Positions 1 through 64,000 of a stretch of 64,000 nucleotides of DNA are shown here, one piece after another; position 1 is the stretch's first letter; every line of letters starts with the position of its first letter. Origin of the DNA: Sugiyamaella lignohabitans (taxonomy: Eukaryota > Ascomycota > Dipodascomycetes > Dipodascales > Trichomonascaceae); NCBI RefSeq assembly GCF_001640025.1, contig NC_031672.1, positions 1,798,001 to 1,862,000 on the forward strand, written 5' to 3'. A program made the translations under genes and the position numbers. The notes below the pieces were generated by a model that saw nothing but the letters and a program-made list of their open reading frames with translations, had not been told where the DNA came from and searched no databases.

Positions 1-618
1 AAGAGCTGGTTCGAGGGTGGTCAGACTCCCATTACCCGACTTTTCCCCAAGGTCGGTTTTAGAAGTCAGGTCCCTAAACCAGAATATATCAACCTCGATG
101 TTCTTCAACGATTGATTGATTTGGGCAGACTTAACCCTGCCGAACCCATTACCATGAAAGAACTGTACAGAAGCCGATATTTCGGCAATATCAAGCATGG
201 CATCAAGATTCTCGGTGGAGATGCTCACAGATTCACAGCCAAAATCAACATCTCGTCGACGTCAGCCACTCCCAGTGCTATTGCTCGAATTGAGGCTCTG
301 GGAGGCACATTCCAAGCCGAATATTACACACCTTTCGGAATGAAAGTGCTGACGCGACCCGAAGCCATCTTGCGGAAGTACGGTCGTATTCCACTCCGAG
401 CCCGACCCATTGACAGAAAGAGCATTGAATTCTACAGAGACCCCGAACGTCGTGGATACCTCGTGGGCGCACCCGGCGCTCCCACTATCAAAGCCGCATT
501 TGTGGCCCAAGCAAAGACTTTCAAGAGTCCTCTGCTGCCCAACATCGAGAGACTCAAGCTCAACGACCCCTCGACAGCGGCTGCTCGCGCATTCCAGGAC
601 TCGCAGCCCAAACAGTAG
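1..618 (+). CDS. MRPL10: Mitochondrial ribosomal protein uL15m (MRPL10), 3' part
   Basis: This is a large-subunit protein of the mitochondrial ribosome. The reading frame is open from base 1, so the 5' end with the start codon and import signal lies outside the window. The first visible residues, KSWFEGGQTPITRLFPKVGF, are the uL15 signature (FEGGQTP followed by a basic stretch). The remaining part has the uL15 core and a C-terminal extension typical of fungal mitochondrial members, ending in AFQDSQPKQ. It converges on the cyclophilin gene, with a GC palindrome filling most of the 210 bp between their stop codons. Family assignment is firm; the name follows the S. cerevisiae orthologue. Confidence 0.9.
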   Translation, partial: KSWFEGGQTPITRLFPKVGFRSQVPKPEYINLDVLQRLIDLGRLNPAEPITMKELYRSRYFGNIKHGIKILGGDAHRFTAKINISSTSATPSAIARIEALGGTFQAEYYTPFGMKVLTRPEAILRKYGRIPLRARPIDRKSIEFYRDPERRGYLVGAPGAPTIKAAFVAQAKTFKSPLLPNIERLKLNDPSTAAARAFQDSQPKQ

Positions 619-686
619 ACCTGGTCGTCGTCAGTTTCTATTTGTACATAATAAATATTCCTCCTGTGTATCTTTTAGGGGGGTTT

Positions 687-824
687 TGCCTCCGGCGGCT
701 GGGGCTCCGCCCCAGACCCCGTGGCTCCTGCTTCGCAGGAGATGGCTGGGACTGTCGACGGAACGACTCGAGCGTAGCGAGAGGAGCAGTGGGGTCTGGG
801 GCTGCGCCCCAGCCGCCGGAGGCA
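687..824. repeat. GC palindrome 1 (complete, 138 bp)
   Basis: The left arm at 687-742 starts TGCCTCCGG and ends in the perfect hairpin CTCCTGC-TTC-GCAGGAG. The right arm at 764-824 is the inverse type, starting CGACTCGAG and ending GGAGGCA. The element sits between convergent MRPL10 and the cyclophilin gene and stops 4 nt from the cyclophilin stop codon. Confidence 0.95.
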
Positions 825-828
825 CCAT

Positions 829-2352
829 CTACCACCCGGCGAAGCTGCTGTTGGCGATGTTGGTTTTGACCCGCTTTCTGCGGGACTCGTCATCGTTTGG
901 AGTGGGTGCGGCACCGGTTGCTGGTGCTCTTTTGAGATATTTGCCGATGACAGGTGAACCGTCAGCGGTTAGAGATTTCTTTTGGAGCCAGGGAGTGTCG
1001 TCGAGGTCGTCGGATGGCTGTTTGGTCTCGGTTGGTTTCTGGTCTTCGTCGTAGAGACCCTTGGCAAAGGGGTCGACGAGAATTTTGACCGAGTCCATGG
1101 TTATTGTGCGTGTTGGAACGTCGTTGGTGGTGACAGGAACTCTTTCGAGGTCGTCGAGAACACTAAGTCCTCCAACTACTTTTCCGAATACAGTGTGCTT
1201 GCCGTCGAGATGAGGAGTTCGACGGTACGTGATGAAGAATTGTGAGGTGTTTGTGTTTTTGCCTTTGTTGGCCATGGACAGTATTCCTCGCTCGTCATGT
1301 TTGAGTGGGGTGTTTGTTTCGTCGGCAAACGGTTTGCCCTCAGGAAAGGCACTACGGCCTCCACTGCCGGTTCCAGTAGGGTCACCGGTTTGAATCATGA
1401 AATGCTTGATGTTTCTGTGGAATTTAATTCCATTATAGTATCCTTGTTTAGCAAGTTCCACAAAGTTGTAGACCGCTTTAGGTGAGTACTTGGGATACAA
1501 CTCTATGTTGAGAGTTCCTAAGGATGTCTCAATGCTGGCATACCCAGGTTCCAGAAACTTTTTTTGTTTGAGAAGCTTTTCAATGGGTATGTCAGTGAAC
1601 GTGGATTTTGTCGAGGGATCCATTGCAGTCGATGTCAACGAACTGGCCATGTGATGTGTAGTCAGCATACTATGTGGTTTACTCGTAGTGATGACTTTGT
1701 TTGTGATACGAGAAGTCGAAGGTTCACTTGTTTTTAGGATTGATCCATTTCCTTTGACATTGGAAGTTGATTTCCTATCAGATGGAGCTGCTGATTTAGC
1801 TGCTGATTGTCCGTTGGGCTGTTGATTGGCCTTGGTTGAGATACCTACTCCTCCTTGAAGCCTGATGATATCGGCCTTTGTGAAGTCTTCATCGCTTACA
1901 AGATCCTTCATATACTTGGCTTGAATGTTGTGTTCCTTTACAGTATCTTCGAAATACACTCTGCCACTTGGTTTTATTAGCACAACCTTACTCAATGTCT
2001 GGAATTCCTTGAAACTCATAGGATCAATGTACTTTCCCTCATTGTTAACCTCGATACGCAGTTTGATCAGATCTTTGTTTGTCATTTTTTCACCAGTCAC
2101 AGGATTCACACCATTCTTCCTGATATATGGCAGAATATTTCTCACATCATAAACATTGCCATGAATATCAGCCATTCCAGCATCTTTCTGAATCGGCTGT
2201 TGACTGATGCTACATGTCCAAAAAGGAAGAGCACTGACTGTACGAGCAACAGCAGTAGTCAGCCCTGAACCTGACTTCCCAGAGCTTCCAGAAAACCCTC
2301 CTGAAGACCACTCAGAGTGTGTTATATATAATTTATCAGTATTCTTGCCCAT
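829..2352 (-). CDS. cyp8: U-box cyclophilin, PPIL2/Cyp8 family
   Basis: This 507-residue protein joins a U-box domain (about residues 40-110, beginning LPFWTCSISQQPI) to a C-terminal cyclophilin domain (about 273-430). Family members are spliceosome-associated peptidyl-prolyl isomerases with ubiquitin-ligase potential. The cyclophilin part shows the substrate-binding motifs KFHRN and SQFFIT; the position of the CypA Trp holds His (TPHLDGKH), as this subfamily often departs from Trp there. The start is an ATG at 2352 and the stop is TAG at 829. A Ser/Thr-rich linker separates the domains. S. cerevisiae has no orthologue, while fission yeast and animals do. The gene converges on MRPL10. Confidence 0.92.
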   Translation of the reverse strand: MGKNTDKLYITHSEWSSGGFSGSSGKSGSGLTTAVARTVSALPFWTCSISQQPIQKDAGMADIHGNVYDVRNILPYIRKNGVNPVTGEKMTNKDLIKLRIEVNNEGKYIDPMSFKEFQTLSKVVLIKPSGRVYFEDTVKEHNIQAKYMKDLVSDEDFTKADIIRLQGGVGISTKANQQPNGQSAAKSAAPSDRKSTSNVKGNGSILKTSEPSTSRITNKVITTSKPHSMLTTHHMASSLTSTAMDPSTKSTFTDIPIEKLLKQKKFLEPGYASIETSLGTLNIELYPKYSPKAVYNFVELAKQGYYNGIKFHRNIKHFMIQTGDPTGTGSGGRSAFPEGKPFADETNTPLKHDERGILSMANKGKNTNTSQFFITYRRTPHLDGKHTVFGKVVGGLSVLDDLERVPVTTNDVPTRTITMDSVKILVDPFAKGLYDEDQKPTETKQPSDDLDDTPWLQKKSLTADGSPVIGKYLKRAPATGAAPTPNDDESRRKRVKTNIANSSFAGW

Positions 2353-2858
2353 AGTTATACTAATAATGGAGAAGGTGGAATGTCAAGCGGCTTCCAGTAA
2401 ATTTTCAGCCGTCCGTCTGGGTGCATCTCTGAAGATAAGATAAGATAATGCAGGGTTAATTCTCAGGGGTCGGAGTGAAACTTTACACATAAATACCTTC
2501 AAGTATTACAATAGGATCCTGTCAGTAGACTTGTTTATCTTTAAGATTAAAATTATCTGTATTTGGAACTGAATCAAACAAATTGCTTGTATCACATTGC
2601 AGCTACTTAAAGAGCTCTATCTGTAGGCTGATTAGTGAACATAGTAGCAGTTCCCAAAATACAGAACCTGAAAACCTTTATCACGGCAGCGAATTCAGCT
2701 CTTGGCTTCTTTGAACACTACCTCTACAAATTTAATTGATTGAATTGCTTTATTTTATATTTCAGAGGGTTCTTTCAACGGCAGGAGCCGCGAGTAGCGA
2801 CCATATCGAGCCGTACATTGGCCCTTCACGAACTTTAGGACTCTCGACAATCCCAAGA

Positions 2859-3148
2859 CTCCTGCGAAGCAGGAGCCACGGGGTCTCGGGCGGATGTAGT
2901 AATACCTAGTAAACCTCCCTAGTCTTACATTGATGCGCCCCACATAGTGAGGCTCTCCTTTATATCTGACCTTCCGTCCTATTCTTATGACTCCTCATAT
3001 AGAACTTTAATAAACACACGATGTATAGGCTACTATACTAAGTCTAATATCCTCGACTCCTATCCTTGCAGATCTAAATCTCGTGCTAGAACGACAGTGA
3101 TCCCTCTGGAGACTTAGGGTGACTACACCGGAGCCCCAGCCGCCGGCG
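2859..3148 (-). repeat. GC palindrome 2 (single decayed arm, split by an insertion)
   Basis: Bases 2859-2894 contain the arm from CTCCTGCGAAGCAGGAG through GGGTCTCGGGCGGA. Bases 3133-3148 continue the same arm with GCCCCAGCCGCCGGCG. Removing 2895-3132 rejoins the two halves at the hairpin apex GGGCGGA/GCCCC, so this is one copy with an insertion. Confidence 0.75.
2895..3127. mobile_element. Solo-LTR-like insertion (233 bp)
   Basis: The insert begins TGTAGT and ends ACTACA, a perfect 6-bp inverted terminus with the TG...CA ends of LTRs. It is flanked by GCGGA on the left (2890-2894) and CCGGA on the right (3128-3132), which fits a 5-bp target duplication with one mismatch. It contains AATAAA-like sequence (TTTAATAAAC). 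No internal coding region is present, so it resembles a solo LTR left after recombination. Confidence 0.6.
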
Positions 3149-3369
3149 CGAGGAAGCTGAAGAGACCAGAACCAAAAATATCACGTGATCCAGAACCTTC
3201 GGAGAGTGCAGTCACAGATGACAAAATTACTGCATTAGGAAATTTTCAATGCTGTGAAAGCGACTCAGACCGAGCTAGTGGTGAACAGGTATAGGCAGGG
3301 ACACTGGGATTGGTGAAGTTAGTCTAGTGAAGTGCTGTTTCATCGACTTATTTATACATAACAACAAAA

Positions 3370-4227
3370 ATGTCTACTGAAGCTGCTGTTTCATACGGTA
3401 AGTGCGAGGTGTTAACGAAATGCTTTTGCTCTGGAGAATATATTGGGACTAACCATGATTAGCTGCCATCATCTTGGCCGATGCTGAGGTTGAAATCACC
3501 GCCGACAAGTTGATTGCCCTTACCAAGGCTGCCGGTATCGAGACCGTTGAACCCGTAAGTTTTTACATCTGGAACTATAAAGCGATTGAATGAATGATGA
3601 ATAATCAACAGGTGAATGAACCACGTTAAAGTACGCCAGATTGTCATTGCCCGAGGACTACTAGAATGAGGATTTATGTTTTGACCGGCATTTTGTAAAA
3701 AAACACCAAGATGGTCGACCTTGAGTGTCAATTCGAGTTAATTTCTACTGATGGATATGTGACAGATACGAGATAAATATACATGAGTATTGAAAGTGCT
3801 ACGAGTACCTGACCACGATTTTCCGACTAAGAGAACAACTATACACTGGGGGAAATATTCGACTGAAATCTGCGATGAACTATTAATCAAATTGTCGAGG
3901 TAGCTACCTATTCTCTTAAAATAGGTGCTTGTTGCTTCACTTGTTTGGTTTATTTGTTATTTATTCAGTTTTTAAAGTTGTCGTTTGATCTTCGGTTTTC
4001 TGATTACTAACTTATTCCAGATCTGGGCTCAACTCTATGCCAAGGCTATCTCTGGACAAAACATCCAAGAGCTTCTTACACAATTCTCCGCTGGTGCCGC
4101 TGGCCCTGCTGCCGTTGGTGGTGCCGCCGCTGCTGGTGGTGCTGCCGCTGCCGAGGAGGCTGAGGAGGAGAAGGTCGAAGAGAAGGAAGAGTCCGATGAG
4201 GACATGGGTATGGGTCTTTTCGATTAA
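3370..4227 (+). CDS. RPP1: 60S acidic ribosomal protein P1
   Basis: P1 pairs with P2 in the ribosomal stalk that recruits and activates translation factors. Exons are 3370-3397, 3463-3554 and 4021-4227, giving 108 residues, the usual length. Intron 1 (65 bp) starts GTAAGT and has branch site GACTAACC; intron 2 (466 bp) starts GTAAGT and ends TTACTAACTTATTCCAG. The protein begins [20 protein letters not shown], has an Ala/Gly hinge and an acidic stretch, and ends in [12 protein letters not shown], the conserved stalk tail. Intron 2 is the longest in the window; large introns are common in yeast ribosomal protein genes. The start has an A-rich context (aaaaATG). Confidence 0.95.
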
Positions 4228-4368
4228 ACAATCAAAAGTGTATTAATATTAAAAACTAAATATATTCACGACTTGATAATACTTGAAGATAAATTTCCTT
4301 TTTTTGAACCTTGAGTAGGGCCCAGTCTAAACTCGAGGCTTTCTATAACCATGTTTATCAGTTGGATT

Positions 4369-4608
4369 CTAGCGTTGCGTTATCGATGTATTCAAACTCC
4401 ATCCTGTTAGCTTCATTGTAATAGACTGATATTCATTACGAGCGACTGTCTGGGCTTGTTCAATTGCGACACCTATGTCAGTGACAGAATTTTGATGAAT
4501 AAGAAGAAATATATCGTAGCCCCAGGGAAATTTCAAGGAAAGAATGTTCAAAGACTCATGGGCCGTTTGAGCACTAATTGAAATTCGTCTAGTAAACTTG
4601 CTGCTCAT
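4369..4608 (-). CDS. Hypothetical small ORF, 79 residues
   Basis: An ATG-initiated frame encodes a 79-residue protein of mixed composition, with a Ser/Arg-rich start and a central hydrophobic run (FPWGYDIFLLI). I do not recognise it. It does not overlap another gene and its composition looks protein-like, but it is short and lies in a repeat-rich stretch, so it could be chance or the last exon of a decayed gene. It would converge on RPP1. Confidence 0.25.
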   Translation of the reverse strand: MSSKFTRRISISAQTAHESLNILSLKFPWGYDIFLLIHQNSVTDIGVAIEQAQTVARNEYQSITMKLTGWSLNTSITQR

Positions 4609-5012
4609 TTCCTATAATATTGAACTCCAACTGTGACGAGTTAAGCTTTATAGCCTGTGTAGAGTCTTCAAAGAACTTCGCAGTTTATCCAATGTCCAGT
4701 AAAAATTTCCCTCCCTGCTGCTAATAGCCACAGGCGTAGAGTAGCATTCACAGCCTATAGCTTTAATGGTCTTGGTTTTTCCAAGGAACTAGAAGTTCGA
4801 AGTCACCGGCCAGAGACTGAGACGGAGCCCCAGTCAGCACCCGGACCCTGATAATCCGAAAATCCAGATTAACATCTAAAGAGCCATCATAAGCCTGCAA
4901 TTAGGTAATATGAGAGTGGTCATCTTGGTTTAATATAAATGGTGCGACCAAAAATTGCGGAATTATATAGTAGATAATTTTAAAAATAATTTAGTGATTG
5001 ATTCTGCTCATC

Positions 5013-5507
5013 TCTCGATATCGGCCATTAGCCCTCTATGAACCAAGAGAGCAATGTTTCAGAACAGCTACGAGTGGAACACGATCAGATGGGGACCCTA
5101 ATTTGAGATATTAATAAGGGGTTCATTCTGGACACTTTATTGAGTGATCCAACTCATACGGTCGCCTGGAATTATTGATGTTAAAAGGTGAGAGTATTAC
5201 CGGTGTTACCCGGCGTTTGACCCAATTATGGTTATGGCTTCCAAGGAAGAATTGAACCTTGGATCACCGACATTTGCCCTCTATGAACCATAAGACCACA
5301 TGTTTCCGGACATCTACTAGTTGAAAACGATCAGCTAGAGACCCTACTTCGAAGAATTAGTAGATATGATCATCCTGGACAGCTTAACGAGTGATCTAAC
5401 ACACACCGTCGCTAGGAACTACTGATATCAAAAGTGTGAGAATTGTGAGTGTTACCCGGTATTGGTCCCGATTCTGGCTTCCAATTAAGCTGTATTTTCC
5501 GATTTGT
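5013..5507. repeat. Imperfect tandem duplication, period about 245 bp
   Basis: Two diverged copies lie head to tail: about 5013-5257 and 5258-5507. Shared landmarks include GCCCTCTATGAACC at 5031 and 5276, CGATCAG followed by GACCCTA, then a GAGTGATC block and TGTTACCCGG. A third partial copy of the central part occurs at 58965-59070, so this is a dispersed family. Confidence 0.75.
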
Positions 5508-5662
5508 GGAAATTAATTTTCATTTCCATTTCCACTCTCTTACTTTTATTTATCTTTTATAGACGAATTCAGAGATTTTCAGGAATATTCTAATTGTAAA
5601 AACTTAAATGGAATCTTAGGAATACTGAAGAGGAATCTAAAGAGGAACAATAAAAGTGTTTT
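5491..5662 (+). repeat. Dispersed repeat, copy 1 (partner at 59358-59531)
   Basis: This segment aligns with 59358-59531 over its whole length: TGTATTTTC, ATTTGTGGA, a pyrimidine tract ending in TTTTATAGACGAATTC, then AGGAATACT and TCTAAAGAGGAACA. At both sites it follows the GACCCTACTTCG-type repeat, so the two sites share a compound element, possibly a retroelement remnant. Confidence 0.75.
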
Positions 5663-6152
5663 GACAAAGAACTAAAAACTTATACCGCTTAACCGCCAGA
5701 CCAAATTTGAGTGAGACTTTCATTGTATCTAGACATGCATAAAGCCAGTTCCATTTACAAAATGGTTTATAATCCGGAGCTGAACCGTTTCCCCTGATCT
5801 CGTCGAAATATCACAAAATATTCTTGATATACAAAATGGGCCATATGCCTTATCGCCGCAGCCTGCATGTCCGATAGCGCTATCAGGATCTGCCCTCATC
5901 GCTGATCGCCAACTCTAATTCTTGTCGCCTCGACCAACTCGATCTCTAAATTTAATTTATCAAGCCACATCCCCTCTTCTGAGTGATAATGGATATATCT
6001 CTTCGGATTTGATAACTTCCATAACCATGTCTTTGTCTGTTATCACGTGCCTGGGGCGATAATGCACGCGTCTGCCTCCCGTCCCTGCGCATGTGACCAC
6101 CCTTAATTCAAGCATAATCTTTCCGCTTTCTGCATAATCTTTGACACAACAA

Positions 6153-6160
6153 TATATATA
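6153..6160 (+). promoter_or_regulatory. TATA box candidate for the hypothetical gene at 6409
   Basis: TATATATA is followed by a pyrimidine-rich stretch (TTCTTTTTTCCTCTTAC), a common arrangement at yeast transcription starts. The distance to the ATG is about 250 bp, which is long. Confidence 0.4.
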
Positions 6161-6233
6161 CTGGTCGCCTCACCCCCATTCTTTTTTCCTCTTACTTATC
6201 ACTTATTCAAACTTCTCACAGCTGACCACAATT

Positions 6234-6353
6234 GTTAAAGACTGACTAAGCGCTAATTTTCTGATTGAACTTACATTTTTTTCAAGCAGAATCGTTAAAG
6301 GCCGAATAAGCATTAATTTTCTGATTGATTTTACAATTATTTCAAGTAGAATC
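6234..6353 (+). repeat. 60-bp tandem duplication in a 5' leader
   Basis: Two units of exactly 60 bp start at GTTAAAG (6234 and 6294). They share the blocks CTAAG/AATAAG, ATTTTCTGATTGA and TTTCAAG-AGAATC. A weaker third copy may run 6355-6408 up to the ATG of the next gene. Confidence 0.8.
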
Positions 6354-6408
6354 AGTTATTACGGTTGAATCCGAATTGTTAATTCTTATTGTTCTAAATT
6401 ATTTCACT

Positions 6409-7119
6409 ATGTTTCATTGTCACTGGAACAAGATCAAGTCTTTGGGCAATTTGCTCCTACCTACTACTTACGTCTCGTTTCTCTTTGGTAAACATGATGA
6501 GCCGGTTCCAGAGGAGGAACCTATTATGAATGACAGATGGTCTGTTCAAGCCACTGAGATGTGGGCACCCCTTCCTTCACCTCCTCCAAAGTTGAAGGGG
6601 AGATTGGGCAAAATGAAAGAGAAGATAGAACTTGCTGCTCTCGTGGTCGTACTGGTTGGCATCATACTATGCCCCATCCGGGAAAAGGAACCCAGGGAGA
6701 AGAAAGAGGGAGAGAGAAAGAAAGTAGCCCACATGGCAGCCTCCAAGAGATATGTCGGAGAGGAGAAGGTGACCAACCCACAATCTACCTCATCAGGATC
6801 CACCAAACAGAAGGGATCCACAGAATCATTCAAATTGTCTGGAGTACCAAAGACAACTACTAATTCTCCCATTACTGACTCACCATACACTCTGGACCCA
6901 ATGAAGAAAGAGAAGAAACGAACCACAATCAAGAAGATGTTCAAGAAACTTTGGGGAAAGAAGACGACACCCCAGCCTGTCACCGATACTCTTCCAGTAT
7001 CTATCAAACCAATTCAGAATAGTCCCTCACCATCTAAAGAGGATCTGTTCCAAGTACCAAGAAAACCTTTTGGAAGTCCACCATGTCCCCCTCCAAGGTA
7101 CCACATGGTCGTCTGGTGA
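6409..7119 (+). CDS. Hypothetical basic, proline-rich protein with one membrane segment
   Basis: The first in-frame ATG at 6409 gives 236 residues; the frame stays open upstream to 6325 without another ATG. I recognise no family. Features: a Pro-rich stretch (PLPSPPPKLKG), one hydrophobic segment of about 17 residues near residue 85 (IELAALVVVLVGIILCP) followed at once by Lys/Glu-rich sequence, a very basic region (KKMFKKLWGKKTT) and a Pro-rich C-terminus. This fits a single-pass membrane protein with a basic cytosolic tail. Support comes from an uninterrupted frame, a TATA-like box and a pyrimidine tract upstream. The neighbouring repeats suggest a fast-changing, possibly lineage-specific locus. 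Confidence 0.45.
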   Translation: MFHCHWNKIKSLGNLLLPTTYVSFLFGKHDEPVPEEEPIMNDRWSVQATEMWAPLPSPPPKLKGRLGKMKEKIELAALVVVLVGIILCPIREKEPREKKEGERKKVAHMAASKRYVGEEKVTNPQSTSSGSTKQKGSTESFKLSGVPKTTTNSPITDSPYTLDPMKKEKKRTTIKKMFKKLWGKKTTPQPVTDTLPVSIKPIQNSPSPSKEDLFQVPRKPFGSPPCPPPRYHMVVW

Positions 7120-8272
7120 ATCAGTCATTGAGTTGGACAAAGCACTCTTTCCACCACACACGAAATCATGGCATCAACTAGTATCCCTTGCGTCTCAGAC
7201 CTAGGATAATCGGTAGCTGCACTTCTTGCGCTTGATGTCCTTAACATGAGATGCTCTAGTATTGGCATCCCGAGTCATACTGGGATATCTAGTCTTGTCA
7301 TCCTTTGTCCAACACCATTCACCGACGGTTCCCAGCCGGATTCCATTCCTACGTCATATCATTCAGGCTTCATTTCTTTGTTCTTTGTTCTTTTTGTTTA
7401 TTATTTGTTATTGGCATCTGGTCAAGGGTGGCGGCGAAGGGAGCTGCCGAAGTGAGCACAAATTGCATCGTGCCCTCCAAATTTGCATCATCATTATTTC
7501 AAAGGTTCAAGGACCATGGCTGCTGGAGTGAACACAAATTGCATCGTGTCCTCCCTTCTTCGCTACCAGAGGATCTTCCATCGAGAGCAAGTTTGCATCA
7601 TCCACTATTCTGCATTATCTCTCATAGCTGTTTGATTCTCTGGTAAGAAGTTGCATCATTACTCGCAGCAACTGTCCAAGCCTTTTGTTAACTTGTTTTC
7701 TCTATGTACTTTCTACTCTTGTTCTAATAAACTCTATTTGTTTATTATTCGACTATTCTTCTCTGGATCCTCCAGTTTAGACATACTCCCTATTGCCATA
7801 CATAATCTTCACTTTGGACTGATCCGTCTACAAGGACATGTGTATTGTTGTTATCCGTTCTCACTTCACATCTGACAGGAACATAAGCTTCACTGAATGT
7901 GGCTTTATCTGTTATCTGTTTTGTAGAGATGGTATCCGGTTTTCATTTATAAGTGGCTATGACATAGGCATGGAGAAATAGCAAATAGATATGTTGCGAG
8001 CTAAATAAAGGCTAAAATCGGGAATAGGAGGCAATAAGTGTCATGAGACTAAGAAGCTAAAAGTAGACAATATCAATTGTAGGTTTGCTTGTGTCAAAAT
8101 CCACAACATCTATGTTTACATTTTCTTAAGCCCAGCAACAAACTCTCAGAACATGGATCCTGCTAGGAGTTGCAATGGGTTGATTGCATCAAGACTACCC
8201 AGAGCCCTACGCTATGAGACAGCAACACGCTAAATAATATATTCAGTAATAAATAAAGTCATAAAAGCTAGG
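7120..8272. other. Intergenic region with a repeated TTGCATC motif
   Basis: No convincing gene is seen in these 1,150 bases. Bases 7451-7657 contain five TTGCATC motifs (7463, 7483, 7539, 7593, 7651), two of them inside a longer direct repeat (GTGAGCACAAATTGCATCGT versus GTGAACACAAATTGCATCGT). AATAAACT near 7725 could be a 3' end signal for the upstream ORF. Confidence 0.5.
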
Positions 8273-9037
8273 CTATGCACGATGTAACTTTTTGAAAAAC
8301 AGTTGGATAAAATAGTCATTAGTATCTTTATCAAAATAAGTCCAAAACTTTCCAGGGGACCTATCGATTTCGTTGGATTCAAGTTTGAAGGCACATGTTT
8401 CATAGGGCTCAGCGGCCACGAGCAGATACTGATAATTACGGTCCTGTGGCATATCAACCTTCTGTTCAAAGGCACTCATAAATCTGTATCGAGGGATGAC
8501 GTCGAGACCAATTTCAGGATACTTGATCTGAAACTGTAATCCCACTTGCCTAGTAGTTGGGTCTCTAATCTTCGTGATTTTATACCCCGGCCTACCTATT
8601 TTGACAGTTTTACGCACTGGAATGGCTGATGCACCAGCTACAGCACCATATGGCAGGCCAGTGGCGGGATCAATCCTTTGCCTCTGTTGTTTCTCATCCA
8701 TGGCCTGACGTTGAGCCAGGTTAGTCGTATGTTTTCGGCCCTGGGTGTGAGACAAATATGAGCCTTCGGTGACGTGGGTCGTTAAACACAGTCGACATTC
8801 TATAATTCCCTGATGATTTTTGTATAAATATGGATCTAAAATTGCACGTTAGCACACACATACTTCCTGCCAATAAACTATCAAAATGTTTCGAGAACTA
8901 TTTCACTTACCTTTGTCAAGATCGATGGACTCCAAAGCAAGCTGTCGCAAACGTTCTCTACGATGTGCATTTTGAGCACTCCCGCTGGCCATGCCACCGC
9001 CTCCATGTTTAGAACCAACCCGATTTTGATAATCCAT
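8273..9037 (-). CDS. PRP11: Splicing factor 3a subunit 2 (SF3A2/Prp11)
   Basis: SF3A2 is part of the U2 snRNP and is needed for branch-site recognition. Exon 1 is 9037-8911 and exon 2 is 8835-8273, giving 229 residues. The 75-bp intron starts GTAAGT and ends TGCTAACGTGCAATTTTAG. Exon 1 encodes MDYQNRVGSK and HRRERLRQLALESID, the conserved family N-terminus. Exon 2 starts inside DPY and carries the C2H2 zinc finger (ECRLCLTTHVTEGSYLSHTQ...H) and the SF3A2 core. It ends soon after IQLFFKKL, without the Pro-rich tail of animal proteins. The start at 9037 was chosen by homology to the MDFQ start of relatives. PRP21, its SF3A partner, lies at 31.6 kb. Confidence 0.95.
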
Positions 9038-9243
9038 TGCAAATAACTTTTGCTGTGGTTGTTCCTGACACTCTCGCCATAGAAGATTAAACTGGTGAAC
9101 CTGCATATTTCACGGCTGTAGTTACCCGGATGAGGAAACTGTACAGAGTTCATTTTTGCGGTGAATTTACCCTGGAATCGGGAATCCAGACATGGAGTCT
9201 CTATCTTATCTTCTATAGAAGATTCATATAACCAGTCAATAAG

Positions 9244-9303
9244 GACTCCAGCGGAGCGAGAGTAGCAGTGGGGTCTGGGGCAAAGCCCCAGCCGCCAGAG
9301 GCA
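9244..9303 (-). repeat. GC palindrome 3 (single arm)
   Basis: The arm runs from GACTCCAGCGGAGCGAG to GCCGCCAGAGGCA, with slight decay. The hairpin CTGGGGC-AAA-GCCCCAG is intact. Confidence 0.9.
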
Positions 9304-9403
9304 AGGGAGAAGGGTAGTAGGGCCCGAGAAATGGTATTTAGATATCCATTTGACTGTATCAGGAGCATTAAATTGGTATTGCTTTGAGGAGATGGTTCCA
9401 AGA

Positions 9404-9404
<1 letters not shown>

Positions 9405-9439
<35 letters not shown>
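9405..9439. repeat. TA dinucleotide repeat
   Basis: About 17 uninterrupted TA units lie 380 bp upstream of NTO1. Such tracts are length-variable and nucleosome-poor. Confidence 0.95.
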
Positions 9440-9441
<2 letters not shown>

Positions 9442-9819
9442 ACGAAATTTTCACGAACCTCGTGTGCATGTTTTGTATGCAGGAATGGTACCCTGCGTTA
9501 TATGCCGGACCAGAGCAGTAGTACGACTTGGGGACTCAACGAACTTTAGTCTATTTGTTCCAGATTCAAATCACTGGCCATAACATATTTAGTTTCTTTC
9601 AGATTGAAATTAATAGTACAATAAATACCGACCGAGCATTGAGAGATTTGGTCGAGTCCTATATAAGCATGTAGAAACCTCACCCTTATCAGGCAGATAT
9701 TATGCAACGCGTGATAAATGGCGATTAGATTTGTCACTATCTGTAAGGCGATAATTTTATTGAAAATTATAAGATATCCACTGGAAAATTTGCCTGCTGT
9801 ATCTATCTGATCACAGTAC

Positions 9820-12699
9820 ATGTCATCATCAGCTAGAAGGCGACGAGTTCGGCGTGGCCTGGCCCCATCTACAGCCAGTACTCTGAATCTTGTTCTGGGA
9901 AGTGACAAGCCTCGTGCTGAATGCCCTTATCAAGAAATTTATCCTGATCTTGATGTCAGAATCCCATTGAAAGTTCAGTTTACAAAAGCTGATTTTAGAC
10001 CATCACGCGACGGTGATGATAGTGTGCATGAACGTGATCATAGTAATGATCATTTCACAGGAAACGAGAATGATATTAATGGCGAGAGGAATGTTCGAGG
10101 ACGCGCGATAGTCAAACGCAAAAGACGCACCAATGACGAGGTGTGGGGAACGCGTGACAAACCGGTAGTTTTGATATCGGGCCGCACTCGTCGTGGAGCA
10201 CTAGTAGATGATACCAGCGATGTAGGTACTAATGGTTCTGTGTCAGGTAATGATCTAAATGGACATGCTCAAGATGGCGAAATGAGTAGTCATGATGGTG
10301 CTGACACAAGTGATATTAATGGTGGAGAAGACGATGTTGAAGAAAATGAAGAAAATGATGATGGCAATAGAGAGAGTAATCACGATAATGAATACGACGA
10401 AGAAGAGACGAATGATGCTAGTCTCAAAGAAACTTCGAAAAGTACCGAACAGGCCCCAGATTCTGGTGCTAGACCAGCCAGGGTTACAAGGTCGAGCGTT
10501 AATAATACCAGCAGCAACCTTTCACAGAGTCCACTTCGACGGTCGTCGCGACGTTCTCATGTCAGTAATTATTATGCTCCTGTACTTCTACATCTAACAG
10601 GGGGTTCAAATGGCGGTAATAATGAATCTCCGGAACGAGCGACCTCAGCACCAGTTTTAAATTCAACCTCGGATCAAACAGATTCATCAAAATCTACAAA
10701 TCAATCGGATAAGAATTCTAATTTCCGTGTTTTACCGAATAACGATAAAAAGACGACGCCTGATATCAATGACAAATTGCTTATATCTGTGGGGTATAAA
10801 GAGTCAAATGTGTTCATTCTTCCTGATTCTTACATCAGGACATTTGTTGCCTTAGATCAGTCAACCATAAACGAAAGTGAAGAAAGCTATAACTCTAGTG
10901 ATAGCAACACAACGGTCCGGACAGGAAAAAAAGAGAGCACTTCATATTTCAACCCTGTAGAGTACGACATGGATGAACAAGATGAGCATTTTCTGAACCT
11001 GTTGAACAGTCGCAGAGAGAACCATATAATTAAACGACGACCACTGCCACCCATATCAAGAGAGCTTTTTGAGATCACTATGACACTTCTTGAAATTGAA
11101 TGGATGGAGATCGAGAAGCGCATGCCCGCGAAAAAGAAGACAATGGCTGGTAAAGACTCTCTTCTTCCTTCAGATGCCACTGAAACAGAGGAAAAGTGTG
11201 TTATTTGTGACGACTCCGAATGTGATAATAGTAATGCAATTGTGTTCTGTGATGGATGTGATATCGCAGTTCACCAAGACTGCTATGGTGTACCGTTTAT
11301 TCCTGAAGGCCAATGGCTTTGTCGGCAATGTACAGTTTCTCGAAGACTACGAGCTAGCTGTATATTCTGTCCTAACCGGTCAGGTGGGTTCAAACAGACA
11401 GACTCTCAGCATTGGGCCCATGTTCTATGCGCACTGTGGATTCCTGAGACGTCTGTCGCAAACATCTCGTACATGGAACCTATTATTGGAGTAGACAATA
11501 TTCCCAAGGGCAGACTCAAATTAAACTGCTACATTTGCAAACAAAAAGTGGGAGCCTGTATTCAGTGTGTCAATAAGAACTGTTTCCAAGCATTTCACCC
11601 TACATGTGCTAGGAGGGCTAAATTATATATGAAGATGGAAGCTGGTATTTTGGGAGCCGTTCATGATGTTGGCTCTATGATCACATATTGTGATAGACAC
11701 GGCCCACCAGCCTATAATGAGACTGTAGACGTCCGGCATCATCTTAAAGAGGCTCAAAGATATTACAGCGAGCTTCGTGAGAAACAAAATACATTTGCGT
11801 CTGGCACCGTTAAAAAAGCTACCACATCGACACCAGCAGCCACATCTTCTAAGGAGCCAAAATGGAGAACTGAAGAAGGCACACCAATCATTCCGAAGCT
11901 CATTGTCAACAAAGTGGCCTCTCGGATGATGAAGAAATTCGAGCTAGTGGAGTTTGTAGACCACTTTCTACTTGAAGTGTGCCGTTACTGGGCTCTCAAA
12001 CGAATGAAAAAGGGTGCCTCTTTGATAAAACGACTACAAATAGCACTCGAAGTTCAGCCGAAAAGATCGAGTGAGGGGATGTCGCCAGTGGATGTACGAG
12101 TGGATATTGCTACCAAGCGGCAGCTACTCAAGAAAATGGAGGTGTTAGTAATGGAAGCTAATAAAATATTGGAGAGAGAGACTCTCAAATCCGAACGAAC
12201 GGAAACTCAACATGAAGCCATGGATCTGGTGTACTTCCCCCATATCAATCTCATCCGGCGAATCTGGACTGACGTGCTACGGAAGTTTGCCATTCCCCTT
12301 TCTGTGTCGAAGAACTCACCCCTCTATGAAAAGCTTCTCAATCGTCAGTACACGTCCGTCGACGAGTTCTCCATAGATCTCGACAGTTTCCTTGCGGCCT
12401 TAACTCCACCGGTAACCAAACCCAAATGGCTTCAAACCAGACTGCGACAAGCCAAAGCCGCTGCCGATGCTCTTACAAACCACGAAACGGATGTTTCTGC
12501 TATCTTCGAAGTGGAGGCATCGGGTCTCGACATCCAGCGCGAAGAGTGGGCCGGAGCACGTGTGTTCCGCGAAATGAGTCCCATGTCCGACATTGACGAC
12601 TCTGAACTCCAATCACTCGAAACCGAGTCGCTGGAGTTCACACTTGATGCCAGCTCGCCCACTGCACACCGACGTCCGCCGAAAAAGCGAAGACGATGA
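9820..12699 (+). CDS. NTO1: NuA3 histone acetyltransferase subunit Nto1 (BRPF/PHD family)
   Basis: Nto1 is the PHD scaffold of the NuA3 histone H3 acetyltransferase complex. The single exon encodes 959 residues from an ATG at 9820. The N-terminal third is acidic and low in complexity. An EPL1-like segment precedes a PHD finger (about 460-505, CVICDDSECDNSN...CDGCDIAVHQDCYG) and an extended zinc-knuckle/PHD2 module (about 515-625) with the BRPF signature HWAHVLCALWIPE. A helical region follows (about 690-900). No bromodomain is present, as in S. cerevisiae Nto1 and unlike animal BRPF proteins. The C-terminus is basic (PPKKRRR), a possible nuclear signal. It converges on FAD1 across a paired GC palindrome. 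Confidence 0.93.
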   Translation: MSSSARRRRVRRGLAPSTASTLNLVLGSDKPRAECPYQEIYPDLDVRIPLKVQFTKADFRPSRDGDDSVHERDHSNDHFTGNENDINGERNVRGRAIVKRKRRTNDEVWGTRDKPVVLISGRTRRGALVDDTSDVGTNGSVSGNDLNGHAQDGEMSSHDGADTSDINGGEDDVEENEENDDGNRESNHDNEYDEEETNDASLKETSKSTEQAPDSGARPARVTRSSVNNTSSNLSQSPLRRSSRRSHVSNYYAPVLLHLTGGSNGGNNESPERATSAPVLNSTSDQTDSSKSTNQSDKNSNFRVLPNNDKKTTPDINDKLLISVGYKESNVFILPDSYIRTFVALDQSTINESEESYNSSDSNTTVRTGKKESTSYFNPVEYDMDEQDEHFLNLLNSRRENHIIKRRPLPPISRELFEITMTLLEIEWMEIEKRMPAKKKTMAGKDSLLPSDATETEEKCVICDDSECDNSNAIVFCDGCDIAVHQDCYGVPFIPEGQWLCRQCTVSRRLRASCIFCPNRSGGFKQTDSQHWAHVLCALWIPETSVANISYMEPIIGVDNIPKGRLKLNCYICKQKVGACIQCVNKNCFQAFHPTCARRAKLYMKMEAGILGAVHDVGSMITYCDRHGPPAYNETVDVRHHLKEAQRYYSELREKQNTFASGTVKKATTSTPAATSSKEPKWRTEEGTPIIPKLIVNKVASRMMKKFELVEFVDHFLLEVCRYWALKRMKKGASLIKRLQIALEVQPKRSSEGMSPVDVRVDIATKRQLLKKMEVLVMEANKILERETLKSERTETQHEAMDLVYFPHINLIRRIWTDVLRKFAIPLSVSKNSPLYEKLLNRQYTSVDEFSIDLDSFLAALTPPVTKPKWLQTRLRQAKAAADALTNHETDVSAIFEVEASGLDIQREEWAGARVFREMSPMSDIDDSELQSLETESLEFTLDASSPTAHRRPPKKRRR

Positions 12700-12752
12700 C
12701 AGATATGATTTACGATAATGACCTAATTTATTATTTCTTACTTTCGCTAAGC

Positions 12753-12940
12753 TGCCTCCGGCGGCTGGGGCTTCGCCCCAGACCCCGCTGCTCCTCTCGC
12801 TCCGCTCGAGTCGTGCTTACGGGGTGTCAATAACTGATCACTCTGAACAGATATAAAAAGAACCTTGGGGCCCGACAACCGACTCGAGCGGAGCGAGAGG
12901 AGCAGCGGGGTCTGGGGCGGAGCCCCAGCCGCCGGAGGCA
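12753..12940. repeat. GC palindrome 4 (paired arms, 188 bp)
   Basis: A forward 61-bp arm (12753-12813) and a reverse 61-bp arm (12880-12940) lie around a 66-bp spacer. Both end in the GAGTCG type. The element fills the gap between convergent NTO1 (stop 12699) and FAD1 (stop 12978). Confidence 0.95.
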
Positions 12941-12977
12941 GCGAGGGAAAGCAGGAAATACCGTCTATAAATAGGAT

Positions 12978-14000
12978 TTAATGTCTACCCGACCGCTCTT
13001 TATCGTCGTCTACGAGGTCGTATGCCGGCCGGAATGTGGGTTTGCCGGACTCGTCGACCTGGCCCGTTTCTAGATATGGGTTCTTAGCTGTGTTGTTGGT
13101 CCCTCCAAGGGAGGTATATCCCTGGTCGTACAGGGGACAGTAGGGGATCTCCAGAGAGCGAAGGAAGTCCCAGACTTCAACAAAATGCCATTCAAGGACT
13201 GGGTGTACTCGAACAAAATCGGGCCATCCGTGGTCCGTGCGTTGAATGTATTTCAGCTCACTGCCGTACGGGTCGGCTCTTCTGATGCCTACTAAAATGC
13301 TCTTTATGGTGGGTCTGTCTCGTAGATACCCTTCGAAAGCCTGTTTCATAGCCATCTGTGTACACACAGACTCGAGACCGTATCTTTGGCTACATTCAGC
13401 CACAAACTGATCCACCTCTGGGAATGAGTTCTCCGAATGGACGTATACTGAGGGGATATGCTTTAGTGACTTCAATGGTGGCGTGGTACCATCTGTCTTC
13501 TTATATGAGTAGTAAAGAGTAGCCAGGAATATCACCAGCATCACCAGACAGTCTTTACCACCGTTGAAAGATAATGCAATTTCGTTTATACTGAGGTTTG
13601 TTAGTTAAAAACGTTCGCATGAAAAAATATTGGGTACCCTGTGATTGGGAGACTTTCCATAGTCAATTTCACGACTTCGTTTTGTAATCAAGTAGCATAG
13701 GCTCTAAACAGAGAGCACCCGAGAGGAATATTCGAGATAGACTTACTCATGTTGCCTGAGAGCATCCTCGACTATGGATATGCTGAGTCGAACCTGCTTT
13801 TGGCCCGAGATACGGGTCTCAGGATGCTTTGATTTCGAGGGATCACTGGCCAGATATTTATCAACTAGAGAAGCAGCTTGCTCACAAATTGATACCATCC
13901 CGGACTCAAGTACTTCTGAAGCTATGGTTCGGGTTGATCCAGCTGGTAATTCTTTGATGGCTGAGGAGGCAGCTGTTACACTGGCGCTATCTGTAGTCAT
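12978..14000 (-). CDS. FAD1: FAD synthase (FMN adenylyltransferase)
   Basis: This enzyme makes FAD from FMN and ATP. Exon 1 is 14000-13747 and exon 2 is 13590-12978, giving 288 residues (S. cerevisiae Fad1 has 306). The 156-bp intron starts GTAAGT and ends TTAACTAACAAACCTCAG. The PAPS-reductase-like ATP-pyrophosphatase fold shows the PP-loop SFNGGKDCLVMLV, encoded across the start of exon 2, then the Fad1 motifs GIRRADPYG, DFVRVHPVLEW and PYCPLYDQGYTSLGG. The ATG at 14000 starts MTTDSASVTAASS. All key motifs are present. It probably acts in the cytosol. Confidence 0.94.
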
Positions 14001-14873
14001 CCTCTTAATCTAAATCAGACCAGGTCGGATCTGAAAACAAGACAAAATTCTCAAAAATAAATGAATAATAGTTGGATCCACGTATCTATCTATCTGGGTA
14101 TTCGGGTTCCGGGTCAAAGTGGCGGTCCTAAAGCTGGCTGACAGTTTATCCGAGACTCGCAGCGGAATAGTTGCAGTGGTCTTGGTCTGAGTATAAGCAA
14201 TATATATATATTTAGTGAAAGGACCAAGTTTGAAATTGAGAAATGAACAATAAATTCATCTACCAAGTGGGATGGATTTGATAGTATATGGTTGCAGATC
14301 TGGGGAAAGATTACGAGATGTAACTCGGTTAAATGCCGGTGATGGCTCGGTATATGGTGCCGTATGTGAACAGATATCTCGGAAGCTGCATGAACATGAC
14401 ATTAGTCTGGATCAGTAAGCCGTATGGAGTAAACGTTTAGCCGAGATTAATTATTATATACATAATTATTTTATCTGATCTGGAAAGGTAGAAATTGAGT
14501 TCTAGGATTAGAATTCTGTTTTCTTGTCATTTCATGGGCAGTAGGTGGTGTGACATTCTTCACACTAAGAAGTTGCTTTATAGTGGGGGGTACCCACATT
14601 CCAGGGGAATCTAATTATGAATATGTTTATATATATATATATATTAAATATGGAAAATGTTTATCACACGAAGCTATCCGAAGATCAAAAAAAATTGAAT
14701 TGTAAACAGGTCATTATCATTAAATATTATATACAAAGGCCATCAGAAGTAGAATCAGCTTGAAAACGTCATCATGCCAAGCTATAAATAAATTAGCTTT
14801 AGACTAGCTAAAATCGTATCATACCGCCCAGCTTAGATTACATATTGGCATGCCCATTTATTGCAAGATTTCA
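14001..14873. other. Intergenic region, no gene seen
   Basis: This AT-rich stretch between FAD1 and the MTF2-like gene includes short TA runs (14200-14214, 14629-14646). I see no ORF, RNA gene or GC palindrome. Confidence 0.5.
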
Positions 14874-16268
14874 TCAAGCTACAAATGGCAAGGTAAAACC
14901 TTCGAGGGAAGCAAGCGTTGCCGTGATACGTAGTCGATACTGGTTTAATTTACGAACACGTTCATCGTCTTCTTCTGTCCAAAGAGGAACACCATTAATA
15001 CCGAGGATACCATGCTTAGCATCAATAGAGTCTCTAGATATGTTGCCAAGAATGTCGACGGTACGATTGTTGCCTTGGACAGCATTGACGTGCATCTCGG
15101 ACACAAGCGATTCTACAGCATACAAGTCTCGGAAAAACTCCCAGCGAATTTGAAGCATCTCATTGTATACATCTACTGAGCATGCACAGGCGTAAAATTC
15201 TATGCCCACTCTTTTCGAAAGTTCAAAAAGACAAATGGCTTCTGAGGGGTCGTCAAATGAGGAGCATAGAACAGACATGCATTTGACAAGATAAAACGGT
15301 AGGTACTCTTTAGTTAATGGTGGTTCTAGTGGATTCACTGGGGATGTTAAGTTAGTTGATGCAGTAATTTGAGACGTACTGGCATCGGCAGCTTCTGATG
15401 ATGAGTTGCTGCCAAGCCCATTCGATATAGACTCTGGGGTAAATCTTTCTGTAATGTGTTTAACATAATAATCGACCACTTCCTGATCGGTTTCCAAACT
15501 GTCAATATAGTCAAGCACAGGTGAAATATGCGATAATAGTCGTTCTTTTTCTTGTTGTTGAATTTGCAAGCTCTTCGATTGATTTCGTTCACCGGCATCT
15601 TTTTGAATCAAGGATCCATATGAGAGAGGCATTTTACGAACGTCTTCAGTAGCAATTTCTAGTTTGACATTTGGCAGATGTCTAGAGCCACCAAATAATG
15701 GAGAGCTATTTTCATGAGCTGTGCTAGAAGTCGATGCTGAAGATGCCAATTTTTCCAGATTATCGTTACTTTCAAAAAGAGCTTGAAGACTGGATGTGAC
15801 TGATTTAGTAGATCCTTCCGAAGAAGTTCCAACGCTACCTTTTCGTCGTTGTTGTTTAGAATTATTCCTGTCTCGTTGGTAGAGAATTGAATCGAGGATC
15901 TTGGTAAATATCAATCTTTCCTTTTCAGTTGTGGTTGTGCCATCGTTTTCCGACTGAAATGGTCTTTGAACATGGAATGTATTTTCAGAAACATGAGTAT
16001 CTCCATCTACGCCATTGCTAGGATTATTCAACGGTTCTGAAAATAAATCCACCGTACCTTTAGATTTACTAGTTGAAGAAGTTCTGTTGTAATCCCATGG
16101 CTTGGCGGTTTCTTCCTCTTCGTCTTCAAGAGAATTCTTCAAACTTTTCCATGGTACACTTCGCGGGTATAAGCGTGACGGCCCCGAATGGATGAAGCGG
16201 GTTACTCCACATCCACCAAGACAAAAATTAAAAGCAGTTCTCGAGAGAAACGGCCGATGTAATGACAT
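14874..16268 (-). CDS. MTF2: Mtf2-like mitochondrial RNA-processing/translation factor
   Basis: The 464-residue protein has an Arg- and Ser-rich start free of acidic residues (MSLHRPFLSRTAFNF), fitting a mitochondrial targeting signal. Its C-terminal half resembles the Mtf2 domain: TKEYLPFYLVKCMSVLCSSF, an FYACACSVDVYNEML block, then NGVPLWTEEDDERVRKLNQY near the end. S. cerevisiae Mtf2/Nam1 couples mitochondrial mRNA maturation to translation by binding the mitochondrial RNA polymerase. The middle is Ser/Asn-rich and disordered. The assignment rests on the C-terminal domain and is probable rather than certain. Start is ATG at 16268, stop TGA at 14874. Confidence 0.7.
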   Translation of the reverse strand: MSLHRPFLSRTAFNFCLGGCGVTRFIHSGPSRLYPRSVPWKSLKNSLEDEEEETAKPWDYNRTSSTSKSKGTVDLFSEPLNNPSNGVDGDTHVSENTFHVQRPFQSENDGTTTTEKERLIFTKILDSILYQRDRNNSKQQRRKGSVGTSSEGSTKSVTSSLQALFESNDNLEKLASSASTSSTAHENSSPLFGGSRHLPNVKLEIATEDVRKMPLSYGSLIQKDAGERNQSKSLQIQQQEKERLLSHISPVLDYIDSLETDQEVVDYYVKHITERFTPESISNGLGSNSSSEAADASTSQITASTNLTSPVNPLEPPLTKEYLPFYLVKCMSVLCSSFDDPSEAICLFELSKRVGIEFYACACSVDVYNEMLQIRWEFFRDLYAVESLVSEMHVNAVQGNNRTVDILGNISRDSIDAKHGILGINGVPLWTEEDDERVRKLNQYRLRITATLASLEGFTLPFVA

Positions 16269-17399
16269 TAGAGATCAAATCAGAGATAATTGACTAACTT
16301 TCGAAAATATAAAATTCTAGATCTACTCTCTGATCTGAAAATAGCCTAACCCTATTCATCCTGCATGTTCGTGCAAGTTCAGAATCTTGCAAATGCAAAA
16401 TATATTCTTAATATTAGCTCTTTTTCTGTAAAAATGCTACATTTATGATTGTTGAACTAAGCTGGAGACTTGAAATGTGCATCAGATGGTTCAGCTAGTT
16501 TTCTGGTCCATTTTAAATTCACAGAAAAAATCAATATCATCCATATCAATTTATGCAGTGACATGTAGGACACATGCATTATATGTTAACGAAAAGTCCA
16601 TATGTTTTTAAAAAAGTTCAGGCTTGTAATTAATTCCTGTGCCATGAAGGTTGTCATTGGCTGGTTATAGCTCAGCTAATTTCATCACCCTTTTTAACTG
16701 TTCTTCTCTTTAGCTACACAACTCTAATGTTAATCAGGAGATGGGTGGTGAATTTTGAAATGTTAGAGAGCTCTAACTCTGGATAGTGGAACTAAACGTT
16801 ACGTAAAACAAACTGAAGCAAGTATCAAGAATACAGTTTGAATAAGTTTTATTTTAGGTAAAGTTAATCATCAAGCCAGACATTTGAGGCTGATCCCATT
16901 GAAGGCATTATTCATGTGTCTCGTCAACTACAGCGGGCCAAACCTACTTCACAACAGAGTCCACTGGTCTAATTTGTACGTCATAAACTATTAAATATAT
17001 TACTTGCAATTTTTGGAAATTTATAATTGACCTTAAATATTAATTTTTGGGGACTAGCAACAGGAGCATCAGCGATTTACAACAATTATCAGGGGAGACA
17101 ATTATGCATGAACCCATGCAGGGTCAGAGGATCTCTGCATTTGAAAATTGCACCAGATATGGGCACTGTGCTAATTGTTTTTTACCATATATTATCAACC
17201 TGGAAACCTTCTTCCAGACCGAAAGCAAGCGATTAATACTTACAAGAGATCTCGGGGGCAGAAATTCGTCTGTCGTTCTAAGATATACAGTCTCAGTGAC
17301 TGTGCTACACAGACAACACCTGGGTTAGCAGGTCCCCAGCTTTCGATAATTTAGGATATATGGCTGTTTTTTATTGCTTAATAAATGAATTTATTTTCA
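16269..17399. other. Intergenic region, no gene seen
   Basis: These 1,131 AT-rich bases contain only short ORFs with no protein-like composition. They hold the MTF2 promoter and the PEX14 3' flank (AATAAATGAA just after the PEX14 stop on the opposite side). Confidence 0.5.
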
Positions 17400-18440
17400 T
17401 TATGACGATGATGATGCAGAGGTTGCTGCGAGCTGCCAAGCAGGAATTCCAGGTCTGGTAGTTCCGGCGACCGGAGAAGTTCCTACGGTTGACGGGGATG
17501 ATGCACTGGGCTGTTCAGAGGAAGGTGCTCTTGTATGACCACTGGAACTCGGAATTGGAGGTACAGGGAAAGAAGGAGGAACCGAAGGAGCTGCAGAAGA
17601 TGCTAATGGTTTCTGTACTGGCGATGTTGAAGAGGATGCTCCTGCTGGTAAAGGCGACGATGCTGTAATTGGTTTGGATATAAAGGAGGGCACTGATGAT
17701 GCTGGAGGTGGTCCACTTGAGCTACCAGTGGTCTTTATGCGATTGGAAATCAGTTGTTTCAATGATTTGAGCTCGTCTTGTAGTTCCTGGAGCGCTTTGT
17801 CCTGCAATTCTCTGTGTTTATCAACGGCTTTAGGAAGCGATTCTTTGATGCTATAAACATGAGACTTGATTAGATCAACATCTGACTCGATATTCTGTGC
17901 TTGGCCCTTTACAGTTTCAATTGCGTCGTGAGCCTCTTGGATCATAGATGAAAATTGTTCTTTTCGTTTAGCCTCCTCTTCCTTGATCTCGTTTGTGTCC
18001 TTCTGTAGCTGTTCCAGCAGGGTTTCTGTTCTGGCAAATTCAACTTCTAATGCTGACTTGTCTGCTTCTAGAGAAGAGGGAGTAGCTGGCAATATCATTG
18101 GCAAAATGTATCGTTTCGAAACTTCGTAAATGCCATAAGCTACTCCCACGCTTACAGTAGCCATGATAAAATGGTCTTTCCAGTCTCTTTCTGGGATTGA
18201 AGGTGGAAGAGACAATGGCGGCGGTAGTTGAGGACCATTTGAATATGACACTGGACTGTTACTGTTTGTTGAAGTTGTTTTCTGTGATCCTGCTTGTTCG
18301 TTCTGGCGAAGCGCTTCTTCGATCTCTTCCTTGGTCAGCCCTTTGGACTCTAAAAACTCGACCCGTTTGGCCAGACTGGCACCAGCCACTTCCGGGTCAT
18401 TCAGAAACGTAATCGCGGATCTCACTAACTCGTCTCTCAT
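17400..18440 (-). CDS. PEX14: Peroxisomal membrane docking protein Pex14
   Basis: Pex14 forms the docking complex for cargo-loaded Pex5 at the peroxisome. The 346-residue protein begins with the conserved Pex5/Pex19-binding domain (residues 1-45: RDELVRSAITFLNDPEV, KRVEFLESKGLTKEEIEEAL). A hydrophobic segment follows at about 88-116 (FIMATVSVGVAYGIYEVSKR), then a coiled coil (about 125-235) rich in Glu, Lys and Leu, and a Pro/Ser-rich tail. Length and domain order match yeast Pex14. Start is ATG at 18440, stop TAA at 17400. No intron is seen. Confidence 0.95.
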   Translation of the reverse strand: MRDELVRSAITFLNDPEVAGASLAKRVEFLESKGLTKEEIEEALRQNEQAGSQKTTSTNSNSPVSYSNGPQLPPPLSLPPSIPERDWKDHFIMATVSVGVAYGIYEVSKRYILPMILPATPSSLEADKSALEVEFARTETLLEQLQKDTNEIKEEEAKRKEQFSSMIQEAHDAIETVKGQAQNIESDVDLIKSHVYSIKESLPKAVDKHRELQDKALQELQDELKSLKQLISNRIKTTGSSSGPPPASSVPSFISKPITASSPLPAGASSSTSPVQKPLASSAAPSVPPSFPVPPIPSSSGHTRAPSSEQPSASSPSTVGTSPVAGTTRPGIPAWQLAATSASSSS

Positions 18441-18849
18441 TTCCTACAAAATTCGATGAGAAACTATTGACCCGTTATCGCAAAATCGCTAGCGAGAGAT
18501 TATGTCTGCCGCCAGTCATTTCTGTACATTTTGAGAAAGTGCATGCGACCGTTAGACGGCTAGCGAGATCGCCCTTTCTCCAATCTGGATCTGATCTGAT
18601 CTGGATCGTGAAATTTAATTTAAAAACAGCAGACATATTCAAATCTTCCGCTAAAAACTTCTTCTTAGTAGATTCCGCGTTACGATGGTAGTCAAATTTT
18701 TCTTACCATTTCAGTTTCCTTATATAAACCAATGGGTTCCTACCTCCCATAGCACGTTTGCGACACATTTAACCGCTTCATGCACTGTCGAGACATGGTC
18801 TCCTTCCACGCACTCTCTGTCCTACCGTGACATTGTGATTTGAAATTGC
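18441..18849. other. Intergenic region upstream of PEX14
   Basis: The PEX14 promoter side lies here. No gene is seen. Confidence 0.4.
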
Positions 18850-19053
18850 GCCTCCGGCGGCTGGGGCTCCGCCCCAGACCCCAATGCTCCTCTCGCTCCG
18901 CTCGAGTCGGGTGTCGGGAGCAGGCAATTCGCGGTCAGAACTCCCCAGCACCATCCAAACCGTCTCCCCAAACAAACCCCGTCCCAGACGCCCGACTCGA
19001 GCGAAGCGAGAGGAGCAGCGGGGTCTGGGGCGGAGCCCCAGCCGCCGGAGGCA
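18850..19053. repeat. GC palindrome 5 (paired arms, 204 bp)
   Basis: The forward arm is 18850-18909 (first T missing) and the reverse arm 18993-19053. The inner flanks are also partly palindromic (GGGTGTCGGG versus CAGACGCCC). The copy lies 62 bp upstream of the tRNA gene. Confidence 0.95.
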
Positions 19054-19115
19054 TCGCCACGACTACAATTGGACCCTGAATAAAGGCCGATTTGGCGGTG
19101 GCTAGCATCCAACGA

Positions 19116-19199
19116 GGTTTCATAGTGTAGCTGGTTATCACTGCGGTCTCTGAAACATTCAAGAAATCCGCCGACCCGAGTTCGAATCTCGGTGAGACC
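19116..19199 (+). tRNA. tQ(CUG): tRNA-Gln(CUG) with a 12-nt intron
   Basis: The 84-nt gene folds as a tRNA. Acceptor arms are GGTTTCA/TGAGACC, the D arm is GTGTAGCTGGTTATCAC, and the T arm is CCGAG-TTCGAAT-CTCGG. The anticodon loop CTCTGA places CTG at 19150-19152, matching the CTCTGAA loop of yeast tRNA-Gln(CUG). A 12-nt intron (19154-19165) sits at the usual 37/38 position. The anticodon stem GCGGT/TCCGC has a T:T mismatch next to the loop. The mature length is 72 nt. The internal A box (TAGTGTAGCTGG) and B box (AGTTCGAATCT) are present. Confidence 0.9.
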
Positions 19200-19200
19200 T

Positions 19201-19206
19201 TTTTTG
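19201..19206 (+). terminator. Pol III terminator of tRNA-Gln
   Basis: Six T residues follow the tRNA 3' end by one base, the standard RNA polymerase III stop. Confidence 0.85.
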
Positions 19207-19290
19207 CCGTCCAGGACTTGGTAACGGTCTATTTTTTATCACTTTGGCTTTTATAAATACTATAATTACAGGAGCTGACGGCCGGGGGCC

Positions 19291-19351
19291 TGCCTCCGGC
19301 GGCTGGGGCTCCGCCCCAGACCCCGCTGCTCCTCTCGCTTCGCTCGAGTCG
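19291..19351 (+). repeat. GC palindrome 6 (single 61-bp arm)
   Basis: This intact forward arm runs from TGCCTCCGG to GAGTCG. It ends 37 bp from the TFC6 stop codon, in the 3' flank, and lies downstream of the tRNA gene. Confidence 0.95.
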
Positions 19352-19388
19352 GGCGTGGGGCCGGAAGTGACAGGGGAGATGAGAAGTT

Positions 19389-21566
19389 CTATTGGGGACA
19401 AGCAAGGTTCTCTATTCGAAGCACGCCTGAACTGAGTCCCGCGACGTACCAGGAGCCAGCGATTTGGTTCTGATTCCACTCTACACTTGAAACAACTGCT
19501 GTTCGAGGATATATGAACTGTCGCTCGATGGCAGGTGCTTTGGGGAGATCTTTTGCCTGGAGAATGTCCACGAACTTGCATGTATCAGGGAACTTTTCTG
19601 GAGCATCGAATTCCCAGAGTATGGTCTCTTTATAAATAGCGTTCGTCTGACGTTTGCTTACTGTCGACCGCCGAATGGCATTACCGATATGTAGCGTGCC
19701 ATCAGCACCTCCAGAGATGATCATGGGATGCAAATAGGAGCCAGACACACTGGATACCGACGCTTCGTGCCTAGTAATGTTCGTGGCTCCTTGAAGAATG
19801 TTTAATCTCCGTATGGGCGTGATTTTGGTGGTGAAAGTGTCCTCCAGTGACACAAACGAACTAAGTTGAGCGCAGTAGGAAGCACACGTGGTGTATCCTT
19901 TGAATCGGGTGGAAATCGTTCTACTTCGCTGAATGTCCCGGACATCTACTAACCTCGTGAATCCGTCTGCAGAAGATGTGAATACTAGGTTCTCATAGAA
20001 CGGAAAACACGTAACTATCAGATTGATGAACGAGTCGTGCACTGGAATATAGAATGATGGGTAGATGCCGTCTATGGAAGTATCACTCACATCAAATTCG
20101 GCTATGAACCCATCCGCTGTGCCCAATACTATTGTATTCAGAGTTCGCCATGCTATACAAGTGATTTTCGAGTCTAGTGAGTACTCACGAAGAAACTTGT
20201 CTACTTTCACATACAGTGGTTCCCGACTCTTAGAGCCAGATGGTCCTGAAGGCGGCGCGTTTACTTTAACATCCAATAAACGGGCTTTACCATCTTGGAA
20301 ACCTGCTGCCAGAACTCCAATATGGGTGATATTATTTGCTACTCCTTTTCCCTTCGTCTTGGATGTTTTATTTGTCTTCGTTTGAGCCAATTCAGTGTCA
20401 GGTGCAGAGGGAGATGGACCCAGGGGTCTCCAAGCAAGTTTGGTGATCGGACCCGATTCGGTTGCAAACACTGCTACAAGTTGGAAATAGTCTTCTGGAG
20501 AAGTACTTCCGTCTGGGATGTTGGTATTCAAGCGATATACTTGAATTGAAGTTGGTGATGGCTGGGTTGCAAACGCTGAGATTTGTGGATAGATGGATGT
20601 GGCCTCGCCTGAGCTATTCTCAGGCAAAGTGGCCACTGCTAGATATTGGTATTCACCATCAAATCCAGGTGCCCAAGAAGATGCACATATAAACGAACCG
20701 GCATTTGCTATAATACCAGCTTGGGGGTGTGATTTGTGAATGAAAGTTGGTTCGAAACATGGTAATTGAACTGGTACATCGCACGCCTTATCTGTGAATA
20801 TTTTCATAGTTTTCAAGCTACCAGGCACATAACTTGCCATTTCCTGGGAATTTATGTGAATAAGCACTTGCTTCTCTGATACTTCTTCTTCAGTAAACAG
20901 ATAAACATCGTCCTCTGGCTCTGAATCACTATCAGTTGAGGTTTCAACATTTCCAACACCAGCGTTGATATATTTTTGATGCAATCGTGTCACTCTTTTG
21001 GGGACTTCAAACAACTCCGGTTCAGGAATAAATGGCCGCATTCCCCATTTAATTCTCTGGTTAATCCCATATACAAAAGCTGAATCATTATTGCCATAAA
21101 AGAGCTGAAATCGCTCTTTTAAACTCTCTGCGCGAACCCCCGGGGCTTTCGACGGTCGCAGAGCCACAGGTTTTGGCATTTTATTTGATTTCAGAGCATT
21201 CCGATTGCCATTGACATATGTACCATTCTCGAGGTATGTGTCTTCATCTTCCGATCTCGGCTTACTCTTCTTCGTCTTGGCCTTAGTGGTAGTTCTTATA
21301 ATATCTACGTCATCAAGATCCTCTTCAGCTTCTCCATTATGATCATCATCTTCTTCATCTTCGGCTGCGAGATCTATTTCTTCGTCGTCATCCTCTTCAG
21401 CATTCTCGTCATTCTTGTCATCGAGTTCAAACTCGTCCGACTCGGACTCTACTTCATGTCTCTTTTGTTTTCCGGCCAATTCATCATCAGATATCCCATC
21501 AATATCGCCAATCTTCGAATAGTCGATCTGCTTTTTGGTTCGTCGCGAGCTCCTTCGAGTCGACAT
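19389..21566 (-). CDS. TFC6: TFIIIC subunit Tfc6-like WD-repeat protein
   Basis: TFIIIC binds the A and B boxes of tRNA genes and recruits TFIIIB. The 725-residue protein begins MSTRRSSRRTKKQIDYSKIG, then a long acidic region (about residues 30-85) and basic patches. After about residue 140, motifs such as IKWGMRPFIPEPELFEVPKR and later beta-propeller repeats (VLAAGFQDGKARLLDV, GTADGFIAEFD, FTSSADGFTRLVDVRD, SGGADGTLHIGNAIRR) match the Tfc6/Sfc6/GTF3C2 family. S. cerevisiae Tfc6 has 672 residues. Start is ATG at 21566, stop TAG at 19389. A tRNA gene, a TFIIIC target, lies 190 bp beyond its 3' end. Confidence 0.8.
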   Translation of the reverse strand: MSTRRSSRRTKKQIDYSKIGDIDGISDDELAGKQKRHEVESESDEFELDDKNDENAEEDDDEEIDLAAEDEEDDDHNGEAEEDLDDVDIIRTTTKAKTKKSKPRSEDEDTYLENGTYVNGNRNALKSNKMPKPVALRPSKAPGVRAESLKERFQLFYGNNDSAFVYGINQRIKWGMRPFIPEPELFEVPKRVTRLHQKYINAGVGNVETSTDSDSEPEDDVYLFTEEEVSEKQVLIHINSQEMASYVPGSLKTMKIFTDKACDVPVQLPCFEPTFIHKSHPQAGIIANAGSFICASSWAPGFDGEYQYLAVATLPENSSGEATSIYPQISAFATQPSPTSIQVYRLNTNIPDGSTSPEDYFQLVAVFATESGPITKLAWRPLGPSPSAPDTELAQTKTNKTSKTKGKGVANNITHIGVLAAGFQDGKARLLDVKVNAPPSGPSGSKSREPLYVKVDKFLREYSLDSKITCIAWRTLNTIVLGTADGFIAEFDVSDTSIDGIYPSFYIPVHDSFINLIVTCFPFYENLVFTSSADGFTRLVDVRDIQRSRTISTRFKGYTTCASYCAQLSSFVSLEDTFTTKITPIRRLNILQGATNITRHEASVSSVSGSYLHPMIISGGADGTLHIGNAIRRSTVSKRQTNAIYKETILWEFDAPEKFPDTCKFVDILQAKDLPKAPAIERQFIYPRTAVVSSVEWNQNQIAGSWYVAGLSSGVLRIENLACPQ

Positions 21567-22057
21567 TGCTTTTAATGAACTGACAATTCGATACTTGTTG
21601 CCGTTAATTTATTTATTTTCATGTACCTTATTTGGCGCGTCTGGTTTCCTACTGTACCTTATCGCATTAGATTAGGGCAGGGGTTGTTTTGAACCCTGCG
21701 TGCTCATTGTAGATTATTTCCCAGTCATTAGGTCATTTAAGGATTGAATTAAATTCGGGATGGAGTCCAGTATATTTTATCTGTTGGATTCACTTGATAG
21801 TACTATAATACATTAGCAGTTACAAAAATAACCCATGAATGTCAGGCTTGTAATTTCTGGTCGAGAAGTGCCCATGAACCCAATCGAAGTCAACGCAAAA
21901 CATTTTTTTACGAAGAGATTGAAATTTAAACTGAGTTACAGCTAGCTAGATAGTAGTGTGGTCAATTTGTCTCTTGATGGTCAATAAATACCTTTGATAA
22001 AAGAAATCGAGGACAGCGACACAAAAGCATGCTGATTCCACAATATGGTACTCGTTA
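21567..22057. other. Intergenic region between TFC6 promoter and UBA4 3' end
   Basis: No gene or repeat is seen in these 491 AT-rich bases. Confidence 0.4.
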
Positions 22058-23529
22058 TCAATAGCGAGGAAAATCTGTGTCGATTTGCAGACTCCAAGAG
22101 TTGAGGCCGCCAATAATGTCTTTCACATCCTTCACATTATACTTCTTCTTGATGAGCTCTACTCCACCCTGCGAATCATTGCCATACCGACATACCACAT
22201 ATACAGGTTCCTTGATATCAGAATCAGTGAGATCAACAGTTCCAGCCTTGAGCTCCAAGTATGGAGCGTCTAAACAGCGTTAGTATCCCAGTACCACGAC
22301 CCGACGTTTCGACTCGAGCGCAGCGAGAGGAGCAGTGGGGTCTGGGGCGAAGCCCCAGCCGCCGGAGGCAGCATCACCAACTTACTAATCGATCCCGGTA
22401 ACGAACAGATATCAAATTGAGACGATTCACGGACGTCTATCAGAGTGTGTGGCATGTCCCGTTCTTTTGAATATGTCTCGACAGTCACTCTCTCTTCTGG
22501 TTTCAGATACACCTGACTGGCTCGACCACAGAACTCTTCGTAAGAGTACTCGCCAAACTCTATTCCCTGCCGAGTTATCGAGGGATTCGATCCACAAACC
22601 GCACAAGTGTCCTTTTTGCCTCTCATCCTGATATATCTCCACTGAGGAGCCGAGTAAGCGCTGAACAGCGTCATCGAGGGAGTGTATTTGCTGAACTCGT
22701 ACGCACCAGTTATCACCTTAATAGCTTCAATAGACTGTAAAACGCCCATAATTCCCACCACAGGGCCCAAAATTCCACCATCGCCACAAGACAAGACGCT
22801 ATCTGGAGGAGGTGGGATGGGAAACAGGCATCGGTAGCATGGTCCTGACAGGTAGTTCAAAACCAGCAGCTGACCCTCGGTCTTCAGAGCAGATGCTGAA
22901 ACTAATGGGATATTCAGCAGAACTGCAGTGTCGTTAATAAGATACCGGGTCGAAGGTGTATCAGTACAATCCAAAACAAGATCATACCCCGTGAAAATGT
23001 CAAACGCATTATCTCCAGTCAACCGAGTTTTATATGTAACAGTGTTTACTTTAGGATTCAGGTCCCGAATAAATTTCGCAGCCGAATGGCATTTCGGCCA
23101 GTCGACTCGTGGTGTGTTGTGAATAATCTGTCTTTGTAAATTTGACGACTCGACAGTATCATCGTCCACGATACCGATGGTGCCAACACCAGCTCCTGCT
23201 AAATAAGCCAGTGCAGAACTTCCCAGACCACCAGCGCCAACTACTAGGATTTTGGCTTTTTTGAGTCGCAGCTGTCCTCTGAGTCCTATTTCTGGTACTA
23301 TCAGCTGTCGTCCATAGCGTAAATACTCGTCCAACTCCAGTTTTGTGTTATCAACATCGCCAGACCCCCTGGATCCACTCTCAGACCTATTCTCTGTGAT
23401 CTCAGAAAATCCTATTGTATCAGCCTTATCATCGCCAAAATTCTGCCTCTTTAAACTGGCATTCTCTATCCGCAGTCTCTCGACCTCTTTCCGCAGCTCT
23501 TCCAACTCCCGATCGCTATCGGAAGCCAT
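22058..23529 (-). CDS. UBA4: Ubiquitin-like protein activator Uba4 (MOCS3 family)
   Basis: Uba4 adenylates and thiocarboxylates Urm1 for tRNA wobble-uridine thiolation and urmylation. Exon 1 is 23529-22386 and exon 2 is 22269-22058, giving 451 residues. The E1-like domain has the ATP loop GAGGLGSSALAYLAGAG, DDDTVESSNLQRQ, zinc-binding CYRC and CAVC pairs, and the catalytic cysteine in VLSCGDGG. The rhodanese domain is split by the intron: LPGSI in exon 1 continues as NAPYLELKAG in exon 2, which holds the active-site VCRYGNDSQ. The intron (116 bp) starts GTAAGT, ends ATACTAACGCTGTTTAG and contains GC palindrome 7. I chose the ATG at 23529; an in-frame GTG lies just upstream. Confidence 0.95.
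22310..22370 (-). repeat. GC palindrome 7 (single arm, inside the UBA4 intron)
   Basis: This intact 61-bp arm makes up over half of the 116-bp intron. Without it the intron would be 55 bp, close to the shortest intron in the window (59 bp in the LSD1-like gene). Confidence 0.95.
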
Positions 23530-23664
23530 ATTCACCGTCTTTCAACCGTTTACAACTGCTGACAAAAGATTCAAAGTGATCGGCACAAACTTTCTGGCTA
23601 TTATTCCACTGCCGTTTCCGGGAACTTACCCCTACCTGCATCAGGACTCAGGGTCCGGGGATTG

Positions 23665-23718
23665 TGCCTCCGGCGGCTGGGGCGCTGCCCCAGACCCCGT
23701 TGTGCTCGCTTCGCGAGC
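23665..23718 (+). repeat. GC palindrome 8 (single arm, third end type)
   Basis: The arm starts TGCCTCCGG and ends in the perfect hairpin GCTCGC-TTC-GCGAGC, an end type shared only with palindrome 21. The central hairpin loop differs (GGGGC-GCT-GCCCC) but its stem is intact. It lies 136 bp upstream of the UBA4 start. Confidence 0.92.
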
Positions 23719-24407
23719 GTCTAAATGATGATATGGTCCAGATGTCAGGGGATTTTTTTTACACCTGTGCGGTACTTTTCGCTCGGGTTGATTAGCCGGC
23801 ATCGTTATGGAACGGGTAATGTGTTCTAGAGCATACTTAATTAATTAACTATAATGTCATGTTTCTGCATGATTTTACCCTGAATAGTTAAAACTTTTTT
23901 GGCCATTGAGTTAGCATGTGACAGGCTATTGTAAAGTATACATTTGTCCAACATTCCCATATGCATTCTGGTAGTCTAGGCTTTGGAACATTCTGTCTAC
24001 CCCACGAAAATGAAAGCGGGTTCTGACATATGCAGGCGAGCCAATATTGACATCAGGCTTTTTAGGTCCCAGTTGAAGAAAATTAGGCCTTCACTGCGAG
24101 CAGTAACGTGGGATAATACCGATGTTCGGGTGGGGTGAGCAGATGCCAATGCATGTTCTTTCTGCAAGTCGACTGTTAGTAAAAAATTCAAAAATGCTTC
24201 AATCTATAAATCTGGTTTATCGACTGTCGTTCTATCCATATATATACCATTTAACATCTTCTTGGTTAAACTATAATTATATTATCATCCGACATCTGAT
24301 AATATGGTACACAATTTGTATTTAGATTATAGTGTATTATAGACATCTATGCATATGCCGATCATGTTTTAAAGATAGCTAGTCAACCGTCAGATCCCCG
24401 CATTTAC

Positions 24408-24428
24408 CCCCACCTGAACATGGTGGGG
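24408..24428. promoter_or_regulatory. Inverted CCCCACC/GGTGGGG site upstream of GH30
   Basis: A perfect 7-bp inverted repeat (CCCCACC, 7-bp spacer, GGTGGGG) lies 810 bp upstream of the GH30 start. Each half matches the core of Mig1/CreA-type glucose repressor sites (SYGGGG). The regulator is an inference. Confidence 0.4.
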
Positions 24429-24731
24429 AATGGAATCCCCAATATCAGCTTCAGATTCTCAGGCACGGCATCGCATGCTGAACAATTGAGATATTGATCC
24501 AATTTAACCGGGGATTCTTGCTTCCCAGCGAAAGAACCAATTAAGCACGAACATGGGGTACATAGCAATGCGTCAAAAATTCACATACATCAGACACTCA
24601 CGCAGCTACTTCCTACTTCACCAGACTCAATTCTAGTCTCAATTCTGGTCTCATTCTGGTTTTAGTTTCTCTCTACCATCCCTAAAAACCGCAAACCAAC
24701 CACAACCACACACTCCCGGGACCCCAATGCC

Positions 24732-24792
24732 CGACTCGAGCGAAGCGAGAGGAGCTACGGGGTCTGGGGCAGAGCCCCAGCCGCCGGAGGCA
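24732..24792 (-). repeat. GC palindrome 9 (single arm)
   Basis: This intact 61-bp reverse arm, CGACTCGAG to GGAGGCA, lies in the GH30 upstream region. Confidence 0.95.
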
Positions 24793-25129
24793 GGCCCCAC
24801 CACGCCCTATAAACCCCGGGTAAGGGCAGCTGCAAGGTCCAGGAGATCCCTGGCGATCGCAGCCGGTTTGGGGAGGACGCAGAATTTGCTTATTTAACCG
24901 GTCGGGTATGGGGTTCGATGGTTGGTGAAGTGGGCCGGGATACGGGAAGTCCAGGAGCCGATAGATATCAAATATTATCCAAATATGGGGGACGGACGGG
25001 GGAGGGGATGTTAATGATCAACGGATCAGCCGGTCATTTCAGCCGATTGACTGGAGAACGGTCCAACGTTGGATGGATTGTCCATGTTTACTACCCCACG
25101 GTTCGGAAGATCTCCTTCGAGACTGATTG

Positions 25130-25137
25130 TATATAAA
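25130..25137 (+). promoter_or_regulatory. TATA box of the GH30 gene
   Basis: TATATAAA lies 101 bp upstream of the ATG at 25238 and is followed by TTTTCTTCTTTG-type pyrimidine sequence, the usual yeast arrangement. Confidence 0.7.
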
Positions 25138-25237
25138 GTGAGCCATGTTTCTGATACGGATTTGTACTTGTTTTCTTCTTTGTTCTATAGCAGTTTCTCT
25201 AGTTTTTCTTGAGTATCTACATCGATCAAAGTAGAAA

Positions 25238-26650
25238 ATGAAGCTGTCTTTGACTTTCTTGACTTTGCTGTCTACAGCATTGGCATCTGCCCCGGCCCCA
25301 GTGGCAGTAGACATCAACCTCGCTCAAACCTACCAGGAAATCGATGGTTTCGGATTCTCTGAGGCTTTCCAGCGTGCCAATGATCTCTATCATATGCCAG
25401 AAGCTGGTAGACGCAAGGCTTTGGATTTACTCTTCCATCCTACCAAGGGTGCTGGTTTCTCCATTATCAGAAATGGTATTGGATCGTCTCCCAACTCGTC
25501 CAGTAACTGGATGAACTCAATTGAACCTGTTAGTCCTGGTGGTCCTAACAGTCCTCCTCACTATGTGTGGGATCGTAATGACAGTAGTCAATTCTGGTTT
25601 GCTCAACAGGCAGTATCGTATGGAGTCAAGACCATCTATGCCGATGCCTGGAGTGCTCCTGGTTTCATGAAGACAAACGACAATGAAAATTACGGAGGAT
25701 ATTTGTGTGGTGTTAGAGACACCAACTGTGCCAGCGGTGATTGGAGACAAGCTTATGCCAATTACCTTGTGCAATACATTAAATTCTACAAGGAGTCAGG
25801 TATTGATATCACTCATGTGGGATTCCTTAATGAACCCGAATACAACCCCGGTGGATACGCTGGTATGTTGAGTTCCGGTTTCCAAGCAGCAGACTTCATT
25901 AAGGTTCTCTACCCAACTATCCAACGTGCCGGATTGTCTACTCAAGTCAAGATCGCCTGTTGCGATTCTGAAGGTTGGGACAACCAAGTCAACATGACTG
26001 CCGAGATCCAACAAGAAAATGTTGAGGATCTTCTTGGAATAATCACATCTCACTCGTACACGAGCTGGCCCACTTACCCCATCAACACTAAGAAGAACGT
26101 CTGGATTACTGAGAGCGCCGACCTCAACGGTCTGTTTGCTGCTCCCTGGTACAATAACAGCGACGCGGCCGAGGGTCTTACCTGGGCTCAGAATTTGCAC
26201 ACTGCTATTGTTGACGGTCACGTCAGTGCTTACCTTTACTGGGAAGGTGTTGAGGTTGCCAGTTCGTCGTCTTCTCACTTCATCAATGTTGCCAACGGCC
26301 AGCCCGTCACCTCTAGCATTTACTGGGCCCTGGCTCAATTCAGTCGTTTCATCCGACCCGGTGCTGTCAGAGTAGGAACCTCGAGCGGATCCTCGTCACT
26401 CAGCACCAGTGCCTACCAGAACAAGGATGGCTCTCTCAGTGTCCAAATCGTCAACAACGGAGCCGCCACGCCCATCCAGCTCCAAGTCAGCTCCAGATTC
26501 GGAAAGAACAACCTCGGCCTCAACTTCAAGGCCTACGTCACAGACAACTCGCAAAACATTGCTCCTCTCGCTATCAAAAGAAACTTTGACGGCACTCTCA
26601 CCGTCAACGTCCCCGACCACTCCCTGGTCACCGTCACTGACCTGTGTTAA
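25238..26650 (+). CDS. Secreted glycoside hydrolase family 30 enzyme
   Basis: The 470-residue protein has a clear signal peptide (MKLSLTFLTLLSTALASA, cut near residue 17-18). It shows a GH30 (beta/alpha)8 fold: EIDGFGFSEAFQRA near the start, the acid/base Glu at residue 199 (GFLNEPEYN), the nucleophile Glu at 292 (VWITESADL), and a C-terminal beta-sandwich. The sequence looks closest to fungal GH30 xylanase/glucuronoxylanase types (subfamily 7) rather than glucosylceramidases; substrate is inferred. It has several N-X-S/T sites and ends in VTVTDLC. There is no intron, and the TATA box and long upstream region suggest regulated expression. Such an enzyme would degrade plant or fungal wall polysaccharide outside the cell. 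Confidence 0.88.
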   Translation: MKLSLTFLTLLSTALASAPAPVAVDINLAQTYQEIDGFGFSEAFQRANDLYHMPEAGRRKALDLLFHPTKGAGFSIIRNGIGSSPNSSSNWMNSIEPVSPGGPNSPPHYVWDRNDSSQFWFAQQAVSYGVKTIYADAWSAPGFMKTNDNENYGGYLCGVRDTNCASGDWRQAYANYLVQYIKFYKESGIDITHVGFLNEPEYNPGGYAGMLSSGFQAADFIKVLYPTIQRAGLSTQVKIACCDSEGWDNQVNMTAEIQQENVEDLLGIITSHSYTSWPTYPINTKKNVWITESADLNGLFAAPWYNNSDAAEGLTWAQNLHTAIVDGHVSAYLYWEGVEVASSSSSHFINVANGQPVTSSIYWALAQFSRFIRPGAVRVGTSSGSSSLSTSAYQNKDGSLSVQIVNNGAATPIQLQVSSRFGKNNLGLNFKAYVTDNSQNIAPLAIKRNFDGTLTVNVPDHSLVTVTDLC

Positions 26651-26695
26651 ACAATTCACTACTTATGAATATATTTCTTTACGCTCAACTCCACC

Positions 26696-26874
26696 TGCCT
26701 CCGGCGGCTGGGGCTTCGCCCCAGACCCCGTTGCTCCTCTCGCTTCGCTCGAGTCGGGCGTGGGGATTCCCCACTGGCTGCTTTCTCTCAAAATAGACCC
26801 CCATCCCGACGCCCGACTCGAGCGAAGCGAGAGGAGCAGCGGGGTCTGGGGCGCAGCCCCAGCCGCTGGAGGCA
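26696..26874. repeat. GC palindrome 10 (paired arms, 179 bp)
   Basis: The forward arm is 26696-26756 and the reverse arm 26814-26874. Inner flanks GGGCGT and ACGCCC extend the palindrome. It lies between convergent GH30 (45 bp from stop) and the p24 gene (31 bp from stop). Confidence 0.95.
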
Positions 26875-26905
26875 CATGGCACGTTCACAACGGATATATT
26901 AAACA

Positions 26906-28006
26906 CTAAACTAATTTTTGTTTCATGAAGAAACCACGGAGGTGGTTCAGTTGCCAGGCACAGGTGATGCCGAGGACAAACAGTTGGATGAACGTCCAGC
27001 GCACCACACGGGCATTAGTCGACTCACTCTGGTCTCTAAAACTGGCCTCGCGGTCTCTCATGAGCGACTGTTCACGGCGGACAAGAACGAGTTTCTGGTT
27101 CAAGTTACGAACACGCTCGGCCAGGCTGCTGATCTTGTGCTCGTTTCTGCTGTCGAAAGTCTGGCCCTCGCCAACAGCGAAATCAATGTCCATCTTCACC
27201 TTCTTCTGGTGGTACCACGATCCCGATAGGGCTCGGTAGCAGATTCGGTGCTCGCCGCTGTCGGCAGCAGTGAAAATGAAGTCTCCTTGGGCATTCAGTT
27301 TCTGGAACAGCACTCGGTGGTCGTTATCAAATGTCTCCTACAGACTGTGTTAGTACTGGGATGGGGGAACATGCCTCCGGCGGCTGGGGCTCTGCCCCAG
27401 ACCCCGTGGCTCCTCTCGCTTCGCTCGAGTCGGTAACGTCGGTGTCTCGGTGTCTCCAGAGGTTTTTAAACCTATTTTTCCGGATTGTAGGACTGGGAAA
27501 GCACTGGCTGGAGCGAACGTGAGAAGAACTAAGTGGTCTGGGTCTTGGTCTGACCGCAAGAGAGGGTGTAGGTTCAACATACTTCAATAGAGATTTGAAT
27601 GGCAAGAGAGTCGGATCTGACCCAGTTGTTGGTAGCTTCTTCTAATTCCCATGCACTGTGTTTAGCTGTTCACTGTTAGTCAACTGTAAAATGTGGGATG
27701 TGTTTTTTAAATCAATAGATTCTAAATTCTGGATATGAATTGTCATGAACTTAGTACCACTGAATGGCCCATGGCCGCGACAGAGTCCACATTTTTGATC
27801 CAGAGATAGAATAAAATCATTGGAATACGATTGGGTACCTGAAACCGTATGTCTGTCGTTTACTCACCTGCTAGAATCGTGGTTTGCTGTAAATCCTGGT
27901 AGAAACACTTTTGCTTGTCACCGTCTCCCAGGTAGAAATGCAGGGCCGAGACATGGCTCATGAGAACCGCCAGGAGCGCAATGAACCCAATTTTGTTCAC
28001 AAACAT
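26906..28006 (-). CDS. ERP1: p24 family cargo receptor, Erp1-like
   Basis: p24 proteins cycle between ER and Golgi in COPII/COPI vesicles and select cargo. Exons are 28006-27868, 27665-27583 and 27337-26906, giving 217 residues. Introns start GTGAGT and GTATGT, with branch sites GACTAACAG and TACTAACACAG. The protein has a signal peptide (MFVNKIGFIALLAVLMSHVSA), a GOLD domain (LHFYLGDGDKQKCFYQDL to GEHRICY), a coiled coil, one membrane span (FIQLFVLGITCAWQ) and a short tail FFMKQKLV with the di-aromatic COPII and basic sorting signals. The phrase ETFDNDHRVLFQKL fits the alpha (Erp1/5/6) subfamily. Intron 2 (245 bp) contains GC palindrome 11. Confidence 0.9.
27372..27432 (+). repeat. GC palindrome 11 (single arm, inside ERP1 intron 2)
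   Basis: This intact 61-bp arm lies in the intron antisense to the host gene, on the opposite orientation from the UBA4 case. Confidence 0.95.
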
Positions 28007-28364
28007 TCTGTTTTGATATATTTTTCTGGTGCCAAACCTGTTTCCTCGATATCTGGTTCTTATGAGGTCTTTTTCTACACCTTTGGCTCAGCAGATCTCG
28101 TTTGGCGCGTATGAAATGTACAAGTGTTCGGTGGGATCTGGAGATGCAGAAAACGCGAGGTGTTCATTTTTCACGCTATCGCCAGTTGCCGAAGCGCGTA
28201 GCCGTGTAACTACCTACCGCAAGTATGCTCTAAACGGGGTTTACAACGTATTTCTGATTAGTGTTCCCGGAAATAATGCTTTTACCGGGCGATGATTTTC
28301 GACCGAGAGGGAATGAGAAGTGTTGATCCTGTTCTCAGGGGTGGTTCATCCCCGGGTCGGGTCC
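28007..28364. other. Intergenic region upstream of ERP1
   Basis: Promoter region of the p24 gene. No gene is seen. Confidence 0.4.
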
Positions 28365-28502
28365 TGCCTCCGGCGGCTGGGGCTCTGCCCCAGACCCCGT
28401 TGCTCCTCTCGCTGTGCTCGAGTCGTTGCATGGGGACCCCTCGTTATCTCCTGCGAAGCAGGAGCTACGGGGTCTGGGGCGGAGCCCCAGCCGCCGGAGG
28501 CA
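28365..28502. repeat. GC palindrome 12 (complete, 138 bp)
   Basis: The left arm ends in the GAGTCG type and the right arm in the GCGAAGCAGGAG type. The flanks add CGGGTC on the left and GACCCG on the right, extending the palindrome after one unpaired base on each side. It lies 78 bp from the NSA1 stop. Confidence 0.95.
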
Positions 28503-28580
28503 TGACCCGAGCCTGTAAGAGTCCAGTCTATGAAACAAAAGAATTACAGAATCCAGAATTTAAAGTGTATCCGAGTTGAT

Positions 28581-30730
28581 TTATGTCATTCGGGGTCGTT
28601 TGGGCTGGCGGTGGGTGTGTGAAGAGGAATTATCTGGTCCGCATGGCGAAGGTGGCCGGTCTAGTAGTGTGGAGGATGTGGAGTTGACGGATGGAACTGG
28701 GGAGGAGGGCCGTTTCGCCGGTCGAGTGTATATGGGATCTAAGGCGTCGATGATAGAGATGCAAGACAATCGTACCCCGGGTGTGGTTTTGGCTATAAGT
28801 TTGTGGGTGTGCATGTTGTAGATGCGAATGCAATTGTCAACACCGGATGTTGTATAGATAGGAATGGTCGGTAAGTGCACTGATGTTGTAGCAGGTGTTG
28901 GTGCTGTTGTATTTTCTAGTTCGGAAGTTGTGACCTGTCTGTTGGAATCTTGTGCGATAGTTGCAGATTGAGGGGTTATAATGGATGTAGTGGTTGTGGT
29001 GACGGTATCTACTGTTATGTCAGCTTCTGGAAGAGAAGTGGTGGTTGCTGTTTCCGGCTCAAAAGTCGGCGATAGCGAAATCGTTTCGTTTGATAAACCA
29101 TCTATTGCAGCTGAAGTCACTGTGGACTGAGACGCTGTATCACTTGCATTCACCAACCGTGACTCCGAGTCCGAAAGTACTGGGGTTGAAGTTTCTAGTG
29201 GAGAAGGCAAGACGGAAGACGTAGCAGATGGTGGTTCTAATGAGTCTATTAAAGTGAAGTTGGACTCTTCGCCACCTTCTTGTTCAATGGCGCCATAGTC
29301 GTTGAATCCAACAATGTCTTCCTCTACTTCTCCATCACTGCTGCTCGAAGAACTGTCACTGTCGTTTTTATCTTCTTCCTCGCTGTCTATATCCATGTCA
29401 ACAGTTGCATCTCTCGTAACTCTACTACGAGTAACATGATTTATACCTCGTACTCGATCTGTTTGCTCATGTCCAGATGGTCTATTATCTCTTACCTCCT
29501 GTTGGTAATTTCCTGTTTCTGCTGCACAGACCCACGCTGTTCCCGGTGTACACTTATTAACTTGTTGAAACTGACCAGTCCGCGTGTTAATCATACCTAT
29601 TGTATCTTGACTGTTCGTATACAATATGCTATTGGCGCTGCCCAGACCGTAGCATAAGCTCGTTACCGGACTAGGGCCCACCTGGACATTAATTATTGCT
29701 CGAGAGCTGAACGCTGTATCATATATTCGGATTTCGCCATATTTTGTACCAACAGCCACCTTCCATCCCCGACCAATGGGTCTATCAAGGTCCAAAAACC
29801 GAATGTCACTGATCCATACAGGTACTCTGCTACCCCTTCCCGTGTACCAACTACTGCTACGGGCAGCTTTAGCATGCCACATTCTTCGCAGCATTCCGTG
29901 TGGGCCTGGATGTCCTATCGTTTGTAAAACTAGCTCGCGACATTCCATGAGTTCATAGGCTCTTTCAGGTGCCTGTCCTGGTAGAGGGAATGGGTAAACC
30001 CATGAAACTTCGAGCTCTCTATCTTTCCCGCCATAAGCTGCAATTCCTGACTGTCTTGGATGCAGTCGAAACACTGATATCGGTTCATAGACTGACTTAG
30101 AAGCTGTTAGAATAATTCTAGACAAGAAGCTATTTACTAGCAAATTGATATCAAAGTTCAATCCAAGAGAGAAGTACTCACACTAAGCCAATAACTGGAT
30201 TCAAGATTATTGTCTTCTAAATCCCGAATTATGAGGTTTCCTAAAAATGTACAAATGTATAAAAGGCCCGACACAAATTCTAATCCCACCACTGGATGGG
30301 TAAACGAATGAGATACTGGCTTCCATTCTTTGTGCAGTTGGTACGTATCAGCATCATACATCTGAACAAGTCCTCCGCGTCGTGCCACTACAATCTGTAA
30401 AACCATGCGTTAGGTAAAAGGAATCCATCTGGTCTCTTTAAGCAGAACCTACGTATTTCTTTTTATTTCGTAATTCAATAATGATCATTTTCTGGACATA
30501 AGATGCCCTGCTTTCATTCGCAAACTGAATTTCTTCAGGAGCCCCATCTCTGTCGAAGTTGAGAACTGACATATTGTTAGCACGATCAAATTTCTCATGG
30601 CTCGGTCCATGTAGTTTACAAGGCACCAACGGTCTATCAAAAATACAAACTCGAGTCACAAACACTCGTCTCGAAATAGCTACTTACCACTCAGACTACC
30701 AGTATCGATTGTCGCCGTAAGTATCTTCAT
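28581..30730 (-). CDS. NSA1: 60S ribosome biogenesis factor Nsa1 (WDR74 family)
   Basis: Nsa1 is a WD-repeat protein of early pre-60S particles. Four exons are proposed: 30730-30688, 30565-30453, 30394-30182 and 30095-28581, giving 627 residues. It starts MKILTATIDTGSLS. Propeller landmarks include QKMIIIELRNKKKY, ARRGGLVQMYDADTY, GWKVAVGTKYGEIRIYDT and IPIYTTSGVDNCIRIYNMHT. A long Ser/Thr-rich acidic insert (roughly residues 310-480) makes it longer than S. cerevisiae Nsa1 (463). Intron 3 seems to use an AAG acceptor (CTAACAGCTTCTAAG), because the nearer CAG lies too close to the branch site and breaks the frame. The C-terminus is basic (HRQPKRPRMT). Confidence 0.85.
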
Positions 30731-31658
30731 GGTGATAACGTGATAATGTGATAATTTGTAAATTGTGAGGCCAAACAAATATACAATTGGAGTTCTATCC
30801 CAGTGACAACGAAAAGTCACCACCTTAAGTGTTAAAACTCCGGTAGGAGCTAAAAAAAGAATAACCACAATAATCTAAGGGGTAATTGAGATATATGGTG
30901 ACCTGGGCAAGCTGCCCCTTGAAAAGCAGGATTTATAGCAACCGAAAATTTCGACTAGCACGTGTCACGCTGCCACCAGCATAAGCCAATTTGAATCACT
31001 TCTGCAAACGTCCTTAAGCCTGGTTCGTGAAAATATTCTTGACGTTGTCCCAGCAAAGTCTTGCACTAGAATGTAATTAAGTTTATATCTCAGAACTATG
31101 AACCTAAATTAATACCTATCTTATCGTGCATATAAGCCGTGCGAGATATTTTAATAACGCATACCGTAACGGCGATCACGCAGGGACTCATCCTGTCCAG
31201 TCTGTAATATTTTATTGTTAAGAATTCGCTTTTTTCACATATAAAGGTTTGAAGACTCTTTTTCGAGAGGAAAGAGGAGAGATATGTTGGGGTCGACTTT
31301 CGTTAATTTTAAGGGCCGAAATTGCAAAGTTGCCAGCCTGGTTGGACTATTGACGCTAAGCTCTTTTTTTTTTGTTACTTTTCTATTTTGAAAAATCACT
31401 CAAAATGGCAATCTCATGGTGGCAGTGTTGGATGTCTCGATCTTCTGATCCCTTGTGTTAGTCAGCTCGTTCAATTGAAAGATATCGCTCATTTAACCAG
31501 AGACCAGGTTCACGGTTGACTTGTGTGCGGCTAATTTTCACGTCTCACAGATTCCATAGCAGCAGAAATATATCGCATCGCAGATACTACAGAATAATCT
31601 GCTGCAGAATTCACCTACTTTCTGTTTATATATTTATTGTTGGGGATTGGATTTAACC
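30731..31658. other. Divergent promoter region of NSA1 and PRP21
   Basis: No gene or GC palindrome is seen in these 928 bases. They are AT-rich with short T tracts (31362-31372). Confidence 0.5.
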
Positions 31659-33263
31659 ATGCCCGAGTCAACAAAATCAGATTTGGCTTCAGCATCGCCA
31701 CAAACAGCTCAGGGAGCTGATAAAGACTCTGGAAATGGCGCAGAAGCCAGTTCTTCGAATGGCGCTCCCGCAGGAACTATTATCCCACCTCCAGATGTCC
31801 GAGCAGTTGTGGAAAAGACAGTAGACTACATTGCTCGTAGAGGTGATGCATTTTTAGAAAGAATCAGGAACAGTAATGACAGTGCGAGGTTTAGTTTTGT
31901 CAAAGAAAATGATCCTTACTATAACTACTATAACTGGAGACTGGAGCAGCACAAATCCGGTCAAGTCAAGGCTCAAACTTCCAATGGAAAAGATGGTGAT
32001 TCAACAGAAGATTCTGGTTCTACGGTTGCTACTAAATCAACAACTCCAAAAGAACCGTATAAATTCGAATTTTCGACACCACTTCCGCCTATTTCAGCAC
32101 AAGATCTTGAAATTATCAAGATAACTGCTCGATATGCTGCTAAAGCTGGTAAACAGTTTATTACATCTCTTTCTCATAAAGAGAGGTCGAATTTCCAATA
32201 TGATTTTCTTAAGCCAACGCATTCACTTTATCCATTATTCACAGGTTTAATAGACCAGTACCGACTTGTCATGAACCCAACTGAAGAATTAAAATCCCGT
32301 ATCAGTGCTGGCGCTGTCAACAAATATCAAGTACTTGAAAATGCGAAACAGAGGGCTGAATACTTGGCTTATCAAGAAGAACATAACAAGAAAACAGCTG
32401 AAGAAGCTGAGAAAGAGAGAATTGCATATGCCCAGATTGACTGGCATGACTTCACTGTCGTCGAGACCATCCTTTTCACCCAGGCTGATCTTGACACAGA
32501 GTTGCCACCTCCAATCACTCTTTCTCAACTTCAGTTTGCTTCTCTTGAACAGAAAAGAACCGGCAAATATCGCATCGAAGAAGCTGCTCCTGACTACGTT
32601 CCCGAACCTCCAACCAATCCGGTTAATAATAAATCCAGACCCAGTCCTCCTCCTACGACAGAAGACGACAAAACCAAATCAATCACTGTACCAGGTGTGG
32701 GCACCATCGACCTGTCATCCATTCCTGGTCTCAGTACGAACACAGACTCGGACTCTACAAACATATCTACAACACCAGCTGCCCGTCCTACTCCTCCTGC
32801 CTCTGCTCCTGTTCCCGGTATGAAAATCCGACCTGCTGGTGCAAGTGTGAGAACCAGACTACTGAACAAAAAAGAAGAGCCTACCATTCAATCCCCCTAT
32901 ACAGGAGAAGCAATTCCCCAATCGAAATATGACGAGCATATGCGTATCATGAGTCTCGATCCACAATGGAAAGAGCAACGTGCTATTGAACAGGAACGTC
33001 AGTCCACAACCAACCTTTCTACAAGCGAAGTGAGCATAAATCTCAAACGGTTTGCCAGCAGTCGTAGCGATCTTTTCGACACTGATAATGTGCCCCAAAC
33101 CGAGGAAGAACGTGACCGTATCAAACGTGCTGCTCGCGAACCCCAGTGGGACGGCCGCCAATCCACTAAACAGGCTGCTATCTCTCAGGCTGATGCTAAT
33201 CGTGCTGCCGACGAACGTGATCGCAGAAACAAATCTTCTTCCCATAGACGCGGTGGTCCTTAA
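31659..33263 (+). CDS. PRP21: Splicing factor 3a subunit 1 (SF3A1/Prp21)
   Basis: This U2 snRNP subunit acts in prespliceosome assembly. I chose the ATG at 31659 (MPESTKSDLASASP), giving 534 residues; the frame is open 12 bases further up without an ATG. Two SURP domains are visible: about 50-97 (VEKTVDYIARRGDAFLERI to YYNWRLEQHK) and about 149-203 (ITARYAAKAGKQFITSL to FTGLIDQYRLV). The middle and C-terminal parts match SF3A1 (DWHDFTVVETILF, MKIRPAGASVRTRLLNKKEE). The C-terminal ubiquitin-like domain of animal SF3A1 is absent, as in yeast Prp21. Its partner PRP11 is at 8.3-9.0 kb. Confidence 0.93.
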   Translation: MPESTKSDLASASPQTAQGADKDSGNGAEASSSNGAPAGTIIPPPDVRAVVEKTVDYIARRGDAFLERIRNSNDSARFSFVKENDPYYNYYNWRLEQHKSGQVKAQTSNGKDGDSTEDSGSTVATKSTTPKEPYKFEFSTPLPPISAQDLEIIKITARYAAKAGKQFITSLSHKERSNFQYDFLKPTHSLYPLFTGLIDQYRLVMNPTEELKSRISAGAVNKYQVLENAKQRAEYLAYQEEHNKKTAEEAEKERIAYAQIDWHDFTVVETILFTQADLDTELPPPITLSQLQFASLEQKRTGKYRIEEAAPDYVPEPPTNPVNNKSRPSPPPTTEDDKTKSITVPGVGTIDLSSIPGLSTNTDSDSTNISTTPAARPTPPASAPVPGMKIRPAGASVRTRLLNKKEEPTIQSPYTGEAIPQSKYDEHMRIMSLDPQWKEQRAIEQERQSTTNLSTSEVSINLKRFASSRSDLFDTDNVPQTEEERDRIKRAAREPQWDGRQSTKQAAISQADANRAADERDRRNKSSSHRRGGP

Positions 33264-33300
33264 TTAAATTATTTACAATTACTTCTCTATCCCGGTCATC

Positions 33301-33361
33301 TGCCTCCGGCGGCTGGGGCTCCGCCCCAGACCCCATGGCTCCTCTCGCTTCGCTCGAGTCG
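33301..33361 (+). repeat. GC palindrome 13 (single arm)
   Basis: This intact 61-bp arm begins 37 bp after the PRP21 stop codon, between convergent PRP21 and SGT2. Confidence 0.95.
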
Positions 33362-33946
33362 TGAGTCGACTGTCCCTCAATTTGAATATTCGGATTAGAG
33401 CAATTCAGATGTAATTCACAGTCGCTATAATTGGTTCTTCTGTGAAGAATGACTCCGGAGGAGTATAATCAGATTCATGCTTGACCAGTATGGGCAGAGC
33501 CCAGTCTGGAAACATGTCAACTGATACTGCTTTCAAACTCGTAGTCAAACTTTCCTGTTTTATGAGCCTCAGATAGTTAAATTTGTGAATGGGGTTCTAC
33601 ACTGAGCAGATTCGCGACCCTATAATTGATTCCATCGAGCCATCCCGAGAGATGGCTGGCCCGGAACCGCGGGTGCAAATACCGCATATTCAGATTTGCA
33701 GAATTTATAACTTCATCAACGGCAGAACAGGAAATTATCACCATTAGTTCGCTAGCAAAGTATTGTCAGTATCGTCGAGTCTGATTGGAGTGTTAATTCA
33801 TAAAATTGTCATTAGGATTTCATAACAGATAGTTAGTTGGTCTTGTGTATGGTATGCATGTAGAAAAGGAACCCATCCCATTTACCTGGTCAAATTCAAA
33901 ATTGGGGGAAAAAGGAGGCAAAAAATTGATTCTAAGCCAATCTAAT
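33362..33946. other. Intergenic region between convergent PRP21 and SGT2
   Basis: No gene is seen in this 3' flanking sequence. Confidence 0.4.
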
Positions 33947-35077
33947 CTATTCAGAGCCAGCGTTGCCACCCGAGCCAGCTCCACCCATAAAATTACGGGC
34001 CATATCTTGCAAAGAAGGATCAGACATGAGCTCACTCAGGTTTGGCATTTGACCGCTCTGAGCTCTTTCACGCATTCTTTGAAGAGAGGGGTTATTCATG
34101 AGTCCAGCAAGAGCAGATGGGTTCGACATGAGGTTTTGTGCCATTTGGCTGATAGTAGGATCACTCATAAGCTGACTGAGATTGGGCATACCGCCGCCAC
34201 CGCCAAACATATTGCCAAGAGCCGAAAGATCAGGCAGACCACCGGCACCAGCACTGGCACTGGCTCCACCAGCAGAGGCTGTGGCAGCTGATGAGGCATC
34301 AACCGATCTTGAATTTGACGTGGAGTCTGAAGATCCGCCAGGAACTGAAGCTTCAAGCTCTTCCTCAACTCTCTTTTTAGCAGTCTCATAACCCTTCTTC
34401 ATACCATCACTAGGAGAATCACCCTCGCTCTTGATACCGTTAGCATATGCTTCCATAGCACCTTGAGCATCGCCTAGACTATATAAAGCCAGACCAAGTC
34501 TAGAATATGCCTTGGAATAGGTGGGATCAATCTCAAGAGCCTTTCTAGCATCATCTGCAGCCTCGGTAGATTTCCTCAGTGAGCTGTAAGCAGCTGATCT
34601 GTTTGAAAAATATACCGCATTACGAGGTTCTTTGGCAATTGCTTTAGTATAAGCCTCGACTGCTTCCTCGAATTTCTGTTGAGCCATGAATCGGTTACCT
34701 TCAACCTTCAACTTTTGAGCTTCTTTCAAGTCCTCTTCAGAAGGTGTGGATGGAGACGAACTGGACACCGAAACTGAGATAGGTGTTCCATCCTTAGAAG
34801 AAGCTGCCGCCGCCACACTGACACCTCCAGGACCTTTATTTGTGCTAGTAGTAGCTGAAACACCTGATTGAAACTTTTCAACAATCGAAGTTAACGACTC
34901 ATCTCCGAGAAGTTCTTTCTTATCGTCGAGGCTGACGTTAAATACCTCGGAAACGCATTCTAAAGCCACTTGAACTGAATCAGCATCTTCTGAAGAAACT
35001 GTGCCATTGGCAATGGACTTTGTCAAAAAATCAAGAATACCAACCGCAACAGTGCGACTCGTTTTGCTGGATGACAT
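33947..35077 (-). CDS. SGT2: Sgt2/SGTA co-chaperone of the GET pathway
   Basis: Sgt2 captures tail-anchored membrane proteins and passes them to Get3 via Get4/Get5. The ATG at 35077 (MSSSKTSRTVAVGILDFLTK) gives 376 residues; the frame is open upstream but has no earlier ATG. An N-terminal dimerization domain (about 1-65) is followed by three TPR repeats (about 119-220: AQKLKVEGNRFMAQQKFEEA, YFSNRSAAYSSLRK, YSRLGLALYSLGDAQGAMEA). The C-terminal domain is Gly/Met/Asn-rich with repeated MPNLSQLMSDP, SNPSALAGLMNNP and MPNLSELMSDP motifs, which form the substrate-binding groove in this family. Confidence 0.95.
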   Translation of the reverse strand: MSSSKTSRTVAVGILDFLTKSIANGTVSSEDADSVQVALECVSEVFNVSLDDKKELLGDESLTSIVEKFQSGVSATTSTNKGPGGVSVAAAASSKDGTPISVSVSSSSPSTPSEEDLKEAQKLKVEGNRFMAQQKFEEAVEAYTKAIAKEPRNAVYFSNRSAAYSSLRKSTEAADDARKALEIDPTYSKAYSRLGLALYSLGDAQGAMEAYANGIKSEGDSPSDGMKKGYETAKKRVEEELEASVPGGSSDSTSNSRSVDASSAATASAGGASASAGAGGLPDLSALGNMFGGGGGMPNLSQLMSDPTISQMAQNLMSNPSALAGLMNNPSLQRMRERAQSGQMPNLSELMSDPSLQDMARNFMGGAGSGGNAGSE

Positions 35078-35828
35078 CCTGTAATTTCTATATTCTGTAT
35101 GGATGGAAGGATAAATAACTTGCCAAGTTTTCAAAACGCAGATGTGGTCTATTTTATAGGCACATGCACTTTCCCCCTACCATGCTTCTCAACTGTTCTA
35201 TTTGATTGGAGTTTAGGGTTTTCCCATCTCTAGTGGCTCTTCACCCCGCAACTTGCATACTCAGGGGGATCAACCTGTAGTCCTGGCGGGGTCTATGAGG
35301 GGGGTCTTGGTGGGGCTCCAAGCGGAGGGGTATTCTCTCGAACCAGGGGTAAATTATTTTTTGATGGGTGTTTGCCTCCGGTGGCTGGGGCGTTGCCTCA
35401 GACTTCTTTGCTCTTCTCGCTTCGTTCAACTCGGTCGTAAAAGATTATTCGCTTACCCGAGGTAGTCGTATTAATCTCCCTCTGCTATCAACCCAAACAT
35501 AACCCATTTTCTTTCTCTTTATAGATAGTTATATAAGTGTGTGTTTGGACTTCAAATTCTGATTCTCTTACTTTCGTGAAGGGGATTAAACAGCATTTTT
35601 TTGTTAAATTTCTATTTTTTTTTTGGTACCATTTACATATTCTTCAGATTCTCGCTTTGTGATGCTAAACTGACACTCGCATAATTAGCTACTGGTCACT
35701 GAAAAGACTTCAATTGATTTCCAAAACTTTTTGCTTTCACGAGAAGGGAAATAACAAATATCAGAACAAAAGAAAATGACTATTAGTGAATATTGGATAA
35801 AGAATAAAAGATATAAATAAAATAAAAA
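35078..35828. other. Intergenic region between SGT2 promoter and fasciclin gene 3' end
   Basis: It contains one decayed GC palindrome arm (35373-35433). No gene is seen. Confidence 0.4.
35373..35433 (+). repeat. GC palindrome 14 (single decayed arm)
   Basis: The arm still has the 61-bp length (TGCCTCCGGTGGCTGGGGC to CAACTCG) but carries many C-to-T type changes, and one hairpin pair is broken (GGGGC versus GCCTC). It looks like the oldest copy here. Confidence 0.8.
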
Positions 35829-36542
35829 CTATGGTCGGCTGAGAGACCCATCAAGGACCCAGATAGCTCCGTTATCGACTTGCTTGACTTGAGTAACATT
35901 CACGACGATTGGCGACTCTTGGTCCGAGCTTCCAATGGTAACTGTAAAAACTTTGTCATCAGGTGATTCAACAGACTGGCGTTTAACTATCAGGTCATCT
36001 CCACTCTCGGCAAGAAGATGAAACTCGTCATCATCAGTAGACAGAATTCGGTCTTTACTGGTGGCATCGTTCTCATCACCACTTCGGACAAGGTTCAAAT
36101 GGTGGGCAATAAATGACATGACATTATGTCTTGCAATCCTGTCTTTTTCTTCCTCGGGTGTATTATGGTCATTGCTCACAGGAGTGGGGAATTCCCATGG
36201 TTTGGATGATAATGATGAAATAGCAGCGTTGGATGGTGCGAGAACCAACGAGAATTCACTGTTATCGTTGAATCGAGCTTCAAGAGAAGCAAAGTCACGA
36301 ACATATGAGGCGAAAATGGAAATGTCCCGGTTGACTGCTAGCTGCGTTCTCAGCAGAGTAGGTCCGGCTTGAGGTGACTCTCCATTTGGCATGTCTTCAA
36401 CAATCTGGGGTGTAGGAAAGTCTTGGAACAACAGAGGATGGGCAACAACGTCCTTTTTAGAAGCAGCAGGTTCACTGACTACAAGTGCAGCAGATACAGC
36501 GATGGAGAGCAGACCACAAGCAATATATGAAGCACGTTTCAT
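35829..36542 (-). CDS. Secretory fasciclin (FAS1) domain protein
   Basis: The 237-residue protein has a signal peptide (MKRASYIACGLLSIAVSAAL) and one FAS1-type domain (about 65-235): RDISIFASYVRDF, FSLVLAPSNAAISSL, VMSFIAHHLNL and, at the end, VNVTQVKQVDNGAIWVLDGSL, the H2-like motif of the family. The class includes the vacuolar yeast protein YDR262W. The function is unknown; roles in adhesion or vacuole are suggested for relatives. It has one or two N-glycosylation sites and no clear membrane anchor at the C-terminus. Confidence 0.8.
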   Translation of the reverse strand: MKRASYIACGLLSIAVSAALVVSEPAASKKDVVAHPLLFQDFPTPQIVEDMPNGESPQAGPTLLRTQLAVNRDISIFASYVRDFASLEARFNDNSEFSLVLAPSNAAISSLSSKPWEFPTPVSNDHNTPEEEKDRIARHNVMSFIAHHLNLVRSGDENDATSKDRILSTDDDEFHLLAESGDDLIVKRQSVESPDDKVFTVTIGSSDQESPIVVNVTQVKQVDNGAIWVLDGSLSRP

Positions 36543-37869
36543 GAGAGCGGTTCAGTAATTAAAGAATCAGTGGCAACACAGGCACTGGTACCAACTATGG
36601 TTCAATACCAGAAGTAAGCAACAGTACGTAAAAAAAAAACCCAACTAGTTCAAAACACTAGAAGGAAATAATAAAAAGACAAGTAGTGACTAGAAAGTCG
36701 AGAAACAAATTGATATTTCAATAGAAAAAATACCGTCTCGATGATGGAACCTCGAAGTGGGACCTGTCGTGCGGCCAGGTATTTTATTTCAAAGAAAAGG
36801 TAGCTGAAATTAGCAGAAATGCGAATCTAACAGCCAGTTTTTGATAAGATAAGCCCAATTAAGCAAACAATTCAACTGAAATGCAGATGATCAAGCGGGT
36901 AGAAGCAGCAGGTTTGGTGCGAAGCAGCAAAATCAGGCGGCAGAATTATTATCATTCTCTGCTCATCTGCACCTGATCATCTGCGTCTGTGAACTCTATG
37001 CTGCGACTCGGCTGCACCATCCGGCTCCCTACGGAACGACGAGCCGAAGGGTAAGATCATCACGTGACACTATAAACCTGAATCCTTTGAAACTTCGACT
37101 CAGATGGTATAGATACTGGTCTATAAATTCATAAATATAAAGAGAAGACTCTAGATATTGAGTATGATAGACTGGAATAACTTATAAGCTCGAGCAGGGT
37201 GCACAAAACGGCCTGAGGCGTGATCTTACGCCCGTTATCAGCAGAACGAGACCCACTTATAACCGATTCGGCTCTGAGTGGTCCCCGTCCCAACGCTTGC
37301 TTCTCGTACCCACCAAAAAATGTCAAGTATCTTATGAGCCGGTTAGAATCAAAAAAGACGTAATAGGAGATTCAATTGGGTTTAAAAACTAGAACGAGTG
37401 TACACTCTTGATACCGTCCAGGAAGGTGGGGCGTGCGGCGCGCGGCGTTGGACCTGTTTCATCGAGGTGCTTGTTTGATAAGGGTATATGATTTTGTTCG
37501 GTTTGATTGTGTTATTCTAAACGTTTTGATATTTCTGTTTCTTTTTTGATTTTTTTTGTTGGTAGGTGTGGAGCTCGCGAATAAATGGGCTTAATACGTT
37601 GTTAATCGCAGCGACATCCTGTTTAGGGTCCAGATTCGTTTGATTTATTTTCGACTGTGAAAGTTAGTGAAGATAGCAACACGGAAGAGGATAAGCAAGC
37701 ACGCGAGCAGTAGCGACATTTGGATTTTGAAAGTTTTGTTAATTGGTTGATTTTTTTTGGTTTGATTTGTTCTGTATACGTTGATGAACCTGTTGTTGAA
37801 TCAGATGTGGGATTTATATTGAAAAAAAAAAATTCTAAATATCATCAATCAAGTTTCAAATATATCGAC
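36543..37869. other. Divergent promoter region of the fasciclin and LSD1-like genes
   Basis: No gene is seen in 1,327 bases. Bases 36890-37050 are rich in AGCAG and GATCA repeats, and 37430-37450 is a short GC-rich run (GGCGCGCGGCG). The frame of the LSD1-like gene is open from 37720 but lacks an ATG before 37870. Confidence 0.5.
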
Positions 37870-40800
37870 ATGGACCGCAGGCGGATAGCGTTGGGGCTCC
37901 AACAAGGGCTTGGTTTCGAGCCAGAATTCAACGGGTTACAAAATACCTCGAGGGGAATGCCAGTTAATGAATCTGGTCAATCTACAAATGCTGTTGGTAT
38001 GGTTCCATCGGGAAATATTGGTAGCAATGGCCAGTTTTTGAGGAGGTCATCAAGGAAGTCTATGTCTCGTGGCAGCCTTGGCTCAGGATCAGGGGCTGGT
38101 TCCGCCGGTAATGGGGTCATAGGACCAAGTAGTTTTGACACTGATCTAAATTTTGCAGACGACGGAATTTACCTCAGTGATTTAGAAATGGCTAATATCA
38201 CTTCAGAACTAGAAGAAAGTGAGAATCGTCGACAAGCTGGTGTAGGTGTTGGTAGACCCTCTCCGCTCGACCGGAATGGCTTAGAAATGGCAATGAGTCT
38301 TGGTCAACAGGGGCCCATAACTCGAGGAAGAGCATCTATCTCTCGATCGAATGCAAATTCTTCTCAATACTTGGATACTACTGGTAGTGGAAGAATGTCC
38401 ATTGACAGGTTAGAATCACCTGATACTCAACCAGTTACTTCTCAGCCCCTGTGGTCTTTATCATATGATCCTGTTACAACACTTGATAACAGCAGCCGAA
38501 GATCATTTGGTCGGACAAGTGATAGCAGTGCTAGTGGCTCGAGAGTGCAACCTATTATCGGCGGCAGTGGTGGTGCTGTTTCTGGCGGCCGTAGTAACTC
38601 TGGAGGTGAGAACTTGACCCGTGCGTCTGGAGGAAGTGTTTCTAATACACCTGGTGGTGGCCATGAAACAGATTCGTCAAATGATGAGTTTCTGTCCTTT
38701 GCTGGGGAATCTCAGCAGCAACGAAGGTCACTTCTGTTACAGCAACAGATGACTCCTTATGATAACCAGCCTCAACAAATACGTTTTCCCACGTCGAACT
38801 CTGTTATGAACTACGACCAACCTAGGGGTCGCTCAAGAGTGAGTAACTCGTCAATGGCCCAACAGCAACAGCAGCAGCAACAGCAGCAACAAAGACAGCA
38901 AAATGCTTTACTTCAGCAGCTTGATCCATTACAATCACATATGCCACATCAGTCTTTAACTCAGTCCCATCTACAAAACCAGAACCAGAGGATTGTTCAA
39001 CCACAGTACCAACGAGTTCAACCTTTAATATCTGTGCCTGTAAGGTCGTCATCTGTTGATTCCCGAAATCAGAGACCTCATAATATGATATCAGCTGGTC
39101 ATATCCACCAGCGACAACCTAGATACCCTTCTCATCCTCACACTGAGCAACACTCCCACTCGACTCCATATTATGACAGGGAAGGATCTGGGTCTGGCGA
39201 CGAGCAAACCCAGCAAGTTCGCCCCGAAGACCCTATTTCTATTAGACGGAAAAAGTACAAGCCCAAGTCATCTATACCTCCGGATCTTAGTAGCTCGAAC
39301 TATGCTGAACAATGTGCAGCAGCAGCCATCTCTTCACGACTTAATCCCTACCGATTACATGTTGATGAGTATAATATTCTGCGATCTCATTTGAGCTACG
39401 TACATGTCACTACTTATCTGAACATTCGTAATGGAATCCTTCGATTATGGCTTTCGAACCCAATTGTCAAGGTGACTATGTTCGAGGCAGCAGGATGCGC
39501 GAGAGATGAGCGATTTTATGGACTTGCTGAATTTGCGTATGAATGGCTCGTTCGAAATGGCTATATTAATTTTGGCTGTTTAGAGTACCCACTAAGTAAC
39601 ATCGAGCAATCTGTGGACTACGAACATCCTTTGAAACCTCGACCTACCATTGTTATTATTGGAGCGGGTATTGCTGGTTTAGGATGTGCTCGCCAGCTTG
39701 ATAGTTTGCTTAATAGATACGCTCAGAACTTCACTGGTGAGTACGAAGACATCCCTCGAATTATTGTGTTAGAAGGTAGAAGACGAATCGGAGGGCGTAT
39801 ATACTCCGCCCCACTTAAAAGCGATCATAATTGCATGGTTGATCTCGGCGCACAAATTATCATGGGTTATGGTGATGGTAACCCACTTGGAGTTCTAGTT
39901 CGTCGGCAGCTGGGTCTTCCTATTCTGCCAATGGACCCACCTTCCGGTTTATGCGACAGTGTCAACAATGAACAGGTACCTGAAGAAATAGAAGACAGAG
40001 CCCATAGATTATACGGGCATTTGCTAAAAAAGATGGCTCAGTTCAAGAACGGTATGCCTGAACCAAGTACTGTTCAGGGTGATGAGGTACTGATGAATGC
40101 AGCTAAGGACCCTAGTACCCGAGACGAATTCCAGGAAAGCCAAACAATTGCAAAATTAGAGGAAAACGGCGAATTACCTAAACCATATGAGGATCCTGGA
40201 TTTATTGACGAGGGCAGTAAATATGGAACTGATGAACAAGAAACACAGGAAGAGTTCAAATTTCTAAAAAGCATTGGAATTGATTCAAAAAAGATATCAT
40301 CTCGCAAGACGATTCATGTTGCACCTGAACCTCAAGGCGAAATGTACCCGTCTCTCGGTGAGACTTTGACTGGTCTCCTTGGTCAACTCAACGAACTGGC
40401 TCAACTGACTCCTCAAGATATCCGTCTTGTTAATTGGTATCTCGCTAATCTCGAATACTCTACAGGAACTAATTTGAATAATTTGAGTCTTTCCAGTTGG
40501 AATCAAGACGATGGACATGATTTTTCGGGCCGCCACTCGGTGATTCGTAACGGATACATGTCTCTTCCGCGTGGTCTATACGTTTACCCAGAGAAACTTG
40601 ACGTAAGATTTAAAACCAGTGTGAAAGTGATTGAGTATCATGACGACTACTCAGATGTGTTCTTGGAAAATGGTGAAAAGATTCAAGCTGACAGAGTTAT
40701 TGTAACTGTGCCGCTAGGTATTTTAAAGGATAGAACGATCCAGTTTATTCCAGACTTGCCTCAATGGAAAACTGATAGTATTGAGCGATTGGGATTTGGT

Positions 40801-42209
40801 GTTACAAACAAGGTATGTATACTGAAAGAAGGAATCAAGATTGGAAGTAAACGATACTAACAGAATTACAGGTGTGTTTGGTATTTGATGAAGCGTTTTG
40901 GGACGAGTCGAGAGATATATTTTGCGTTGCACAAGGACCAGAGACTCTTGATAGCATGAATCAAGAAGACTTTGAAAATATCAGAGGAGAATTTTATATG
41001 TTCTGGAATTGCTCGAAGGCTGTAGGTAAGCCATGTTTGGTTGGTCTACTCACGGGAAACGCTGCAGTTGCAGCGACCAATGAGCCTGATGATATCATAG
41101 TAGAAAAAGCCCGAGCAGCTGCTAGTCGTTTGGCATCCAAAGCTTATCGGGGATCAGTAAAAATCGTGGAATCGGTAGTTACGAGATGGCAAATTGATCA
41201 GTTTTCTCGTGGATCCTATTCTTATGTTGGATTGGAAGCTACTGGTGCTGATTTCGATGTCTTGGCTAGACCTATTGGCCACTCTTTGTTTTTTGCAGGT
41301 GAAGCTACTTGTCGTACTCACCCTGGTACTGTACATGGTGCATATATTTCTGGATTAAGAGCTGCTAGTGAGACATTAACAAGTCTAATCGGTGAGATTG
41401 AAATTCCTTATCCATTGATTCCATCTAAGGACGGATCAGGCAGTAGAAGTCACTATGCTACAGCTGCGTCAAGTCAAGTTGGCTCATCAATGGTGACTCC
41501 AATTCCACCTATATCTAAGAACCTGTCGCCTTTAGGCCCCCAATATGGAATCAGAAGTGGCGGAGATCATAATCACCACTCATCATCATTAAGAAGTTCA
41601 ACTGTTCCAGACTTGCCACATAGTGATGTTCCTCATGACGAGTACTACGACGACAGTAGTGACAGCGGTGCTCCCAGCAAACATGTGGACCATAGTAAGC
41701 TTGACCTAGTGGAAAGTGCTTTAATGAAACTGCGCGAAGAAAGAATAAGCCACGACAACGAAAGAATGCGCCATGATTTGGTCATGGAGCTCGGGGAGAG
41801 ACCTGTTAAGCCAGAAAGACTTGGCGCTAATCCGTTCTTGATTTTCCAAAAGGATTTTTGGGAAAAATGCCGTCAGGAAACCGATCTTGCTAAGCAGAAA
41901 GCTAGCGGTGATGCCAATGCCAAAGCAGCACGTAACGAGGTTCGCGCTGCTCTGGGTAAGATGTGGAGAGAATTTCCCGAGGAAAAGAAAATCCCTTATC
42001 TGGAAGCAACTAAAAATATTAAGGACGAGAACAATAAAAAGTCCGATGAGTTCCGTAAAAAGCTACGACAATATGATTCTGAGGCAGAGGATTTCCGTCG
42101 TAGATGGAAGGAAGAGAATGCCACTGAGCCGTCAAGTGAAGAACGAAGATTGGAACGCATTTTGGACGATGCTAATTATCATAACCGCACTAAAAAGAGG
42201 AAGCGATAA
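37870..42209 (+). CDS. LSD1: LSD1-like SWIRM/amine oxidase/HMG-box protein
   Basis: It resembles fission yeast Lsd1/Lsd2 (Swm1/2), flavin-dependent histone lysine demethylases. Exons are 37870-40812 and 40872-42209 (1,426 residues); the 59-bp intron starts GTATGT and ends GATACTAACAGAATTACAG. Order: a long disordered Ser/Gly-rich N-terminus with a polyglutamine run (about 330-346); SWIRM domain (about 482-574); FAD-binding amine oxidase starting at about 594 (TIVIIGAGIAGLGCARQLDS, VLEGRRRIGGRIYS, GFGVTNKVCLVFDEAFW) and ending LFFAGEATCRTHPGTVHGAY; C-terminal HMG box (about 1299-1390, ANPFLIFQKDFWEKC). S. cerevisiae has no orthologue. Start is the first in-frame ATG. Confidence 0.92.
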
Positions 42210-42384
42210 TAAGTTCTTACCTTATTTCTACCCTGTATAATTACTAATTAATTTATTTCATTTATCATTCTTCAGTAATTACCACGATCAGTTGGTCAGA
42301 AACATTGATGTGACAATCTATTTATTTAACGTTTGCTAGACTATCTTATAGTATTTAACACGAATTATTGACATGCGCACAATC

Positions 42385-43143
42385 TTACCAGGCAATAGTG
42401 GTCTTGTCAAAGTTGTAGAACTTACCGTTGTCCTCCTTGGTCAAACCCTCAGCAAGCTTAACAATAGCTTCGGCACTTTGGTCGGGAGTGATAAGAACAT
42501 TCTTAACGAGATGGTCAGCAACACCGGGGTTAACCTTTCTAATGGTTTCAACCAAACCATTACCCAACTCGCTGCTGACCAAACCAGGGTGGAAGGGAAC
42601 GACAATGAAATTCTGCTCAGCGAGTTCAACACTAAGCTCCTTAGCAGTGTAGTTAAGTGCAGCCTTTGATTGACCATAAGCGTTGCTGCTGACAGTCTCA
42701 AGGTAGTCTCCCTTGGATCCAAGAGTACTGCTGGTAAAGAGAACCTTACGAGTAGAGCGCTTGAGCAACAAAGGATAGAAAGCATTGAACAGAAGAATTG
42801 GGCCAAGAACATTAATTTTGTAAAGGCTGGTCCAATTAGCCACAGGAGTATCAATCACAGTACCCAAAGTCTCACCAGCACCAGCGTTGGCAATCAAAAC
42901 ATCAACACCATCAGCGACTTTCGAGACTTCATTGGCGAAAGTAGCAGCATCGCTTTCGACAGTGGCATCGTACTTGAAGAGATGAACGTTGTTGTGAGTC
43001 TTGATCCACTCTTGAAGTTCAGTTGCTTGCTCAACATTACGAGCAGATGCAATGACAACGTTATTGGAGGAAGAAGAGAGCTTCTTAACGACAGCAAGGC
43101 CAATGCCTCTATTACCACCGGAAACAACGTATACTGTAGACAT
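42385..43143 (-). CDS. Short-chain dehydrogenase/reductase, paralogue A
   Basis: A 252-residue classical SDR. The NAD(P) loop is SGGNRGIGLAVVKKL, the Ser is in LFTSSTLGS, and the catalytic YGQSK lies at about residue 153. It is similar along its whole length to the next gene at 44.1-44.9 kb, so the two are a tandem duplication. Start is ATG at 43143 (MSTVYVVSGG); a TATAAAAT box (43233-43240) and a TCCGCGGA site (43291-43298) lie upstream. The substrate is unknown; the nearest yeast relatives I can suggest are the Irc24/YIR035C-type carbonyl reductases. It is cytosolic by sequence. Confidence 0.9.
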   Translation of the reverse strand: MSTVYVVSGGNRGIGLAVVKKLSSSSNNVVIASARNVEQATELQEWIKTHNNVHLFKYDATVESDAATFANEVSKVADGVDVLIANAGAGETLGTVIDTPVANWTSLYKINVLGPILLFNAFYPLLLKRSTRKVLFTSSTLGSKGDYLETVSSNAYGQSKAALNYTAKELSVELAEQNFIVVPFHPGLVSSELGNGLVETIRKVNPGVADHLVKNVLITPDQSAEAIVKLAEGLTKEDNGKFYNFDKTTIAW

Positions 43144-44114
43144 AGTGTAAAAGTTAATTAGTCGAGATTGTATCAATTAACGAGGATGATTGTGATGAGA
43201 ACGAAGATGGTGAATAGGTCAGGGAATGCTCCATTTTATAGTGTTTTGCAAAGCAAGGCGTCAAAAAACTGCTCTTCTACAGACTTCTTCTCCGCGGACA
43301 AAATTCTATCAAGCAAGAACATGCTATTGATTGGAAACGGAAAATGAATGTCAAGCTGTGCATGCCCTTGTTTACTTTTTATTTAAAGTTGCATTACACG
43401 TCCGCGGGTTAACACGGCTGGCTAGCCTTAATAGGCAATAATTTACCTATCGGCGATGAAAATAGGATGATAATTCGCTGACCATAGCTTGCTAAGGAAT
43501 TCGGTTATTGATTATAAATTTAGTTACTAGCCTGATGAAGCGTTTGTAGGCGGGGTAGAGGTGGCATTCGTAGATTACTAAGAGACGGGGGCGCTGACGT
43601 CAGACAACTAAACACACGTTTACGGTTAGAAGGATCTAATGGAACACTCATACCTAAGCAGTGTGTAAGCGATTTAAATTAGAGCCTATACACGAGATTA
43701 CCAGAAGGGTTATGAACTATCGTAATCATCCCAAGTCGCCACAAAAGGATTATCATCCTACCATACCCACAACAGATTAGAGTGATTTTAGAGCAGCTAC
43801 AAAAATTTTTGCTTTCGCTCCCTAACATAGCTAGATTCCGATACTAATTTACCGCAGACTTACCTTACCTTAATAGTACTACAATGCTGTGCTGCAAGAG
43901 TGGTGATGACTATAGTCTAATAAACACGTATGTCCGCCAGCTCAACAATCTCTTGACATTTTGAGCCTTGCCAAATCACTCGTAAAAAACATGTGAATTT
44001 GATACTGATTCTCTTGAAAACAAAACATTTATTGAAAATTAAAAATACCTTATTCTAAATTACTCGTAGAACAAGCAGGATCTGGAAAAAGTACAAAATC
44101 AGATAATAACACGA
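43144..44114. promoter_or_regulatory. Promoter region of SDR paralogue A
   Basis: On the minus strand, a TATAAAAT box lies 90-97 bp upstream of the ATG (43233-43240) and a TCCGCGGA palindrome, the consensus of the Pdr1/Pdr3 drug-response element, at 43291-43298. A block shared with paralogue B (TTTAAAGTTGCAT, CCGCGG, ACGGCT) lies at 43380-43429. No gene is seen in the rest, up to the 3' end of paralogue B. Confidence 0.55.
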
Positions 44115-44867
44115 CTACCACTCGATAGGGGTCTTATCATAGTTGTAGAATTTACCATTATCCTCCTTGGTCAATCCATCAGCAAGCTTTGCAATGGCAT
44201 TGGCACTTTCTTCAGTACTGATCAAAATACTGTTGAAGAACTTTCCAATATCAGGGTTTGTCTTGTTCACGACCTCCACAAGTCCGTTGCCAAGATCACT
44301 GGCAACCAAACCAGGGTGGAAAGGAACGATAATGAAGTCCTGGGAGGCCAACTCAACGCTAAGTTCCTTGGCAGTGTAGTTGAGAGCAGCTTTGGATTGA
44401 CCATAGGCATTGCTGCTAACAGGAATGTAACTACCTTTGGATCCAAGGGCAGTACTAGTGAACAAGACCTTACGAGTAGAACGCTTCAGCAACAATGGAT
44501 AAAACGCATTGAAAAGAAGAATAGGACCAAGCGTATTAAGTTGATAGAGACTAAGCCAGTTGGCGGTAGGGGTTTCAACTACAGGTCCAAGCGTTTCTCC
44601 AGCTCCAGAATTGGCAATCAAAACATCAACACCATCGGAAATCTTAGAGACCTCTCTTGCAAGCTCCGCAGCATCAGTTTCTACGGTAGCATCATATTTG
44701 AAAACGTGAACATTGCTGTGTGATTTGACCCAATTTTGCAACTCTGTAGCTTGATCGGGCTTTCTGGCAGTGGTGATAACAATATTGGTAGGGACAGAGG
44801 AGAGCTTCTTGACTACTGCAAGACCAATACCCCTATTACCACCGGAAATAACATAGACTGTAGACAT
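44115..44867 (-). CDS. Short-chain dehydrogenase/reductase, paralogue B
   Basis: This close paralogue of the gene at 42.4 kb keeps SGGNRGIGLAVVKKLSS, the catalytic YGQSK and the C-terminal NGKFYNYDKTPIEW. From the ATG at 44867 it has 250 residues. The frame extends to another ATG at 44945, adding 26 residues (MPSFSSAIKSVFRRNTRN...) that look like a mitochondrial presequence. I prefer 44867 because the TATA box (44965-44971) and the shared CCGCGG block lie at the same distance from it as in paralogue A (104 versus 97 bp; 262 versus 259 bp). The longer form could still be made from upstream transcripts. Confidence 0.88.
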   Translation of the reverse strand: MSTVYVISGGNRGIGLAVVKKLSSVPTNIVITTARKPDQATELQNWVKSHSNVHVFKYDATVETDAAELAREVSKISDGVDVLIANSGAGETLGPVVETPTANWLSLYQLNTLGPILLFNAFYPLLLKRSTRKVLFTSTALGSKGSYIPVSSNAYGQSKAALNYTAKELSVELASQDFIIVPFHPGLVASDLGNGLVEVVNKTNPDIGKFFNSILISTEESANAIAKLADGLTKEDNGKFYNYDKTPIEW

Positions 44868-45589
44868 AGTAGATGGAAGCTTAGATGAAATGTTTCTAGT
44901 GTTTCTTCGAAAGACGCTTTTAATTGCTGATGAGAATGAAGGCATTTCAGGAAGTTTGCTGAGTATTTATAGTTAATCTTCGTGGAAAAGTTTATAGAGT
45001 AATAGAATTGATCACAAATACAACTGCAAAGCCGGGGTATTTAATAATCAATAAATTTCGCCAAAATATGACAAACTTTGTTCATAGGGCCCTGGGTTTC
45101 TTTTCTTTTTGCTTAAAGTTGCATGCGCCCGCGGTGATGCACGGCTCTTTGCACTATGAAAATAAACAAACGAGTTCGTAGATAGTGTTTTGTGGTTACG
45201 TTCGAAAGATTACGAGATACTTGTCAAGCGTGAGATTGATGACGTCCAATCTTGCCACTCTTAGTCAGATAGGGCAGTGTTTTGGATTAGTAAGTAATTT
45301 TTTGATAAATTAATAATCTGATAGCAAAATTCGATGAAGTAGTTTTTAATTTCGATATTTTAGCTACGCTACAAAAAACTTCGTATCCGCGGAGATGAAA
45401 ACATATCAAATCATGATCAGGTAAGCAAAACGCCCCCGTCTTAGAAGCTCTCAACTTGGGGCCAACTGGGGTCAAACTAATTCCCCCAGGCTTGACATGC
45501 GAGTCCAAACTCAATAGTTCAAGTAGTAAACATGTTTAAAATATAATAATAAATTAAATAATGCAAATTATAAATTAGTCGTTAAATCA
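44868..45589. promoter_or_regulatory. Promoter region of SDR paralogue B
   Basis: On the minus strand, the TATAAAT box is at 44965-44971. The block shared with paralogue A is at 45110-45147 (CTTAAAGTTGCAT, CCGCGG at 45129, ACGGCT). A TCCGCGGA palindrome lies at 45386-45393. No gene is seen between here and the RRN3 stop. Confidence 0.55.
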
Positions 45590-47671
45590 TTAATCAGAGT
45601 CCTCATCATCATTCGACATGTCAATGTCAGAATCAGACTCATCAGAATCAGTATCGTTTTCGGCTTCATCGTCTTCATCACTGCTACCATCAGAAAAGTC
45701 TTCTGCAACCTCTTCCCACTCTACATATAATCCATCTAGGTAGTGACGAGCCTTAGGCAACATAAGAGGATCAAACGGAAAGTAGCCTTCAAGAGCAACA
45801 AACTCTTGGCTCTTTGTCCAAAAAGTATTACCAGCCCCGAAATAAGAATTGGAACTATAGTTACTAAGGGGACTTGGGAGAGCACCGCTATCACTGATGT
45901 TGCCGCTACTGATACTGCTTGAAGATCTGAACCCACCTAATCTGTTCTGTTCTATAATAGTGAAACAGTAGGCGGCATTCTCTTTTTGAGCAATCTGTGC
46001 AAACATAGCAACAACAGTGTGTTTACAATAACGAAGAGGATTGAACTTGGTAAGAATGACTCTTTGGAAAAGATGATCCAAATCACACTCCCATTCTGAA
46101 GAAGGAGAAACAGCCCGTTTCGTGGAGGGAGCTGGAGTGGCAACAGAGGAGCTTTCTACATCATCAGTTTTGCGCAAAATAGAATGGCGAAAGCAGAAAA
46201 TGTAGAACAGGGCCTGGCTTACTGAGTAGAACATTTTGAATCTACCCATTCCTCCCACGGCGTTGTCAACTTCTATTTCTCTTTCACGTATGTATCTGTC
46301 TAACCAGCCAGTCAAGAAAGAGACCACAAAGATGATCTGTGCTCTTGAAAGACCCTTGGCACGAGCAATGAAAGATGAAATGTATTGCATGGCCTTTTGA
46401 CGTCTCTCGACATTTTCCGAAGGAGACAAAGCCAGCTCAATCATAGACACAAGGAAAGCATCAAGAAGGTCTGGATGAGCATGGCAAGTACGAAAGATAA
46501 TGTACTGTACAGATCTTGTACGATGGGTTGAAAGAATAAAGGCTTTGAAAAGATCTACAAGTGTGGTGAATAGCTGAACAGTTTGTGGGGAATTGAGCTT
46601 CTCTGCATTAAACTTAGTATCAAGATAGTCGAATAAAAGTGTAATTATTGAGTCAAGCTTACGCTTAAGGCTCTTGACATCAGTAGTGATATGGTCTTCA
46701 ACATCGTATTCCGACATATCAGACGCATTATCATCCCAGTCATCACCGTCATCCTCATCATCACTAGACTCTTCTTCAAGCTTAACGGCCAATTCACTTG
46801 TATAGCTAGTACCGTTTTCATCCTTATCTTGATCGAGATCAACATCATCGTCATCATCATATTCATCATCATCGTCATCTATGTCGTCGTCTTCATCTTC
46901 CAATTCTTCATACAGCTCAACATCAAGTTGGACAGTTCTCTCAAAAATCAGGGCCCACACTGATCTTTCGAGTTCGTCACAATATTCAACAGTTTTAAGT
47001 AAATTCTTCACATAGCAGACTAAATGCTTGCTAGTGTCTGACTTGTGAGGAAAGTTTTTAATAAATATACCGCTCACGGTGCTAGATGCAGTGGGAATAA
47101 TTTTTAGGATGTAACTAAGCACAGAATGATGGGCAGTGGTTTCCTTCATAGTAAACTCAGAAATAACTTTATTGGCCACTTCGGTCCACCATTTAGGAAT
47201 GGAACTGACTAGTACACCTAGAAACCGCACATAAGCACTAACAAAGTCGGCATTTTTGTTTGTCCATTTCATTTTTAGAATGGCATTGATCAAAGGTGCA
47301 CATGAAGGAGAATCCAATCTGGAAACTTCGCTCGTTAAAGCTTTCACCAAATAAAGAGACTTTTCAGGAGTTAATGATTCACTAGAGTTACTAGGAATCT
47401 CCAACTGAGCAACCAAATGGTTAATGGGGTTTGCATTTTTGTGAAACGTAAGCTGGTCCAAGGCATCTTGAACTCGAGCCTTGTAGACCGTTTCCGAGAA
47501 GTTCAGGTTGTTCGACGACATTAAAGAGCCATCACTACCAATCGAGGAAGATTTCTTCAAAGCAGACTTTATCGTTTTAATCGAAGGGGACGAAGCCCTA
47601 GAAAGAGGCGGAGTTGGGGTACGATTGCTATTCGAGTCGATTACCGTCATTGAGGGGACAACAGCAGGCAT
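45590..47671 (-). CDS. RRN3: RNA polymerase I initiation factor Rrn3
   Basis: Rrn3 binds Pol I and bridges it to core factor at the rDNA promoter. The ATG at 47671 (MPAVVPSMTVIDSNSN) gives 693 residues; S. cerevisiae Rrn3 has 627. The HEAT-type fold shows FVSAYVRFLGVLVSSIPKWW, LERSVWALIFERTVQLDVE, then a long Asp/Glu-rich loop (about 257-310), followed by VQYIIFRTCHAHPDLLDAF, QIIFVVSFLTGWLDRYIRER and RFKMFYSVSQALFYIFCFRH. The final region has the family motif FNPLRYCKHTVVAMFAQIA and an acidic tail. The acidic loop is larger than in relatives. A 3-residue upstream ORF abuts the start. Confidence 0.93.
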   Translation of the reverse strand: MPAVVPSMTVIDSNSNRTPTPPLSRASSPSIKTIKSALKKSSSIGSDGSLMSSNNLNFSETVYKARVQDALDQLTFHKNANPINHLVAQLEIPSNSSESLTPEKSLYLVKALTSEVSRLDSPSCAPLINAILKMKWTNKNADFVSAYVRFLGVLVSSIPKWWTEVANKVISEFTMKETTAHHSVLSYILKIIPTASSTVSGIFIKNFPHKSDTSKHLVCYVKNLLKTVEYCDELERSVWALIFERTVQLDVELYEELEDEDDDIDDDDDEYDDDDDVDLDQDKDENGTSYTSELAVKLEEESSDDEDDGDDWDDNASDMSEYDVEDHITTDVKSLKRKLDSIITLLFDYLDTKFNAEKLNSPQTVQLFTTLVDLFKAFILSTHRTRSVQYIIFRTCHAHPDLLDAFLVSMIELALSPSENVERRQKAMQYISSFIARAKGLSRAQIIFVVSFLTGWLDRYIREREIEVDNAVGGMGRFKMFYSVSQALFYIFCFRHSILRKTDDVESSSVATPAPSTKRAVSPSSEWECDLDHLFQRVILTKFNPLRYCKHTVVAMFAQIAQKENAAYCFTIIEQNRLGGFRSSSSISSGNISDSGALPSPLSNYSSNSYFGAGNTFWTKSQEFVALEGYFPFDPLMLPKARHYLDGLYVEWEEVAEDFSDGSSDEDDEAENDTDSDESDSDIDMSNDDEDSD

Positions 47672-47673
47672 TT

Positions 47674-47685
47674 TTAAGGGCACAT
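47674..47685 (-). promoter_or_regulatory. Minimal upstream ORF of RRN3
   Basis: ATG TGC CCT TAA lies 2 nt upstream of the RRN3 ATG. If the leader includes it, ribosomes would end at TAA next to the main start, which could allow reinitiation or affect start choice. No transcript evidence is available here. Confidence 0.4.
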
Positions 47686-49097
47686 TAGCTGCAAAATGAT
47701 AAAAAACAGAATATAAAAGTAGACAGCACTAAACAGTCATCAAATCGAACAATCCAGAAAGTGTATTGATTGTTCTGATAAGGGGGCTTGCAAACCTCTT
47801 TGGTACGATCCAGTCGTACAAAGTATACCCTAGATAAGCCAAATACTAAGTATAAATATAATCTAACTGGTGAGAAAGAGTGAAACCAAAACCTTGATAC
47901 CAGATTTCGGACCAACTGCTCAAACTCTCTACACCGTATACAGCACACCTCGTAAACAATGCTCGGTGTACTACCACAATCAACAAATGAAATTCTAATT
48001 TTCTGTAAATCGGGTGGATACCAAAGAGAAGTATCGTTTACTTCCAAAAAACAACGGACTTTTTAGTGTGTTGAACAGAATCCAGTTGTTCGTTGAAGGA
48101 TACCCAAAAGTAGTTGTGTGTCGAAAGTTAATATAATACGCTACTGTGGAAAATTTGGAGGGGCTAAGAAAAAAAAAAAAAAAAGACGGTACCCCAACCC
48201 TTATACATAATAGATGCATATCCCACACGAGAGATTGCCATACAAGGGCAGTATATCGCAATAGAGCACGTCATATGTGTGAAAGTCAATTGGAAAGGGA
48301 GTTATGATCAATCGAACAAAGAATAGAGTAAAATATCCATGAAATAACTTGATCCTTGTCAAAATTGTCTGGAGAGAAATTGATTTCTTTTTAAATTTCA
48401 CCAGCACTTATATAGCGCGCGCGCGGATGGCCCCTCCAATTGAGATCTCTGCACTCTCGCCGGTGGTGCTCGCATATCCCACTGCATGACCAACGGTTTG
48501 GTTTAGTGCTCGGTTTCATATCCCGAGGGTGGGGCCTAATGGCGGGGTGCGGGGCACCTGCCAGCTCAGATAAAGCTCTGCTAATTATATACCATAAATC
48601 ACTTTATGTCGGTGAATGAGGTTGACCAGCTCGATCAATGGTGCTATAACCTCCTGCCAAGCCGAAGCCATGGGGTTTGGGACATGCAAGGACGTGATGA
48701 GCCCGGAACTCAACTCTGACTGGCTGGTCTACAGTCCAGAGTCCACAACTTTTAGTAAAATTTTATAGAAGTAAAGAGAACTGGGCGAGAGGACTCTGGA
48801 AACATCAACTCAACGCATTAGAATTGATGATCGTGAGTTGTGAATTATCAGATAATATCGGAAATAAATGCAGTAACTGAGCTTGCAGATAGCTTCCATG
48901 ATTTCTGAACATGTGCACTGAGAGGATATAGACTCTCCAAGGATATGAGAATATAGGAATTACTCTTTGAAACCAAACCAATCAAAAAGGCCAGTTTAGC
49001 CAATTGAGCTGAAAAGTGAAATAAATAATATTTACAGTATAGTACACTTCCGATTCCAGACACCAGTCCAACCACAGAAATCTGCGATCCCCGCAGA
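47686..49097. other. Intergenic region upstream of RRN3
   Basis: No gene is supported in about 1,400 bases. It includes an A tract (48170-48184), an alternating GC run (48415-48424, GCGCGCGCGC), and a G-rich stretch near 48530-48560. Confidence 0.45.
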
Positions 49098-49158
49098 CGA
49101 CTCGAGCGTAGCGAGAGGAGCCACAGGGTCTGGGACGGAGTCCCAGCCGCCGGAGGCA
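49098..49158 (-). repeat. GC palindrome 15 (single arm with a compensatory stem change)
   Basis: The 61-bp arm ends 2 nt from the Gemin2 stop codon. Its hairpin is CTGGGAC-GGA-GTCCCAG where other copies have CTGGGGC/GCCCCAG: both sides of the same pair have changed, keeping the stem. Confidence 0.95.
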
Positions 49159-49160
49159 TG

Positions 49161-50198
49161 TCAACCATATAACAAATCAGTCTGCCCGTAAAAAGAGGCA
49201 GCCACCGAACTGATAATGTCTGCAGTGAACTTGGTAGCAGCATCAGGCGATCGTTGCTGGTCATTTCTAGCAATGTGAGTTTTTCTAGCAGCTTCTCGTA
49301 ACAAAGATATATCATCGCCGTTAAGAACTGGTGGGAGACGAGTCAGAAGAGCAAACACCCACCTTGACAATTCAGGTGCCAGATTAGGTGTCATCCACTT
49401 GTGGCAATGACTTAATATGAATAGTGCGTCTGGAAGACTGACAGACCGCACATTCAAGGGAGTAGGAAGACAGTTCATCAAATACAGTCTCCATTCTTTC
49501 AAAGACTGTGGTTTCGCAGTTGTCGATGCAGCAGTCTTTCCACCTGCCTGACCCTCACGAGACTCGTCAGCAGACCATACCTCTCGTATCGATTTCATTT
49601 TCTCACTAAATTCAGTATGCCATTCCAGATCAATCCCTACCGGAGATACAACTGATACAGCGCTGGTTTTCTCAACGTCCACCACAGCTTCCACCACACT
49701 CCCATGACTGATATGATCAGTCGTTGGATCAAGCTCTTCACACTCCATTCCATTGATCTCCATGTTCTCTACCGACTCCAAATCATCACCAACAGCAGCC
49801 GGTACCACGCTCACAACCGACGGCCTTGATCTCGCCTCGAACCTCACGCTCTGAATATACTCCAGAGCACTCAGCGGCGGTCCTCCAGCACTCGGAGCAC
49901 TGATATTCTGCGGTATTCCCGGAAACACAGATCTCTGACCTGCATCCAGATCAATCTCTCCAGCAGTATTAGCACCTTCAGACTTGTCATCAAACCCATT
50001 TGCCCCTTTCTTCCTCTTCCTACTCTTCTTTTCACTCCCTCGCCCACCCCGACCAGAGTCTCCTGTCGCCAATTCCTCCTCAACCCGATCACTCCCACCT
50101 TCTTCCTCATCGTCGTAATTCAGCTGAACACTCCCACTATCATATCTTCCCCTACTACCACGCTCATCATACCGGTTTTCCCGAAACCGCTTTGACAT
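49161..50198 (-). CDS. BRR1: Gemin2/Brr1-like snRNP assembly factor
   Basis: Gemin2 (Brr1 in S. cerevisiae) holds Sm proteins during snRNP assembly. The ATG at 50198 (MSKRFRENRYDERGSRG) gives 345 residues. A charged N-terminus with a basic cluster (KKSRKRKKG) precedes SALEYIQSVRFEA, which is the conserved PxxxxYLxxVRxEA motif. The C-terminal helical domain has SLKEWRLYLM, WVFALLTRLPPVLNGDDISL, LREAARK and ends SSVAASFYGQTDLLYG, the family ending (FGQxDLL). The gene is intron-free. The stop TGA at 49161 lies 2 nt from GC palindrome 15, so that arm must be in the 3' UTR. It is divergent from the SLC35F-type transporter gene. Confidence 0.85.
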   Translation of the reverse strand: MSKRFRENRYDERGSRGRYDSGSVQLNYDDEEEGGSDRVEEELATGDSGRGGRGSEKKSRKRKKGANGFDDKSEGANTAGEIDLDAGQRSVFPGIPQNISAPSAGGPPLSALEYIQSVRFEARSRPSVVSVVPAAVGDDLESVENMEINGMECEELDPTTDHISHGSVVEAVVDVEKTSAVSVVSPVGIDLEWHTEFSEKMKSIREVWSADESREGQAGGKTAASTTAKPQSLKEWRLYLMNCLPTPLNVRSVSLPDALFILSHCHKWMTPNLAPELSRWVFALLTRLPPVLNGDDISLLREAARKTHIARNDQQRSPDAATKFTADIISSVAASFYGQTDLLYG

Positions 50199-50867
50199 AG
50201 AATTTCTGTTTAACCTCAATTCTCCAACATGCCAAACCTGCCGATCTCAAGTCACTTCACACATCACGTGACCCAGACCCTGGGGTGGTTCATTGCCTCC
50301 GGCGGCTGGGGCTCCGCCCCAGACCCTGGTTGCTCCTGCTTCGCAGGAGATCCTGTAACCGGCGACGAAACGACTCGAGCGAAGCGAGAGGAGCCGGGGG
50401 GTCTGGGGCGCAGCCCCAGCCGCCGGAGGCAGCGCCCGACCCCCTAACCAGAACCGGAACCCCCCGAGCCCTTCTCCGTGGACCCTGGAAGCCCCCGGTA
50501 TCAGTAGACTCCCGTTTGGAGGAGTTTGGAGGGTGAAAGGGTTCGAGAGATGGATCCCTGCAGGGTGCGGCCCCTGAAAGGGATTGGCCAACGGTTTAAA
50601 CGTGCAGCATGCACGGCTGCCACTCTTAATTGTTCTGTGAAAAAAAGTTTAAATATCGCATGCTTGGAGGGGGTGATTTTTTTTTTTTTCTTTTCTTTCC
50701 GCAAGTTCACAACTTTTTTCGCATTTTCAGTTTGGATCACAGAAAGACCACTTTGGTGATTTTGGGTCTTTTTGTCGCACGAAAAATCCCCGTTGTAGAC
50801 TATCTTAAAATACTTGCTGCCAGATCATTTACCAGTGCCAGAATCACTTTGCCAGAGCTTGAAATTC
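50199..50867. other. Divergent promoter region of BRR1 and the SLC35F-type gene
   Basis: It contains GC palindrome 16 (50294-50431), a T tract (50679-50698) and GC-rich sequence. No gene is seen. Confidence 0.45.
50294..50431. repeat. GC palindrome 16 (complete, 138 bp)
   Basis: The left arm ends in CTCCTGCTTCGCAGGAG; the right arm (from 50371) is the CGACTCGAG type. It is the only complete copy between divergent genes. Confidence 0.95.
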
Positions 50868-52061
50868 ATGGAATCTATTCTCAGTATGGACCAATCTAAT
50901 TATAAAACTATGGACGAAACGTCCAAGGACCCTTCGTCGCCGACCTATGATGTCGAGGATCTCACTCCAGTGGGATCAGAATCGCAATCAGTGGCTCCAA
51001 CTGGTACACGAAGATTGCTTCGTCCGTTCCAGTTCTTACTGACTCCTCATTTCTGGATCATTTTCATCCATGGCCAGATCCTGTCGATGAGTATTGTGTC
51101 CACCAACACTCTGTCGTCGTTTTTGGCTAATGGAGGTAATAGTATTCCTGCTTTTCAAACTCTGTTCAATTATGTGATTCTGGCACTTATTTTCATTCCG
51201 TTCTGCATGTACAAGTACGGAATCCGCAAATGGTTCACCACTTTGTGGAAAGATAGTTGGAAATATTTCATTTTCGCTTTTGCCGATGTCGAAGGTAACT
51301 ACTTTGTCGTCAAAGCTTATGCTTATACCAACATTCTAAGTGCTGCTTTATTAGATAACTTTGCCATTGTAGTAGTTATCATCCTTTCGTTTTGCTTGCT
51401 GAAGGTCCGTTATCACTGGACCCAGCTTCTTGGTGTTGTTGTTTGTATTGGTGGTATGGCACTTCTAGTTGTGTCTGATTTCATCACCGATAAAGACTAC
51501 CCTGCTGTCAATATGGTTAAAGGAGACTTGTTTGTGCTATTAGGAGCTGCTTTCTACGGAGTATCCAACACTGCTCAAGAGTACTTTGTTTCCAAACGTC
51601 CTGTGTACGAAGTTCTAGGATTTCTAGGATTCTGGGCCGTGATTATCAACGGTGTCCAAGTAGCCATTTTCGAGCGTACCAGTATCCAAGAAGCTGCCTG
51701 GAGCGGTCCTGTTGCCGGATACTTTGTCGGATACACCCTGTCACTGCTACTTCTGTACATGACATGTCCCATTCTGCTGCGAATGTCGTCTGCCGCCTTC
51801 TACAACCTGTCACTGCTGACCAGCGACTTCTGGTCCCTTCTCATCGGAATCCGCGTGTTCGGTTACTACGTCTACTGGCTGTACCCCGTCGGATTCGTCT
51901 TCACAGTCCTCGGCATGATCATCTACTACGCGGCTCCCCAAACGGCCCTTGGCGAAGCCATCAAACCCTGGCTCGGCGAGAACCAATCCAAGGGCATTGT
52001 CGGCCTCGGAACCGCCCGAAAACACGTCGACGGCGAGATAGAAGAGCCCTCCGACCTCTAA
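50868..52061 (+). CDS. SLC35F1/F2/F6-type membrane transporter (DUF914)
   Basis: From the ATG at 50868 the protein has 397 residues; another ATG follows at 50886. About ten hydrophobic segments span residues 55-350, for example FQTLFNYVILALIFIPFCMY, LLGVVVCIGGMALLVVSDFI, GYFVGYTLSLLLLYMTCPIL and VGFVFTVLGMIIYYAA. The family signatures YFVVKAYAYTNILSAALLD and GAAFYGVSNTAQEYFVSK identify the SLC35F (DUF914, drug/metabolite transporter) group. The substrate is unknown. The N-terminus is acidic and disordered. It converges on NNR1 across a complete GC palindrome. Confidence 0.9.
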   Translation: MESILSMDQSNYKTMDETSKDPSSPTYDVEDLTPVGSESQSVAPTGTRRLLRPFQFLLTPHFWIIFIHGQILSMSIVSTNTLSSFLANGGNSIPAFQTLFNYVILALIFIPFCMYKYGIRKWFTTLWKDSWKYFIFAFADVEGNYFVVKAYAYTNILSAALLDNFAIVVVIILSFCLLKVRYHWTQLLGVVVCIGGMALLVVSDFITDKDYPAVNMVKGDLFVLLGAAFYGVSNTAQEYFVSKRPVYEVLGFLGFWAVIINGVQVAIFERTSIQEAAWSGPVAGYFVGYTLSLLLLYMTCPILLRMSSAAFYNLSLLTSDFWSLLIGIRVFGYYVYWLYPVGFVFTVLGMIIYYAAPQTALGEAIKPWLGENQSKGIVGLGTARKHVDGEIEEPSDL

Positions 52062-52117
52062 TCCTCCAAAATCCTGCAATTTAATAATTAATACTTATAA
52101 TTTTCTTTCTGCGGCAC

Positions 52118-52255
52118 TGCCTCCGGCGGCTGGGGCTCCGCCCCAGACCCCGCTGCTCCTCTCGCTGCGCTCGAGTCGGTTCGTCTAGGTCCCGACCATC
52201 TCCTGCGAAGCAGGAGCAACCAGGGTCTGGGGCGGAGCCCCAGCCGCCGGAGGCA
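52118..52255. repeat. GC palindrome 17 (complete, 138 bp)
   Basis: Forward arm of the GAGTCG type and reverse arm of the CTCCTGCGAAGCAGGAG type. It lies between convergent genes, 56 bp from the transporter stop and 16 bp from the NNR1 stop. Confidence 0.95.
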
Positions 52256-52271
52256 TGTCCCCTCCCGGAGT

Positions 52272-53227
52272 TTACAGTTTTTCCACGGGAGTGAGCTCCA
52301 CGATCTGGTCGAGTCCTTTGTACGCTGGCACGTCGAAGCCGTATTTTTCGGCGAATTTCTTGTCGATGAAGCGGCCGCCAACGAAGTGTCGGCCCGTGAA
52401 GAAGCGTGAGCATGGTTTGGGTGCCGTGAGACTGATGAGATTGTCCGGGTGGAACTTGATTTCGGGGTTCGGACCGTTGTCGACGTCCCAGGAGGACGGG
52501 ATATCGACGCTGGTGACGGGGATTTTCGATTGGATCATGAGCTCGATGGCGGCGGGAAACGGGTCTCGTACAGGCGGTTTGAACGAGAACCCGAACAGAG
52601 CGTCTACAACGTGATCCTGTTTCGGGTATACTTTATCCACATCTTCGACAAATGGGATATCGAGATTCTTTAATTGAGTTTCCAATCGACTGAACAGCTC
52701 GCCTTTCGACTTCTTCGGTTGCCAGACCGTGAGGTTATATCCCAGCAGATGCAGATGACGCGCTGCTACCAGTCCGTCTCCTCCTGATCTCGTTAGTATC
52801 ACACCTCTCCACACCAAATTAACGGTGTTTCCGAGTTCATTAACCCATAAACCGTCTCAAAACTTACCGTTATTGCCAGGACCAACCAAAACCAGCACAT
52901 TTGGGCCCTTCTCGAGTGGATGCGCTCTATACACAGCCTGAGCTACCGACAGTCCTGCCAGCTCCATCAGCTGGTCAATCGAGAACCCGCCCGACGACAT
53001 CAGCTCCTTATCCACTGCAGCAGCCAATTCGGCACTGAGAGTCTACTTTGTTAGGGGAATTCGGGGGAATTGGGTCTGCCTCCGGCGGCTGGGGCTCCGC
53101 CCCAGACCCCGCTGCTCCTCTCGCTGCGCTCGAGTCGGGCGTCGGGGGTTGCCAGGGGCGCAAATTTCGGGGGTGGGGCTGCTACGGGGGCAGGGAGGAG
53201 GGTACTCACTCGCACGACTGAGTTCAT
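52272..53227 (-). CDS. NNR1: NAD(P)HX epimerase
   Basis: The enzyme interconverts R and S forms of damaged, hydrated NAD(P)H so that the dehydratase can repair it. Three exons: 53227-53210 (only 18 nt, MNSVVR), 53042-52868 and 52783-52272, giving 234 residues (S. cerevisiae YNL200C has 246). Motifs: [38 protein letters not shown] split by intron 2 within the Asn-Asn-Gly-Gly-Asp loop, [24 protein letters not shown] and [10 protein letters not shown]. Intron 1 (167 bp) starts GTGAGT and contains GC palindrome 18; intron 2 (84 bp) ends GATACTAACGAGATCAG. Intron 1 has a CCTAACAAAGTAG end. Confidence 0.93.
53077..53137 (+). repeat. GC palindrome 18 (single arm, inside NNR1 intron 1)
   Basis: This intact 61-bp arm lies 35 bp from the 3' splice site of intron 1, antisense to the host gene. 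Confidence 0.95.
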
Positions 53228-53453
53228 TTTGCGTTTTGTGTGAATGGGATCAAGTGAAGTTGTGGTCTGATGTCAGTTGCAGTTTGCTATATATTTATGC
53301 ACCGTTCAATTTAACCAAATAGGCTGCCAAAAGATAAGATAACCCACGCCGCCGATCCACATCAATCTCGGAGATCTAACTCCGAAACCACCCTTTTCCC
53401 CTGAAAATCCAAACTTCCACCCACACAACCAACAGTCGCGACCGCCCACGCAA
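53228..53453. other. Intergenic region upstream of NNR1
   Basis: A short promoter region with no other feature seen. With GC palindrome 19 it fills the gap to the next gene. Confidence 0.4.
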
Positions 53454-53514
53454 CGACTCGAGCGCAGCGAGAGGAGCCGGGGGGTCTGGGGCGCAGCCCC
53501 AGCCGCCGGAGGCA
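53454..53514 (-). repeat. GC palindrome 19 (single arm)
   Basis: This intact 61-bp arm lies 56 bp from the stop codon of the oxidoreductase gene, in its 3' flank. Confidence 0.95.
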
Positions 53515-53570
53515 GTCTGACACGCAAAAAATAGGTTACTTTTCGTTAAATAAAGGAAAAAGAGAGCTGT

Positions 53571-54786
53571 TTAGAGCTTTCTGGGAGCACCGCCGGCTTT
53601 GGCGGACTCGAGGAGCTCTTCGACGATTTGGAGATCGCTGAGAGCCTCTTCGGGAGCTTGAGCAGCGTCGAGTTTGCCGGCGTGGATGCCCTTGGCGAAA
53701 GCGTCGACCTCTTCGTGGACTCCGTTGCCGGTGTACTCGACAGAGTCGACTTGCTTGCCATCAATGACAATCTCGGCCTTACTTGGAGTAACAGAAACAT
53801 AACCGTTTTGGTATTGGACAGTGTTGTCGTATCCACCCTTGATATCGGCAAATGACATGGTGATAGTACCAGTGGTACCGTCTTCAGTCACACCAACACC
53901 GTTGACAGTGTCGACAGGAGCCAAGTAATCGTAGTTGAGTCTGGAAAAGGCAGAAACAGTGGTAATTTTGTTATCACCGAGCAGCTTACGAAGACCGGCA
54001 ATGAAATGAACACCTCCATCAAGCAAGAAACCTCCTTGGTAGTCGGGGACCTTACGCCACGAGGTCTCGTAGTACTTGTCACCGGGCTTGACGAATCCAC
54101 CCATTTGAAGTCTGAAAGAAAGGGGCTTGCCGAGCTTCTCTCTGTACTCAACAGCCTTGGTCCAGGTGGGGTAGTAACGGAAGTTCTCAGCAACTCCCCA
54201 TAGAGCACCGGTCTTAACACCCTTGGCATAGGAAATCAGCTCCTTGGCAGCAGCAATATCCTTGGCAATGGGCTTCTCAGAAAGAACGTGCTTACCAGCA
54301 TCAAGCGATTTCTTGATAATAGTGGGTTGAATGGGGATAGGAAGAGCCACAATGACAGCATCGATATCCTTTCTAGCCAACAAATCGTCTAAGCCCTTGC
54401 CAGAACCAGAATCGTCGGAGTAAGTATCAACCTTGGAGCTGATAGTAGCACCCTCTAAAACAGCTTTGACCGACTTGATGGATCGCGAGTAGATGGCCTT
54501 CAATTCTGAGTTGGGCGATGCCAAAACGGCAGGAAGGTGCTCTAAACCTCTGTTAGTACCGACTTATTCCACTGACTGTGTATTGTGTCAATTTGATCAG
54601 ACTACAATCAAACTACCAGTTCCTCGAACAGACAGAATGCAAAATCCAAACCTAGCAATAACAGTATCAAAAGTAATATCCACAGCCAAAAAAATCTTTT
54701 CGCCCTTTCCACAACCAATTGAATAACATACCTTCCTTGACAAAAATACCTGCACCGAGAATAGCAAATCTAACAGGAGAAGACAT
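53571..54786 (-). CDS. Gfo/Idh/MocA-type NADP oxidoreductase (YMR315W-like)
   Basis: Exon 1 is 54786-54732 (MSSPVRFAILGAGIFVKE) and exon 2 is 54541-53571, giving 341 residues; S. cerevisiae YMR315W has 349. The 190-bp intron starts GTATGT and ends TACTAACAGAGGTTTAG, splitting the Rossmann motif GAGIF/VKEEHLPAV. The N-terminal nucleotide-binding fold continues with LARKDIDAVIVALPIPIQP and the hallmark HVLSEKPIAKD, and the C-terminal domain has GGFLLDGGVHFIAGLRKLLG with the expected His. YMR315W is reported to use NADPH; the substrate here is unknown. A second run of GTP-like CT-rich sequence and TATA-less AT-rich sequence lie upstream. Confidence 0.9.
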
Positions 54787-55104
54787 TGTTGTATGTGTAA
54801 TAATAAATATAAATCTATCTAACTTTTTCAGTCTAATAAAGTATAATGGGCCAAACACAAAACTTGGCGACCCGAGCCCTTTTTATAGGGCCCTGACGAT
54901 GGTGCACCCCCGCTGGCACACCCCTCGTCCCCAGGTTACCAAATTTCACCGGTGGGGTAACCAGGTGGGGGTGGCTACATATGTAAATAGAACCAGACGC
55001 ACCATGCACCTCTACCGGGACAATGGCCCGTTTGCAGCCTAGCACAATGCACGGATAATTCCTCGGGTACCAGCCGGGAACGGGGTTTTCTGGAGAAGCG
55101 GTTG

Positions 55105-55165
55105 TGCCTCCGGCGGCTGGGGCTCCGCCCCAGACCCCGTGGCTCCTCTCGCTGCGCTCGAGTCG
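55105..55165 (+). repeat. GC palindrome 20, left arm
   Basis: An intact 61-bp forward arm. The opposing arm lies 477 bp away at 55643, so this may be a pair stretched by an insertion or two separate singles. Confidence 0.95.
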
Positions 55166-55642
55166 GGTATGGGGTGACGGGCTGGCGTTGGGAGGGGTGG
55201 ATGGCGTGGTTTGTGGGTAGTGGGAGAAGGAGAGACTGGGGAGACTGGGAAACGGTCAGGGTGGGGGTGATGTGCCCCCAATATGGGTTGAATCTTATAA
55301 CAATCGTAGTGAATAACCAGAATAATTATAATTGGCGGTTATTGCCGCCATCCCAGCATAGGTATGGTCCTTCTCTTTTGCTTGTTACGCAGCTGCTATG
55401 TCTCGGATGATGAATTGGCTGAGAATATTATGTGTACGATGACCCCCTCAGATCCATATGACCCCCACGCGGAGATTAGAGCGGAGTTTTTTTCCCACCT
55501 CGTTCACACACCCAGCAATACACGCTCATTATCACCACCAATTTCCACACCAAACAGCTACTGAGTGCCCCCCTCAACCACACTCTCCACCCCCAACACC
55601 CCGAACACCACCGACCCCCCAGCCAGCCCACACCCCCAAGCC

Positions 55643-55703
55643 CGACTCGAGCGAAGCGAGAGGAGCCACGGGGTCTGGGGCAGAGCCCCAGCCGCCGGAG
55701 GCA
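55643..55703 (-). repeat. GC palindrome 20, right arm
   Basis: An intact 61-bp reverse arm facing the arm at 55105. Confidence 0.95.
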
Positions 55704-56420
55704 CATTCACTCCCCCGGAAGAACCCCCCCTCGTGGAATGGCGCAAACGGTGTTATCACGTTACCAGCAGGCACGCGGGAAGATAGATATGCATCACGCA
55801 TAATCAGGCTAAATCGCGGAAATGCAGTATTCACCCGACGCTGCAGTGTTGATGCTTGACAAACGGCGGTCTGCTGCAGACTCTGAAAGTCACAGGTCGG
55901 GGGGTCAAGTCCGGGCTTTTCATATATATAGGCCGATTCCTTCGCATTGGGGTTTTGTCGTCCTTTTGCTTTTACCCCAGATCTTGGCTGGATTCGACCT
56001 GTATTCACAGCAACAGCAGTAGCAGCAGCCAACTGACAAAATTGACTGAGAATTTGTCACGGTCCACTTCGCTCCGGTCCTGTTTTTAAGAACCAGAACA
56101 CACTCAGTAGGACCAGTTTTTCCCTTTTTTAAGAAGCTATTACAGCACCACCGGCAAATTGTCTTCATCAGTTAAATTACAGGCGTTCCAGCCGCCTTCG
56201 CTGGTGTTACTTGTTAACGCGCCAGTCAGTATGATAGTGGTATTTGGCAAGTCGGTGTTTGGAGTAGCCCGGTCACTGATCAATTTCGCTTTCGCGCTCA
56301 TGGTAGGTCATTTTGTGGGAATGTTTTTACAGGTGTGTTTTTTCGACCGGTTTTCGGTGTTTCAGGGCTGATCTGGTTGGGTTGTGTCAGATTATGCTGC
56401 GACTTCTGCCCTGAGAATGA

Positions 56421-56828
56421 ATGGCGTACCTTAATCTTTCATTCTATTATTTTTTTTTGGAAGTCGTGCATCTCGGGATACGCCCGACACTCCGCAGCAT
56501 CGAAATGCGGAGACATGCATGGACGCATCTCGCATATATGATCCGGCTCTTTTGTCCGGACGACGCCATCCTCACCCTACAGCAACAACAGCCCTACAGC
56601 CACCCCCAAACTGCCACATCCAGCATCCCAGCTTCCTCATCCATTTCATACGACCACGACTGGGTATCAGACTTCGACTACCGAAATGGACCCGGACCAC
56701 AATCATCGCTGGTGCTGGACGAGCATTTCGACCCCCGACCTCCAGCATCCGCGAAAATAGACCCCCGCATTCTCGGTCCCCGTCGCCCGGTCCACCGCAG
56801 CCACGACTATATTTATCTCAAAAGTTAA
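56421..56828 (+). CDS. Hypothetical ORF, 135 residues
   Basis: The frame starts with ATG at 56421 and ends at TAA 56828, 36 bp before GC palindrome 21. The second half looks protein-like (LTLQQQQPYSHPQTATSS, then VSDFDYRNGPGPQSSLVLDE), while the first half is hydrophobic and less convincing. An upstream exon is possible: a short frame at 56230-56300 (VFGKSVFGVARSLINFAF) ends near a GTAGGT donor-like site. No family is recognised. It could be the last exon of a small gene. Confidence 0.3.
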   Translation: MAYLNLSFYYFFLEVVHLGIRPTLRSIEMRRHAWTHLAYMIRLFCPDDAILTLQQQQPYSHPQTATSSIPASSSISYDHDWVSDFDYRNGPGPQSSLVLDEHFDPRPPASAKIDPRILGPRRPVHRSHDYIYLKS

Positions 56829-56864
56829 TAAATTGCATTTCCTGGACACTGACGGCTGGGACGT

Positions 56865-57090
56865 GCCTCCGGCGGCTGGGCTCCGCCCAGACCTGGTTGT
56901 GCTCGCTTCGCGAGCTTTGTCGCGTGCCCACTGCTGTGGGGTAGGCCTGCCGACAGTTGGGGACCGCCCCCAAACCATCTCAACTGAACCGTGAGTGTAC
57001 TCTGAACCCCCGGACAGAGCTCCTGGACACCCCGCGCCGCTCGCGAAGCGAGCACAACCAGGTCTGGGCGGAGCCCAGCCGCCGGAGGCA
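56865..57090. repeat. GC palindrome 21 (paired arms, third end type, short stem)
   Basis: Arms at 56865-56916 and 57039-57090 end in the hairpin GCTCGC-TTC-GCGAGC. In both arms the central stem is one pair shorter (CTGGGC-TCC-GCCCAG), a matched change on both sides. Confidence 0.95.
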
Positions 57091-57212
57091 GGACCCCCCT
57101 GGCGCAGGTGGGGGTACCATAAGCGGCCGTTTTTGCGCTTCGCGACCGGTGATGCAGGGGCCGGTGATTGTCATCTCGGGAGTGGAAAGCTTGGGGGTAG
57201 AGAGAGACAGAG

Positions 57213-58819
57213 ATGATTTCGGCAATAATTGTGTATAATCAGAAGGGCGAGGTGCTGATATCGCGGCTGTACCGCGACGGGCTTCGACGGACTATCGCGG
57301 ATGTGTTCCGGATCCAGGTCATATCCAATCCAGAGGTACGTGGCATTTGTCGCGGAGTCACCGGTTGACGGGAGGAAGACTGCCTCCGGCGGCTGGGGCT
57401 CTGCCCCAGACCCCGTGGCTCCTGCTTCGCAGGAGTTGTTTGGGGAGTTGGGTAGAATGGGGTATTGGGATTCTAACTCTGGGACAGGCAAAGTCTCCGG
57501 TGCTGACGCTGGGGTCGACTTCGTTTTTGCATGTTAAACATGAGAACTTGTACATTGTAGGCATCACTCGGTCGAATGTCGATGCAGGTCTGGTTTTCGA
57601 GTTTCTTTATAAATTTGTTGCATTGGGGACGAGCTATTTCAATAAGTTCGATGAAAATGCTGTGAAGAACAATTTCACTCTGATTTATGAGCTTTTAGAC
57701 GAGATCATTGACTTTGGTTATCCTCAGAATACTGAAACTGATACCTTGAAACAGTATATTACAACAGAAGGCATCAAATCTGTTAATTCGTCGAGTAGTG
57801 CTGATTCTAAGATTACTATGCAAGCTACTGGAGCTATTTCGTGGAGAAGACCCGATATCAAGTATAGGAAGAACGAGGTGTTTGTGGATGTTTATGAAGA
57901 TGTCAATTTGCTATTAAGTGCATCAGGTGCTATTTTGAAAGCTGATGTTAATGGCCATATTCAATTGAAAACTCAATTGTCAGGCTTACCAGAGTGTAAA
58001 TTTGGTCTTAATGACAGTCTGCTGCTGGATACTGGTGCGGATGATGACGATTATTATGGATTGGATAACAGTGACAGCAGTAGTTCTAGTAATTCGGGTG
58101 GTGGTGGAAGTAGACTGTCTAGAAGAGGCAGTAGAATCGGTTCTTTTGGTAATGGAGGTAGTAGTAATGGATCGAGTGGCAGTAATGGCAGTAGTGCCTT
58201 GTCGAATCGATCTACTAGTGGCCGAGCAGCTGCTGGGTCAGTTACTTTGGAAGACTGTCAATTCCACCAGTGTGTTAAACTGGGTTCGTTTGACGAGAAC
58301 AGAATTATATCATTTATTCCTCCTGATGGAGAATTTGAACTTATGAGATACAGAGCAGTTGAGAATATCAATCTGCCCTTCAAACTAGTACCTCAAGTGA
58401 CAGAAATCGGTCAGACAAAGGTCGAATACGAAATTGTCGTCAAAGCCAATTTTGGATCAAAACTCTATGCCACTGACGTGGTCATCAAAATCCCCACTCC
58501 CTTGAACACTGCATCCACATCGCAATCATGCTCTAACGGCCGAGTCAAGTACGACCCATCTGAAAACCAGCTCGTATGGCGCATCAACCGATTCACCGGC
58601 GGCAATGAGTGTTCACTGACTGCTCAAGTCGAGCTCACCCCGACCACCAATCGCAAGCCCTGGTCACGGCCTCCCATCTCCATGGACTTCTCGCTCAACA
58701 TGTTCACCAGCTCGGGCATCGTCGTGCGATACCTCAAGATATTTGAGAAATCTAACTACACTACCCTCAAGTGGGTCCGATATATAGTTCGGGCCGGGTC
58801 TTACGAGATCCGGTTCTAA
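57213..58819 (+). CDS. APM4: AP-2 clathrin adaptor mu subunit
   Basis: The mu subunit binds tyrosine-based sorting signals in endocytosis. Exon 1 is 57213-57335 (MISAIIVYNQKGEVLISRLY to QVISNPE) and exon 2 is 57488-58819, giving 484 residues. The 152-bp intron starts GTACGT, ends TTCTAACTCTGGGACAG and contains GC palindrome 22. The longin-like N-domain continues SPVLTLGSTSFLHVKHENLY; the mu-homology domain starts near GAISWRRPDIKYRKNEVFVD and ends EKSNYTTLKWVRYIVRAGSY. A Ser/Gly-rich insert of about 50 residues (near 265-320) interrupts the homology domain. The opening and the ISRLYRDGL block favour AP-2 over AP-1. Confidence 0.93.
57381..57435 (+). repeat. GC palindrome 22 (single arm, inside the APM4 intron)
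   Basis: This forward arm of the CTCCTGCTTCGCAGGAG type occupies the middle of the intron, sense to the host gene. Confidence 0.95.
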
Positions 58820-58845
58820 ATACGTGATTTTGCACTACTGACGGC

Positions 58846-58960
58846 TGCCTCCGGCGGCTGGGGCTCCGCCCCAGACCCCGTTGCTCCTCTCGCTGCGCTC
58901 GAGTCGTAGCGTGGAGGGCCCTCGCAATCTCTTGCGAAGCAGGAGCCACGGGGACTGGGA
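58846..58960. repeat. GC palindrome 23 (truncated)
   Basis: The left arm (58846-58906) is intact. The right arm starts normally (TCTCTTGCGAAGCAGGAG) but stops at about 58960 after GGGGACTGGGA, where the dispersed repeat with GATCAGCTGGAGACCC begins. It lies 26 bp after the APM4 stop. Confidence 0.9.
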
Positions 58961-59070
58961 CGCGATCAGCTGGAGACCCTACTTCGTTATATTATTCGAG
59001 ATATTTATTCTGGACAGCTTATTGAGTGATCCAATTCATACTGTCCTCTGGAATTACTGATATCAAGGTC
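58961..59070 (+). repeat. Dispersed repeat, central block (third copy)
   Basis: This segment matches the tandem duplication at 5013-5507: GATCAGCTGGAGACCCTACT, CTGGACAGCTTATTGAGTGA and ATTACTGATATCAA. It abuts the truncated GC palindrome 23. Confidence 0.8.
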
Positions 59071-59085
59071 GACTCAACTTTATCA

Positions 59086-59350
59086 ATGCCAGATCCTCTG
59101 CACGATCAGATATTAGTCGGGCAAACTTGTATCGAGTCATCTACATCCATGCCAGACCCTCTGCACGATTAGATATTTGTCGGACAAGCCCATGTTGAAT
59201 TATCTACATCCCTCGCCAGATCCTCTGCACGATCAGATATTAGTCGGACAAGCCCATGTCGAGTTGTCTACATCCCATGCCAGATCCTCTGCACGATCAA
59301 ATATTAGTCGTCGAGTCATCTACATCTATATCAGATCCTCTGCACGATCC
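59086..59350 (+). repeat. Minisatellite, 63-64-bp unit, 4.3 copies
   Basis: Units start at 59086, 59149, 59213, 59277 and 59328 (the fourth has a 13-bp deletion, the fifth is partial). Each begins with CCAGATCCTCTGCACGAT and continues ATATTAGTCGGACAAGCC, then TCTACATCC. It is flanked by dispersed-repeat blocks on both sides. Confidence 0.9.
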
Positions 59351-59357
59351 ATCAACA

Positions 59358-59531
59358 TGTATTTTCTTATTTGTGGAGATTTGTTTTCATTTCTATTTCC
59401 GTTTTCTAATTTTTCTTTTTCTTTTAGACGAATTCAAGGATTTTCAAGAATATTCCAATGAGATAATAATTGGAAAGCTAGGAATACTAACAATGAACCT
59501 AAAAGTAATCTAAAGAGGAACAGGAAAAATG
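59358..59531 (+). repeat. Dispersed repeat, copy 2 (partner at 5491-5662)
   Basis: The segment aligns with 5491-5662, including TTTTAGACGAATTCAAGGAT and TCTAAAGAGGAACA. The order (central block, then this block) is the same as near 5.1-5.7 kb, with the minisatellite inserted between. Confidence 0.8.
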
Positions 59532-60697
59532 TTCATGAGAAAGTACTTAAACATACATGTACATGAAATAATGGTTTATGCATCGAAAGCACTGAAGCAG
59601 AATGTCAAGGCAATACACTGGCCAATTGTGCTCAGTTATAAGCTGATCCGGTATATCGAGTCTTGGTCATTCACAGTCACCTTCCAAACCGCTATACATG
59701 GTGATATGGCGTAATTTCTAGTGATCAGAGGTGAATATAAGCAACTCCAGGTTAAAGCTTAAGTGGTTGGATTACTTTATTGATTCTCCTGGATTGATAC
59801 CAAGACTTGTATATCCAACTACTTGTGCCAAACTAGTGTTCACTTCCTGTCCCAAGGGCTGTCTCGTGTAGGCATTTAACGAACTAATATTTCCAGATAT
59901 TCGAACTTTACTTGACGGATAGAAGTCAGAGTCATTCAAATTCTCAAGTTGATATTAGAGGTATCTTATCAGATAGTAGTTAGTCAATAGAGCTCAGTGT
60001 CCATCTAAAGTATTTATTGTGCCCCTGAAATTACTAGATGCATCACTATGCAACGACCTTGCATGATAACTTTATATCGTGCATTGTTGTGTTTCAGTGA
60101 GTAGCTATTTCTTGTCCATAAAATTTACCACATCACTTTGTATTTAGCATATTTTGATATGCATATGGTTTATTTATTAGTTCCTCCCTCAAATGTCTTG
60201 GGATAGGCTGCTCTCTGTTATATTTGACCTATATCTGGTTCATGCATATTGAGCCCTCTTCAGATTCTTAGTCTTAACCGCTTTTTTGACTCTTCTCAGT
60301 AAGAAACAGTCTCGAAAAAGAACCTCAAAATTGAGCAAAGTTGCAGAGACACGTTAACAAACCCTCCTTCTAGCTTGAATTAACCAGCTCTTATATCTGT
60401 CAGGGCCATATATCCCAAAATCATAGAACATGTGATCTTAGTGTGCATGTTTTGTCACGTGATGCTTTCACGTCGACGAGGTTCGTGAAGTGAACTGTAA
60501 ACATTCCCCTGAGATTGACTTTTATGTAGCACTTCCGGTTATTTTAGTAGTCTGACTGTTCGTCTTCAAGTTTTTTCGAACAAATAAATACCCAAAAGCC
60601 AAAGAAGTATCAACCAAAATGTTATCCCCCTCTTAAAAACTAAAAGTTATGGGGGCTGTGCAACCCAGCTTAAAAATTATGGGACTCTGGGCTTGGT
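59532..60697. other. AT-rich intergenic region, no gene seen
   Basis: Short ORFs only. The last 250 bases are the promoter of the next gene. Confidence 0.45.
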
Positions 60698-60706
60698 CTA
60701 TATAAG
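60698..60706 (+). promoter_or_regulatory. TATA box of the PIP-kinase-like gene
   Basis: CTATATAAG is followed by a strong pyrimidine tract (TTCTCTTCCTCTTCTTCTTT, 60727-60746), then the aaaATGG start 168 bp downstream. This is the pattern of an expressed yeast promoter. Confidence 0.7.
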
Positions 60707-60874
60707 CAACAGGAGTCGCTGCAGACTTCTCTTCCTCTTCTTCTTTTCTCTTCGTCTATTCGAACAATTCTGCCTGCTAAGTCTGCACACCAGTATTGTT
60801 TTAAGATCTTTTTAACCAGCGTTTTTCAACTCGATTATTCTTTTATTTTATTACTGCCTGTTTTTATTTACAAA

Positions 60875-62422
60875 ATGGGCAGTTTCGGTCAACTTGATTC
60901 CACCTTTCGCTTCCCTCTTGAGCAGGGTTAGCTTGAGTCTAAAAGACCGGTTCGCAAGTTTCCTCGTCGCCCTGTTTTGAATGACGTTCGCCGTCCTGGT
61001 TCTGGCACTTATTATGGTAACTTGGGTGAGATAGAGAATCGTCGTCCTGCTAGACGTTCTGCTTTTGCTTACCACAAGACTATTCAATTTCCTATTGGTT
61101 ATGACTTTTCCGCTGAATCAAGCAAGCCCCTCACAGTATCTACCCAGGTTGTCGAAGATGATGAAGAGACTGATTGTGAAGAGCTTTTGTTGAACTTTGC
61201 TCCTGATGATTATTCCGCGTCTAAAGACTCTAAAGGCTTCCTTTGTGGTGAGGTGCCCACTTTGCTTCCTGACGATCCATTTTTTACTGGCATCCCTGAT
61301 TGTGCTAAAGAAGACGATGACGCTTATTTAAACCGTGTGTTTATTAATGCCTCTGACGACATTGAAACTATTAATTCTATGAATGCTCCTGATGCCCCTA
61401 TTGCTTCAGTTGAGCTAGAGCTCGAATGTGCTCTTACCCGGGTCGACAAAACTTTCGAGAACTTGGGAATTATTATTGAAGAGATATTGTTTGATATGCC
61501 AGAGAAAGTATCCAAAATGGCTTCTTTTAAATCCAAGTTGGCATTTGGCAAACGCCCCTCTATTTCTGGATCCACTCTATTTACTGGAATCCTTACTGGT
61601 CTTTGTGCCAACCCTCCATTGTATGCTCCTGGGGTACCTCATTCTTCCGTCTATGAAGTTAAGAAGTACCAACTTCAGAGTGGTGCCATTCTTGGAGTTC
61701 ATTCGCCCGTTGTTTACAATCAAATCCGGGCCGTCTGTGGAGTTGACCACGACGAATTGATGAGTTCATTTGATTTACAGTCTTTGGATGCTGCTATTAC
61801 CGAGAGAACTGGCTCCGAATTTGTTACTACTGATGGAAAATTCAATATTAAGACGCTCAAGCGCAAGGAGTACCAGATGATCTCTGATTTTAAGTTTCTC
61901 GATGACTACTACACCCATGTCAGAGACTTATTGACACGACTTCCTCCCTACCTGGGACACTACACTATTTGGGAGAATGGAAAGGAAACACATTTTGTTG
62001 TCACGAAAAGTTTAGTTGACAAGAACAATGACACTTTGTTCAAACTCAGGGCATCGACTGATGGCGACCTTAATGGATTCCCTCGTGTGGTTATCAAGGA
62101 TCTCAATCGCCTTAATGACAAGTATTTTCATTTGCCAGAGAATGTGCGAGAGCATATCGTTGGTCAGGTTCGTGGTGATGCCAAGATGTTGAAGAGACAC
62201 AATATTCTAGATTATTCATTACTGGTTGGGCTTGAGTGTGACCCTCTTACTGGTGAAGAAAGATCCTCAGTTGGCCTTAGTATTGCCCTCTGCCCCTCTA
62301 GTCGGGTCAAGAGAGTGGTTGGTAGTATCAGATCACTAATTTCTGGACACTCCACTTTCAAGGATCTTCGCCAGTTTGCCTCGGTCAATGGACCGAGCAG
62401 ACCTGTGGTCACACGCTGTTGA
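60875..62422 (+). CDS. Divergent PIP-kinase-like protein with an in-frame amber codon
   Basis: The frame from ATG at 60875 (MGSFGQLDSTFRFPLEQG) meets TAG at 60929-60931, then stays open for 496 codons to TGA at 62422. There is no further in-frame ATG until about 61379. The C-terminal half (about residues 310-460) resembles the N-lobe and early C-lobe of phosphatidylinositol phosphate kinases: GKFNIKTLKRKEYQMI with the ATP-site Lys, FLDDYYTHVRDLL, an altered FDLKGS-type site (LFKLRAS) and LKRHNILDYSLLVGL with the catalytic Asp. The later IID motif and activation loop are missing, so kinase activity is doubtful. It may be a readthrough gene, a pseudogene or mis-started. The promoter looks active. 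Confidence 0.6.
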
Positions 62423-63123
62423 GTTCATTCTTTCAATATTTGCGGTCAGCTGGTCAGTTTAGCATTATCCAAGGCACCCAATGCCTTGTTTGTCATTTCA
62501 TTTCTTTATGGTACTATTGGATTGGTAGTCACTTTGATTTCCTTTCGGATTTGCGATTTCGGTCGAGGTCATCCCGAGTCCCGGCTATTTCGCACGTCAT
62601 TCATTGGTTCACAGGCTCCTTGTCTTGCAATTCGCTCATCGTCCCTTGTTGTTCACTACATCAGTCGCCTCGCACACCGCGAGCAGACGACGATTTAGAC
62701 CGTTAGACTATTGTAGACCTGGCTCCTTGCCAGTTTACTCCTGGAGATTCTTGATCCTTCCAATTGCGGCGCTTCCTTAGCGACATTTTGGAACTGGAGT
62801 CAAGGCTCAAATTTCTATGGACGGACGATAAGCAGAACAGACATTGAGCCCTTGGTGTTGACACTGGCACCTGATCAATGAACTTTGAATAGTACCCCTT
62901 ACAATGACATGGCATTATCCAACATTCTACACTTACTGGTGGTAACCGCACTCGAGATTGATTGAACTTGACAGCCCATTTTTTATTTTATTTTTATGAT
63001 TGTGATGACTTTGTATGAATTTGGAGTTTGGGTTTATTGTAATTATGTCTATGTTAATAATTAATATTAATTTTTGTCTTACTTTCTGCCTCACCATAAT
63101 ATCAAGGTGCTCAGACCCCTCCC
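62423..63123. other. Intergenic region, no gene seen
   Basis: No relic of the missing PIP-kinase C-terminus is visible in the three forward frames. The region near 62970-63080 is very AT-rich. Confidence 0.45.
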
Positions 63124-63261
63124 TGCCATCGGCGGCAGGGGCTTCGCCCCAGACCCCACTGCTCCTCTCGCTGCGCTCGAGTCGTTGCGTTGAGGGTCCT
63201 CGCGTTATCCTGCGAAGCAGGAGCTACGGGGTCTGGGGCAGAGCCCCGGCCGCCGGAGGCA
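63124..63261. repeat. GC palindrome 24 (complete, 138 bp, slightly diverged)
   Basis: The left arm starts TGCCATCGGCGGCAGGGGC (changed at the outer hairpin) and ends GAGTCG; the right arm is the GCGAAGCAGGAG type. It lies 40 bp from the LETM1-like stop, between convergent genes. Confidence 0.93.
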
Positions 63262-63301
63262 CTAGCCCAGCTTTGAAGTATGTACAAATGGTCTATGGAG
63301 T

Positions 63302-64000
63302 CTATGCAAAAAAATATCCGGCATCGTAGTTTTTGTCAGCAAAAGTTGTCATCCAGAGCAGCAATTTGGTGCGAAGCTCGTCGTCTGTCTTGCCGGTGAT
63401 GGAGACTCCTCGTGCGTGACAGGCCAATCGGAGCTCGCGACTGTCAAGAGCCCTGGTGCTTCCGAATCGGCTAAGAAGGATGTTGTCGGCCCGAATTTCA
63501 TCGATTTGGGCCTTGATTAACAAACGCAATTTGGTGTCAGAGTACAGTTTCTGGAGTGGTATGGAGGATGTAGGAAATACTAAGGCACTAGATAGTGACT
63601 CTAGTTCCGCACGAGAAAGCATATAAACAGATCTTGAGTACATCTTGTCCAAATCTAAATTTGAAATAGTGGATTCTGCATCAGCAGTACTTTCGGTTGT
63701 ACCTGTAGTATTCTCTGTCAAAGTGGAGGTATTACTAGTAGATGGCTTGAGAGAGATAATCTTATCCTCGGTCTTCTTGATCTCCTTTTCTATATATGAA
63801 GGAGACATACACGTGGATGGAGCTAGTTTTGGAAACAACATCAACAGTAGCGGGGTTGTTTCAAAGAATACTGCAAATACTACAGCAAAAAGTGGCACTT
63901 TGCGAATGTCGCGAGCGGTTCGCTGAAGGATCATATACTCAGAGCGAGTTATATGAGTCTCAGATACTGATAGTGGCTTGACTGGTTCCTTTTCTATCGA
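63302..64000 (-). CDS. LETM1-family mitochondrial inner-membrane protein, 3' part
   Basis: LETM1/Mdm38-family proteins act in mitochondrial K+/H+ exchange and ribosome anchoring to the inner membrane. The frame is open to the window edge, so the N-terminus is missing (visible from SIEKEPVKPLSVSETHITRS). The sequence ITRSEYMILQRTARDIRKVP, then FAVVFAVFFETTPLLLMLFPKLAPSTC with one membrane span, matches the LETM1 domain start. The later SRFGSTRALDSRELRLACHARGVS and LLLWMTTF fit its C-terminal half. The protein ends at GYFFA without the long coiled-coil tail of LETM1, as in shorter members. The exact orthologue (Mdm38, Ylh47 or another) is not decided. Confidence 0.82.
   Translation of the reverse strand, partial: SIEKEPVKPLSVSETHITRSEYMILQRTARDIRKVPLFAVVFAVFFETTPLLLMLFPKLAPSTCMSPSYIEKEIKKTEDKIISLKPSTSNTSTLTENTTGTTESTADAESTISNLDLDKMYSRSVYMLSRAELESLSSALVFPTSSIPLQKLYSDTKLRLLIKAQIDEIRADNILLSRFGSTRALDSRELRLACHARGVSITGKTDDELRTKLLLWMTTFADKNYDAGYFFA

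Follow-up and report, generated by a model that had tools for sequence, protein, structure and literature searches.

The window, a 64,000-nucleotide stretch of a nuclear chromosome of Sugiyamaella lignohabitans with standard-code nuclear genes as neighbours, carries a dispersed family of palindromic elements without coding capacity (Table 1). The first-pass annotation had counted 24 arm loci, a number reproduced by the exact occurrences of TGCCTCCGGCGGCTGGGGC (14 on the + strand and 10 on the - strand); with an arm profile, 35 arms are recovered from the window and 91 from a further 200 kb of the same chromosome. The genome-wide search that it had proposed returned thousands of exact copies. 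The 19-mer that opens the arm is present 5,342 times in the 15.93 Mb yeast genome, in near-equal numbers on both strands (2,675 on + and 2,667 on -), while the reversed 19-mer, used as a control, is absent genome-wide, so that chance is excluded. The more than 5,000 arms amount to nearly one per gene (about 6,800 genes). The palindromic family noticed by that annotation is confirmed as real; placement behind stop codons, a G-run outside both ends and probable bacterial relatives are additions to its description.

Table 1. Palindromic elements and single arms in the window.
Feature	Position	Strand	Remarks
Complete two-armed element, L arm first	687..824	+	138 bp; between facing gene 3' ends (618, 829)
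Complete element, R arm first on +	28365..28502	-	138 bp; 79 bp behind stop 28581 (- gene)
Complete element, L first	50294..50431	+	138 bp
Complete element, R first on +	52118..52255	-	138 bp; 57 bp behind stop 52061
Element with decayed right terminus	58846..58983	-	138 bp; 27 bp behind stop 58819
Complete element, R first on +	63124..63261	-	138 bp; 41 bp behind stop 63302 (- ORF)
Facing R-arm pair	12753..12940		188 bp; 54 bp behind stop 12699
Facing R-arm pair	18850..19053		204 bp
Facing R-arm pair	26696..26874		179 bp; 46 bp behind stop 26650
Facing R-arm pair	53077..53514		438 bp overall; outer end 57 bp from stop 53571 (- gene)
Facing R-arm pair	55105..55703		599 bp end to end
Facing pair, second hairpin GCTCGC-TTC-GCGAGC	56864..57090		227 bp; first stem CTGGGC/GCCCAG, one pair shorter
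L-arm fragment without outer end	2858..2894	-	arm profile
Single R arm	9245..9303	-	arm profile
Single R arm	19291..19351	+	about 37 bp from stop 19389 (- gene); outer end points away from gene
Single R arm	22310..22370	-	within presumed intron 22385..22270 of ThiF/rhodanese (UBA4-like) gene
Single arm, second hairpin GCTCGC-TTC-GCGAGC	23665..23717	+	arm profile
Single R arm	24732..24792	-	arm profile
Single R arm	27372..27432	+	arm profile
Single R arm	33301..33361	+	38 bp behind stop 33263
Single R arm, diverged	35373..35433	+	arm profile
Single R arm	49098..49158	-	2 bp behind stop 49161 (- gene)
Single L arm	57381..57444	+	arm profile

Anatomy of the doublet and its arms

The unit consists of two inverted arms of about 61 bp, each bearing two hairpins. 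Four parts make up an arm: the terminal block TGCCTCCGGCGGC; the first hairpin, CTGGGGC-loop-GCCCCAG, whose stem has 7 bp and whose loop has 3 bases; GACCCC as a separate block; and the second hairpin. The last of these comes in L, R and rarer types, among them GCTCGC-TTC-GCGAGC as a third type in the window. The five complete copies of 138 bp that had been described are all present, and a sixth of this length has a decayed right end. The claim of an exact length of 138 bp stands for the commonest value and falls as a rule, as it applies to 12 of 32 unselected pairs (window and C1 set). The others measure 139 (n = 10), 137 (n = 4) or 136 bp (n = 2), with one each of 132, 140, 147 and 148 bp; 29 of the 32 span 136-140 bp. 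Nine arms had been listed as single, yet two of these form a facing pair that runs from 53077 to 53514, and further facing pairs in the window span 179 to 599 bp. Lone arms and irregularly spaced arms are frequent.

Stem positions are 95-100% conserved versus 46-69% for loop positions (61 oriented copies). One loop base of the R hairpin is distributed as G42, T31, A17 and C9 among 99 otherwise exact hairpins, and the alternative second hairpins differ in their stem letters while the pairing stays perfect. Compensated stem changes within the first hairpin are few: the arm at 49098..49158, in which GGGAC/GTCCC represents a compensated double change, and three CTGGGC arms. The whole doublet can fold as one long stem and each arm as small hairpins. 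Compared with shuffles, the folded doublet reaches a z of -15; a single arm with its flank folds no better than its own shuffles (z of 0.27 and -0.60). Two ideas on the origin of the family had been put forward earlier, a MITE and a hairpin-mediated process. As the stems are kept while the loops vary, the latter is favoured, short of proof.

Insertion sites and neighbouring genes

The reported lack of a target-site duplication holds: in 68 pairs (66 distinct), a scan over lengths of 2-10 and offsets of -12 to +12 gave at most four matches for any length and offset, none of them consistent. The flanks are biased. A G-run lies at -4 to -12 outside the arm ends (201 arms), and the two flanks of a given copy match as inverted repeats more closely than flanks taken from different copies (4 bp; 1.78 versus 1.23). 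A fraction of 0.0006 of 5,000 permutations reaches this value in the 32 unselected pairs, and 0.0068 in all 66.

The likening of the family to MITEs agrees with its inverted terminal arms and, like MITEs, the elements are short, non-coding and present in many copies. Ordinary MITEs would be short internal-deletion products of a cut-and-paste DNA transposon with terminal inverted repeats, whose DDE transposase has been lost or belongs to a family outside our search, and the fixed length also speaks for such an origin. The Spy transposons of the PHIS superfamily, described as inserting without duplication into the palindromic motif AAATTT (PMC4482050), would provide a precedent for a duplication-free palindromic target, although the yeast family is flanked by a G-run and a C-run instead and PF13359 has no yeast match. 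The absent target-site duplication, the arms built of hairpins and the many single arms set the family apart from MITEs, and we do not assign it to this class. The searches returned no autonomous partner within the families covered, PF13359, PF10551, PF05699, PF14214 and PF03184. Neither PF13359 (control matched in 1 of 14 genomes) nor PF10551 matches in the yeast, nor do PF05699 and PF14214, whose controls were silent as well. PF03184 (DDE_1) has two yeast matches, L051 and C1:5904871. L051, the one examined, is ABP1/CENP-B-like and is not enclosed by facing arms. The inverted termini argue against a Helitron, for which the PF14214 search had the silent control. A MITE origin also leaves unexplained the bacterial core and the numerous single arms with their differing breakpoints, and is an unlikely account in our view.

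Elements are concentrated behind genes. Coverage by elements is highest, 34%, in the interval 100-150 bp downstream of stop codons; it amounts to 5% at 300-400 bp and 3-6% beyond 300 bp. An element occurs within 200 bp on the 3' side of 36 of the 82 called genes, versus 12 of 82 on the 5' side (Fisher P 6e-5). Of 92 yeast entries, 56 fall outside the 250 bp behind called stops, a figure affected by the incompleteness of the ORF-based gene calls. Per kb, convergent intervals carry 1.36 copies, compared to 0.55 for tandem and 0.61 for divergent ones. This sharp peak and the convergent excess would suit a functional 3'-end module, which would end or pause transcription or act as an insulator and whose copies would be held similar through selection and gene conversion rather than through continuing mobility; the bacterial copies would then be plain intrinsic terminators. 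However, 46 of the 82 genes have no element in the first 200 bp of their 3' side, and element-free domains, tens of kb long, show AT-rich 3' regions of normal appearance. Counted per interval, with incomplete gene calls, convergent (0.83) and tandem (0.80) intervals are similar and divergent ones (1.14) are not poorer. One copy, moreover, lies within a presumed intron (GTAAGT..TACTAAC..TTTAG on the - strand, identified by eye from the sequence). No use of such hairpins by Pol II is known. We regard a functional module as decidedly unlikely.

Probable relatives in alphaproteobacteria

In some Acetobacterales and Sphingomonadales, the same arm core, GCCTCCGGCGGCTGGGGC-loop-GCCCCAGACCCC, recurs between genes as a palindrome of high copy number, an unnamed repeat found in this analysis. 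The exact two-block core occurs in at least 120 prokaryote stretches; it was itself the search pattern, so that agreement inside the core follows from selection, whereas abundance and pairing do not. The 18-mer is present in 13 bacterial genomes (1-343 copies per genome), while 384 further genomes sampled from the class have none. Among 158 bacterial elements in 127 loci, 62 facing pairs of 77-128 bp are found, compared to about 138 bp and 5,342 exact arms in the yeast. Besides the core and the facing pairs, both families share the bias to gene 3' ends and a purine run outside the arm, which is an A-run in the bacteria and a G-run in the yeast. The bacterial first stem is mostly 8 bp long (190 arms) with loops other than those of the yeast, and ATT frequently follows GACCCC. 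A 33-mer with the yeast loop TCC has no match in the prokaryote collection, and no yeast second hairpin was noticed in the bacterial arms inspected by eye. An A-run of at least four lies just outside 85 of 219 bacterial arms versus 2 of 219 farther out. On the opposite strand this run reads as T's that follow the hairpin and, with the 3'-end preference, it might point to intrinsic terminators as supposed above. In alphaproteobacteria, the repeat also occurs within gene-transfer-agent-like clusters.

The yeast and bacterial repeats could be independent, the core being a convergence of stable GC hairpins that are built behind genes from similar blocks. As the blocks are in part self-complementary, no more than about 23 bases are independent, and counting GCCTCCGGCGGC as a near-palindrome lowers the number. 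The two sides are unlike in stem length, loop and inner hairpin, and a single 30-bp match of 93% turns up on a Streptomyces plasmid (E 9e-3). Yet every specified base of the core agrees in the prokaryote stretches (as the search criterion demands), none of 20 million random arms built on this architecture matched more than 20 of the 23 independent bases, and the 18-mer is absent from those 384 genomes of its class. At the first varying position, the yeast base T is found in 1,368 of 1,490 copies from 12 carrier genomes, which were chosen by that base. Convergence retains a small chance in our judgement. An assembly artefact or contamination is extremely improbable: apart from the draft or single-assembly status of the yeast genome and of several bacterial records, nothing speaks for it, the thousands of diverged copies each occupy their own site beside different yeast genes, and bacterial copies that differ from those of the yeast in stem and inner part also reside in the genomes of isolates (Roseococcus sp. 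SDR, Polymorphobacter multimanifer and P. glacialis). The common core suggests that one type of tiny mobile DNA crossed from one domain of life to another.

Known palindromic systems and a possible mode of spread

REP-type palindromes are regarded as prokaryotic and as dependent on a captured transposase. Among them, REPINs are described (PMC3116915) as mostly intergenic, high-copy inverted doublets of conserved ends with a less conserved spacer and a predicted hairpin, single arms being likely remnants. The yeast family shares with REPIN/REP/BIME elements the inverted doublet, the hairpin, the single arms, the intergenic bias and the high copy number. It differs by its eukaryotic nuclear location, its 5,342 exact arms and the presence of two hairpins in each arm of about 61 bp. 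Arm likeness is 0.900 in doublets (68 arms) versus 0.845 in singles (58 arms); 22 of 300 permutations reach this difference, so that the greater likeness of doublets predicted for REPINs is not significant here. No RAYT was found either: PF01797 (Y1_Tnp) has no match in the yeast (controls matched in 5 of 14) nor in seven bacterial carriers, several of which are MAGs. The known REPIN engine is therefore missing from the genomes searched, and a RAYT-driven REPIN was rejected despite the inverted, foldable doublet. The GC clusters of yeast mitochondrial DNA (GC42 and others) are, according to PMC4478555, intergenic, mobile GC-rich palindromes of about 42 bp with AG or ACT direct repeats. They resemble the Sugiyamaella family as GC-rich palindromes in the intergenic DNA of a yeast, but the latter is nuclear, 138 bp long and free of direct repeats, and does not belong to them.

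We consider it moderately probable that the family is a mobile hairpin doublet, REPIN-like in its working, related by descent to the bacterial family and passed between bacteria and the yeast lineage. The earlier notion of mobilisation as a unit fits the near-fixed two-armed length at thousands of unrelated sites, equally on both strands, without being proven by it; neither a transposition event nor an empty site or a presence/absence difference was observed. The elements would be non-autonomous palindromes with the doublet as the copied unit, of which a folded single strand would be copied or moved by some factor. This strand would enter the centre of short palindromes of the host, which have a G-run to one side and a C-run to the other, and would leave the target unduplicated. 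Most such targets would lie shortly downstream of genes, and single arms would stem from breakage or incomplete copying of units. If the arm core is homologous to the Acetobacterales/Sphingomonadales repeat, the element or its arm would have passed between bacteria and the yeast lineage, in either direction, and multiplied later in the yeast to more than ten-fold beyond any bacterium examined.

A bolder proposal, which we put forward tentatively as possible but rather doubtful, is that of one selfish hairpin in bacteria and in a eukaryotic nucleus. Such a hairpin would need only the fold that it forms, short G/C palindromes where genes end and the general enzymes of the host for replication, repair or transcription end; it could spread in any host without a dedicated transposase, and would have come from alphaproteobacteria to Sugiyamaella, to reach its more than 5,000 arms. 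If true, REP-like elements are able to pass from one domain of life to another and may need nothing but host factors to multiply. The yeast would be a genetically approachable eukaryote for asking what draws palindromes to the 3' ends of genes, and would be equally suited to questions on transcription end, convergent-gene conflict and genome stability. Genome annotation is affected as well, as predicted proteins of this yeast include element sequence that was read through.

Size and build of the repeat family

Sugiyamaella lignohabitans is a wood-associated member of the Trichomonascaceae. Its genome (G000) comprises 15,932,016 bases in four contigs, with the window at G000:C1:1798001-1862000, and the genes of the window are nuclear and use the standard code. 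The 19-mer that opens the yeast arm occurs 24 times in the window, as the first-pass annotation had counted, and yields 2,675 + 2,667 matches genome-wide; the reversed pattern yields 0, which rules out a chance repeat. When the first copy served as query, at least 40 near-complete copies (93-100% identity) were returned. A profile of the arm detected 35 in the window; in C1:400001-600000, an unselected comparison stretch, it detected 91. Complete copies had been described as exactly 138 bp. The near-fixed length holds and the exactness does not: the 32 intact facing pairs in 264 kb range from 132 to 148 bp, with 29 between 136 and 140 bp. With one-end-decayed pairs included, the window and the comparison stretch hold 34 pairs and 58 other arms, the remaining entries being R-arm pairs spanning 132-599 bp and single arms. 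Partial copies are crowded or overlapping in clusters at G000:C1:2900766-2901260 and C4:859316-859530. An Rfam search of the window gave a single match, a tRNA, and none to the element. The family is a real and extreme repeat, neither an ordinary MITE nor an ordinary REP, and its bacterial counterpart is unexpected.

The outermost part of an arm is TGCCTCCGGCGGC; inward from it come a first hairpin (CTGGGGC-loop-GCCCCAG), the block GACCCC and then a second hairpin. A complete element is an inverted doublet of one L arm (second hairpin CTCCTGC-TTC-GCAGGAG) and one R arm (CTCCTCTCGCTNCGCTCGAGTCG); rarer second hairpins include GCTCGC-TTC-GCGAGC, CTCCGC-TTC-GCGGAG, CTCTCGC-TTC-GCGAGAG and similar forms. 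The first stem is perfect in 189 of 208 distinct arms, while the first loop takes 13 different forms. The same contrast is seen in 61 oriented complete copies, best-match copies included (seven of 68 pairs were omitted because the L hairpin was not found or the pair duplicated another): stems are conserved at 95-100%, the first loop at 69%, the R loop at 46% and the middle at 43-98%. Sets that contain loci L002-L030 are biased to well-kept copies, because these loci are the best matches of a search; the set from the window and the C1 stretch is free of this bias. The loop base of the R hairpin, scored in 99 exact copies, is G (42), T (31), A (17) or C (9), whereas the corresponding base of L hairpins is T in 70 out of 70. 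The idea of a GNA-type DNA minihairpin, as which the R-loop base would evolve independently, was therefore dropped as not general. Compensated stem changes are few, and the family varies mainly from one hairpin type to another; the arm that ends at 49158 carries a compensated double change (GGGAC/GTCCC), and one pair is lost on both sides (CTGGGC/GCCCAG) in three of 126 arms. Folded whole, the element forms a single stem of about 40 base pairs, with z about -15 relative to shuffles. A single arm folded together with its flanks does not exceed its shuffles in stability (z 0.27 and -0.60).

Position behind genes and character of the flanks

Genes were called as ORFs scored by codon pairs rather than taken from an annotation, and those with a coding score below 40 were excluded from the placement, GC3 and strand-arrangement analyses. 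Behind these ORF-called stops, element coverage is 7.5% at 0-50 bp, 26% at 50-100, 34% at 100-150, 29% at 150-200 and 14% at 200-300, then 3-6%, while upstream of start codons it amounts to 0% in the first 50 bp, 1% in the next 50 and no more than 11% beyond. An element lies within 200 bp on the 3' side of 36 out of 82 genes and within 200 bp on the 5' side of 12 out of 82 (P 6e-5). AT-rich stretches separate the stop codon from the element in the 3' regions inspected, so the element probably often sits about where cleavage would be expected. Of the 92 entries, 36 are located no more than 250 bp behind a called stop; the other 56 are either elsewhere or behind genes absent from the ORF calls. 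GC3 is higher in genes followed by an element (0.458, 37 genes) than in those without one (0.393, 45 genes; P 2.9e-6). Copies are denser in GC-richer domains: density rises with neighbouring-gene GC3 (Spearman 0.51, P 9e-7; window and C1:400001-600000) and with the GC content of intergenic DNA, and some regions tens of kb long are almost devoid of elements. No clear strand bias is observed, which speaks neither for nor against a strand-specific function: the R arm of full elements is met first in 10 cases and the L arm in four, and single arms point their outer end toward the gene in 14 cases and away in eight. Between an adjacent pair of minus-strand genes at 42385-44945, which encode closely similar proteins and apparently arose by tandem duplication, no element is present.

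In a review, the genome is described as 16.0 Mb in 4 chromosomes with 6,820 genes, of which about 5% have introns (PMC5499181). One presumed intron in the window is largely a single R arm, and its excision restores the reading LPGSINAPYLEL; introns of S. lignohabitans may derive in part from elements.

Features mentioned in the text (plain positions are window coordinates)
Feature	Location	Strand	Remark
tRNA-Gln (anticodon ctg)	19115-19201		R-R pair on one side (18850-19053), lone R arm on the other (19291)
Presumed 116-nt intron, GTAAGT..TACTAAC..TTTAG	22270-22385	-	In a UBA4-like ThiF/rhodanese gene; largely one R arm
799-codon single frame, DDE_1 + ABP1-N + Tc5-type HTH (CENP-B/ABP1-like)	L051:280-2679 = C2:1704080-1706479		
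Second DDE_1 frame	C1:5904871		Near contig end

The absence of a target-site duplication, reported earlier for complete copies, extends to all lengths of 2-10 bases at any offset within 12 bases in 68 pairs (66 distinct, as two copies were doubled via the overlapping loci L002/L009), and a scan of shifted positions for short direct repeats at the element ends likewise found none. Arms whose match starts past model position 3 were omitted from the flank set, which left 212, of which 201 entered the logo. Outside the ends of these 201 arms, a G-run (read toward the arm) occupies -12 to -4 and C or G is preferred at -1; the flanks therefore resemble GGGGnnS/element/SnnCCCC. The two flanks of one copy also resemble an inverted repeat more closely than flanks taken from different copies. 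Over the first four bases, the 32 unselected pairs score 1.78 against 1.23 between copies (0.0006 of permutations), and over the first 20 bases the permutation value is 0.0052. The signal is weaker in all 66 distinct pairs (0.0068 for 4 bases, 0.022 for 20 and 0.073 for 12). We favour the reading that the unit inserts centrally into short host palindromes; on the less favoured alternative, the unit itself includes an outer stem that is poorly conserved.

Proposed mode of movement and known systems

In its working the element comes nearest to REPINs. Among eukaryotic elements its nearest counterparts are MITEs and Spy transposons (PMC4482050), and in appearance it is most like the GC clusters of yeast mitochondrial DNA (PMC4478555). 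The doublet would be the unit that moves, presumably as a folded single strand, and single arms would be broken units, as has been argued for the single arms of REPINs (PMC3116915). Arms of doublets, which on the REPIN model should resemble one another more than single arms do, show this in tendency only, with 22 of 300 permutations reaching the difference. The preference for gene ends may reflect exposure of single-stranded DNA or palindromes at these sites, or tolerance of insertions. A Y1 transposase, the RAYT engine, is absent from the yeast and from seven bacterial carriers, and no transposase partner enclosed by element ends was found in the yeast among the families searched. The DDE_1 gene of locus L051 was rejected as a partner, as it adjoins elements without lying within a pair and carries ABP1/Tc5-type DNA-binding domains.

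Outside the genome paper of S. lignohabitans (10.1093/femsyr/fow037), the literature search retrieved no description of the family from any yeast and no match to the core string itself. RepRanger reports 1,369 REPs in Lichenicola cladoniae, placed under Alphaproteobacteria, and alphaproteobacterial REP motifs of low similarity to others; neither the core nor fungi occur in the passages of it that were searched (PMC12306157). A protein search for read-through of the element gave three matches at E <= 1, all from S. lignohabitans, among 29 candidates, too few to exclude other yeasts.

A bacterial family with the same core

A scan of viral contigs with the 19-mer identified three contigs, two of which are GC-rich and phage-like and carry the 19-mer in facing pairs, followed by GCCCCAGACCCC. 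The pattern CCTCCGGCGGCTGGGGC-1..9-GCCCCAGACCCC matches at least 120 stretches in a prokaryote collection, and the 80 matches listed are all titled alphaproteobacterial, except one 'Deltaproteobacteria'. A metagenome-assembled genome so titled (L077) holds exactly one bacterial arm, by misbinning or a lone transfer. Isolate carriers include Roseococcus sp. SDR (Acetobacterales), Polymorphobacter multimanifer (Sphingomonadales) and P. glacialis. In the 13 genomes tested, copies of the bacterial 18-mer number 343, 64, 231, 209, 49, 37, 266, 46, 1, 44, 52, 17 and 10, and among 385 sampled genomes of the class it is present only in one already-known carrier. Variants that differ at the first stem position number 122, against 1,368 copies with the yeast base T, in 12 carrier genomes, which had been picked by this T. 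With its TCC loop, the exact form of the yeast occurs 0 times in the prokaryote collection, the phage collection gave no match, and the plasmid collection gave one (Streptomyces NZ_CP108097.1:289391-289420; 30 bp, 93%, E 9e-3).

Bacterial arms at 127 loci form 62 facing pairs of 77-128 bp, with 96 other arms, and cover 20% of positions 25-50 bp behind stops compared to 2-6% upstream of starts. In most of them the first stem measures 8 bp (CTGGGGCC/GGCCCCAG); its loops have 2-4 bases, and none of the yeast second hairpins was seen among the bacterial arms listed. A purine-rich stretch lies directly outside the arm. At least four consecutive A occur there in 85 of 219 arms, compared with two of 219 farther out; on the opposite strand, the run next to the arm reads as a T-run following a hairpin.

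As the core was what was searched for, its exact agreement alone proves nothing. The search did not impose the existence of the bacterial family, its hundreds of copies, its facing pairs, its position behind genes or its restriction to few lineages against 384 genomes without it. Of 20 million random arms with this architecture and composition, the best matched 20 of 23 independent bases. The yeast and bacterial repeats are probably of common origin. Bacterial copies also lie between genes of phage-like or gene-transfer-agent-like clusters (L053:407-1933, L054:11787-11916 and L177), a possible vehicle between bacteria. The carrier contig L053 encodes an HK97-type portal, protease and capsid and an Rcc01695-family distal tail protein, a gene set that we take to be as in Rhodobacter-type gene transfer agents.
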